A stretch of 41,249 nt of DNA from Acidobacteriota bacterium (GTDB lineage Bacteria > Acidobacteriota > Terriglobia > Terriglobales > Acidobacteriaceae), in NCBI GenBank assembly GCA_003225535.1, contig QIAL01000362.1:1-41249 (forward strand), in the 5' to 3' direction. Positions 1 through 41,249 of the stretch are shown here, piece by piece. Each line of letters begins with the position of its first letter. Position 1 is the stretch's first letter. The position numbers and the translations under genes are program-made. The notes beneath the pieces are model-generated. The model did no database searches. It was given only the letters and a program-made list of their open reading frames with translations, and was not told the origin of the DNA.

Positions 1-1
1 G

Positions 2-124
2 GCCAAGAAGATTCCCGTGTTCCGCATCGGCTATCGCTGGAAATCCACCGCCTCCGCCATTGTCAGGTGGCGGGAGGAACAGCTAGCATTGATACGCCAT
101 TCGCGTCCTTCTGAGGAAAGGTAA
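2..124 (+). CDS. Excisionase-like DNA-binding protein, C-terminal end (5' truncated)
   Basis: An open frame enters from the left edge and ends at a TAA at 122-124, four bases before the integrase start. The 40 visible residues include the pattern KKIPVFRIGYRWKS followed by a W-R-E-E-Q segment. This resembles the recognition-helix and wing end of small MerR/AlpA-type excisionase-like proteins, which often end in a Trp-rich helix after a GR-W motif. The tight spacing to the integrase suggests one transcript, the usual xis-int arrangement of integrated elements. Only the tail is visible, so the family assignment is an inference from this motif and from the neighbour. Confidence 0.5.
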   Translation, partial: AKKIPVFRIGYRWKSTASAIVRWREEQLALIRHSRPSEER

Positions 125-127
125 TCA

Positions 128-1273
128 GTGAGGACGAGATATCAACATGGAACCATTGAATTGAAAGAACGCGCCCGAGGTCCTGCAATCTGGCAATTCC
201 GCTGGCGGGACAAGACCGGCAAAAGAATGTCAGAGGACATCGGCACGACCAGTGAATACAAAAACAGATCCGCGGCTGATCGGTGTTCCAAAGTCGCGTA
301 CCTAAGAATGAAGATCAACAGCGACCAACCCGCAGCACCAGACGAGAGATTTGGCGTTGTCCTCGAGAGGTATGTCCAGGAAGAGATCCCCATGCGTTTC
401 TCAACCAAGCATGCCTATCTTTCTTACATCAACAATCACATTCGTCCCAGGTGGGGCGAATTCCCCCTGACCCAGGTAAAACCGTTGGCCGTGCGCGACT
501 GGCTGAAAGCAATCCTCGACAAAAAGGGCAAGCGTCCATTGGCCAACAAAACGAGAGGTCACATCAAAGGGCTCACGCACCGGATTTTCGATTGCGCGAT
601 GTTATGGGAGTACCTGCCCCCGGACCGCAATCCGATGTCTCTGGTGCGAATCGAGGGCAGTTCGAAGCGGAGAAAGAAGCCGCGAATTCTCACGCCCGAG
701 GAGTTTTCGCTCCTCGTCGCTCGAGTTGACCGGGAACCATGTCACACCATGGTGATCCTGGCACTCTGTACTGGGGTGAGATGCTCGGAGTTGGTCGCCC
801 TGAAGTGGAGCGACTTTGATTGGCAAAACCTGTCCGTCTACATTCGCCGCGCGATTGTTTCTGGTCGCGTCGACGATGTGAAGACCGAATACTCGGAGGC
901 GCCCCTGCCGCTCGATCCAGCACTGGCAGAGGTGATTTTCGAGTGGAGACGGAGGACCGAATTTTCCGCCGGCTCGGACTTCGTCTTCGCATCGCCCTTC
1001 ATGGCCGGAGAAAAGCCCTACACACCGTGGAACATGCAGCACAACCACCTGAGCCCGGCGGCGGTCAAGGCCGGCTTGGGACCGATCGGCTGGCATACAC
1101 TTCGCCACACTTACCGGGCGTGGCTCGGAGACAATGGCGAGGCGCTTACGGTGCAGAAGGAACTCATGCGCCACGCATCGATTCAGACCACGCTGAATAC
1201 CTACGGCGGAGGGATGATGGACTCGATGCGGGAGGCGCATGGGAGAGTGGTGAAGCAGGCGATGGCGCGTTAA
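128..1273 (+). CDS. Tyrosine-type site-specific integrase
   Basis: A 381-residue phage-type integrase. It has an N-terminal Arm/SAM-like part (about residues 1-170) and a C-terminal catalytic domain. The catalytic signatures are visible: the box I arginine in CTGVRCSELVALKW, the H-x-x-R pair in GWHTLRHTYRAW, the box II histidine in LMRHASIQTT, and the nucleophilic tyrosine in LNTYGG. The protein should cut and rejoin DNA at an att site through a 3'-phosphotyrosine. The GTG start at 128 has an AAAGG ribosome-binding sequence at 117-121. The gene points at the 3' end of tRNA-Ser(GGA), 56 bp downstream, a classic integration target. It is therefore the integrase of an element lying mostly left of the window. 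Length and motifs suggest it is intact. Confidence 0.93.
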   Translation: MRTRYQHGTIELKERARGPAIWQFRWRDKTGKRMSEDIGTTSEYKNRSAADRCSKVAYLRMKINSDQPAAPDERFGVVLERYVQEEIPMRFSTKHAYLSYINNHIRPRWGEFPLTQVKPLAVRDWLKAILDKKGKRPLANKTRGHIKGLTHRIFDCAMLWEYLPPDRNPMSLVRIEGSSKRRKKPRILTPEEFSLLVARVDREPCHTMVILALCTGVRCSELVALKWSDFDWQNLSVYIRRAIVSGRVDDVKTEYSEAPLPLDPALAEVIFEWRRRTEFSAGSDFVFASPFMAGEKPYTPWNMQHNHLSPAAVKAGLGPIGWHTLRHTYRAWLGDNGEALTVQKELMRHASIQTTLNTYGGGMMDSMREAHGRVVKQAMAR

Positions 1274-1328
1274 TGGACGTCAGTGGACGTCAGCCGATCG
1301 CGTAAGTGCACTAGAATCAATAAAAATA

Positions 1329-1418
1329 TGGCGGAGAGAGTGGGATTCGAACCCACGTTACCCTTTCGAGTAAACACGCTTTCCAAGCGTGCGCCTTCAG
1401 CCACTCGGCCATCTCTCC
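1329..1418 (-). tRNA. tRNA-Ser (anticodon GGA)
   Basis: Read on the minus strand, 1418 to 1329 folds as a class II tRNA. The 7-bp acceptor stem pairs GGAGAGA with TCTCTCC, followed by discriminator G and an encoded CCA at 1331-1329. The D-arm is GCCGAGTGGCTGAAGGC. The anticodon stem-loop has CTTGGAAAG with anticodon GGA. A long variable arm and the T-loop GGTTCGAATCC follow. The 3' end faces the integrase at 128-1273, so it is the probable attachment site of that element. Its 5' end overlaps the last 22 bases of the LuxR-type regulator gene on the same strand. Confidence 0.97.
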
Positions 1419-2359
1419 GGCGTGAATCGATTGGGAAGGAACGATCTTAATGAAGTCGCAACATCCGCGAAACTGCCGCGAATTCGATGATACTTTTCAA
1501 TTCTATGGGTGAAGTTGCGATTGCCACCGGCAACGGGCGTAACACTCGCCGCCGAACTGCTCCCCGCAGATGCTCCGGCGGCAGCTGCGTTCGCTGCACC
1601 GTTGCTCGGCACGGCACTCTGGGAGGCACTGGGCAGCGCCGGCACTTTCGCATTATCGACCACGTGGTGATTCAAACAATATAGTGCCAGTTCCAGGCGA
1701 TCGGCCACTCCCAGTTTGTCGTACACCTTGCGCAGATAATTCTTCACAACTTGCTCCGTCGTCCCGACGCGCAACGCAATTTCCTTGTTCTTCATGCCTT
1801 GCGTTACGCACGAAACAATCAGAGTCTCTTTGGGCGTGAGTTGCACCTTCGGACGCGCTCCCGAGGCCCGGCTATTCTGGTTGCGATACGCTGCCATCAC
1901 CCAATGAATCGCCTGGGTATCGAGCCAGGTGTCGCCCGCCACGACTTTGCGCAGGCAATCCACCATTAACTCCGGCTCCACTTCGCGTGAAACGATTCCG
2001 TGCGCGCCCCGGCGGAAGAGGTCGAGCGTCAACTCTTCATCCGGTCCAGGCGTCACGACCACAACTTTCAACTTCGGATTCTGCCGCAGCAACTCGACAA
2101 CCGACTCCACTGGATTCGGTGCCAGCGCCGATTCAAAGATCAACACGTCGCTGGAAAACTTCGCGACTGCCGATTGCGTTTGCGCCAGGGTCTCGGCCTG
2201 CCCAACCACCCGGATATCGTCTTCCAGCGCGAAGATCTTCCGCAAACCGGCGCGGAAAATGGCCTGAGTGTCGGCCACAATCACTCGGACGAACTGGCCC
2301 TGCCCAGCGTCCTCGCCTGCCCCGAAATTTTCTTCTACGCCAACCGGATTCGTAGCCAT
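1397..2359 (-). CDS. LuxR/NarL-family response regulator with atypical receiver (Glu at the phospho-acceptor position)
   Basis: A 320-residue protein. A receiver-like domain spans about residues 23-140 and a LuxR helix-turn-helix about 170-235 (LTPKETLIVSCVTQGMKNKE, then the recognition helix around VGTTEQVVKNYLRKVYDKLG). The receiver is unusual. The strand that normally ends in the phosphorylated Asp reads DVLIFES, with Glu76 in place of Asp. The acidic pocket is reduced to AD, and the conserved Lys appears as Arg in GIVSREV. The Thr of strand 4 (VVVVTPG) is kept. It probably acts independently of phosphorylation or is constitutively active. An Ala/Ser-rich tail of about 80 residues follows the HTH, and its last 22 bases overlap tRNA-Ser. 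It starts 12 bp after the PilZ gene, so the two likely share a transcript. Confidence 0.88.
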   Translation of the reverse strand: MATNPVGVEENFGAGEDAGQGQFVRVIVADTQAIFRAGLRKIFALEDDIRVVGQAETLAQTQSAVAKFSSDVLIFESALAPNPVESVVELLRQNPKLKVVVVTPGPDEELTLDLFRRGAHGIVSREVEPELMVDCLRKVVAGDTWLDTQAIHWVMAAYRNQNSRASGARPKVQLTPKETLIVSCVTQGMKNKEIALRVGTTEQVVKNYLRKVYDKLGVADRLELALYCLNHHVVDNAKVPALPSASQSAVPSNGAANAAAAGASAGSSSAASVTPVAGGNRNFTHRIEKYHRIRGSFADVATSLRSFLPNRFTPERWPSG

Positions 2360-2371
2360 GAGTCCCTTGGT

Positions 2372-2752
2372 TTACGCCCGCTCAAAGTGATATTCGTCGA
2401 TCACGACCCCGACACCGCGCCGTCCGCGGTCATCGAAGCTGCGCACCACGCGGCCTCGGCAATCGATCTGCACGTTCTGCCGCGCACCTACGACATCGGC
2501 CGGCAGCATAATCGTGAAATCCACGATCGACCCCACTGGCACATCCCGATCCATTGCGAAAAGCACGCCATTCGCTGAGATGTTTTCCGTCTGAGCGTGG
2601 TACGCGGTACCTTCCGTCTTCACCGACGCAGAAAGATGAAGGGGAAATCGCGGAGCGCTCTGCAAATCTTCATAACCTGCTGCATTCATCTGCGCGTCCA
2701 TCATCGGGGCTGTGCCTTCGGCTGCCATCTTCAACTCAAGGGCAGCGTACAC
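2372..2752 (-). CDS. PilZ-domain protein (predicted c-di-GMP binding)
   Basis: About 126 residues, with the PilZ fold signatures. A basic patch (PRFPLHL, about residue 34) precedes the ENISANGVLF motif, matching the (D/N)-x-S-x-x-G consensus. Beta strands around VGSIVDFTIMLP and the closing GVGVVIDEYHFE follow. The classical RxxxR is incomplete: one Arg is clear and the second is not, so affinity for c-di-GMP is uncertain. The first in-frame start is a GTG at 2752. An ATG at 2728, or the Met pair farther in, are alternatives, because no strong ribosome-binding site decides it. The gene lies 12 bp upstream of the atypical LuxR regulator, suggesting a co-transcribed pair that links c-di-GMP to transcription. 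Confidence 0.82.
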   Translation of the reverse strand: MYAALELKMAAEGTAPMMDAQMNAAGYEDLQSAPRFPLHLSASVKTEGTAYHAQTENISANGVLFAMDRDVPVGSIVDFTIMLPADVVGARQNVQIDCRGRVVRSFDDRGRRGVGVVIDEYHFERA

Positions 2753-2993
2753 CTCGGCTTAGGCGAATCAAAGTTACCGAAGTCATGGAACAACCGGAGC
2801 TAACTGCTTTTCTTTGAAGGGATTAGACGAGAATCAGAGCTGCGGACTTGAGCCTGAAATAGGCCGCTGAAAGCGGCGATTTACGGGTGAAAACAGGAAA
2901 TATTCCGGCAACTCGCGGACAAGATGAACCAATGCATGAAAGGGGAACACAGGTCGATTAACCCGTCCTCAGATAAGCGCAAAGAACTAACGG

Positions 2994-3362
2994 CTAGAGC
3001 TCGACCCCATGCATGGCCTCGCCTTGGCGAACCAGCCCGTCGCCGCCGAAGACCATGAACTCCACACAGCGCATCCGCCTTCCATCAATCTCGGCGATAT
3101 AGATGATACCGATGCGGTCTCCATCGCTGATCACATAATCAAGTGTGAAGTGGATCCTTTGAATCCGATCGATGGCTTTGGTCCAGTACTCCCGCAGACT
3201 GGACTTACCTTCAACACTCGATGAACCGACAATCGCTTTCATGCGAGGCGACGTGAAAACCACGCTTTCGCTGAAATGGGACAGCACCGCTTCCACGTCT
3301 TTGCGATTCCACTCGGAAATCCAGCGGTCGGCGAAACCCCGGGCGTCAATCCTCGCACTCAC
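2994..3362 (-). CDS. SnoaL-like / NTF2-fold protein
   Basis: A 122-residue protein with the cone-shaped alpha+beta barrel pattern of the SnoaL/NTF2 superfamily: an N-terminal helix ending in RWISEWNRKDVEAVLSHFSE, then VVFTSP, a helix (SSLREYWTKAI), and alternating strands (IHFTLDYVISDGDR, IGIIYIAEIDG, CVEFMVFGGDGLV). The family includes ketosteroid isomerases, polyketide cyclases and many uncharacterised stress proteins, so the substrate cannot be inferred. The GTG start at 3362 is preceded by AGAGGA at good spacing. It begins 13 bp after the tldE stop, so it is probably the last gene of the tldD-tldE transcript. Confidence 0.8.
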   Translation of the reverse strand: MSARIDARGFADRWISEWNRKDVEAVLSHFSESVVFTSPRMKAIVGSSSVEGKSSLREYWTKAIDRIQRIHFTLDYVISDGDRIGIIYIAEIDGRRMRCVEFMVFGGDGLVRQGEAMHGVEL

Positions 3363-3375
3363 GTTCGGTCCTCTT

Positions 3376-4794
3376 TCAGAACTTCGTTACTTCCGTAAAG
3401 TTGAATTCCTTCACTTTCATCGCGGGCACTACCATGTCGAACGATTCCTCTCCGCACGCCCGCACCGGCACGCTCATCGCTTCGACATTGGAAAGCATAT
3501 GGATCAAGCTCTCGTTGAACCGGAAGTTGCGTACTCCGCCCTGCAGGCGTCCGTTCTCCACAAGAAACGTACCATCGCGAGTCATGCCGGTGAGCACTTT
3601 TTCAAACGGTTCGACCTCGCGGATGTACCACAGCCGGGTGACCAGGATTCCCCGCTCCGTCGACGCAATCATCTGCTCGATGGTCTGCGGATCACTCGCC
3701 AGTGCGAACACAATATTCAGCGGCATCTCTCCCATCTCGTTAGGCAGTGGGAAACCGTGTCCGGTCGCCTCAATCGGCCCGGCTTTTTCGCGATACTCGG
3801 ACTTCTTCATTCTCTGTGCGGTCGCACGGGCGTACACGACGCGCTTGATGATCCCATTCTCCACCAGCGGGATTGTTTTCCGGGTCATGCCTTCCCCATC
3901 GAAGGGAGATCCCGCCTGCTGCGGATGTGCGACATCGTCGACGATCGTTACGTTCTCGCCGAACAATCTGCTTCCGATTCGCCCTGTCAAAAACGACCTC
4001 TGATCGAGAATCGCCATCCCCGAATAGTCCCAGAACATGAAGCCCACGATATCGAGCACTGCCGCGGGTTCCAGGATCACCGTGTACTTCCCCGCCGGAA
4101 TCTCCCGTGGATGCCTGGTCTCAACGGCCTTCTGCGCGGCAATCTCGGCCAGTCTCAGCGGATTGAGATGCGCCACATCCGGCGAATTCGCCTTCTGCCA
4201 CCCTGAGGAATCCCCCGCCAGCATGGTGATCGAAACCTCCGCCGAAGTCTGCGTATGCCACCGGCTCAATCCGCGAGAATTAAAGATCCCGTCAATCCAT
4301 TCGCCGCTAGAGAAGACCCCAGCCGTAGTCAGCCTGTGCCGATCCGCAACCCCGACAATTTTGCTGACACCCTCCGCCCGCAACTCAGGAGTAATCCCCG
4401 CAGTCTGTTCAAAATATCGCGAAGGCACGACCCGCGTAGAGACAGGCGCCTCGCCTGTCAGGCCAGGGCGAAGCCCGGCCGCTTCATCTTCGGAAGGCGT
4501 GGGCAAAAGGTCCGGATCCGACTGCTGAACCTTAGCCAGATTTTCCGAGGATCGCACCACCTGCCGCAGACTCTCATCATCGAACTTGTTCGTAGTCGCC
4601 CGCGCCGTCCTTCTACCAAACGCCGTCCGCACCGATACCACATGATTCGCTTCCGCCACATTCTGATGAATGACGTTGTTCGCGAACCGTGTGAGCGCAA
4701 ACCGCCCGCCCGAGAAAAGTACTTCCACCTCGTCCGCGCTCGAAAGCTTCCGGATGCGGTCAAAGACATCACCGGCTTGTTCCTTGGTCAGCAT
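3376..4794 (-). CDS. pmbA: TldE/PmbA-family subunit of the TldD-TldE metalloprotease, carrying a palindromic-repeat insertion
   Basis: A 472-residue protein with the TldD/PmbA fold throughout. Recognisable stretches are GRFALTRFANNVIHQN near the N-terminus, SRGLSRWHTQTSAEVSITM in the middle, PAGKYTVILEPAAVLDIVGF, and the closing ENGRLQGGVRNFRFNESL. It lacks an HExxxH zinc motif, as expected for the TldE partner; the zinc site lies in TldD. The heterodimer processes unfolded peptides, as in microcin maturation and CcdA degradation. A palindromic repeat at 4435-4482 is translated in frame as an AAGLRPGLTGEAPVST segment (about residues 105-120), in a linker between conserved blocks. The partner tldD lies just upstream on the same strand but is broken. 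Confidence 0.9.
   Translation of the reverse strand: MLTKEQAGDVFDRIRKLSSADEVEVLFSGGRFALTRFANNVIHQNVAEANHVVSVRTAFGRRTARATTNKFDDESLRQVVRSSENLAKVQQSDPDLLPTPSEDEAAGLRPGLTGEAPVSTRVVPSRYFEQTAGITPELRAEGVSKIVGVADRHRLTTAGVFSSGEWIDGIFNSRGLSRWHTQTSAEVSITMLAGDSSGWQKANSPDVAHLNPLRLAEIAAQKAVETRHPREIPAGKYTVILEPAAVLDIVGFMFWDYSGMAILDQRSFLTGRIGSRLFGENVTIVDDVAHPQQAGSPFDGEGMTRKTIPLVENGIIKRVVYARATAQRMKKSEYREKAGPIEATGHGFPLPNEMGEMPLNIVFALASDPQTIEQMIASTERGILVTRLWYIREVEPFEKVLTGMTRDGTFLVENGRLQGGVRNFRFNESLIHMLSNVEAMSVPVRACGEESFDMVVPAMKVKEFNFTEVTKF
4435..4482. repeat. Palindromic dispersed repeat, form A-like, inside tldE
   Basis: CGTAGAGACAGGCGCCTCGC continues to CTGTC and GGCGAAGCC, so the order GTAG-GACAG-CGCCTCG-CTGTC-GCGAAGCC of form A is kept, with compensating changes in the stem (GACAGGCG/CGCCTGTC). 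Compensating stem changes suggest that the fold, rather than the exact sequence, is conserved. Confidence 0.7.
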
Positions 4795-4836
4795 GCAAAC
4801 TCAAGTAGTTCTCTGTCCCTCTGTGACTCCAGTAGT

Positions 4837-6251
4837 TCAATTCCCCTTGAAAGCGCTGCCCACTTGAATCCCCCGAAATCTTGCCGGCGCGGCTCCATGC
4901 CCCGTTCCCATCACCTGCTGCGGCTGTCCCTTGCCGCAATTCGGCGTGCCCCACAGCGTCCACTCGTCGCGCGAGCAAAGCGCGTCCAGCGAATTCCAGA
5001 ACTCCGTCGTAATCCCCGAGTACGACGGATTCTTCACCATCCGCACGCGCTTTCCACCTTTGATCTCCCACCCAATCTCGCACCCGAACTGAAAGTTGTA
5101 GCGCTTGTCGTCGATGGACCACGAGCGATTCGTCTGCATCAGAATCCCGTGATCCGTCGCTGCAATCAGTTGCTCCAGATTCAGCGGCTTCTGCCCCGGC
5201 AGCAAGCTGATGTTCGTCATGCGGATCATCGGCAGCCTGTTCCATCCTTCCGCCCGCATCGTCCCGCCCGACCGGTTCTCCCCGATCGCATGCGCAGTCT
5301 CGCGCGAACTCAGATAACCGGTGAACAGACCATTCGTGATGATCGCCGTGCACTGCGCCGCCACGCCTTGGCAACCACATTCACTAAATCGCTGCCGTAG
5401 CGCAGCGTGCGCAACTTATCCAGTGTCAGGAAAGAAGTCCCAGCAAAGTTCGCTTCCATCCCCAGCACCCGATCCAGTTCGATCGGATGCCCCACCGATT
5501 CATGAATCTGCAACCCAAGCTGCGAACTATCGAGAATGATGTCGAACTTTCCCTCCGGACATTGATCCGCTTTATGCAGCGCGACCGCCTCTTCCGCGAT
5601 GCGCCGGGCGTTCTCCACCAGCTTCAATTCTTCGATCAGCTCATATCCCTTGTTCTGCCACTGCCCGCCAAATGAATTCGGATACGAGCGTTTCTGAATC
5701 TCGCTCCCCGCAAACGCATAAGCTGCATACCCGGCGCCGGTGGAAAGTCTCGTCTGATGAATGTCCGCGCCTTCCGATGACGCAAACCACTGCTCTTCCC
5801 GGCTGAAGTTCAGGTTCGTCTCGGCCAGCGTAATCCCCACCACAGACCTTAATTCAGTATCGATTCTCAACAACAGTTCGATGTTCTGTTCCACCGAGAT
5901 CGTAAACGGATCGATTTTGTAAGGCATACTCCACTCCGCGACCGCAGCCTTCTCCGGAGCCAGCCGAACATCTTCCTTCTTCACCCGTGCCGATGCCTTG
6001 GCGATCTCGACAGCCTGCGCTGCGGTGGCTTCCACCGCCCCGCGCCCTAACTCCGCTGACGCTGCGAAACCCCACGCGCCCTCGACGATCACGCGCACAT
6101 TCATCCCCACTGATTCCGAATCCGATGCGCTCCCGACCTTCCCGTTCTTGGTGCCCAGCGCCCGGCTGCGCTGCGCAATCACACGGACGTCCGCGTAGGT
6201 CGCCCCTCGCGACGCCGCGGCGGTCAAAGCCCAATTGCAAACGTGTTTCAT
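4837..6251 (-). pseudogene. tldD: TldD zinc protease subunit, broken by an out-of-frame internal deletion
   Basis: Two minus-strand frames together make one TldD. Residues 1-290 lie in 6251 to about 5372, including the zinc motif HESVGHPIELDR and the conserved LRYGSDLVNVV. The C-terminal 175 residues (IITNGLFTGYLSSRETAHAIGENRSGG onward) continue in another frame from about 5364 to 4837. In the family these parts are joined by a conserved segment of about 16 residues (Asp-Ala-Thr, then a Gly-rich loop ending Asp-Asp-Glu-Gly-Val). Here it is absent, and the frame shifts at about 5366-5372, consistent with loss of roughly 47 bases. The catalytic half is kept but the protein cannot be made full length. 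It may be a true pseudogene or an assembly deletion. It is the first gene of the tldD-tldE-SnoaL set. Confidence 0.85.
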
Positions 6252-6454
6252 GCGAAGAATTTCAATCTAACACATGCCCGCGGGCTCAACCCCGGCGGTC
6301 AGAAAAGCACCGTTGCCTACCCCTCGCCGCACACACACTCCCCTGTGATTCTGAGCACGGCTTATGAGACTCCCTTGCAGTCCAATAGACGCGAATGCCA
6401 CTTCCAAAAGGGATTGCGCCACCCTTGTCTGAACGAAGAAGGAGTTTGACGCCC

Positions 6455-7675
6455 ATGAGTCTTTATTTTTCGGAGCCCAGCACCTCGTCGCCCACATCTG
6501 AAATTGATGACACGTCCACCGCAACCCCGTCTTATTCCGACACTCAGGCCAGCAAGAAAGCCGACCTCGCAGGTCCAGGCATCGGGGACTATGCCGAGTT
6601 GGAGAAGATCCTGCCGCAGGACTACCACCCTCTTCTAACTCCGAAAGAAACGCAAAAAGCACTCTTCCACTTGCGCCGTTACATCGAAGACAATTTATGT
6701 AAAGAGCTCGGTCTGATGATGGTCCAGGTCCCGCTGATCGTCGACGCTGAAAGCGGCGTCAACGACATGCTCGACCGCGACGGCTCCCGTACGCCCATTC
6801 AGTTCCATATCTCGAACGATCGGGACAAGAATCCCATTGACTCCCAGGTTGTTCAAGCCGCGACCAAGTGGAAGCGCGTTGCCCTCAAGCAGTTCAACTG
6901 CCGCCCCGGCGAAGGCATTTGCACCGATATGCGCGCCGTCCGCAAAGACTACTTCCTCGATCACGATCATTCCGCTTACGTCGATCAATGGGATTGGGAA
7001 CGAACTATCACCGCCGAGCAACGCAATCTGGAGTTTCTGAAATCCATTGTGCGGAAAATCTGGAAAGCCCTCGTCGGCGCCGAAAAATTCGCCCAGGAAA
7101 TGTTCCCCGAGCTTCGCAATCCTCGCTATCCTAATCTGCCGGAAGAGCTCACGTTCTTGCACGCCGAAGAACTCTTGGCCATGTACCCTGCTCTCCCGCG
7201 AAAGCGCCGCGAAACCGTCATTCTGCAGAAATATCCGGCGGTCTTCATTATCGGTATTGGATGGCCCTTGAAAGACGGCTACCCGCACGAAATGCGCGCC
7301 GCCGACTACGACGACTGGATCACCGATACCAGCAGTCAAACCAACCGCGACACCCACGGTCTCAACGGCGATATCCTGGTCTGGAACCATGTCACCCAGC
7401 GCCGCCACGAGCTGAGTTCCATGGGCATCCGCATCAATGCCGAAACCCTGCGCCAGCAACTCGAGATGTCCAACCTGCTCGACAATCTCAAATTCCCCTA
7501 CCACCAGGGAATCATCAACAACGTGCTCCCGCTCTCTGTCGGCGGTGGCATCGGCCAATCCCGCACCCTGATGCTTCTACTGCGCAAAGCACACTTAGGA
7601 GAAGTCAGCGTCACCGTGTGGCCAAAAATCTTGAAGGAGATGTGCGCCAAGAAGAATATTTTCGTGCTGGAGTAG
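6455..7675 (+). CDS. asnA: Aspartate-ammonia ligase (asparagine synthetase A)
   Basis: ATP-dependent, ammonia-using synthesis of asparagine from aspartate through an aspartyl-AMP intermediate, by a class II aminoacyl-tRNA-synthetase-like fold. Family signatures are complete: KWKRVALKQF, GEGICTDMRAVRKD, SAYVDQWDWER, MRAADYDDW, LNGDILVWN, ELSSMGIRINAETL and VGGGIGQSRTLMLLL. The ATG at 6455 is chosen because AAGGAG lies at 6439-6444 with ideal spacing; an in-frame upstream ATG at 6395 has none. The product is 406 residues against about 330 in enterobacteria. The excess is mostly an N-terminal Ser/Thr-rich extension of about 50 residues that looks disordered. The gene stands alone on the plus strand. 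Confidence 0.95.
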   Translation: MSLYFSEPSTSSPTSEIDDTSTATPSYSDTQASKKADLAGPGIGDYAELEKILPQDYHPLLTPKETQKALFHLRRYIEDNLCKELGLMMVQVPLIVDAESGVNDMLDRDGSRTPIQFHISNDRDKNPIDSQVVQAATKWKRVALKQFNCRPGEGICTDMRAVRKDYFLDHDHSAYVDQWDWERTITAEQRNLEFLKSIVRKIWKALVGAEKFAQEMFPELRNPRYPNLPEELTFLHAEELLAMYPALPRKRRETVILQKYPAVFIIGIGWPLKDGYPHEMRAADYDDWITDTSSQTNRDTHGLNGDILVWNHVTQRRHELSSMGIRINAETLRQQLEMSNLLDNLKFPYHQGIINNVLPLSVGGGIGQSRTLMLLLRKAHLGEVSVTVWPKILKEMCAKKNIFVLE

Positions 7676-7736
7676 CGCAGGCGGGTTTTGATTTCAACGC
7701 GGGGCCTGAATCTTGAAGGCTCACGGGAGGTGCTTC

Positions 7737-8123
7737 ATGCCCCTTCGTTCGAGGTTTGTCATCAGCATTACTCTGCTGAGTGCGCTGGCAATCATCCCTT
7801 TTTTGTCGTGTGGCTACAACGGCTGCGCCGACATCCCGGTTCTTAACTCGATCTCGCCCACGAGCGCATCTGCCGGAGGCCCGGCCTTTATCATGACCTT
7901 GACCGGCAGGCACTTTCACACCGACACCGTTTTCTTCTTTGGAGGCACCGAGCTTGCCAGCACGACCGTCAGTGCCGCGACAATGACTGCGAGCATCGAC
8001 AGCATTTACATATCGACGCCCGCCACGCTCGACGTTTGGGTCACCGGCATCCCTGGAGGAAGCAACCTGAACGGTCCATGCGGCGGCGGCCTGTCGGCCA
8101 AACTACCGTTCACAATCCAGTGA
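7737..8123 (+). CDS. Small lipoprotein with an IPT/TIG-like domain
   Basis: A 128-residue protein. The ATG at 7737 has GGGAGG at 7725-7730; an earlier TTG at 7713 lacks such support. The N-terminus is a lipoprotein signal: positive MPLRSR, a hydrophobic stretch, then PFLSC with the lipidated Cys at residue 25. The mature part begins with PVLNSISPTSASAGGPAF, the typical first strand of an IPT/TIG immunoglobulin-like domain. FIMTLTGRHFHTDTVFFFGG and the ATLDVWVTG strands follow. It is presumably anchored in the outer membrane or periplasm. No enzymatic motif is seen. It sits 61 bp after asnA, with no obvious functional link. Confidence 0.75.
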   Translation: MPLRSRFVISITLLSALAIIPFLSCGYNGCADIPVLNSISPTSASAGGPAFIMTLTGRHFHTDTVFFFGGTELASTTVSAATMTASIDSIYISTPATLDVWVTGIPGGSNLNGPCGGGLSAKLPFTIQ

Positions 8124-8171
8124 TCGAACTGATGGCTAGAGATCTATGATCGGGATTGGCGATCGATAGGT

Positions 8172-9017
8172 TTAGGGAGCAGTGTGCGCCAGTTCCAGCG
8201 CCTTCTTCACCGCCAGCAATTCCTTCAATACTCCCCGCAGTTTGGTCGACTCCAGCGCGTTCGCTCCATCCGACTTCGCTTCTTTCGGATTGTCGTGCAC
8301 TTCCATGAACACGCCATCCACCCCAGCCGCTACTGCCGCCCTCGACAGTACCGGGATAAACTCCGGCTGTCCCCCACTCACCGCCGGCCCTTTGTCGTCC
8401 GCTTGCGAAGACGGCAACTGCACTGAGTGCGTCGCATCGAAAACGACCGGCGCAAACTTCCGCATGATCGGCAGCGATCGCATATCAACGACCAGGTTGT
8501 TATAGCCAAAGCTCGCCCCGCGCTCGGTTAGAAACACCTGCGCATTCCCCGCCTCGCGGCACTTCTCCACCGCATGCCGCATATCCCATGGAGCCACGAA
8601 CTGCCCCTTCTTGATGTTGACCACGCGCCCGCTTAACGCCGCTGCTACCACAAGGTCCGTCTGCCGACTGAGGAATGCGGGAACCTGTAGCACATCGACG
8701 ACTTCCGCGACCTTCGCAACATCGGCCGTCTCATGCACATCGGTCAACACCGGCAGGTCCAACTCGTTCTTGATCTTCTTCAGAATCCGCAGACCTTCCT
8801 TCAACCCGGGTCCCCGAAAGCTGCGAATCGACGTTCGGTTTGCCTTGTCGTAACTCGCTTTGAAGATGAATGGAAAATCGAGCGACTTCGTCACTCCTTT
8901 GATGATTTCCGCCATCCGGATCGCGTGCTCTTCGCTCTCAATCACGCACGGTCCAGCGATCAAAAACAGATCACCAGACCCGATATGGATATCGCCGACT
9001 TGGAAGGAAGTTGTCAT
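8172..9017 (-). CDS. kdsA: 3-deoxy-D-manno-octulosonate 8-phosphate synthase, metal-dependent class
   Basis: Condenses phosphoenolpyruvate with arabinose 5-phosphate to give KDO-8-phosphate for lipopolysaccharide inner core synthesis in the cytosol. All family blocks are present over 281 residues: [78 protein letters not shown] and the C-terminal [11 protein letters not shown]. The first active-site block reads AGPCVIESE. The Cys (residue 24) occupies the position that is Asn in the metal-independent enterobacterial enzyme, which places this protein in the metal-dependent class like Aquifex KdsA. It lies 76 bp downstream of pyrG on the same strand, a common pairing, and implies a Gram-negative envelope. 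Confidence 0.95.
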
Positions 9018-9093
9018 CCCAAAAATCTAAGGACACGCAAGAACACGACGCCATGAAAAGCCTTCGTGTAACTTCGTGTCCTTCGTGGTTATT

Positions 9094-10630
9094 CTATCGC
9101 CCCGCGACTCGCTCCGGCCGGTGGAACATCTCCACCTCAACCGTTTCTTTCTCAGCTTTTCGCTTCTGCCCATATTCGTAAGCCGCTCCCACAAACGTCC
9201 GGAACAAAGGATGCGGCTCCAGCGGCTTCGACTTGAACTCCGGATGGAACTGGCACCCGATAAAGTGCGGATGATCCGGCAACTCGATCATCTCCACGTA
9301 AGTCCCGTCCGGCGTCGACCCTGAAATGCGCAGCCCGGCAGCCACCAACGGCTCCTCGTATTCGCGATTGAATTCGTACCGATGCCGGTGCCGCTCGCTG
9401 ATTTCGAGCACTCCATAGATCTTGTGCGCCAGGGTATTCGGCTCAATCTTGCAAGTCCAGGCGCCCAGCCGCATGGTTCCGCCCAACTCTTCCACTCCGC
9501 GCAACTCGCGCAACTTATAGATCACCCGATGCGGCGTCGCCGGATCAAACTCGCTTGAGTTCGCATCTTCCAGTCCAACCACATTCCGTGCGAACTCGAT
9601 GCACGCCGTCTGCATCCCCAGGCAAATTCCGAAATACGGAACTCTCTTCTCGCGCGCATCCTCGAGTTGCGCTTCGTAGCTCTTGTCGCCGGTCTCCAGT
9701 CCTTCCGCCTCAATCCAGTTCAGTTGTAGCTTCAGGTTGTGCGCCAAAGCGCCATGCACCAGCGCCTCCTTCAGCGACTTGTACGAATCTTCGTACTCCA
9801 CATACTTGCCAACGATCCCAATCGTCACCGTGTCCTTCGGGTTGTATACGCGGTGGACAATATCCTCCCACTTCGCGAGGTCGCGGTCCTTCGCTTCCAT
9901 GTGCAGATTCTTCAGCACCAGCGTGTCCACATTCTCATTCGCGAACACCAGCGGCACCTCGTACACCGACGCAACATCCTTCGCCGTGATCACTGCCTCT
10001 TCTGGAACGTTGCAGAACAGCGCGATCTTCGACTTCATCTCCTTTGCCAGGAAACGGTCGGTCCGGCAAAGCAAAATGTCCGGTTGAATTCCGATGCTCA
10101 ACAACTCCTTCACCGAGTGCTGCGTCGGCTTCGTCTTCAGTTCCTGCGCCGCGGCGATAAACGGCACCAGCGTCACATGCACAAACAAGGTATGCTCGCG
10201 CCCCAACTCCTGCCGCATCTGCCGGATCGCTTCCATAAATGGCAACGACTCGATGTCGCCCACCGTCCCGCCAATCTCCACAATCGCGATATCGACTTCC
10301 TGCGCCACCTTCTTCATTGCGGCCTTGATCTCATTGGTGACGTGCGGAATCACCTGCACCGTCTTTCCCAGATAATCTCCGCGCCGCTCCTTGGCGATGA
10401 TCTGCTCGTAAATCCGCCCCGTCGTCCAATTGTTGTCGCGAGAAACTCTCGACTTCGCCGTGCTGAAACGGCGACATCGTCCCCGGATCCACATTCAGAT
10501 AAGGATCGAACTTCATCAGGTTGACCTTGATCCCGCGGCTCTCCAGCAGGCATCCGATCGAAGCCGCGGCAAGTCCCTTGCCGAGTGAAGACACTACTCC
10601 CCCAGTCACAAAGATGTACTTCGCTGGCAT
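9094..10630 (-). pseudogene. pyrG: CTP synthase with two internal deletions, one of them frameshifting
   Basis: CTP synthase makes CTP from UTP, ATP and glutamine. The N-terminus ([20 protein letters not shown] to [14 protein letters not shown]) is in one frame from 10630. The rest, from [12 protein letters not shown] onward, is in another frame down to 9094. The conserved block that joins them in the family (the DDGAETDLDLGHYERF region, about 22-25 residues, with Mg/UTP-binding acids) is missing at about 10447-10451. A second loss at about 9655-9664 is in frame: SYEAQLEDAREKRVPYFGICLGMQ runs directly, without the usual LVPGGFG-R-G-EGM segment that forms the oxyanion hole of the glutaminase. 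The nucleophile Cys in GICLGMQ and the His-x-Glu in CQFHPEF remain. Because pyrG is generally essential, an assembly artefact or a second copy elsewhere is likely. Confidence 0.88.
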
Positions 10631-10784
10631 CTCTTCCTCGCTTTAAATTGTTTTTGGAAAATTGTGCAGGTGGCGTGCACAATCAATTATGGCAGAAAAC
10701 CCCTGTGGAAGAAACGAAAGAAATCGTCCTTCGCAAGATTTTCCTTCGTGCCTCTTCGTTCCCTTTATGGTTATGTAGGATTTT

Positions 10785-10834
10785 TGTGGGGCAGCCGTCC
10801 TCGGCTGTCCGGTCGAGCGATGCTCGACGGCTGC
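10785..10834. repeat. Palindromic dispersed repeat, form B
   Basis: It starts TGTGGGGCAGCCGTCCTCGG and forms one hairpin (CAGCCG/CGGCTG). A second perfect hairpin follows, GTCGAG-CGATG-CTCGAC type. The same two-part plan with small changes recurs at 40782-40829 inside the lhr fragment. The first hairpin is shared with form A copies at 35371 and 36044. Confidence 0.75.
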
Positions 10835-10878
10835 TGCACCCGACCCTGCAAACTGTTTCGGTCTCACACCTCCCCGCG

Positions 10879-10908
10879 TTGACTATCTCTCCCTAAACGG
10901 CGAGAATA
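10879..10908 (+). promoter_or_regulatory. Candidate sigma-70 promoter for tRNA-Ala
   Basis: TTGACT at 10879-10884 and AGAATA at 10903-10908 are 18 bp apart and lie about 43 bp upstream of the tRNA 5' end. The -35 matches consensus at five of six positions; the -10 is weaker. Confidence 0.4.
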
Positions 10909-10950
10909 ATTGAGGTCACCAGCACCAAGACAGTAGTGTCCCCAAAATGT

Positions 10951-11026
10951 GGGCCTGTGGCGCAGCTGGGAGCGCGCTTCCATGGCATGGAAGAGGTCGT
11001 CGGTTCGATCCCGACCAGGTCCACCA
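10951..11026 (+). tRNA. tRNA-Ala (anticodon GGC)
   Basis: A standard 76-nt cloverleaf. The acceptor stem pairs GGGCCTG with CAGGTCC (one G-T pair). The D-arm contains GCGCAGCTGGGAGCGC. The anticodon stem CTTCC/GGAAG encloses ATGGCAT with anticodon GGC. The T-loop is GGTTCGATCCC, and the CCA at 11024-11026 is encoded. From the anticodon loop onward, the tRNA plus 13 downstream bases is exactly duplicated at 29299-29356, which marks this gene as the attachment site of a genomic island. The tRNA itself remains intact. Confidence 0.97.
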
Positions 11027-11039
11027 AATCCCTCAACAA
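10982..11039 (+). repeat. Left attachment repeat (attL) of the tRNA-Ala island
   Basis: A 58-bp direct repeat identical to 29299-29356. It covers the 3' half of tRNA-Ala from the anticodon loop through CCA, plus the flanking AAATCCCTCAACAA. Sequence diverges at once on both sides of both copies. Long tRNA-3'-end direct repeats bounding a segment with an integrase gene are the standard footprint of tyrosine-recombinase integration. Confidence 0.92.
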
Positions 11040-11040
11040 G

Positions 11041-11565
11041 TTAAACAGGGCGCGTGCTCACAGGGCGGGCATTTGTGTCATGGTTTGTGTCATAACCCGC
11101 CGCTTTGGTGCTCACGGCGAGGGCTTCCATCGCGGTTCGTTTCGCTTCCATCCGTTCGTGACTGTACCGCTCCAACAACGCACCGTTCTCTGCAAGCTGC
11201 GTGATGGCGCAATGCCGCAGATCGTGGAACCGGAAGCCCGGCAATCGCGCCTTTTTTGTTAGCGTCCTCCAGGCCGACCGCCAGCTATTCAGGTGCCGCG
11301 TGGGATCGAAGCCTGTGACGTTGTAATCAATCACTCTCTTGCCGGAGAAGGTGAACTTGGGAACAAAGGCCGCAAAGACGTCGTGTACCGGTTCGACCGG
11401 GCCGAAAGCCTCAGCGCTTCGGCGCAGCCTTGCCAGAACAGACACCGTCACGTCGGTCAGCGGTACAATCCGCTCGCCAGCAGCCGTTTTTGACTTGCGA
11501 ATCGTAAGGGTCTTTGCGAATAGGTCTACATCCGAGACGTTCCGGCAACCCAAAGCACATTGCAC
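11041..11565 (-). pseudogene. Tyrosine integrase remnant of the tRNA-Ala island
   Basis: A 174-residue C-terminal piece of a phage-type integrase. DLFAKTLTIRKSKTAAGERI and the HDLRHCAITQLAENG motif (catalytic HxxR) are recognisable, and LERYSHERMEAKRTAMEAL supplies the nucleophilic Tyr. The N-terminal DNA-binding part is absent. The box I arginine region appears lost upstream of CRNVSDVDL. Between ENGA and LLERYSH the usual box II segment of about 16 residues with the catalytic Gly-His is missing, in frame, at about 11179. The stop lies two bases outside attL, and the gene points at the tRNA, the expected orientation. It cannot be an active recombinase as read. Confidence 0.85.
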
Positions 11566-11693
11566 AACAGGAAAGACAGAACCACTGAGCGCAAAGAGGC
11601 TCGCATAGTCACCTCACCCCAAGGCAATTGAATGGATGGCGAATTATACGAGCGGGAGGACTAAAATCGACCAACTGCAACATTAAAGTTTGC

Positions 11694-13040
11694 TCAGAAT
11701 TGGAGTGACTCAGCGGATTGCAATGCGACATGAGGTCTGGCCAAGAACGTTGCCACAAGGCCGCAGGCGGCAGCGAAGGACAGCCACATTCCCGGGACCG
11801 CCTGGTTCCCAGTAACGTGAATAAGGTACGTGCTGATGGCAGGTGTGAAGCCACCGAAGATGGCAGTCGCGAGGCTGTAAGCGAGCGCAAAACCTGTTGT
11901 CCTCACGCTGGCCGGCATGATTTCGGTAAGAAAAACGACCATGGCGCCGTTGTAGCTGCCATAGATGAACGACAGCCACAGTTCGACCGCGAGCAATCTC
12001 GACAAAGATGGTTGGTCAACCAGCCACAACATCACAGGATAAGCGGTGACCAGCATGAGAATCGCGCAAATGAGAAGCAATGGCCGACGGCCTACCCTAT
12101 CGGAAAGCGCTCCCATGACAGGCAGCCAGAAAAGATTCGACGCGCCGACGCAGAGGGTGACGATCAGACTGTCGATGCTGGCCAAGTGAAGGATAGAGTT
12201 GCCGAACGTTGGTGTATAGGCGGTGATCATGTAGAACGACACCGTGGTCATCGTTACCAACATTACGCCGACAATCACGATCTGCCAGCTGGCAGTCAGC
12301 GAATGCAAAATTTCGGAAATGCTCGGCTTGTGCTTGCGGGCAACGAACTCGTCGGTCTCCTGGAGAGAACGTCTAAGCCGGAAAAGGAATGGGATGATCA
12401 CGCAACCAAGCAGCAACGGGACACGCCACCCCCACTGCATCATCTGTTGCGGCGGCAACGTGGAACTCAATACGACTCCGACGAGGGCAGCGAACATGAC
12501 GGCGACCTGTTGACTCGCGGATTGCCAGCTTACATAAAAGCCCTTGTGCCCCGGAGTGGCAATCTCGGACAAATAGACCGACACACCACCCAACTCCATT
12601 CCGGCTGAAAACCCCTGTAGCAGACGGCCAACAAGCACGAGGAGCGGAGCGATCAAGCCTATGGTCGCGTATCCCGGCATACACGCGATTGAGATGATGC
12701 CCACCGACATGAGGCTTAGCGTCAGAATGAGTCCGGCGCGGCGTCCATGACGATCGGTGTACGCGCCCAGAACGATGGCGCCGAGGGGCCGCATCAGAAA
12801 GCCCACCCCGAAGGTCATCAGCGACGACATTAAGGATACGAATGGATTCTGGCTGGGAAAGAATGCATTGCCTATTGCTGTGGCGTAATACCCGAAGACC
12901 ATGAAGTCGTACATCTCCAGGAAATTGCCGCTGGAGACACGTATCACAGACCAGATCTTTGCTTTCCGATCCTGCGGCGCGATCGCCGGTATTGACTCGG
13001 TCAATGCCGCCGGCTTGAGTGGTAGTAGCGATTCGCCCAT
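11694..13040 (-). CDS. MHS-family MFS symporter, citrate/tricarboxylate-proton type
   Basis: A 448-residue, 12-helix major facilitator of the metabolite:H+ symporter subfamily. Near the N-terminus, GNFLEMYDFMVFGYYATAIG, FLMRPLGAIVLGAYTDRHGR and GRLLQGFSAGMELGGVSVYL closely follow the pattern of the Klebsiella/plasmid citrate carriers CitA/CitH. SWQSASQQVAVM and SLIVTLCVGASNLFWLPVMG are also shared blocks. It should import citrate or a similar tri- or dicarboxylate with protons across the inner membrane. It begins 33 bp after the histidine kinase stop on the same strand, so RR, kinase and carrier look like one operon in which the two-component system may control uptake. No truncation is seen. 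Confidence 0.88.
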   Translation of the reverse strand: MGESLLPLKPAALTESIPAIAPQDRKAKIWSVIRVSSGNFLEMYDFMVFGYYATAIGNAFFPSQNPFVSLMSSLMTFGVGFLMRPLGAIVLGAYTDRHGRRAGLILTLSLMSVGIISIACMPGYATIGLIAPLLVLVGRLLQGFSAGMELGGVSVYLSEIATPGHKGFYVSWQSASQQVAVMFAALVGVVLSSTLPPQQMMQWGWRVPLLLGCVIIPFLFRLRRSLQETDEFVARKHKPSISEILHSLTASWQIVIVGVMLVTMTTVSFYMITAYTPTFGNSILHLASIDSLIVTLCVGASNLFWLPVMGALSDRVGRRPLLLICAILMLVTAYPVMLWLVDQPSLSRLLAVELWLSFIYGSYNGAMVVFLTEIMPASVRTTGFALAYSLATAIFGGFTPAISTYLIHVTGNQAVPGMWLSFAAACGLVATFLARPHVALQSAESLQF

Positions 13041-13073
13041 TGGATTCCCGGTTGGAACGGGTTGTGCTCACAC

Positions 13074-14519
13074 TCAAACCTGCCGAACCGCGGCGGGATC
13101 CACGTCCCTTGTAACCATGTCGAGTAGGGGGAGTTCGACACGGAAGCAACTGCCGCGGCCTTCACAGCTCGAGACTTTGACTTCAGCATTATGTGCAGCG
13201 CAGATCGCCTTGACGATGGAGAGACCCAGTCCCGCTCCGCCGTTGGCGCGCGAGCGGGCTTTGTCCGCGCGGTAAAAGCGCTCGAACACGTGAGGTAGAG
13301 CGTGAACTGGAATGCCAGGGCCGTTGTCGGAAACCTCGAAGACTGCGGCGTTTCCTTCTCTGCTGACACTGACATCGATCACACCACCTTCCTGGTTGTA
13401 TTTGATGGCGTTGTCGATGAGGTTGACGATTACTTGCTGCAAGCGAGTCCGGTCTCCTTCCACGTGGACGCTGATGGCCATGTGAGTACGAATCCGAATC
13501 GATTTTTCCTCTGCCAGCAACCTCATTTCGTCGGCCGTCGATGCAGCCAAGTCACCCAAGTCCAGGCGTGTCTTGTCCATCTTCACTTCGCCAGCATCCA
13601 GGCGCGAAATGGCCAGAAGGCTTTCGACGATCCGAGACATCCTGTGAGTCTCTTCCAGCGCGCTGCCAATCTGATCTCCCAACGCGGCATCCCGGCGCTG
13701 GTTCTGCGCGATACCTTCCAGTTCCAACTGGAGGATCGTCAAGGGCGTGCGCAACTCGTGAGAAGCATCGGCGGAAAAACGGTTGATGTGTTGAAACGCC
13801 TCGTCCAGTCTCTCGATCATGCGGTTCAGGGCAGTAGAGAGTCGCTCCAATTCGTCGCCGGTGCGGATCACCGGCAAACGCTCGCTCAGGTTCGAGGAAG
13901 TAATTCCTTCAGCCCTCCTAGTGATCTCATCCACCGGCGCCAGGGAACGCCTCATCAACCAATAACCGCCCGCAACCGCAAGTGAAACAACGAACGGCAT
14001 GTAGATCGCGAATATCCGCAGAAGCCCATGCAGCACAACTTCGACTTGGTTATAAGGGGCGCCACTTTCCACCAAGAATCGATTTCCGTTGGCCGTGGTA
14101 AGAGTTATCGAATCTATGAGTAACCGGTTTCCCGCCTCGAAGCGAATCTTTCTTGGACCATCCTTTTCGGTATCGGTTGGAAGAGGGATTCGCGAAGGAT
14201 CAAACATTCCGTCTTTGGGCTGGCCCGAAACGTAAACGATGCCCACGTCTTGGCGGACAACCCGAATGAAGCGTCCATTCACCTCTGGGGCATAAGCCTC
14301 GTTGATCTCGGTGGCCAGCCACAAGTTGTCTTTGGCAGACAGCTGGGAAAGCAGCTCTGTCCCGATCGTCTGGCACTCGGAAGCCAGCGTCCTTTGCAGA
14401 GTCCAGTCAAGATATCGCTCGAGGCCCAGATAAACGGAGACGCCAAAAACAATCAGTGCCCCGGCCAACAGTCCGGCATACCATGCGGTGATGCGAAAAC
14501 GGAGAGATCTTGTATTCAT
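13074..14519 (-). CDS. Membrane histidine kinase (HAMP-HisKA-HATPase_c)
   Basis: A 481-residue sensor kinase. TM1 spans about residues 12-33. A periplasmic domain of about 130 residues follows, then TM2 about 166-188 and a HAMP linker (RSLAPVDEITRRAEGI). The H-box FSADASHELRTPLTIL has phospho-accepting His254. The ATPase domain has the N-box VNLIDNAIKYN, G1 VSDNGPGIP and G2 GAGLGLSIVKAI. The layout resembles CusS/QseC-like kinases paired with OmpR-type regulators. Its start overlaps the stop of the regulator gene by four bases, implying translational coupling. The ligand is unknown; the adjacent citrate-type carrier suggests an organic acid, by inference only. Confidence 0.93.
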   Translation of the reverse strand: MNTRSLRFRITAWYAGLLAGALIVFGVSVYLGLERYLDWTLQRTLASECQTIGTELLSQLSAKDNLWLATEINEAYAPEVNGRFIRVVRQDVGIVYVSGQPKDGMFDPSRIPLPTDTEKDGPRKIRFEAGNRLLIDSITLTTANGNRFLVESGAPYNQVEVVLHGLLRIFAIYMPFVVSLAVAGGYWLMRRSLAPVDEITRRAEGITSSNLSERLPVIRTGDELERLSTALNRMIERLDEAFQHINRFSADASHELRTPLTILQLELEGIAQNQRRDAALGDQIGSALEETHRMSRIVESLLAISRLDAGEVKMDKTRLDLGDLAASTADEMRLLAEEKSIRIRTHMAISVHVEGDRTRLQQVIVNLIDNAIKYNQEGGVIDVSVSREGNAAVFEVSDNGPGIPVHALPHVFERFYRADKARSRANGGAGLGLSIVKAICAAHNAEVKVSSCEGRGSCFRVELPLLDMVTRDVDPAAVRQV

Positions 14520-15196
14520 GCATGCGCTCCGGGGCCGATGGTGTAGCCTACGCCACGCACCGTGCGAATCAGCTTCTGCTCGAATGGATCGTCGACCTTG
14601 TTCCGAAGATGTCGAACGTAAACATCCACGATATTCGTAATGCCATCAAAACTCTGGTCCCAGACGTGTTCGATGATCATGGTGCGCGAGAGAACCCGCC
14701 CTGCATTCGACATCAGATATTCCAGTAAAGCATATTCCTTTGCCGTTAAGTCGATCCGTTTGCCCGCTCGCTTCACCTGCTGTGACAAACGATCGAGTTC
14801 GAGATCGCCGACGCGTACCACGCTGCTACGAGTGACTGGCCCGCGCCGAAGCAGGGCCTTCACCCGAACCAGAAGTTCAGCAAACGCGAATGGCTTTGTC
14901 AGGTAGTCGTCGGCCCCGGCCTCAAAATTCCCCACTTTGTCAGCAACCGCATCGCGAGCGGTCAGGATCAGAACGGGGACCTCCACATTGTCCTTTCGAA
15001 TACTGCGAAGAACCTGGTTTCCATCCAGCATGGGCAACATGAGATCAAGAATCACCAGATCGTAGTGGTAGGTCGTAGCCAGATCGAGCCCCGACTTGCC
15101 GTCTCTGGCAACATCGACCGCAAATCGCTCCTCAGTCAAACCGCGGGCCACAAACGTGGATACCTTGGCCTCGTCTTCGACCAACAGAATGCGCAT
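14516..15196 (-). CDS. OmpR-family response regulator
   Basis: 226 residues. The receiver domain has acidic pocket VEDEA, phospho-acceptor Asp51 in LVILDLMLPMLDG, Thr in LILTARD and Lys in YLTKPF. A winged-helix DNA-binding domain follows (LTAKEYALLEYLMSNAGRVL, VDVYVRHLRNKVDD, IRTVRGVGY). GGAG precedes the ATG at good spacing. It is the first gene of the minus-strand RR-kinase-MHS transporter unit. The 171-bp space to the divergent amidohydrolase remnant at 15368 is the likely regulatory region and may contain its own operator. Confidence 0.95.
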   Translation of the reverse strand: MRILLVEDEAKVSTFVARGLTEERFAVDVARDGKSGLDLATTYHYDLVILDLMLPMLDGNQVLRSIRKDNVEVPVLILTARDAVADKVGNFEAGADDYLTKPFAFAELLVRVKALLRRGPVTRSSVVRVGDLELDRLSQQVKRAGKRIDLTAKEYALLEYLMSNAGRVLSRTMIIEHVWDQSFDGITNIVDVYVRHLRNKVDDPFEQKLIRTVRGVGYTIGPGAHA

Positions 15197-15367
15197 GGTT
15201 CTCCGGCCAGTAAGTATATTGCGGTTCGAGCTAAATCGTTAGAGAAGTCAGATGAAAACTTATTCAGAAAGGACATCTGTACGCCGGCCCAGCTCACGAT
15301 CCTGAATAACGTCTAATCCCATCTTCATGGGGTGTTAATGTAGACCCGCCACGATTGACATCCCGCC

Positions 15368-15583
15368 ATGCTGAAGAAATATAGTGCCGGTTTCCTTCTA
15401 CTGGTCTGCACGTTGGCTCTCGGTCAATCGACCCCAGCGCCTGATCAGTGGATTGCGATTCATGCCGGCCATCTGTTTGACGGAAGTGACAAGCTTGCGG
15501 CCGATCAGGTCATCTTGATCAAGGGAGACCGCATTCAAGAACGAACTGAAATGAGCGACTACATCCGATGCCAACCGATATGA
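15368..15583 (+). pseudogene. N-terminal remnant of a secreted amidohydrolase
   Basis: 71 codons. The N-terminus is a signal peptide (MLKKYSAGFLLLVCTLALGQ). WIAIHAGHLFDGSDKLAADQ and VILIKGDRI then match the first beta-sandwich strands of imidazolonepropionase-like metal-dependent amidohydrolases. After RIQ the similarity stops, and the frame ends at 15583 after an unrelated ERTEMSDYIR tail. No metal-binding HxH segment is present. The remnant overlaps the first codons of the MmgE/PrpD frame by 16 bases, which suggests that a deletion fused the remains of one gene to the start of the next. Confidence 0.6.
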
Positions 15584-17016
15584 GAAGGCGTGATTTCCTC
15601 AGAAACGCAGCCAGCGCGGGAGCCGCGTTAGGGGCTCTCGGTCTTTCCGGGCCGACTCATGCCAGCGCTATGACCGCTCAGGTATGCGCTGAGACAACCT
15701 TTCCGCAAGTTCAGAAGCTGACTGCCCATGTGTCTGAGTTTGTGGTCACCCTGAAGTTCGCCGACATACCTGCGGATTCACTCGAACTCGGCAAGAAGTC
15801 GATTCTGGATGGTCTGGGACTTGCCCTTAGTGGCTCGAAAGCCGAGACATGGGGACTCATCCAGCAGTATGTGAAATCTTTCGGGTTTTCCCCACGCGGT
15901 GGCGCGGCGGTGCTGGGATCCGCAATTCGGCTTCCGGCCCGCTTCGCCGCATTTGCCAATACTGTCTGTGTTCTTCCCGCAGCTCTGGCAACCGCGGAGG
16001 TCGCTGGAAGAAGCGGAAAAGATCTGCTGGTCGCCTACGAAGCCGGAGTGGAAGTGGAGTGCAAAATTGCTGAGGCAATCTCGCCACGCCATTATGAAGA
16101 TGGTTTCCATTCCACCGGTACATGCGGAGTTTTCGGTGGGACCGCGGCCTGCTCCAAGCTCAAAGGGTTGGACTCCGTTCACACCTCACGCGCTTTTGGG
16201 ATTGCTGCCAGCCATGCAGCTGGGCTGCGCGAGAACTTCGGCACTATGATGAAACCATTTCAGGCGGGTCACGCCACAGAATCGGGCGTTATTGCCGCGG
16301 ACTTCGCTGCAATAGGTTGGACCGCAGCCGAGCAGATTCTGGAAGCGCAACGTGGTTTTTTTCACGCCTATGGTGGCACGTACGATCCCGCCGTGATTAT
16401 CGAGCGACTGGGCAATCCCTGGACGTTTCAAAATCCAGGAGTCTCGATCAAGCCATTTCCTTCGGGTTCTCTGACTCATCCCGGCATGACCGAACTCTCG
16501 CGTTTGATTCAGGCGAACGCAATTCGAGCCGCCGATGTTGAACGCTTAGAGGTTGGCGCGAACAAGAACATGGAGAGCACACTACTGCATCACCATCCGA
16601 AGACAGGATTGCAGGCGAAGTTCAGTATGGAGTTCTGCATGGCGATTCTATTGCTTGACGGAAAAGCGGATCAGACGAAATACACCGACGCAGTGGTGAA
16701 CCGCGACAACGTACAAAAAATGATCGAGCGAGTTCGCTTCTATGTCGATCCCGAGGCCGAAAAGGCGGGATACGATAAGATGACGACCATCCTCAAGATT
16801 ACGCTGAAGGATGGGCGCACGATCTCCGGACGGGCTGACTTTGGCAAGGGAAGCCCAATCAATCCCATGAGCTACGATGAGGTCGCGGAGAAATTCCGCG
16901 GCTGCGCCGCGTTCGCGGAATGGCCGGCCGACAAGGCGAACCAGGTCATCGAAATGGTGCGAAAGCTCGAAGACGTTTCGGATGTCCGCGCGCTAACGGC
17001 ACTTTTGAGCAAATAG
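15568..17016 (+). CDS. MmgE/PrpD-family protein with a Tat signal and a missing catalytic segment
   Basis: A 482-residue member of the family that includes 2-methylcitrate dehydratase, cis-aconitate decarboxylase and iminodisuccinate epimerase. The N-terminus (MRRRDFLRNAASAGAALGAL, from the ATG at 15580; 15568 is an alternative start) is a twin-arginine signal, so export is predicted. Family blocks follow: SILDGLGLALSGS, GFHSTGTCGVFGG, RENFGTMMKPFQAGHATESG, VSIKPFPSGSLTHPG and KFSMEFCMAILLLDG. At 15960/15961 FAAFAN is joined directly to TVCVLPAALATAE. In relatives about 26-28 residues lie here, containing the conserved Asp-Asp-Thr and His of the active site. As read, the enzyme should be inactive. 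The tartrate-type dehydrogenase follows on the same strand. Confidence 0.85.
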   Translation: MPTDMRRRDFLRNAASAGAALGALGLSGPTHASAMTAQVCAETTFPQVQKLTAHVSEFVVTLKFADIPADSLELGKKSILDGLGLALSGSKAETWGLIQQYVKSFGFSPRGGAAVLGSAIRLPARFAAFANTVCVLPAALATAEVAGRSGKDLLVAYEAGVEVECKIAEAISPRHYEDGFHSTGTCGVFGGTAACSKLKGLDSVHTSRAFGIAASHAAGLRENFGTMMKPFQAGHATESGVIAADFAAIGWTAAEQILEAQRGFFHAYGGTYDPAVIIERLGNPWTFQNPGVSIKPFPSGSLTHPGMTELSRLIQANAIRAADVERLEVGANKNMESTLLHHHPKTGLQAKFSMEFCMAILLLDGKADQTKYTDAVVNRDNVQKMIERVRFYVDPEAEKAGYDKMTTILKITLKDGRTISGRADFGKGSPINPMSYDEVAEKFRGCAAFAEWPADKANQVIEMVRKLEDVSDVRALTALLSK

Positions 17017-17043
17017 GAATTATCGAGGAAGACTGTTGTGAAA

Positions 17044-17110
17044 GGGCACGGCTTCAACGTGCCGCTAAGATTTTCCAAAATGCCGGCTTCAGCCCTTGAT
17101 GGGCTGCCGG
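17044..17110. repeat. Double-hairpin intergenic repeat (form C)
   Basis: Two inverted repeats are separated by an A/T-rich spacer. GGCACG-GCTTCAA-CGTGCC is followed by TTTTCCAAAA, and then a CCGGC...GCCGG hairpin containing TTCAGCCCTTGATGGGCTG. It lies between the MmgE/PrpD and dehydrogenase genes. A similarly built unit is at 39505-39567. It may act as an mRNA processing or attenuation structure in the operon. Confidence 0.55.
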
Positions 17111-17141
17111 TCCAACAGGCTCCCTGTAACAGCGAGGAAAC

Positions 17142-18218
17142 TTGAAAACTTATCGGATAGCGGTAATCGAAGGCGATGGTATCGGGCGTGAAGTTGTGCC
17201 CGAAGGTCTTCGGGTGCTCGAGGCAGCGGCTCGACGGTTTGATTTCTCGTTCTCCTGGCAGCATTTCGACTGGAGCTGCCAGACATATCTCGACACCGGC
17301 CGCATGATGCCAGCTGACGGCCTCGAGCAATTAAGCCCGTTCGACGCCATCTATCTGGGAGCGGTCGGCTATCCCGGAGTACCCGACCACACTTCGCTGT
17401 GGGGCCTCCTGATCCCTATCCGCCGCGGATTCCAGCAATATGTGAACCGCCGCCCCGCGCGCTTGTTGGAAGGAATAACCAGCCCACTCAGCGGCCGCAA
17501 CGCCGGAGACATCGACTTCGTCATCGTTCGGGAAAACAGTGAGGGCGAGTACTCCGAAGCAGGTGGACGCCTCAATCGCAACACAGAATTTGAGATGGTG
17601 ATCCAGGAGAATGTCTTTACCCGCCGTGCGTGCGATCGCATCATGACCTACGCCTTCGAACTGGCCCGCACCCGAAAGAAGCACGTAACTTCGGCTACAA
17701 AGTCCAATGGCATTGTTTATGCCATGCCCTTCTGGGACGAACGCTTCGCCGCAATTTCAAAGCGATATCCCGACGTCAAGGCAGACCAATATCACATCGA
17801 CATTTTGACCGCACATTTCGTCGCTCACCCCGATTGGTTCGACGTCGTTGTCGGATCGAATCTCTTCGGCGACATTCTTTCCGATCTTGGTGCAGCGGTG
17901 GTGGGATCGATGGGCCTTGCCCCATCTGCCAACCTGAACCCGGAGCGTGAGTACCCCTCGCTGTTTGAGCCCGTACACGGCTCGGCGCCAGACATTGCTG
18001 GGAAAAGGATCGCGAACCCAGTGGCTCAAATCTGGTCGGGAGCGATGATGTTGGAACACCTTGGTGAGAAGGAGGCAGCTCACGCCGTCGAGCAGGCCAT
18101 CTTCAAAGTTCTGGCCCACTCAGATATCCGCACCCGCGACATCGGCGGCAAGGCCAGCACGCGAGACATGGGCGAGGTCATTGCAGCCGAAGTTTCAGGA
18201 GTAGCCGCGCTTCGCTGA
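17142..18218 (+). CDS. Tartrate / D-malate dehydrogenase-type enzyme (isocitrate/isopropylmalate dehydrogenase family)
   Basis: 358 residues, colinear with E. coli DmlA and Pseudomonas tartrate dehydrogenase. The TTG start at 17142, preceded by GAGGA, gives MKTYRIAVIEGDGIGREVVP, the expected N-terminus. Substrate and metal motifs are complete: LWGLLIPIRRGFQQYVNRRP, VRENSEGEYSEAGGR, TSATKSNGIVYAMPFWDER, the Mg-binding Asp region VGSNLFGDILSDLGAAV, and NAD-binding EPVHGSAPDIAGKRIANP. The reaction is NAD-dependent oxidation, with possible decarboxylation, of (2R)-hydroxy diacids such as tartrate, D-malate or 3-isopropylmalate analogues. It lies 125 bp after MmgE/PrpD on the same strand. No deletion is seen. 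Confidence 0.92.
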   Translation: MKTYRIAVIEGDGIGREVVPEGLRVLEAAARRFDFSFSWQHFDWSCQTYLDTGRMMPADGLEQLSPFDAIYLGAVGYPGVPDHTSLWGLLIPIRRGFQQYVNRRPARLLEGITSPLSGRNAGDIDFVIVRENSEGEYSEAGGRLNRNTEFEMVIQENVFTRRACDRIMTYAFELARTRKKHVTSATKSNGIVYAMPFWDERFAAISKRYPDVKADQYHIDILTAHFVAHPDWFDVVVGSNLFGDILSDLGAAVVGSMGLAPSANLNPEREYPSLFEPVHGSAPDIAGKRIANPVAQIWSGAMMLEHLGEKEAAHAVEQAIFKVLAHSDIRTRDIGGKASTRDMGEVIAAEVSGVAALR

Positions 18219-18257
18219 GTCCTTTTCCCGGTGCATCGGAAACCCACAGAATCCGGC

Positions 18258-19280
18258 CTACGGCAGTACCTCATAGACGCGCAGTTCCGCCGTCTGCTTC
18301 TCATGATGCGGAACCGCCAGATAGTAGCGTTTCAGCTCGGGAACCAAGACGCCTGTCTTTGCGCGGAAGGAAGTTGGAATGTGCCCGATGCGATTGTAGT
18401 GATCCGCATCTTGCTCATGGAACACATCGAGGAATTCCGTTCCCGCAAAGTAGATACGTTTCCCGCTGCCGTCGTAGGCCATATCGTCGACCATCGCTGC
18501 CGCCGGGTAATTGGTCACAATCTTGCCTGAATCAGAATCAAGGACAACGAGCTTTCCGGGAACGCGAGTTCCTAAGAACAATCGATGCGCATTTTCGTCG
18601 AATGCGATTGAGGTGGGATTCTTTCCCGCCTCCGCAACGGACCAGGTTGCTATCAGTGCACGACTCTTCCGGTCATACACTTCCACGGCGTTTTTTCCGC
18701 GGACGTTTACGAACATCCGAGGCCCTGATTTCTCGAAGACCACGCCCTCCACGTCATTGGAGTCGATCTTGATATCCGCTTCAGTCGTTCCCGTCGCGAC
18801 GTCGATGACGCTGATGTAGGCATTGGGCAGCTTGGCATCTTTGCCACCATTTACGACATAGAAGAGCTTCGAGGAAGGGTCGTAACCGCTCGCATCCGCG
18901 CCCTCGCGAACCTTGATGCTACCGGCCGGTTTGTAGGACTCGGTTTCGTAGATCTTGACTTCGCCCAAATCGCTGTCGACTACGAAAAGCTTCTTCAAGT
19001 CGGCACGATAGAGCATCGAGTGCGGCGCCTTCACATCGTCAATCGTGTGGATCAACTTGTTCGTCTTCAGGTCAAAAATCAGAACTTTTGAATTCTCTTC
19101 GGCGGTCACAAAAAGCCGGTTGCCTTCCACGTCCGGCGTGAGATGATCGAAGTCTCCGTCGTGTAGTTGAGGCAACGGTGTTGACTGCAAGAGCTTCAAT
19201 GGGGCTCTCTCCTCAGCTAGAACGCCGATCGCAAACCCAAGAATTAGCACCGACACGGTGATTGCCTTCGATCGCTTCAA
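18258..19280 (-). CDS. Secreted YVTN-type beta-propeller protein (1)
   Basis: 340 residues. The TTG start has GGAGG ten bases upstream. A signal peptide (MKRSKAITVSVLILGFAIGVLAEE) precedes about six blade-like repeats, with strands such as NRLFVTAEENSKVLIFDLKT, KKLFVVDSDLGEVKIYE, KLFYVVNGGKD...YISVIDVATG and HRLFLGTRVPGKLVVLD. The family occurs as periplasmic or cell-surface proteins, and some members accompany transporters or c-type cytochromes. No catalytic motif is visible. It is the last gene of the minus-strand unit TonB receptor - ACS transporter - propeller 2 - propeller 1 and converges on the dehydrogenase gene. It may bind the imported ligand or a metal, by inference only. Confidence 0.82.
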   Translation of the reverse strand: MKRSKAITVSVLILGFAIGVLAEERAPLKLLQSTPLPQLHDGDFDHLTPDVEGNRLFVTAEENSKVLIFDLKTNKLIHTIDDVKAPHSMLYRADLKKLFVVDSDLGEVKIYETESYKPAGSIKVREGADASGYDPSSKLFYVVNGGKDAKLPNAYISVIDVATGTTEADIKIDSNDVEGVVFEKSGPRMFVNVRGKNAVEVYDRKSRALIATWSVAEAGKNPTSIAFDENAHRLFLGTRVPGKLVVLDSDSGKIVTNYPAAAMVDDMAYDGSGKRIYFAGTEFLDVFHEQDADHYNRIGHIPTSFRAKTGVLVPELKRYYLAVPHHEKQTAELRVYEVLP

Positions 19281-19369
19281 GTGATCCTCCAGTTCTTACG
19301 ATTGCAGAAAAATCTTAAACCGGCATTAAAAGTAGATTAAATCCCGTTCAGCGAACTTCGCTCTTATAG

Positions 19370-20386
19370 CTATTGGTGCGCCTGCGCTACAGCCAAGCGC
19401 TTGGGAACTTTTCCGACTTTCACGCGTGTGACCTCTCGCCGAGTCTTAGCGTCGATGATGGACACATCATCCGTCTCCGCATTGCTGATGCAGGCATATT
19501 TCCCGTCGGGAGTGAACACAATCCAGTTCGGCCCTTCACCTGTATTCACCCGTCCCGTAATCTTCTTCGCCTTAACGTCGTATATGTACATGGCGTCGTC
19601 CTTCAGGCTAGAGACCCACAACTCCTTTCCGTCAGGAGTCAGTGCCAACCCGTGCGTGAGCGTATCTTGGGTCTCATATTGCAGTTTCTTCAGGGTCGCG
19701 TGCTCGGCGGGGATCTCCAGTCTCGCCGTCACCTTCTGCCCGGGGATATCCACAATGACGAACCCGTGCAGATCGGCCACCGCCACATACATTGTTTTTC
19801 CATCAGTCGAAACCGTGTAAGGCCGCGGTCTGCCACCGGTGGGAATGTGAGCCGCGAAATCCATCTTTTCCAAATCGATGAGATCGATCTCGTGCGATCC
19901 CATCGAACTGACATAGATATAGCGGTTGCTTCCGGTATTGAGGGCGTTGTGCGGCTCCTTGATTGGCAGCGTCTTCACAATTTTCTGCTGCGAGACATCG
20001 ATCACGTCGACGCTGTCGCCATCACGAATCGGGACCGCAACGTATTTCCCATCCGGCGTCGCGGCGCATTGGTTAGGACGCCCCGTTACTTTAACCGTGC
20101 CGATGGTTTGCTGGGTTGCCGTATCAATGATCCTCAAGGTATGGTCGGTCTCGACAGTCACAAAAAGGCGCTTGCCATCCGCCTGCAGACACACACCATG
20201 CACACGCTCTCCGGCCTTGATGTTACCCGTTACTTTTAATGAGGCCATATCAATAACGCTGATATCGTCTCCCCGGCTGTTCCCGACGTAGAGCTTGAAA
20301 TCCGGGACGGCGGAACTCTCCGCGCCCCAAGCAACGACAGAGATCAACAGCGCTCCGAACACGCTCCAGTAAGAAGGTCTGTTCAT
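19370..20386 (-). CDS. Secreted YVTN-type beta-propeller protein (2)
   Basis: 338 residues. AGGAG precedes the ATG. The signal peptide runs to about VVAWGAESS. Repeats have the YVTN/NHL-like pattern: FKLYVGNSRGDDISVIDMAS, KRLFVTVETDHTLRIIDTAT, KYVAVPIRDGDSVDVIDVSQ, KELWVSSLKDDAMYIYDVKA and KYACISNAETDDVSIIDAKT, with a seven-bladed propeller plausible. It lies 119 bp downstream of the ACS-family transporter and 89 bp upstream of the other propeller gene. The two propellers are distinct in sequence, so they are not a recent tandem duplication. Confidence 0.85.
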   Translation of the reverse strand: MNRPSYWSVFGALLISVVAWGAESSAVPDFKLYVGNSRGDDISVIDMASLKVTGNIKAGERVHGVCLQADGKRLFVTVETDHTLRIIDTATQQTIGTVKVTGRPNQCAATPDGKYVAVPIRDGDSVDVIDVSQQKIVKTLPIKEPHNALNTGSNRYIYVSSMGSHEIDLIDLEKMDFAAHIPTGGRPRPYTVSTDGKTMYVAVADLHGFVIVDIPGQKVTARLEIPAEHATLKKLQYETQDTLTHGLALTPDGKELWVSSLKDDAMYIYDVKAKKITGRVNTGEGPNWIVFTPDGKYACISNAETDDVSIIDAKTRREVTRVKVGKVPKRLAVAQAHQ

Positions 20387-20505
20387 TACAATCTCCTAAA
20401 CTACCCTTAAGTTCGTCTTGACCCTAATTTCTCACTTAGACCTGAATCATTTCTTAAAGCGCGTCCCTATGTTTGTTGTTTCACGTTTGCGGCCCGTGCT
20501 GTTCC

Positions 20506-21834
20506 TCAAGGGCTTGTATGCGCCGACTGCCTTCCCACTGCCAGCATCAATGACCCTGACACAAACAGACTCACGACCAGGTACAGCAAGCCCGGGGAGA
20601 ACGAATGTGTACGGTTAGCCAGATAGCCGATCACCATAGGCCCAACAAATCCCCCGAGGTTGCCGACTGCATTGATCAGTCCGATCGACGCTGCAGCGGC
20701 AGATTCGCTCAGAAACAGCGTGGGCACTGCCCAGAAGACAGGTTGAAATCCATAGAACGCACCGCCGGCCACCACGAACAATCCCACGGACATGGGCAGG
20801 TTCGAGCTGTACAGAACAGCGAACGCAAGGGCCAGACCGCAAACGAACACCGGGATTGCCGCATGCCACCTGCGCTCCCGCGTTCGATCCGAGTGCCATC
20901 CATTCACCTGCTGCGTAATAAAAGCCGCGATGTACGGAAGCGCTGCCAGCAGCGTGACCTTGAGATCGCTCTGACCCGATAGCCGCTTCAGGATCGTTGG
21001 CAGCCAAAACGCGATTCCGTAACTTCCAGTCATGGCACAGAAATAGCAAACTGTTAGCAGGATCACATCGCGATGGCGCAGCGCCTCCCACATCCGGAAA
21101 GAACGACGACGATTCTTAGCTTCCTTCTCGCGTTGTAGTTCGGTGGTGATCCATGACCTTTCTTCGTCGGGAAGCCACTCGGCCTGATGAGGCCAATCCG
21201 TGAGGTACCAGATCGTGACAATGCCAAACACCACGGCCGGAATTCCTTCGATGATAAAGAGCCATCGCCACCCCCTCATCCCGAGCCACGATAGACCCAA
21301 CAACAAGCCAGCAAGAGGAGAGCCGATGACATAAGAAAGAGGATTCGCCGCGTAGAAAAATGCCACGGCTTTGGCCCGGTCTTGATATCGAAACCAATGC
21401 GTAAGGTAGACGATGACACCTGGAAGAAACCCGGCCTCCGCCGCGCCAACCAGGAAGCGTATGACATAGAACTGCCGTGAAGTGTGGATGAAGGCCATCA
21501 ATGCCGTGACCAGACCCCAGGAAATCATGATCCGCGCGATCCAGCGCCGGGCGCTCCATCGTTCCGCGATCAGTGCTCCGGGAATCTCCAGCAGGAAATA
21601 GCCGAGAAAGAAAACCCCAGCGCCCATGCCAATCACGCCTTCGCTGAAACCAAGGTCGTGGGGCATCTGCAGCGCCGCCGCCCCCACGTTCATGCGATCG
21701 AGAAAAGCGATCACGTAAAGCAGGAACAAAAAGGGCAGGAGCCGCCGCGCGATGCGATGCCGCGCACGGCTGGCCACTTCGAGCTCAGCACCCGAACCCA
21801 CGGCGATTTTCGTATTGTCGATGATCGTCGTCAT
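20506..21834 (-). CDS. MFS transporter of the anion:cation symporter (ACS) family, tartrate-transporter-like
   Basis: 442 residues and 12 predicted helices. ACS-family signatures are LLPFLFLLYVIAFLDRMNVG in helix 1, GYFLLEIPGALIAERWSARR, FLVGAAEAGFLPGVIVYLTH, and the mid-protein loop with WLPDEERSWI. This subfamily contains the tartrate carrier TtuB, glucarate/galactarate and phthalate carriers, and similar importers of organic anions. It lies in a minus-strand unit with the TonB receptor upstream and the propellers downstream. Together with the dehydrogenase of tartrate type in the same island, it supports a dicarboxylate substrate. No truncation is visible. Confidence 0.9.
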   Translation of the reverse strand: MTTIIDNTKIAVGSGAELEVASRARHRIARRLLPFLFLLYVIAFLDRMNVGAAALQMPHDLGFSEGVIGMGAGVFFLGYFLLEIPGALIAERWSARRWIARIMISWGLVTALMAFIHTSRQFYVIRFLVGAAEAGFLPGVIVYLTHWFRYQDRAKAVAFFYAANPLSYVIGSPLAGLLLGLSWLGMRGWRWLFIIEGIPAVVFGIVTIWYLTDWPHQAEWLPDEERSWITTELQREKEAKNRRRSFRMWEALRHRDVILLTVCYFCAMTGSYGIAFWLPTILKRLSGQSDLKVTLLAALPYIAAFITQQVNGWHSDRTRERRWHAAIPVFVCGLALAFAVLYSSNLPMSVGLFVVAGGAFYGFQPVFWAVPTLFLSESAAAASIGLINAVGNLGGFVGPMVIGYLANRTHSFSPGLLYLVVSLFVSGSLMLAVGRQSAHTSP

Positions 21835-21961
21835 GGATCAATACCCGAACCAGGTATCCCGTGCAAATAGGTAGAGAAACCATGGGAACCAACGCAAATG
21901 GGGCGGCCGGCTCAGAGTAGTAAGCTTGCCTCCTAAGCAATTGAACAACTGCCCCTCGAGA

Positions 21962-24900
21962 TCAGAAGATCACTTTCACCGCAAACTGAATTTCTCGCGC
22001 TGTTGTAGTTGTCCTTGTAATCAAACCCGCCGAAGGGTTCAGCGTACCCGTTCCATCGAAAATATCGGTGTTGGTAGGGTTAACCGGCGGAGCAAAGTTC
22101 GGGTGGTTGAGAATGTTGAAGATCTCGGCGCGGAACTGAATGTTGAATTTCTCCGAAATTTTCTTAATGTAGTTGTTCTTGAACAGTGAGAAATCCAGGG
22201 AAGTAATTCCCGGTCCGATCAGAATGTTGCGGCCTGCGTTGCCACGAAGATTGAAGCACCTCAAATCCCCGGGTGCGAGCGCAGTGCCCAGACTCGGAGG
22301 AGCCGGGTCGCAGTTGGCACTGAAAAATGATTGGCTGGGAGCTGTGGGAACCGCGAAACAGTCCGTCTTGATGTAATTGTTCGGATTCCCGGGATTGGTA
22401 AGGTTGCCGCAGCCGGAGCCACTCAAGCGGTTCGGGAAAGCCCAATCGTCACTGCTCAGAGTAAATTGGGGGTCGGAACCCGTTCCCCAGGTTGCTGAGA
22501 ATGGTACACCGTCGCTGGCTGTGAAGATGAGCCCAAGCTCCCATCCCCCCAACGCCCACTGAGCCGGTGCTGAAAAAGATTTTGGAGTCGGCAGTTCCCA
22601 AGACCCATTCACAACAATCGTATGCCCGACGTTGAAGTCCGAAAGGCCACGGCTTAGCCTCAAGTCGAACCAGTGCAAGCTCGAGATGGAGTTTCCGAAC
22701 GTGTCCCCAGCCACTGAGGCGGAACTGGTGTCCATGCTCTTTCCCCAGGTATAAGTGCCTTGCACCTGGAGACCATGGCTCATGCGCTTTGACAACTGTG
22801 CCTCAAAGGCGTTGAAGTACGAGTGCCCCTCATAAAAGATCCCGCGAACTGATCCGAAGTTCGGGTTGATGGGATTGGGGGCAACGCATTGCGACGGGTC
22901 CGAACCGTTAGGGTCGGTCTGATCGCACTGTCCAGGCACGTAGAGGTTTCCGAGAACGTCCACCTGCGGCCAAAGATATCCGTTAGCGGTCTTGCTTGGA
23001 ATCACCAGATCGGCTTCGTCCACCTTAAACGGCTGATGAATTCCACGCGATCCAACATAGGCAACCATGCCCGCCACTGTCGGGGTCAATTGCTGCTGTA
23101 TGTTGAGATTCCACTGCATGATGTAGTTGCGCTTCTGGTGAGAATCAACATAAGTGGAACGCAGCGTGTTCGCTGGGAAGTTGGTTAGTCCGGTAAAGAA
23201 CGCGCCCTGCGGAGGATTGTTGACGGCTGTATAAGAAAAGAATGGGGCCGACTGTGTTGTCATGAGAACGAATTGATAGGGCAACGGCAGCACGTCAAAC
23301 AATCCTATCCCGCCGCGTACCGCGCTCTTGCCGTTGCGGAACACGTCCCAGGCAAAACCAACGCGCGGCTCAAAGTTCTTGAGGGTTGGATTCGAAAAGA
23401 AGGCACCAGTCTTCGAACACTGACCTTGGACTAATGTGCCGCAAACCGGTAGCGGGTCGGACAGATTGGTCAGATTGGCTGTCTTGCCGGAGGTCTCCTT
23501 CAAGACCGTCGACATCTCATAACGCAGGCCAATATTGAGCGTGACGTTTGATTTCCAGCGCCAATCGTCCTGGAGATAGACTCCAAAAATGTTCTGCCGC
23601 AGGTTGCGCGGCGACAGTGTACTGGCGATTCCGCCTTGGAACTTCGTTGGGTTATTCGTGAGAAAACCAGCCCAGTCGGTAAAGCGCCAGATTCCGTTCG
23701 GATCCGTATCAGCAATCACATTGAGCATCATGTGTTCGAATCCGCCGCCAAATCGAAGGGAATGAGTGCCCTTGGTGAGAAACGCGTCGTCATACGCCTG
23801 CAGTGAGTTCCAGTGATAAAAATAAGTTGGACTGCCTCCGACTCCGCCAGTGAAGTCGGAAATACCGCCACCCATCAGCACCTGCGATGCCGCCCGCCCC
23901 GCGAACGCTGTACCTCCTACCCCCAGGTCAGTCCGGGATGAGTCAGGGTTGATTGCCTTGGCGCTTTGATTGTTGTTCACCACTTCGTGATTGCCACCGA
24001 TCCGTATGGAATTCGCAAACCTGGGCGTGAAGATGTGCGTTTCTTCGATTGCTACAAATTGTCTCGCCGTCAGGGTTTCAAATTCGACATTATTCAGTCC
24101 GTCGGGGGAGGAATAAGGAGTCTTATCGTACATATAGGTCCCGAACAAACTGTCCTGGCTGGAAAAGTTATGGTCAAGACGAGTGGTGAAAAAGTTCTCA
24201 TTCACAATTTGCTGGCCGGCGAAGGTATATTGTGCTGTGTCGGAACCAGCCACTTGTGCGCTTGACGGCGCTCGGGGATAGAAGGTGAGGTATTGCGCGG
24301 CAGACGGATCGACCGTTAGTTGGCATATTCCGGCGTTGAAAACTCCCCCGTCGGCAGCGCACGTAGGTGCGTCCAGGGTTTGCATGGCGCCGGTTCGGGC
24401 CATGTCCGACGGTACGGTTGCAACGGTTGTGATTCCCAAGCCCTGTCTGATGCCTTCGTAATCCGCGAAGAAGAATGTTCCATCCCTCTGAATTGGACCG
24501 CCGATCGTCCCGCCAAACTGATTGCGTTTGAAAGGCGGGATGCTGCCCACATCGAAGTAGTTCTTGGCGTCCAGCTTGCTGTTGCGGATGAATTCGTACC
24601 CGCTGCCGTGAAGCTGATTTGTCCCCGATCGGGTAATCGCGTTAACCACTCCTCCCGACGTCTTACCGTACTCAGCCGAATAGTTACTGGTGATGACTGA
24701 GAATTCCTGGATTGCATCGACGCCCAGGCTACCGCCAAGCACGCTGCCCGGCGCACCATTCGCATAGTCATTGAGGCTGACGCCATCCAGACGATAGTTA
24801 TTCTGTTGTGGCCGCGCACCGGAGATAGTCAACTGCTGCCCAAACCCCCGATTGCCGCGATCCGTGCCCGCTGAGAAATCCGGTTGCGTGTGGATTGCGC

Positions 24901-25405
24901 TTACACCCGGCTGAAGCTGAGCCAAGTCAGTCCAACTCCGGCCGTTGAGCGGAAGTTCCCGAACGGTAGTTGCGTTGACCACAGCACTAATGTCGGACGT
25001 CGAGAGCTGCACGGCCGGCACTTCGCTTTGAACCACGACCGATTCGTGGAGTTCCCCGACCCTCATCGAAAAATCCAGGACTACGGCTGCGCCAACCGTC
25101 AACTCGACGCCGTTACGCTTCTCCACCTTAAAGCCTTTGGCGGAAAATTCGATCTCATAGGTGCCCGGCTGTAGATTCGGCGCTGAATAAACGCCTTCGT
25201 CGTTGGTCGTGACCACGCGAGTGACGCCAGTAGCAACATTCGTAATCGTGATCTGGACTCCACCGACAACTCGCGACGCACTATCGGTCACGGTTCCTGA
25301 GATCGACCCACCCGCGACTTGACTACGTAGGTTCGCAGCAGCACCGAACGGCAGCAAAATCAGTAGGCATACACAGATCTTTCGCTGGTTCGAAGTCCAC
25401 TTCAT
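21962..25405 (-). CDS. Large TonB-dependent receptor with N-terminal carboxypeptidase-regulatory-like domain (Oar-like)
   Basis: 1,147 residues. A signal peptide spans about 1-28. A CarboxypepD_reg-like domain follows (GGSISGTVTDSASRVVGGVQ through GTYEIEFSAKGFK, about 32-118). The plug domain contains RELPLNGRSWTDLAQLQPGV and QNNYRLDGVSLNDYANG. SAEYGKTSGGVVNAITRSGT leads into a long beta-barrel ending in a terminal Phe (AREIQFAVKVIF), as outer-membrane proteins require. GAAGGGAG lies upstream of the ATG. Such receptors are strongly expanded in Acidobacteriota and take up large or complexed substrates with energy from TonB. It heads the minus-strand island unit and presumably imports the substrate that the ACS transporter moves across the inner membrane. 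Confidence 0.93.
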   Translation of the reverse strand: MKWTSNQRKICVCLLILLPFGAAANLRSQVAGGSISGTVTDSASRVVGGVQITITNVATGVTRVVTTNDEGVYSAPNLQPGTYEIEFSAKGFKVEKRNGVELTVGAAVVLDFSMRVGELHESVVVQSEVPAVQLSTSDISAVVNATTVRELPLNGRSWTDLAQLQPGVSAIHTQPDFSAGTDRGNRGFGQQLTISGARPQQNNYRLDGVSLNDYANGAPGSVLGGSLGVDAIQEFSVITSNYSAEYGKTSGGVVNAITRSGTNQLHGSGYEFIRNSKLDAKNYFDVGSIPPFKRNQFGGTIGGPIQRDGTFFFADYEGIRQGLGITTVATVPSDMARTGAMQTLDAPTCAADGGVFNAGICQLTVDPSAAQYLTFYPRAPSSAQVAGSDTAQYTFAGQQIVNENFFTTRLDHNFSSQDSLFGTYMYDKTPYSSPDGLNNVEFETLTARQFVAIEETHIFTPRFANSIRIGGNHEVVNNNQSAKAINPDSSRTDLGVGGTAFAGRAASQVLMGGGISDFTGGVGGSPTYFYHWNSLQAYDDAFLTKGTHSLRFGGGFEHMMLNVIADTDPNGIWRFTDWAGFLTNNPTKFQGGIASTLSPRNLRQNIFGVYLQDDWRWKSNVTLNIGLRYEMSTVLKETSGKTANLTNLSDPLPVCGTLVQGQCSKTGAFFSNPTLKNFEPRVGFAWDVFRNGKSAVRGGIGLFDVLPLPYQFVLMTTQSAPFFSYTAVNNPPQGAFFTGLTNFPANTLRSTYVDSHQKRNYIMQWNLNIQQQLTPTVAGMVAYVGSRGIHQPFKVDEADLVIPSKTANGYLWPQVDVLGNLYVPGQCDQTDPNGSDPSQCVAPNPINPNFGSVRGIFYEGHSYFNAFEAQLSKRMSHGLQVQGTYTWGKSMDTSSASVAGDTFGNSISSLHWFDLRLSRGLSDFNVGHTIVVNGSWELPTPKSFSAPAQWALGGWELGLIFTASDGVPFSATWGTGSDPQFTLSSDDWAFPNRLSGSGCGNLTNPGNPNNYIKTDCFAVPTAPSQSFFSANCDPAPPSLGTALAPGDLRCFNLRGNAGRNILIGPGITSLDFSLFKNNYIKKISEKFNIQFRAEIFNILNHPNFAPPVNPTNTDIFDGTGTLNPSAGLITRTTTTAREIQFAVKVIF

Positions 25406-25741
25406 GGGGAAGCTCCCTTCTGTGCGCAGAGAGCTTAACCCAGGCGCAAGAATTCAAAACACATTAATTTCCATTCATCTAACGGGCCCAAAGTGATACT
25501 CACACGGAGTCAACAAAATCTGTTGAAAGACATTCACGGCTCCAAGAGTCATTGATGATGTCGGATTTATCGGAGACTAAAACCTTCGGTACTTTTGCCA
25601 CCGATTCCCGCCGGAGTGGCGGACTTGATTGAATAGGACCCGGGTGGGCGGTCAACGAGTGAGATCGGGATTTTCCAACAGTTACAGCTACAGATGCACC
25701 CAGTGTGGGCCGGAAACACTCTGAGAAACAGAAGGAGTTAT
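25406..25741. other. Non-coding stretch upstream of the TonB receptor
   Basis: About 336 bases between the receptor start and the small GIY-YIG-like gene, both on the minus strand. It should hold the receptor promoter. I see no convincing coding sequence, and no hairpin strong enough to call a terminator. Confidence 0.4.
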
Positions 25742-26074
25742 TCATTTACGGGCAGGAGTGCAGTATCGAAGTAGATCCTCCTTTTTGGCGAAACGTGAAT
25801 GTTGGTCGTTATCGAGGTGGGTGCATACGCAGTTCGCATGTTGCCGAGCGAAGCAATCCCATTCTTTATGATTTTCAAGTCTTGCTGCAAGGTCGCTTGT
25901 CTCGTCCAGGTAGAGTATGTCGTAGCCATAGCCTCCATTACTGTCGCGATATCGACGACTGACTGCATACACCGCGCCAACACTCTTGAATGACTCATTC
26001 ATCGGGTAGACGAAGAACTGATACTTCTGACCCGATTGACCGGTGAACGTTGCGGTCGAGATTTTTACTTTCAC
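25742..26074 (-). CDS. Small GIY-YIG-like domain protein
   Basis: 110 residues. VGAVYAVSRRYRDSNGGYGY is followed by ILYLDETSDLAARLENHKEW, which fits the Y-x(n)-Y-I-G-x-T-x-x-L-x-x-R plan of GIY-YIG folds, with the two Tyr and the Arg present and Gly replaced by Asp. The rest (DCFARQHANCVCTHLDNDQH, ...RFAKKEDLLRYCTPA) matches my recollection of a family of short stand-alone bacterial proteins with a Cys/His-containing middle and an acidic-Leu end. A terminal Glu that could serve as metal ligand is in KKEDLL. Function is unknown. The gene is inside the tRNA-Ala island and has no clear operon partner. Confidence 0.6.
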   Translation of the reverse strand: MKVKISTATFTGQSGQKYQFFVYPMNESFKSVGAVYAVSRRYRDSNGGYGYDILYLDETSDLAARLENHKEWDCFARQHANCVCTHLDNDQHSRFAKKEDLLRYCTPARK

Positions 26075-26726
26075 TGTTATTCAAGCCCCTCCGATGTGGC
26101 CAGACCCAGCACATGCTGGCAAGAGTTTGCACCAATCTCGGCAGCTGCGACCTTGTGCTAGGACAACGAAGCGCTATTTATCCGTGAATTGTGGAACGGA
26201 TATTTAATGTGAGTTGCCAAAGAGCCCAAAAGCCCAGGTGCCGCAGAAGCGATGATCGCCGCGCCGATGACCTTCCGCACCCTCGCAATCGACCATTATC
26301 GGCGCGCCTTTACTGGTGGCAATAGCCGTACGAAGTTTAACAACGAAATCTGAAGAGAATCTGAAAGGGCAATATCTGCCGGACCTTTTTTAAGAAGGTT
26401 TCAGCTTAGTCGTTAGCGGGCGATTGCACTCAGGTTTCCCATATTCTTAGGCAACTGCGGTCACCTCTTCAGTTTTTGGAGTTCTACTACTCGTGGTCGA
26501 GGCTGTTTCGATTTCTGCCTATTTTCTATTGAGAATTTCCGTGGAGAAGAGCGCGACCACCAGGGCGGAATCGACATCTGCGTCGAGCACTTACTCGTCG
26601 CGGCAACAAGAAACAGAAGCCGAGCTTTCACGACTGCTCGGTTACACCTCCACCTATTACTTGTGAAAACCAAGGGAGATTTGGGTCATCGAGAAAAGTT
26701 TGTTTTGACGGCCGACCTGACTAGGT
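26075..26726. other. Non-coding stretch inside the island
   Basis: About 650 bases. Short open frames exist (for example 26461-26673 on the minus strand), but none has recognisable domain character or a supporting ribosome-binding site. No tRNA, strong terminator or insertion-sequence ends are seen. It may be decayed island DNA. Confidence 0.4.
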
Positions 26727-28425
26727 TTAGCGAGGGTGATTCTCCGGGTGCGCGACACGCCACCTGTCCACGTCCCGCTCTGCTTCGTTGATTTCCTCTT
26801 GGCTGATGGATTTTCGCAAGTCGGCCAGGATGGGCGAGCTTTCTTTGATTGAGTTTCCTGCCAGCATCAGCCACTTGTAAGCGGAGACCTGGTCGGCGCG
26901 GGATTCCTTCTTGCCTGCGAGCAACCGTCCTAGCCGGAACTGTGCCTGGGACATACCCTGGTCCGCGGATAACTGATAGTAGTGCACGGCGAGGGCCTGA
27001 TCCGCGGGTGTACCTTTTCCCTCTTCGTACATGGTGGCCAGATTAAATTGTGCGCCTGTTTGTCCCTGGTTGGCTGCGGCGACGAATAAACGGAGCGCCT
27101 CTTCGAGATCGAGTGGAACACCTTGGCCGAGCGCGTACCGCAGCGCCAACCCGAATTGGGCATCCGGGTGCCTTTGGTCCGCTGCCTTCCGATACCATGT
27201 CACTGCCTTTTCGTAGTCGGGCTTGCCTTGGGCACCGTTGGCAAAAATGTTTCCCAACGTCACCTCTGCTGGAACACTGCCGAGGTCTGCCGCCTTTTCA
27301 TAGTAGTGAATGGCTCGGGCGACGTCGGCGGGCGTACCGTCAGCCGGATGCAGGTAAAAGGCCGCGAGATCCAATGTCGCAGGCACCACGTTCTGGTCCG
27401 CAGCGGCGGTGAGCCAACGTAGAGACTCCTTGTAGTCCTGAGGTACTTCCTTGCCTCGTCCATAGAAACCAGATCATCGACTGCGACGGATCTTTCGGGA
27501 TGCCGATTCCGTCGTCATACATCAGCGCGATATTGGTGGCTGCGTCCAACGAACCTTGTTGGGCCGCCTTTTTATACTACTCCAGCGCCTCAGCCGGGGA
27601 CGGTTGCTCCATTCCAATTCCCATTGCCGAGAAGATGCCGAGAGACTCCTGGGCTGCCATAGATCCTTGATCTGCGGCCTTGCGTAAGAGGCGGAGTGCC
27701 TCCGCGTCGTCTCTCCTCAGCAGAGTGCCCGAGTGCAAGGCAAGGGCAAGCAAGGTTTCGGCTTCAGGATCGCCGGCGCTAGCCTTGTCCTCCACGTTCT
27801 GCAGATCTTCGACTTTCAGATCCTTCGCCTTGTCTTGCAGTTTGTACGCGCTTGCGCTTGATACCTGGTTGGGCGCTGCCGCCACAGGTTTGGGAGCTGT
27901 GTCGGCCATGGCACCCGGGGTCCCTTGGGCCTTCTTCTTTTCTACTTTCTTCTCTACCAGGACGGGAGGGAGTGTTGAAGTAGCGGGAACGGAACCTGTG
28001 TTGGGAAATGGAATTTCAATCACGACTTTGTTTCCCACGGACTGCACATCAAAGTTCACCGGCTCCCTCAAATCGACGACGATCCGCGCAACCGGCGGAG
28101 CGGACTGAAACAGCGCCGCTCGAAACCTCCGTACTGGTCCGTTGTTAATTGGCATTTGCCGATTCCCTGCTGGGAGCGTGAATCCAGGAAAATCGAATAC
28201 CAGGCGATCAGGGTTTGTCAGCGCCACTCCTTGTGGGAGATAAGGAGCGCTGAGGACGATCTCGATGCTAAGACCGTTTGGCTTGAGAGTAATATCTGCG
28301 TGCTCAATCTTTGCGTATGGGGCCGAAGAGGAGTCGACGGACGCATTAGGAGTTTGCGCCTGGATATCGAAGCTGGCCAAGACGCAAAGCCAAATCACCA
28401 CAAATAATTTTGTGAAGCATCGCAC
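26727..28425 (-). pseudogene. Secreted AMIN-domain and Sel1-repeat protein, broken by a nonsense codon and a frameshift
   Basis: The N-terminal 282 codons (28425 to 27577) encode a signal peptide, an AMIN domain (YAKIEHADITLKPNGLSIEI ... VVIEIPFPN) and a Lys/Ala-rich linker. The first Sel1-like repeats follow (DPEAETLLALALHSGTLLRR, GSMAAQESLGIFSAMGIGM). The frame stops at a TAG at 27577-27579, where EALE-stop-YKKAA suggests a TGG-to-TAG change. It continues as SLDAATNIALMYDDGIGIPK to about 27470. It then shifts frame at WF/YGRGKEVPQDYKESLRWL, where part of a Sel1 repeat is missing. The last 220 residues are further Sel1 repeats. Such proteins usually act as periplasmic scaffolds; this copy is not translatable as one chain. 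Confidence 0.78.
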
Positions 28426-29298
28426 AATAACAGATTCCTATAAAAGTCTTAAAGCAGCATCATTGTACTGTTCGTGACCGTTACGCCCTCCCACCCAGGC
28501 GCGTCGAGGGAAGTCAAGTGAAAGCCTCGATGTCGACAATATCGTCGGTCTGTCGATATCCGAGAAGCGGATGTTCTGGACATTGTCAACCGACGAGGAA
28601 GGGCGCTTGTACGTTTTACGGTCGCTACGTGTGCTCTGACCGGGGTCTTTAACAAGGAAAAGCCGTCCGGTACCCCTGTTTAATCGACGCGTCCCGACGC
28701 GTTTCTTATACCCTTTAAGGGCGGACGGGAGAAAATCAGGCGTTCTGGCGATGTTTGCGGATTCTGTTCTCCAGCGCGTGGTGATGAGGGCTGTCGAATT
28801 TTCGACGTAAAGTTCTGCCTTCTCATAATCGGCAGGTCCCTACTATCCGGTGTCCCGAAACTCGAAAATGGGACCCGTTCTGCGTGGCCGCCTCTCGAAT
28901 GCTGCAAGTGGTGAGGTTAGGTCGCGTGCCCTTGCTTCGGGCTTTTAGCCTCTCCAGCAGAGAGATTGTTCTATAAATCTTAGCTTCGTATTTTTTTTAA
29001 AAATTGACACGCCAAAATGCGTCGCTGCGTCCTGCGCACCCTACCCCTTGGACAACTTCTCTTGTAAAGCGCACCTCTGGGGTTCAGGTTAGTCCAAATT
29101 TGGACGTACAAGAGTTTACCTCTCTGTGTCGCAGTTTGTGTCGTAACTCTTCCATCCCTGGCGATATCAGGGCTTGTAACATCGTACCTCTTGGCAACAA
29201 GTTCGAAGCAGGTAAAATGCGTCAAACCCGCATGAACACAGCCTCTCCATGTCGCTTGCTCTCACTCCATCTCGGAATGCCTTTCTTCAGTGAGGGAA
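28426..29298. other. Non-coding right end of the island
   Basis: About 870 bases between the AMIN-Sel1 gene and the right attachment repeat. I find no supported gene. Around 29110-29150 the minus strand can be read as a YDTNCDT string resembling the C-terminal YDTNHDT of the left integrase remnant. This may be a scrap of a second integrase copy, but it is too short to annotate. Confidence 0.4.
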
Positions 29299-29356
29299 AT
29301 GGCATGGAAGAGGTCGTCGGTTCGATCCCGACCAGGTCCACCAAATCCCTCAACAA
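29299..29356 (+). repeat. Right attachment repeat (attR), partial tRNA-Ala copy
   Basis: A 58-bp exact copy of 10982-11039: the tRNA-Ala anticodon loop to CCA end and 14 more flanking bases. The 5' half of the tRNA is absent, so this is not a functional tRNA gene. It marks the right boundary of the island. Chromosomal sequence resumes at 29357. Confidence 0.92.
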
Positions 29357-29683
29357 TTTGGGTGGTCACAAAACGTGACCTTGCGCTAGATCAGAGCTGC
29401 GCCTATTTCACGCGGCATCGTTCGACGATCTCTGTATCTCGTGTTCCATAGCTTTGGCTGACTGGTTTGCCTGTTCGTTTAACTCCTCAAGTCGCCGCCG
29501 CATATCCAGCCCCGCATTTCTTGAGAGCCGCACAATGTTCGCAACCCTGGCTGTGCCCCACGAAAGTCAGCGCTGAGCAAAACCCACGTCTCAATGAGGT
29601 CACGTGTCTCCTCCTATAGACGCCAACGAATGCTTTCCAAACCACGCCCGTCCGGTTCTCCCCTCCGGACGGGCGGGCCTGCG
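29357..29683. other. Intergenic region to the right of the island
   Basis: About 330 bases. A minus-strand frame at 29408-29503 reads MRRRLEELNEQANQSAKAME and could be the C-terminal scrap of a lost helical protein; confidence is low. A strong hairpin at 29645-29675 serves the multicopper oxidase gene as a possible terminator. Confidence 0.4.
29645..29675 (-). terminator. Hairpin downstream of the multicopper oxidase gene
   Basis: A perfect 11-bp inverted repeat, CGCCCGTCCGG / CCGGACGGGCG, with a 9-nt loop lies nine bases beyond the stop of the minus-strand oxidase gene. A short T-containing run (TGGTTTGG) follows on the minus strand. The stem is strong, but the U-tract is imperfect. Confidence 0.5.
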
Positions 29684-31885
29684 CTACTCGACCACCAGCG
29701 GACGCATCATGTCGTGCTCTTCATGCTCGAGGATATGGCAGTGCCAGACGTACTCTTTTCCACCAGTCCTCGGACTCACCGCATTCCGCATGGCTGCGGT
29801 CGGCAAGTTCGGCAAGTTGAACTGCATGATGACAGTCGCGATCTCACCAGGGTTCACGCGCACCGTATCCTTCCACCCGACTTCATTCGGATCAGGCGGC
29901 ATGGGCTGTCCGGCAAAGCTCCAGTGCCCCGGATCTCCGCTGAACGCTTGCCGCTGAATCAACTGCACGTTCACCAGGTGGAAGTGGATGGGATGCGTGT
30001 CGCCGGTGAGATTCATGATCTGCCACACTTCGGTCGAACCGGCCTTTGGGTTTTCCGTTGACGCCGCGAGATATGGCAAGCCCCACGTGGGAATTCCCTG
30101 ATTGTTCACGCCGTTTTGATCGAGAGTACCCATGGTCTGGATCAGACGGCCGAACTCATCGAAGTCCTCGTTCAGGGTCAGCATCCGGTTGGCCACCTCA
30201 GTGAAAGGAAACGCCGGCACTGACGGGTCGCCGTTATTGAACAGCAGCCCAGGTTGGTTTCCAGTGAGGAAGTTTGTTTTGAGCTGCACGTTCAGTTGCC
30301 CCAGCCATGATGGAGTTGAAACCGTATCGCCGCTGCCGGCGGTTACAACAATCTTCAGCAGCGTCCGCGTGTTGGGCCCATGACCCAAGGCGGTCGATGG
30401 CGCTCCTCCGATCGAGGTCTGGTCCGCACATCCGGTGAAGTAGTCGTTGCGCGAATCTCCGCCGGGGAACGGCGCCGGAGCATCGTTATAGAGAATGAAG
30501 CTGGAGCCCGCACTGACGCCGTTGAAGTCAATGATCACGTCAGCGCGCTCGGCGGGAGCAAGCAACAGGTTAAACGGCCCGTCCGGATTAGCGCTAGCTT
30601 CATCGGCCGGATTCACGAGCGGAATTGGCGTCTGATTGCCATGAATGGCCACCGCCGGAAGGAATCCTCCTTCTGTTCCTACCTGATACATGACTGGGCC
30701 CGGTGTACCAACTCGCGCCTCGCCCGCATTCGCCTGGTCCTCCGCATAGAGGTTCAGGTGGTAGAAGCGAGCCTGTGAACCGTTGAGCAAACGGAATCTC
30801 ATGCGCCTGGGTGGAACGCTGACTTTTGGATAAACGCCACCATTGATAACGATTGTGTCGAAAAACGCCTCAGGGATCGCGCACACACGCGGCAGCGGCT
30901 TTGTTCCTTGCGCGGGCGGATCAACAGTCGGGCCCCAATCCCAACGACCTTTCGGATTAGGCCCACTGCGGAAATCGTTCACTTCATAGTCGTGCGGATA
31001 CCACAGGCTTCCCGGGCCTCCCCATCGCCAGGTCGGGTCCTGCCGGAGAATGTTTCGTGGAACGAACCCCTTGTCCTGAATGACCAGCGGAATCCCGACC
31101 AGGTCAGGCAGAAGGCCTGAACTGACCAGCCCCGTCTCAAAGTCGTCGACAATGATGTACGCGGAGGCGACTCCGGCATAAGCGTTGAGGCGCGTGATCC
31201 CGATCGCGTGGTCGTGGTACCAAACCAAACGTGCACTTTGATCGTTGGGGTAGTAGTAGCTAGCTGTACCTGGCAGGACGGGGAAGCCCGGAACGTTCAT
31301 AAAGCTCGATCCATGTTTTCCTAAGGGCGTGAACCATTGAAACGGAGTTCCGTCGCTGAACCATGGCGTTGCTCCGCCATGCAAATGAGTCGCAATGCGA
31401 TTGGTCGGAAGATCGCCCACCATAAGTCCGTTGGGGCCGGCCATGATCGTAGGATCGACGGGCAGAATATGCCTTTCCGGCATCAAATTGGTGACCGTCA
31501 GGAGTGTAGGTGTACCGCGTTTGGCAACGATGGCTCCCGCGAGATACTTCTGATCGAACGTCAACAGGTCGGTGTATCCAAAGAACTCGGTCTTTCCCGG
31601 TAGATCTGGATGCATCTGTTCGCTGAACTTACCGACTGCAACGCTGTAAAGGTCGGTGGCCTTTCCTGCAAAATTTATGGAGCGTTTGGTCGCCAGCGGT
31701 ATGTACTGGCCGATCTCATTCTTGGCTGACGGCCCGAGTCCAGGCACGGACGTTACGAACTTTCGCAGACTTGTTGGGCTCTGGGCAAAAGCCCAGGCTC
31801 GTCCCTTACCAAGGGCTGGGTACAACACCATTCCCGCACCGGCCACAGCGGCCTTCTTCAGAAAGTCCCGTCGGTTATTAGGCAT
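29684..31885 (-). CDS. Tat-exported multicopper oxidase (CotA/bilirubin-oxidase-like laccase)
   Basis: 733 residues. A twin-arginine signal (NNRRDFLKKAAVAGAGMVLY) predicts folded export. All copper ligand motifs are present: THLHGGATPWFSDG and LVWYHDHAIGITRLN in the first cupredoxin domain, HPIHFHLVNVQ (about residues 631-641), and VWHCHILEHEEHDMM (about 713-727), which carries the Cys-His bridge from type 1 copper to the trinuclear centre and an axial Met. It should oxidise phenols, bilins or metals such as Mn(II) or Cu(I) while reducing oxygen to water in the periplasm. It is longer than CotA (about 510 residues), with extra loops between domains. It stands alone on the minus strand just outside the island. 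Confidence 0.93.
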   Translation of the reverse strand: MPNNRRDFLKKAAVAGAGMVLYPALGKGRAWAFAQSPTSLRKFVTSVPGLGPSAKNEIGQYIPLATKRSINFAGKATDLYSVAVGKFSEQMHPDLPGKTEFFGYTDLLTFDQKYLAGAIVAKRGTPTLLTVTNLMPERHILPVDPTIMAGPNGLMVGDLPTNRIATHLHGGATPWFSDGTPFQWFTPLGKHGSSFMNVPGFPVLPGTASYYYPNDQSARLVWYHDHAIGITRLNAYAGVASAYIIVDDFETGLVSSGLLPDLVGIPLVIQDKGFVPRNILRQDPTWRWGGPGSLWYPHDYEVNDFRSGPNPKGRWDWGPTVDPPAQGTKPLPRVCAIPEAFFDTIVINGGVYPKVSVPPRRMRFRLLNGSQARFYHLNLYAEDQANAGEARVGTPGPVMYQVGTEGGFLPAVAIHGNQTPIPLVNPADEASANPDGPFNLLLAPAERADVIIDFNGVSAGSSFILYNDAPAPFPGGDSRNDYFTGCADQTSIGGAPSTALGHGPNTRTLLKIVVTAGSGDTVSTPSWLGQLNVQLKTNFLTGNQPGLLFNNGDPSVPAFPFTEVANRMLTLNEDFDEFGRLIQTMGTLDQNGVNNQGIPTWGLPYLAASTENPKAGSTEVWQIMNLTGDTHPIHFHLVNVQLIQRQAFSGDPGHWSFAGQPMPPDPNEVGWKDTVRVNPGEIATVIMQFNLPNLPTAAMRNAVSPRTGGKEYVWHCHILEHEEHDMMRPLVVE

Positions 31886-32334
31886 ATATTTCTCCAGAGC
31901 GAATTCGAACGACTTCCGAACAGACCATTCCCTTCTCTTCGCAATCTCATTTGCGCGAGCATGACCGATGGATAATCAGATTGACGCAGCGAGGAGTGCT
32001 CGACGAAGTGGCACTCTGTACTGCTCAGCAACCATCAAACGCACGAACTGTACTGGAGCCACGTCTGACATCACCACGCACGAACCATCTGTCATTCTTT
32101 TTGACTCTTGCGAAAAAAGGTACACACCTACTCAATCACGCGCTTTGCAGGGGGAGTACGGGGGCCGAACCTCAGCACTGCGGTAAAGAAAGGGCCTGGG
32201 GGACTGCCACAGTGCTGTTTCTGGTTGTACAGGAAGTCTCGCTCGAAGAACCGTGATCGTCGCCACAGCTGCCGGTGACGACGATCACTCTGGGTTATCC
32301 CGTGACCAGTTGCGACCCAGGACACGCGTGGTTC
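31886..32334. other. Intergenic region between oxidase and lipoprotein genes
   Basis: About 450 bases. It contains the upstream region of the oxidase gene (minus strand) and the perfect-arm hairpin at 32253-32288. Short plus-strand frames across 31951-32256 show no domain character. Confidence 0.45.
32253..32288 (-). terminator. Long hairpin downstream of the Ig-domain lipoprotein gene
   Basis: GTGATCGTCGCCAC pairs with GGTGACGACGATCAC around a short loop; the outer ten base pairs are perfect. It lies about 45 bp past the lipoprotein stop on the minus strand. No clean U-tract follows, so it may be a processing or stabilising hairpin rather than a true intrinsic terminator. Confidence 0.45.
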
Positions 32335-33546
32335 CTACTGGTACGCGAGCGTTAAATTATCCAGATACACGTTGTACGAGTCCTGCTTGTAGTTTCCGTC
32401 CATCTGAAAATTGATCGTCACCCCGTACCATCCCGGGCTCGATCCTTTGTCAAACGTCCAGTCCAGTGTCGCCGTCTGCCCGTTGAGGGTGATCGACTGA
32501 TACGTTTCATGATTGTCCGACGTCCGCTGCACCTTCAGTGTCAGATGATTCCACTGACCGCTCTTCGGATAACAAGGCACTCCCGTCGGGATCCACTGGC
32601 CCTTCGAGTTATCCCAGATGTCCCACTGGTTCCCGTTCGCAATCCGGCACTGGTGGCCATAAATGAAGCCCATACCCCCGAAGAATTGGTTGATGTCGAA
32701 CTCCACCGCCTCCGACAATCCCAGGTTGTCCCCGTAGAAGTCCACGTCGTAGGTGAAGTCGTGCAGCGACGAACTCAGCGACTGGTCGGTGTCAAACAAC
32801 CCCTGTGACGAGTAAGGACCAATCAGATGGTTGTTCCAAAGTGCGTCGGAATAGGGAGTCGTCCCGCCAACATTGAAGATCGTGGCTTGCCCGCTCAGCG
32901 AAGGCGAACTCACTCCCTGCGTCATCGAAAACGAAATCCCATCGCACGGAGAGGGTGAGCAATCCACGAAATTTGGCGGTCCCTGTCCGTACTGTCCCCA
33001 GCCGCCAGCTTTCTGTATGTTCGAGAAAGACGTTCCTCCGCTTCCGCTTGTTGGACTCGATGGTGGAGGCGTGGTCGGCGGCGGCGGTTGCGCGGGCGGC
33101 GGCGAAGGTGGAGGCGGCGCAGCTGCCTGACCTACGCTGATCTGCAAACCTTTCTCTTGCGAAGCTCCCTTTGCGTCCGAAACGGTAACGCCAAAGTTGA
33201 AGCTTCCGGTTGCCGTCGGTGTGCCTGAGACGTTTCCCGAAGTACGATCCAGGTTTACGCCCTGCGGCATTTGCCCCGAAGTGACCGCAAAATTATATGG
33301 AGACGTACCACCGCTCGCGGTCACGCTTCCGCTGTACCCGGAACCTTCGGTTCCGGTCGGCAGACTCGCGGAAATCGCCAAGTTACCGTTATTATTTGCG
33401 CTGAGATTGACGGGTTTTGAAGGACTCCCACAGCCGCTGAGAACGGCAATCGCGGACAAGGTCGCCATGAAAAACGCTCGGTTGGACGTAATGGTTCGGC
33501 AGACGCGCGTCTTCAGCGCGGAATGATTCAAATAAAGAAACATCAT
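32335..33546 (-). CDS. Lipoprotein with putative Ig (He_PIG) domain, proline-rich linker and lectin-like C-terminus
   Basis: About 403 residues from the ATG at 33546, preceded by AGAGG; a TTG three bases upstream is also in frame. A long N-terminus ends in the lipobox AVLSGC. Residues of about 60-140 form a putative Ig domain (SASLPTGTEGSGYSGSVTAS, YNFAVTSGQMPQGVNLDRTS). A linker of almost only Pro, Ser and Thr follows. The C-terminal 230 residues look like a jelly-roll carbohydrate-binding domain (HDFTYDVDFYGDNLG, QWNHLTLKVQRTSDN, SYNVYLDNLTLAYQ). It is a cell-surface protein, possibly for polysaccharide binding. A possible c-di-GMP-type riboswitch lies in its leader. Confidence 0.75.
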   Translation of the reverse strand: MMFLYLNHSALKTRVCRTITSNRAFFMATLSAIAVLSGCGSPSKPVNLSANNNGNLAISASLPTGTEGSGYSGSVTASGGTSPYNFAVTSGQMPQGVNLDRTSGNVSGTPTATGSFNFGVTVSDAKGASQEKGLQISVGQAAAPPPPSPPPAQPPPPTTPPPSSPTSGSGGTSFSNIQKAGGWGQYGQGPPNFVDCSPSPCDGISFSMTQGVSSPSLSGQATIFNVGGTTPYSDALWNNHLIGPYSSQGLFDTDQSLSSSLHDFTYDVDFYGDNLGLSEAVEFDINQFFGGMGFIYGHQCRIANGNQWDIWDNSKGQWIPTGVPCYPKSGQWNHLTLKVQRTSDNHETYQSITLNGQTATLDWTFDKGSSPGWYGVTINFQMDGNYKQDSYNVYLDNLTLAYQ

Positions 33547-33859
33547 CAACCTCTAAGGATTTATTTGGCGGGATCTTGAGCGGAAGATTCCCTTGGCAAC
33601 GGCTATCCGGGAAGACCCTGTGGCCGGCCACGGCCAGAAGAGGTGCACTAGACTTGCTACACCTCAGCACTGAAGACGTCCAGGCGCTTGCTTTTCTGTA
33701 ACCCTTTGCCAAGAACGTACCCCGGATCTAGTACCCCGGAGTACAGTTTCTCAGGATGGAGCTACAGAAAGCACAGTATAGCGATTGCCACATCTGTATT
33801 CAAACGGAATTTCAGGCCCCTGGCCAGTTTCGTATTCGCCCATGGATTCGGGGCGCACC
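33547..33859. other. Leader/intergenic region upstream of the lipoprotein gene
   Basis: About 310 bases between two minus-strand genes. It holds the candidate structured leader at 33592-33713 and a tandem GTACCCCGGA direct repeat at 33717-33726 and 33731-33740 that may be an operator. No coding sequence is seen. Confidence 0.5.
33592..33713 (-). promoter_or_regulatory. Possible degenerate c-di-GMP-I (GEMM-like) riboswitch
   Basis: On the minus strand, CTTGGCAA at the 5' end pairs perfectly with TTGCCAAG at the 3' end as a closing stem. The 3' half reads GCCACAGGGTC-TTCC-CGGATAGCCG-TTGCC, which resembles the P3 helix and closing strand of GEMM riboswitches. The element begins just after GGCAAA, as in GEMM. 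The conserved CGCAAAGCC core is not found: an atypical, long hairpin occupies that place. It sits about 45 bp upstream of a surface lipoprotein gene, a common type of target. The assignment is tentative. Confidence 0.3.
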
Positions 33860-35278
33860 TTATGTTCTCGTTTTGCGCTGCCGCGCGAACCACAAATAAA
33901 CCGGCACGCCCAGCAGGATCACCGCCACTCCGCCGATCGAATCCCAAAGATTGCTCGCGAACGTGTAGCACAGCAGGACGAAAGCCGTACCGATGAAGAG
34001 CGCCGGCACAAAAGGATATCCGGCGGTGCGGTATGGCCTCGCCACGTCCGGCTCCCGTTTGCGAAATACAAAGATCGTGCTCGCGGCCACCATGTAGAAC
34101 AGCCACTCGGCGAAAATGGCCAGCGAGAATAATTCGCGGAAAGCGCCTCCGACCACAATCAGCAGGACCGCCACCGCGCCCTGAATCACCAGCGCCAACG
34201 CAGGCGTGTGAAATCTCGGATGAACTTTTCCCAGCGCTTTGAAAAAATATCCGTCGCGCGCAACCGCGAAGGGCACGCGCCCTCCGCTCATGACGGTGCC
34301 GTTCAGTGTCGCGAGCATTGAGATCATCATCCCGATTGAGACCAGCACGATTCCCAAATGCCCCAACGCCGCCTCGCTCGCTGCCGCAGCCGGCACTGCC
34401 GCATGTGCAATGGTCGCCGCTGGCAGAGCGTATTGAATTCCGGCGTTCAACCCCATGTAGAGTACGGCCACAACTCCGACACCAAGAACAAGAGCCAGAG
34501 GAATGTTCTTCTCCGGCCGCTGAATTTCTTCGCTCACCATGTTCAAATCGTTCCAGCCGTCGTAAGCCCACAGAGCCGCGACCAGCGCAGCCATGAACCC
34601 GCTCACGCCACCGATGGCTCCCGGAAAACTAGTCCCAAAATTACTCCACGACCCGGACGCCGCAGTCAATGCGATGACGGCAATCCCGACGATCATCACC
34701 ACCTTAAGCACTGTGAACGCCAGTTGGAACGCGCCAGCCTTGCGGATTCCGATGTAGTTCAGCCCCGTAATAAACACGTTCGCCGCAATCGCCACCAGAT
34801 GACCGTACGTGATGACGAGCATGCGGCTCGAGGTGATATGGAAAGAGAAAAGGGTCTGTGGCAAGAAGTGAAATGCCGAAAACGTTCCCAACACCCGTAC
34901 CAGGCCGGAGGTCACGCTTGCGATGGATGCGGGCTTCGCAATCAAGAACCAAGTCCAGCCATAAAGAAACGCCGGCAACGGACCATACGCGTCCCGCACA
35001 TACACGTACTCACCGCCCGCGTAAGGCCGCACCGAGCCCAGTTCGGCGTAAGTCAATGCGCCAAAAAAAGAGAGCAGCCCCCCAACGATCCAAGCCAGGT
35101 AAACCAGCCCCGCCGACCCCACCGCTTGCATCATCTCCGCCGGAACGAGAAAAATGCCGCTGCCAATAATCGTCCCGGCCACAATCGAGGTCGCATGCCA
35201 CGCATTCAGCCCCCGAATCAACTCAGGAGCCCGCGGTTTTGTCAAAGTTGCAGGAGATGTAGTTGTCTGCAGCGACAT
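33860..35278 (-). CDS. APC-family amino acid permease
   Basis: 472 residues, 12 predicted helices. The APC/LAT signature is in the first helix, ATSIVAGTIIGSGIFLVPAE, with the unwound GSGIF motif that binds the amino-acid carboxylate. AELGSVRPYAGGEYVYVRDA, the helix-6 block ALWAYDGWNDLNMVSEEIQR and PFAVARDGYFFKALGKVHPR follow. Likely a proton-coupled or exchange transporter of amino acids in the inner membrane; the substrate is not deducible. A palindromic repeat lies 92 bp upstream of its start. No operon partner is evident: the next minus-strand gene, the L,D-transpeptidase, lies upstream, separated by 162 bp. Confidence 0.92.
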   Translation of the reverse strand: MSLQTTTSPATLTKPRAPELIRGLNAWHATSIVAGTIIGSGIFLVPAEMMQAVGSAGLVYLAWIVGGLLSFFGALTYAELGSVRPYAGGEYVYVRDAYGPLPAFLYGWTWFLIAKPASIASVTSGLVRVLGTFSAFHFLPQTLFSFHITSSRMLVITYGHLVAIAANVFITGLNYIGIRKAGAFQLAFTVLKVVMIVGIAVIALTAASGSWSNFGTSFPGAIGGVSGFMAALVAALWAYDGWNDLNMVSEEIQRPEKNIPLALVLGVGVVAVLYMGLNAGIQYALPAATIAHAAVPAAAASEAALGHLGIVLVSIGMMISMLATLNGTVMSGGRVPFAVARDGYFFKALGKVHPRFHTPALALVIQGAVAVLLIVVGGAFRELFSLAIFAEWLFYMVAASTIFVFRKREPDVARPYRTAGYPFVPALFIGTAFVLLCYTFASNLWDSIGGVAVILLGVPVYLWFARQRKTRT

Positions 35279-35370
35279 GTCAGATGCCCCTCATGTTACA
35301 CGCACAAACGCAGGCGATCCCCCGTGCTTGTGAAGCGCCGGATGCTTTAGTCCGTCCCGCAATCGACTCG

Positions 35371-35417
35371 TGTAGCGACAGCCGCCTCGGCTGTCCCGCG
35401 AAGGCGAAGCCAAGCGG
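35371..35417. repeat. Palindromic dispersed repeat, form A (intergenic copy)
   Basis: A 47-bp unit starting TGTAGCGACAGCCGCCTCGG, with the hairpin GACAGCCG-CCT-CGGCTGTC, followed by CGCGAAGGCGAAGCC. It differs at two positions from the copy at 36044-36090 inside the M23 peptidase frame. It lies between the APC permease and L,D-transpeptidase genes. Confidence 0.85.
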
Positions 35418-35440
35418 AATCTTCCCTGCTGCCCGCGCTC

Positions 35441-35934
35441 TCACTGCCGAATCTCAATCGCCGTCCCATCCCCCACTGCCTTCCAAATCTCCTCAATCTC
35501 CTCGTCAGTTACTGCGATGCACCCATCCGTCCAATCCTTCGCCCGATGTGAAGCCCCAACCCACCCATATCCATTCGGCAGTCCATGCACAAACACATCT
35601 CCACCCGGAGAAACCCCTTGCGCTCGCGCCGCTGCCCGATCCCGCGCGTTCGGATACGAAATGTGAATCGACTTGTGAAATTGACTGTGCGCATTCCGCG
35701 AATCGAGAACGTAGATTCCCTCCGGAGTCTTGTGATCCCCCTGCCGCGTCTTCGCCCCTACCGGATCTCCACCCAGCGCCACCCTATAAGATTTGATGAC
35801 CTGCCCCCGGTCAGCAACTGCAGCATGCGCTCCTTCTTCAGCACCACCACTCGATCCGCATGCAACGGCTTCGCCGCCGTCTGCGCCATCGCCATCCCGC
35901 ACAGCATCCAAGCAGTAAGCACCCAGATTCGCAT
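35441..35934 (-). pseudogene. L,D-transpeptidase (YkuD fold) with a one-base frameshift
   Basis: The N-terminus MRIWVLTAWMLCGMAMAQTA (start at 35934) is a signal peptide, followed by ADRVVVLKKERMLQLL. The catalytic part continues in another frame as GQVIKSYRVALGGDPVGAKT, GDHKTPEGIYVLDSRN, HISYPNARD, then the active site VFVHGLPNGYGW and DWTDGCIAVTDEEIEEIW, with nucleophilic Cys and the conserved His. The two frames abut at about 35803-35810 within a run of five Gs/Cs. Adding one base restores a continuous L,D-transpeptidase, so this is a simple indel or a sequencing error rather than a large loss. The enzyme would form 3-3 peptidoglycan cross-links or attach proteins to the wall. It is divergent from the M23 peptidase gene. 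Confidence 0.82.
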
Positions 35935-35973
35935 GCCCGGATTATAGCCACCAAATGCTACGCTGATGGAGTG

Positions 35974-36975
35974 ATGCCGCCCGAACTCATGTGGGAACCA
36001 ACTCGCAAGCCACAATCCAAACTGCCGTGGATGTCTCAACTCATGTGGCGACAGCCGCCTCGGCTGTCCCGCGAAGGCGAAGCCGAGCGGCCCCGACCAC
36101 AAACTCTTCCCCTCTGCCTAGGCCTGACCTTGCTTGTTCTCACCTTGCCCCTACACGCAGCCATCCCCTGGACCATCCACACACAACCCACCCGCCTCCT
36201 GAACGGCGCCCCCGTCCTATTCCAAGTAAAAGCGCCGACAAAGCTAGATTCCTTAGCCGGCACATGGCTCGGCCACCAACTTTCCTTCAGCTACAGCCCA
36301 TCTGCCAAGGTTTGGTTCGCTTTGGCTGGTGTCAGTTTCGAGACAAAGCCCGGAAAGTACACGCTCGAACTCGCGGGCGAGAACGCAGTGACGAAAACGC
36401 CTCTCAAGTTCAGTAGCACTTTCACTGTCGCTCGTGCACAATACCCTGAGATCAAAGTCGAACTATCGGTCGAAAAGAAATTCACTGAGCCTAGCCCCGA
36501 ACAGCTGAAGCAAATTGACGAATCGAAGAAGGTTAAAGAGGAATACCTCGGTCGCGTCACTCCCGACCGCGAATGGAATGGAAATTTCGCAGCCCCCGTC
36601 GATGCGCCGACCTCTGACGTCTTCGGTTCTCGACGCATCTTCAACGGAGTGGCCCAGAGAGAGCACCAAGGCCTCGACTACCGCGTCCCCACAGGAACAC
36701 CCGTCGCCGCCATGAACGACGGCACAATCCTGCTCGCCCGCTTTCTATATTTTGAAGGAAATTGTGTAGTGATCGATCACGGCCAGGGGCTACTCACCTT
36801 GTACTTCCATATGTCCGAATTGAAAGTGAAGGAAGGAGACCCTGTAAAACGCGGTCAACTGATCGGTCTCAGCGGAGGCACCGGTCGCGCCACCGGACCT
36901 CACCTCCATGTCGCCGTCCGCTGGCAAGCCACCTATCTCGATCCCGCCCGCCTTATGCAACTATCTGTCCCGTAA
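35974..36975 (+). CDS. M23-family (LytM) peptidoglycan endopeptidase with a repeat in its N-terminus
   Basis: About 333 residues. The C-terminal domain has the zinc ligands of M23 peptidases, H-x(3)-D in REHQGLDYRVPTGTPVAAMN and HxH in TGPHLHVAVRW, plus VVIDHGQGLLTLYFHMSELK. It should cleave peptide cross-bridges in the periplasm. The signal peptide hydrophobic core is LCLGLTLLVLTLPLHAA. Just before it, a form A repeat (36044-36090) is translated as WRQPPRLSREGEAERP. The ATG at 35974 is the most upstream plausible start, but its GGAG is very close. ATGs at 36031 and 36043 are alternatives, and the last would make the repeat supply the first codons. The gene is divergent from the L,D-transpeptidase. 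Confidence 0.87.
   Translation: MPPELMWEPTRKPQSKLPWMSQLMWRQPPRLSREGEAERPRPQTLPLCLGLTLLVLTLPLHAAIPWTIHTQPTRLLNGAPVLFQVKAPTKLDSLAGTWLGHQLSFSYSPSAKVWFALAGVSFETKPGKYTLELAGENAVTKTPLKFSSTFTVARAQYPEIKVELSVEKKFTEPSPEQLKQIDESKKVKEEYLGRVTPDREWNGNFAAPVDAPTSDVFGSRRIFNGVAQREHQGLDYRVPTGTPVAAMNDGTILLARFLYFEGNCVVIDHGQGLLTLYFHMSELKVKEGDPVKRGQLIGLSGGTGRATGPHLHVAVRWQATYLDPARLMQLSVP
36044..36090. repeat. Palindromic dispersed repeat, form A (inside the M23 peptidase frame)
   Basis: 47 bp, 45 of them identical to 35371-35417. It lies in the region coding for the N-terminal side of the signal peptide and stays open in the host frame. Confidence 0.85.
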
Positions 36976-36994
36976 GCGTACCCAAAAACCCTTG

Positions 36995-38965
36995 TCATCC
37001 CGAGCCGCGGCCTTTCGCGGCTCCCCCCGACACTCGTCCTCGCCCGCGCAGCGCTTGATTCAACTCGTCCTTCAGTCCCAGATTTCGAATCAACCGATGC
37101 AGATAATTCGGGTGCACTCCCAGTATTCCCGCCGCTTCCACGTAATTCCCGCCAGTCTGCTCCACCGCATCCAGAATCAACTGCTTCTTCAACTCCTTCA
37201 CGCTGCCGTGATACTTCCCCTCGGTGATGTCCTCCGGCGCATTCTGCTCCAGCAGCGATTCCGGCAGATCTTCCAGCAAAACCATGTCCGACGATCCCAT
37301 CACCAGCGATCGCTCAATCGCGTTTTCCAGTTCGCGCACATTTCCCGGCCATTCGTAATGGACCAGCGCGGCCATCGCCTCGCGTGAAATCGGTTTCGCT
37401 TTCACCCGGCACCGCATCGCATATTTCTGCAGAAAATGCCGCGTCAGCATTGGAATATCTTCCCGTCTCTCGCGCAGCGGAGGCATGGTCATCTTCACCA
37501 CTGCCAGCCGGTAATAAAGATCCTGGCGGAATTCTACCTTCCGCACTGCGTCTTCCAGATCGCGATTCGTTGCCGCGATCAGCCGGATATTCACCTTGAT
37601 CGGATGCGTCCCGCCCACGCGCTCAAACTCCCGCTCCTGCAAAACGCGCAGCAGTTTCACCTGCAGCGCCGGAGCTAGTTCGCCGATCTCGTCCAGGAAT
37701 ACCACTCCGCCATCGGCAACTTCCAGCCGTCCCTTTTTCTGCGTTGCCGCCCCGGTAAACGCGCCCCGTTCATGTCCGAATAGATCGTCCTCCAGAAGTG
37801 TCTCGGGGATGGCCGCACAATTGATCGCGACGAATGGCTTGGTCGCCCGCGGGCTGTTCCGATGCAGCGCCTTCGCCACCAGTTCTTTTCCCGTTCCGCT
37901 TTCGCCTTCGATCAGAACCGTCGAATCCGACGGCGCAACTCGCGCCAGGAATTGGAAAATCTCCTTCATCCGCGCGCCCTCTCCCACCAGGCTTTGGTCC
38001 TGCCTGATTTCCGTCAAGAGACGCTGATTCTCCTGTTCCAGCCATTGCAACCGGCGCGCATTATCCAGCGCCACCGCCGAAACTCCCGCCACTCCCGCCA
38101 TCAGTTGCAGATGTTCTTCATTGAAACGGTTCGCCGCATTCGTGCTATCGAGATAGATGCATCCGATCATCCGCTGAAAAACGCTCAGCGGAACGCATAC
38201 CAGAGACCGGACGTGAGAAGCTACCAGGCTCTCCACCTCCCGAAGATTCCCGCTCGACGCGATGTCCACGCCTAGAATCGCAACATTCTCTTTCATCACC
38301 TTCCGGGCAATGGTTCGGCTCACTCGCACCAATTGCGGCTGTCCGCCCTGCCGCGTTCGCGCATAGAGCGAATTGAATTCCTGGCCCTCGCCTTCTGAGA
38401 GCAGAATCGCCCCTCGGCCCGCCGGTACTACTTCGAAGATCAAGTCCAGCAATTGCGCCTGCAACTCTTCCAGATCGCGGATCGCATGCACCACCCGGCT
38501 GATCTTCAGCAACGCATTCAGATTTCGCCCCACCTGTGATGTCGCCGGAAGTTCCTTCAGCAATCGGTCCGGCTGCAGATACACCGCTTCCTTGGGATGA
38601 ATCAGCCGAGTCTCTGCCATCGGCTGCCCGTCGTCGAACTCCACCTGGCTCGCAGATGCCGCTCGATCCTCATCGTCCACCAGGAACAGAAATAGTGAGT
38701 CCCCGGTCGTAATCTCATCCCCATGATGGAGATACTGCTCCTTCATCGGATTGCCATTCACCAGCGTTCCGTTGCGGCTCTCCAGATCCTTGATCGAAAA
38801 GCGCCCGTCTTCTTCTTGACGCAGCAGGCAATGTTTTCGGGAAACGGACGGATCGACAATTGCCACCACATTTGCCGGATCGCGACCGATCGTGGCTTCT
38901 CCGTCCGGCAACGGAATGGTCAGGTCTTTCGAGGGTCCCGCAATCACCAGTAGTCTGGGCCGCAA
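36995..38965 (-). CDS. FHA-GAF-AAA+ sigma-54-dependent transcriptional activator
   Basis: 656 residues. An FHA domain (about 15-100; [31 protein letters not shown]) recognises phosphothreonine. A GAF-like domain spans about 150-310. The AAA+ domain has Walker A GESGTGKE, the sigma-54 contact loop GAFTGA and Walker [13 protein letters not shown], with arginine-finger region [10 protein letters not shown] Fis-type HTH follows ([20 protein letters not shown]), and a basic Gly-rich tail ends the protein. It replaces the usual receiver with FHA plus GAF, so the input is probably a Ser/Thr kinase signal and a small ligand. The TTG start at 38965 has GGGAG six bases upstream. It should remodel RNA polymerase-sigma-54 at -24/-12 promoters. 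Confidence 0.94.
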
Positions 38966-39560
38966 TCAGGTCTCCCAAGGGGGTGCAGAATCTTCTACCA
39001 TAGCGCGGCCCGATTTGCATGAGCCACCTTCACCTTTTTCAATATCCGAACAGTTAGTCCGACTATCCGTTCAGATAGCTCCGTTCATGGATCCATCTCC
39101 CCGAGCGCTAGGCGGAATCAAAATCCTCCAAGCTAAATCATTGCAGGAACACCATTTCCACCTACACAGGAAGATCGTGGGGTGCTCCTTCAAACTTGGA
39201 ATATGGATTGCTACCTATCAGGATGCGGATGCTCGGCAAAAGCGATGGGGGAAGCGCTTTTCGAGAAGTTCTAGCCGGTCAACGCCAAAATCAGAGGCTC
39301 GGGGGACCCCCTCATCGAGCCTCTGTTTTTTGCGCCTAAAGAGGGACCATTAAAGCGGCGTTCGTGGAATACCCTGCCTCGCCGCACTATCTGCGAAGAG
39401 CCGCTCTTGATTCTGTGTAGAGACTCTGGCAGAAGATTCTGTGTAGCCGCTGCCGCCGTCCTGCCGCTCGACCGGGAGACGCTCGCCGGATGTGCCGTGG
39501 AAGAGCGGCCCTTTAGGGCCGCGTTGGAATCCTTAAAAAAAGGGGCTTTAGCCACAGTGG
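38966..39560. other. Intergenic region with terminators and possible RNA gene
   Basis: About 595 bases. It contains the upstream region of the FHA activator (minus), a strong hairpin with T6 on the plus strand at 39292-39331, and the double-hairpin repeat/terminator at 39505-39567. No protein-coding frame with domain character is found. The stretch 39060-39290 upstream of the plus-strand terminator is unexplained and could encode a small RNA. Confidence 0.5.
39292..39331 (+). terminator. Intrinsic terminator with no assigned plus-strand gene
   Basis: A perfect 10-bp stem CAGAGGCTCG / CGAGCCTCTG with a 14-nt loop is followed directly by TTTTTT on the plus strand. The minus-strand side ends in ATTTTGG, so it may be bidirectional. 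The minus-strand lhr gene already has its own terminator nearer its stop. Confidence 0.75.
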
Positions 39561-39567
39561 CTACCCC
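39505..39567 (-). terminator. Terminator of the lhr-like gene within a double-hairpin repeat
   Basis: On the minus strand, GGGG-TAGCCAC-T-GTGGCTA-AAG-CCCC is followed by TTTTTTT (39541-39535), a classic intrinsic terminator whose stem overlaps the stop codon. A second hairpin, GCGGCCCT-AA-AGGGCCGC type, lies just beyond at 39505-39522. The two-hairpin plan resembles the repeat at 17044-17110. Confidence 0.75.
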
Positions 39568-41249
39568 GCCGCCTCACTGACCAGCGCACTCGACCCCGCC
39601 ACCACCGCCACCCCATCCCGATAACTCACCGTCCGACCGGAAATCGCCGGCACCCTTTCCCCCGGCACAAGGATCCCCACCAGATTCAACGGATCCGCCG
39701 CCGACAGAGTAATCGTCTCTCCGCTCAACGGCAGGCTGCGCATCGACCGCACCGACTCGACTGCCACCGGCAGCGCGAACTGCTCGCCCAGAAATCCATC
39801 CACGAATCTTCCCCCGCGAATCTCTCCCCGATCTTCCAGTCGCCGGAAAGCCATCAGCAACTCGCGCCACGAAGGCAGATTCGCCTCCCGCGCCAACAAA
39901 TCGCGAATCACAATCCCATACCGCCGCAACAGCATCCAGCACGCCGCCTCCACCGCCCGCGGACGCTCCACGGCCGCATCTGCATGCAGCAGCGCCCAAC
40001 GTCCCGAACTGTGCCTCGGCCGCACGCTGCGTCCGCTTCCCTGTCCTGCCCTCCGCTTCGGATCAATCAGCGCCCGCAGATTATCGAACCCATCGGCTGT
40101 CACCAGCCCACCCGCCACCAACTCCCACAACGCAGTCTCAATCTCCGCTTTCAATTTCCCAGTCCCGCGCACGATGTCCGCAAAGAAAGACGCCCCCCGC
40201 GCCTTCAGGAACTCGAACACAACCTCCGCGCTATTACTCAACCCGCGCGCCTGATGGGAGTCATCATCCCGAGGGTGCCCCACCCTTGTCGCGTTTTGTG
40301 CGACAGGGTGGGGATTTTGACGTACCCCCATCCAATCCGCTTCCTCGCGCACAAAGAACGTAATCGGAGCCACGCTGGTAGGAATGACTCGTCGCTGCCG
40401 AGGCACAGCCCCATCAGAAGTTCCACTAGTTTCCAGCGTAGCCGGATGCGGCGACAACCTCCCCCATCCCACCACTCCCGTCAGGCAAAGCTGATCCAGC
40501 CACTTCGGATCGTAATCCGTCACCCGCCGCGCCAGCACCTGCCGCTCCCACGCATTCGCCGGAACCTCAAACCCCTGCAACTGCTGCAAGACTTCCATCG
40601 TCCCGCGCTCGCCCGCAGCCTGCGATCCTGGAGCCACATGCTGCCACCGCAACAACCACCGCAAAAACTGCGCCGCCGTAACCGGCTCAATCTGCTTCCG
40701 CAGCATCCCCACAGTCAGCCGATGTATGCGAGCCAAAAGTCTCCGCTCACACCACTCAACCTCAGATTCTTGAGAGGAATATGTGGGGACAGCCGCCATC
40801 GGTTGTCCAGTCGAGCGATGCTCGACAGGATTGTGTGGCGTGGGCGCTCCCGCCCGCGCACTGCCAGAGCCAGTAAACGACCCACGCAGGACAGTCCCCG
40901 CCGCCTCCATGCGCAGCAGCCCCTTCTCAATATCCGAACCCGAAAGCCCGAGCCGATCCCCAAGCTGCGAAGCAGTAGTAGGCCCAATCGCCGACATCCA
41001 CCCCATGACAAGACTCAGCAGCGCCTCATCCCGCGAGATCTCCCCTGTCTCCACCTCAGCCAGACTCCGCTCAAACCGAGCCCCCGGAAACAGCGCCTGA
41101 AACGATTGCGCCCGCTCCGCCGCTACCCAATACCGCCGGCCATCCAGCGAAGCAACACCCGCCCGCCCCTGATCCACAAGTCGTTCGAAGAAGCGCCCCC
41201 AATCTCCACTGCTCGTGTAGGGGCGGACGCCTTCGTCCGCCCCGCCGAG
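39561..41249 (-). CDS. lhr: Lhr-type DNA/RNA helicase, C-terminal part (5' truncated at window edge), with three in-frame repeat insertions
   Basis: The frame is open to the right edge, so only the C-terminal 562 codons are visible. Blocks typical of the long Lhr C-terminal region are present: GRRYWVAAERAQSFQALFPG, winged-helix segments (ARIHRLTVGMLRKQIEPVTA, QFLRWLLRWQHVAPGSQAAG), and the end RYGIVIRDLLAREANLPSWR, GEIRGGRFVDGFLGEQFALP and LSAADPLNLVGILVPG. The helicase motor domains would lie outside. Lhr acts in DNA repair as a 3'-5' translocase. Three palindromic repeats (41216-41249, 40782-40862, 40278-40313) are read through in frame. They encode Pro/Arg/Ala-rich peptides such as RQNPHPVAQNATRVGHP that interrupt otherwise conserved domains. 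Confidence 0.85.
   Translation of the reverse strand, partial: LGGADEGVRPYTSSGDWGRFFERLVDQGRAGVASLDGRRYWVAAERAQSFQALFPGARFERSLAEVETGEISRDEALLSLVMGWMSAIGPTTASQLGDRLGLSGSDIEKGLLRMEAAGTVLRGSFTGSGSARAGAPTPHNPVEHRSTGQPMAAVPTYSSQESEVEWCERRLLARIHRLTVGMLRKQIEPVTAAQFLRWLLRWQHVAPGSQAAGERGTMEVLQQLQGFEVPANAWERQVLARRVTDYDPKWLDQLCLTGVVGWGRLSPHPATLETSGTSDGAVPRQRRVIPTSVAPITFFVREEADWMGVRQNPHPVAQNATRVGHPRDDDSHQARGLSNSAEVVFEFLKARGASFFADIVRGTGKLKAEIETALWELVAGGLVTADGFDNLRALIDPKRRAGQGSGRSVRPRHSSGRWALLHADAAVERPRAVEAACWMLLRRYGIVIRDLLAREANLPSWRELLMAFRRLEDRGEIRGGRFVDGFLGEQFALPVAVESVRSMRSLPLSGETITLSAADPLNLVGILVPGERVPAISGRTVSYRDGVAVVAGSSALVSEAAG
40278..40313. repeat. Palindromic repeat (form D) inside the lhr fragment
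   Basis: CCCCACCCTTGTCGC pairs with GCGACAGGGTGGGG around GTTTTGT, with one bulged base. It is translated on the minus strand in the lhr frame. No second copy of this exact form is in the window. Confidence 0.7.
40782..40862. repeat. Composite palindromic repeat (form B plus a second unit) inside the lhr fragment
   Basis: TGTGGGGACAGCCGCCATCG and the GTCGAG/CTCGAC hairpin match form B at 10785-10834. A further TGGGCGCTCCCGCCC hairpin follows. On the minus strand it encodes a Gly/Ala/Pro-rich run (GSARAGAPTPHNPVEHRSTG and beyond) in frame with the helicase. Confidence 0.75.
41216..41249. repeat. Palindromic repeat at the right edge, inside the lhr frame
   Basis: TGTAG is followed by the perfect hairpin GGGGCGGACG-CCTT-CGTCCGCCCC. 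The shared TGTAG entry resembles form A. The unit is read in the lhr frame on the minus strand and is cut by the window end. Confidence 0.65.

Follow-up and report, generated by a model that had tools for sequence, protein, structure and literature searches.

Among the repeat systems of bacteria, REPINs and BIMEs are mobilised by RAYT. Like the elements described here, their close pairs are inverted with the tags outward; in the loci scanned, no RAYT is tied to our family A. GTAG repeats have been named for Proteobacteria, Cyanobacteria, Chloroflexi and the PVC group, and in the portion of PMC3733652 available to us Acidobacteria are mentioned only with TIR-flanked transposases. In-frame intragenic REPs and GTGG tags are already known from Opitutus terrae (Di Nocera 2013, PMC3733652), and in that portion of the paper no species has more intragenic GTAG REPs than this GTGG-tagged one. 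Open frames have also been tied to intragenic placement for a 107-bp Neisseria repeat (PMC2229807, available part), and the ERIC and NEMIS MITEs carry open frames fused in frame with genes, but they are about 100–200 bp long with terminal inverted repeats (Delihas 2007, PMC2229807, same part).

We describe palindromic repeats from a Sulfotelmatobacter-like Acidobacteriota MAG, of which family A is studied most closely. As a whole they are best explained, with good confidence, as GTAG-superfamily REPs, chiefly of the GTGG form, because the tag, the hairpin, the size, the tags-outward pairs and the position all fit: they are high-copy palindromes with a core of about 28 nt, within the 20–40 bp of such REPs, and a GTRG tag at the foot, they form head-head dimers, and they lie mostly between genes in tandem or convergent gaps. 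Like family A, GTAG-20 of O. terrae is a short hairpin behind a GTRG tag, mostly GTGG, and GTAG REPs likewise form head-head dimers, occupy tandem and convergent gaps, have alternative subfamilies with compensated stems, and occur in frame in conserved genes, among them those for repair and for tRNA synthetases; for two Xanthomonas species, different REPs are reported near the same recB site (PMC3733652, available portion). Relative to that portion of the 2013 account, family A differs in phylum, in its variable second hairpin, and in a change of type at the same loop in several genes and across the genus. The initial annotation knew of no such description for this kind of organism, which holds for the phylum within a limited literature search but not for in-frame GTAG REPs, described in 2013 (PMC3733652). 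It had also likened the repeats to Rickettsia palindromic elements (RPEs). RPEs do lie in frame in conserved genes, as ours do, but they are 105–146 bp long (PMC2229807) and end in CGTC in the R. conorii sequences (PMC3733652), compared with about 28–50 bp and a TGTGG tag here, and sequence and host phylum differ too. On tag and size RPE membership was rejected, as far as the available parts of these sources go, and this kinship is very improbable.

Repeats of the window and of the genome

In the window, the whole 41,249-nt contig QIAL01000362.1, a palindromic element was confirmed at seven positions (4435, 10785, 35371, 36044, 40278, 40782 and 41216; Table 1), and a GTAG or GTGG tag precedes six of them, the exception being 40278. 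The initial annotation had grouped the seven as one related set; each is a palindrome, but that at 40278 is no relative of its forms A and B. The peptide of this repeat has weak matches on other contigs of the same genome, and in lhr relatives a tagged hairpin was found at its loop in 0 of 30 cases versus 12 of 300 control windows. The four-base-loop A pattern with at most three mismatches, which leaves out three-base-loop A copies, gives four strand-wise matches at two places of the window (10790 and 40788), versus 0.07 expected. At 4435 one pair of the stem is G-C instead of the C-G of family A, so that pairing is compensated. This stem has one further genomic copy and the GACGGGCG form has five, and the 4435 stem would fit either a local compensated change from the GACGGGCG of relatives or a minor subfamily.

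Table 1. Repeats of the window and the genes that host them (positions on QIAL01000362.1)
Feature	Position	Strand	Remarks
tldE/pmbA homologue	3376..4794	-	Pfam PF19289 + PF01523 (PmbA_TldD); REP in variable linker, ~residues 97-124
GTAG-tagged REP	4436..4480	+	8-bp stem GACAGGCG/CGCCTGTC, loop CCT, second hairpin; in-frame antisense in tldE
Family-A REP, GTGG tag, second hairpin	10785..10829	+	outside genes, pyrG to tRNA-Ala gap
Family-A REP, GTAG tag, loop CCT	35371..35414	+	outside genes
Family-A REP, GTGG tag, loop CCT	36044..36090	+	N-terminus of M23 peptidase, ahead of signal-peptide core
M23 peptidase	36130..36975	+	Pfam PF01551; called start 36130, longer frame opens at 35860
lhr, C-terminal part, truncated by contig end	39561..41249	-	three repeat-bearing loops
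Longer hairpin CCCCACCC...GGGTGGGG, no GTRG tag	40278..40313	.	separate dispersed repeat; in frame in lhr
Family-A REP, GTGG tag, second hairpin	40782..40827	+	in-frame antisense in lhr
GTAG-tagged REP, other stem family GGGCGGACG/CGTCCGCCC	41216..41244	+	in-frame antisense in lhr, at contig end

The family-A core, GACAGCCG-CCNT-CGGCTGTC, lies immediately 3′ of TGTGG and is about 28 nt long, the element being about 28–50 bp; in 50 of 77 copies a second hairpin of variable sequence with pairing arms follows 3′ of the core. The 6.8-Mb MAG has family A at 141 places; with at most one mismatch the family was found at 118 places genome-wide, versus none in the reversed control. The GTRG tag is present on 110 of 117 family-A hairpins, and with stems of at least 8 it reads GTGG in 84 and GTAG in 12. 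Hairpins with such stems number 139 behind GTRG, compared with 8–43 for nine control tags or readings, in a tag sample selected around family A and with the 43 belonging to G[TG]AG, which includes GTAG. Among close pairs (less than 400 bp apart), 18 of 20 are inverted with tags outward, at spacings of 77–156 bp. Family A is present in all 25 genomes of the genus that were searched, our own among them, versus 2 of the 16 searched from the rest of the class.

Stop codons are absent from all six frames of the usual element: of the 77 non-coding copies, 83% are open throughout, versus 19% of shuffles, and none would be so if the tag read GTAG. Since all copies descend from one sequence, this excess is nearly one observation. 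The change from GTAG to GTGG would drop a built-in TAG stop and open all six frames, an idea applicable across REP-rich genomes; within this genome it is unsupported, the share in coding sequence (CDS) being 19/102 for GTGG and 5/37 for GTAG (p = 0.61) in a small test. Selection for GTGG as a means of easing gene insertion was rejected, given the single ancestor of the open-frame copies and this p value.

Intragenic copies and their host proteins

A census of 541 kb, of which 83% is coding, contained 110 tagged copies, and these are depleted from CDS, with 17 of 110 inside called genes (p = 1e-54). Of the 93 outside, 88 have both neighbours, in 51 tandem, 29 convergent and 8 divergent arrangements, and convergent gaps are overrepresented (29/88 copies versus 56/349, p = 8e-4). 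No gene split by a frame-breaking insertion was seen in the 11 of 13 tight tandem gaps that were scanned (both flanking frames in 10, one in 1). Three of these pairs carry little weight: in one, two cyclophilin domains are both nearly complete, and in two others a Pfam match is missing on at least one side. The 17 intragenic copies of our genome use five of the six strand/phase classes, with 7 in one of them. Genes hosting repeats include tldE, lhr, mutS, alaS and agmatine deiminase.

Sequence comparison shows the intragenic repeats to be genuine insertions, in frame and in loops, since members of other families of the class do without them. Homology continues on both sides of the repeat in 12 of the 17, PDB alignments of AlaRS, MutS and agmatine deiminase skip the insert, and some same-genus relatives are without it in alaS and mutS. 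Could the cases be hairpins that arose by chance where coding DNA is GC-rich, or artefacts of the gene caller? The elements are indeed GC-rich, and the N-terminal cases in oppD, lpxB and M23 may have mis-called starts; but the complete lack of matches in the genome-wide control, the two-sided homology and the absence of the segments from outgroups make this explanation scarcely credible.

The account in the initial annotation of related palindromes between and inside genes, with frames kept open, was thus borne out, relatives outside the family being without the inserts; distant orthologues, which it had proposed to check for the same residues, lack the segments, and the insertion reading stands. 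It had further held that genome-wide avoidance of coding sequence would leave the in-frame cases to chance. The copies do avoid CDS, but the in-frame cases are not chance, because homology flanks them on both sides in those 12. Its M23 case survives in part: the repeat is present, but it is N-terminal and its translation is uncertain, the called start being downstream of it.

In the AlphaFold model of TldE the mean pLDDT is 51.5, and residues 106–124 fall below 50 within a better-modelled N-terminal half, which weakly suggests that the REP segment may be a flexible linker. The lhr frame (39561-41177) matches PF23234 and PF23235 (WH3_Lhr/WH4_Lhr). Three genes of the MAG, tldD, pyrG and alaS, have frameshifts apart from the repeats, and therefore small assembly errors are possible in it.

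Hairpin types at orthologous loops

We collected 57 related tldE loci for alignment and scored 56 loops for hairpins. Counting perfect stems of at least 6 only, with degenerate hairpins left out, a tagged hairpin was found at the tldE loop in 22/56 versus 1/560 control windows of the same genes, at lhr loop 1 in 5/29 versus 2/290, at lhr loop 2 in 11/30 versus 3/300, at the mutS loop in 3/24 versus 2/240 and at the alaS loop in 3/24 versus 1/240. In tldE, lhr and alaS, relatives carry different hairpin types at the same loop, strand and frame, and many others have lost the hairpin. Such different types at the same protein loops extend what is known of REPs.

Are the inserts kept for a function, the loop peptide or the mRNA or DNA hairpin being selected, for instance by stabilising the mRNA or acting as a flexible linker? 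Different yet perfectly paired stems at one tldE site, at the frequency just given, speak for it, as do repeats in core genes, alaS and mutS among them. However, 34 of the 56 tldE loops lack an intact tagged hairpin, with decayed remnants in several; in some same-genus relatives alaS and mutS are without the insert, and overall there is a strong depletion of copies from coding DNA. The compensated stem at 4435, which had been taken as a sign of selection, is a real change, but compensated variants occur also elsewhere in the genome and genus and therefore bear little on selection at tldE itself, many of whose loops lack the hairpin. We regard selected function as improbable, and take as the default that the inserts are tolerated passenger DNA.

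How one loop comes to hold several types is a separate matter. We tentatively propose that the protein loops may be long-lived REP sites at which hairpin families overwrite one another in place, in a conversion-like manner with strand and frame kept. Instead of a single old insertion whose type shifts in place, there might be recurrent independent insertions at loops that are preferred targets: in mutS the family-A-like type (3 copies) and the GACGGGCG type (1 copy) lie in different frames, lhr loop 2 has two distinct positions (6 and 8 copies), the two alaS elements are in opposite orientations, and the phase differs in 2 of 23 tldE hairpins. Against this, 21 of the 23 tldE hairpins, of five stem types, share one strand and phase, as do 5 of 5 at lhr loop 1, from two families; given the five classes used by the 17 intragenic copies of our genome, although 7 of these fall in one class, independent events would not be expected to share a phase unless it is fixed by the target or the peptide. 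Recurrent insertion seems rather unlikely. Among the places listed, one listing covering 2 of 12 genomes, those of the L062 genome mostly match its tldE hairpin type, and those of L069, L071 and L077 show a mixture, as judged by eye.

Proposed mobilisation and implications

In 32 scanned loci of 108 Y1_Tnp matches, no RAYT was found between two family-A REPs. Paired flanking tagged hairpins were seen in these only at L033, whose RAYT is flanked by REPs of the CGCGGGCA family, and at L272, neither being family A. Of the three Y1_Tnp genes in our own genome, one has a REP of another family on each side, the two being identical over 38 nt. As for broken RAYT genes, that of L031 has a degenerate A hairpin about 450 bp upstream, and that of L294 an intact A hairpin at a distance of about 900 bp.

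We infer that the elements spread, now or formerly, by single-strand transposition through a RAYT-type transposase. Selection would remove most insertions into genes, and a few may survive in flexible loops, perhaps aided by the absence of stops in six frames. An element resident in a loop would then be inherited for long, its hairpin type shifting in place either through successive compensated mutations or through conversion from other copies in the genome.

With these cases, in-frame intragenic REPs now reach a large, poorly cultured soil phylum. The many orthologous sites with and without inserts make it possible to ask how REPs enter genes, how long they persist, and whether compensated mutation or exchange alters them. 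If overwriting in place is true, dispersed genomic REPs would continually rewrite the same protein loops across the genus.

Family A and its anatomy

The sequence comes from a Terriglobales MAG close to Candidatus Sulfotelmatobacter (6,833,656 bases in 1,086 contigs, 85% complete). All 57 relatives of its TldE found in named records are labeled as Acidobacteriota, most of them as Acidobacteriaceae, Terriglobia or Sulfotelmatobacter. The initial annotation had described one related set of hairpins at seven places of the window. At six of them a hairpin does stand behind a GTGG or GTAG tag (GTRG), whereas the one at 40278 is longer and untagged. The pattern of the main tagged family, family A (GACAGCCGNCNTCGGCTGTC, at most one mismatch), occurs at 118 places in this genome and its reversed control at none; with loops of three or four bases permitted, the number is 141. 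Family A was present in all 25 same-genus genomes, our own counted (4 to 180 places each), and outside the genus in 2 of 16 other genomes of the class (3 and 2 places). Of 297 genomes of the phylum, 4 contained an exact match to the four-base-loop pattern, namely our own (85), one of the same genus (7), one of the same family (18) and one other (1).

In a profile of 77 four-base-loop copies outside called genes, the conserved span runs from TGTGG through a 20-nt hairpin to one further C, followed by a variable stretch to about +45. The GTRG tag was an entry condition of this profile, yet 110 of the 117 hairpins of the census described below carry it. A second hairpin (score 6 or more) lies in the variable stretch of 50 of the 77 copies, compared with 3.4% of shuffles, and in the next stretch downstream of 8. 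It comes in 34 distinct combinations of arm and loop, its arms pairing at 99.6% within a copy, a value imposed by the selection, versus 63% when dealt among copies. A de novo search gave 139 hairpins with stems of 8 or more behind GTRG versus 8–43 for nine control tags and readings, the sample being picked around family A, which inflates its count, and the top control (43) sharing GTAG with the tested tag; stem families other than A were also recovered. Neighboring copies at most 400 bp apart are inverted in 18 of 20 cases, with tags outward and a spacing of 77–156 bp.

Copies inside genes

The census covered the window and 60 stretches around a part of the listed family-A places (541,136 bases), with genes called by a simple hexamer model (coding 83%). 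Allowing up to two mismatches in the arms gives 117 family-A hairpins, 98 outside and 19 inside gene calls; without the 7 untagged ones, 17 of 110 are intragenic, a strong depletion (binomial p = 1e-54). For copies within called open frames, "in frame" holds by definition. Among the 88 tagged copies outside genes with neighbors on both sides, convergent gaps are enriched (29/88 versus 56 of 349 reference gaps over 60 bp, p = 8e-4) and divergent gaps are fewer (8/88 versus 70/349, p = 0.02).

By Pfam and NCBIfam, the hosts of the 17 intragenic copies are lepA, oppD-like, molybdopterin oxidoreductase, agmatine deiminase, parB, mutS, acyltransferase, alaS (two copies), cysteine desulfurase-like, ImuB-like polymerase (DNA polymerase IV/IMS models), FAD-linked oxidase, aminotransferase, lpxB, ABC exporter-type protein, tldE and lhr. 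Homology flanks the insert on both sides in 12 of the 17 (ranges as read by the author, taking a named domain as reference and, in lhr, the alignment of orthologues), while three copies are N-terminal (oppD, lpxB, parB) and two C-terminal (lepA, ImuB-like). Alignments to known structures skip the insert, leaving 50 extra residues between 270 and 277 of 3hxu (AlaRS), 26 between 188 and 208 of 7ou2 (MutS) and 24 between 109 and 115 of 1xkn. Eight copies are sense and nine antisense; five of the six strand and phase classes are used, seven copies falling in one antisense class. Outside the census, another GTAG-tagged family-A hairpin lies near position 303 of the locus L031, within a putative ribonucleotide reductase frame.

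Over 46 nt, 83% of the 77 non-coding copies are stop-free in all six frames, versus 19% of shuffles and 6% of neighboring DNA. Being related, the copies count as little more than a single observation. Were the tag GTAG, none of the 77 would be stop-free. We hypothesize that a stop-free GTGG element helps genes survive insertion. In this genome, the fraction lying within coding sequences does not differ between copies with a GTGG and those with a GTAG tag.

Features of the window discussed in the text
Feature	Position	Strand	Remark
Hairpin in tldE	4435		tagged
tldD, next to tldE	4837-6251	minus	split over overlapping frames, called 4837-5364 and 5310-6227
pyrG	9094-10640	minus	early frame change, N-terminal part in another frame, no repeat there
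Intergenic hairpin	10785		tagged
61-nt direct repeat, copy 1	10982-11042		98% identity; called as a tRNA gene by ARAGORN
61-nt direct repeat, copy 2	29299-29359		18 kb away; not called
Intergenic hairpin	35371		tagged
TGCTANGCT motif	~35945-35975		upstream of the M23 gene
Hairpin at M23 peptidase N-terminus	36044		tagged
Hairpin in lhr	40278-40313		no GTRG tag; peptide like NPHPVAQNATRVGHP
Hairpin in lhr	40782		tagged
Hairpin in lhr	41216		tagged

The tldD frameshift is away from any repeat and is perhaps an assembly indel; the frame changes of pyrG and of alaS (on another contig) show that this MAG contains small indel errors or recent frameshifts. The 61-nt repeat, the second half of tRNA-Ala(GGC) plus downstream flank, may be the att-like mark of an integrated element.

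Hairpins at fixed sites among relatives

Perfect tagged hairpins fill 22 of 56 scored tldE loops versus 1 of 560 control windows in the same genes. The corresponding counts for tagged hairpins are 5/29 versus 2/290 (lhr loop 1), 11/30 versus 3/300 (lhr loop 2), 3/24 versus 2/240 (mutS) and 3/24 versus 1/240 (alaS); the lhr loop at 40278 has 0/30 versus 12/300. The untagged hairpin there has weak dispersed matches in our own and related genomes; judged by eye, about 6 of 21 genus members have it at this lhr position. In lhr, tagged hairpins are missing from all nine relatives that belong to other families of the class; within the genus, some relatives have family A, some another REP, some both and some neither of them. 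The mutS and alaS inserts are present in some same-genus relatives, absent from others, and found in none outside the genus. The alaS frame of our own genome is interrupted farther along, clear of the repeats; two relatives have long, uninterrupted REP-bearing frames (981 and 1057 aa). Judged by eye, about 10 of 24 M23 sequences have a REP-like segment ahead of the signal-peptide core. In two M23 relatives, L183 and L186, a second, unrelated repeat-like stretch is apparently nested in frame in the REP-derived N-terminal segment. The TGCTANGCT motif just before the likely M23 start in many relatives (by eye) suggests a leaderless transcript.

Although their stems represent five types, 21 of 23 tldE hairpins (one mismatch tolerated in long stems) lie on one strand and in one phase; all five hairpins of lhr loop 1 share one phase and represent two families. 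At one alaS position, two genomes carry family A and a third a GGCGGACG stem. The two types in mutS differ in phase, an argument for separate insertions in that gene. Mapped on a 56-row tldE tree (loop left out, "none" counted as one type), hairpin types require 16 changes against a shuffled mean of 20.1, a value as low being reached in 1 of 200 shuffles, and supported sister pairs such as the window and the locus L034 differ in type; the label is thus partly inherited and often changing. The changes may come from compensated mutation or from exchange with copies elsewhere in the genome; the genomes with listed places hold several types.

Relation to known REPs and mobility

Three Y1_Tnp matches occur in our own genome, one with an internal stop. 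Among 32 loci scanned from 108 matches in 27 genomes, no Y1_Tnp gene has family A on both sides. One of the three in our own genome, at the locus L033, sits between two REP copies of a non-A family, identical over 38 nt, which is the layout expected of a RAYT; among the scanned loci, paired hairpins flank the match at just one more, L272. A family-A hairpin is present about 450 bp from the Y1_Tnp match of L031 (a degenerate copy) and about 900 bp from that of the locus L294. We infer that a RAYT mobilizes family A.

The elements belong to an already known kind of repeat. The accessible part of PMC3733652 defines the GTAG superfamily, gives GTGG for most GTAG-20 elements of O. terrae, and describes head-to-head dimers and alternative compensated stems for GTAG REPs. 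It also reports in-frame REP copies in several species, O. terrae having the most GTAG ones, and notes that two Xanthomonas species carry different REPs at roughly one recB site. That part names GTAG repeats for four groups of phyla, Acidobacteria not among them, and for Acidobacteria only TIR-flanked transposases; the length of Rickettsia palindromic elements and a tested gmk case are given in the accessible part of PMC2229807. None of the matches listed from the open-access literature concerned intragenic REPs in Acidobacteria. What goes furthest beyond known REPs is that hairpin types change across the genus at coding sites that stay the same.
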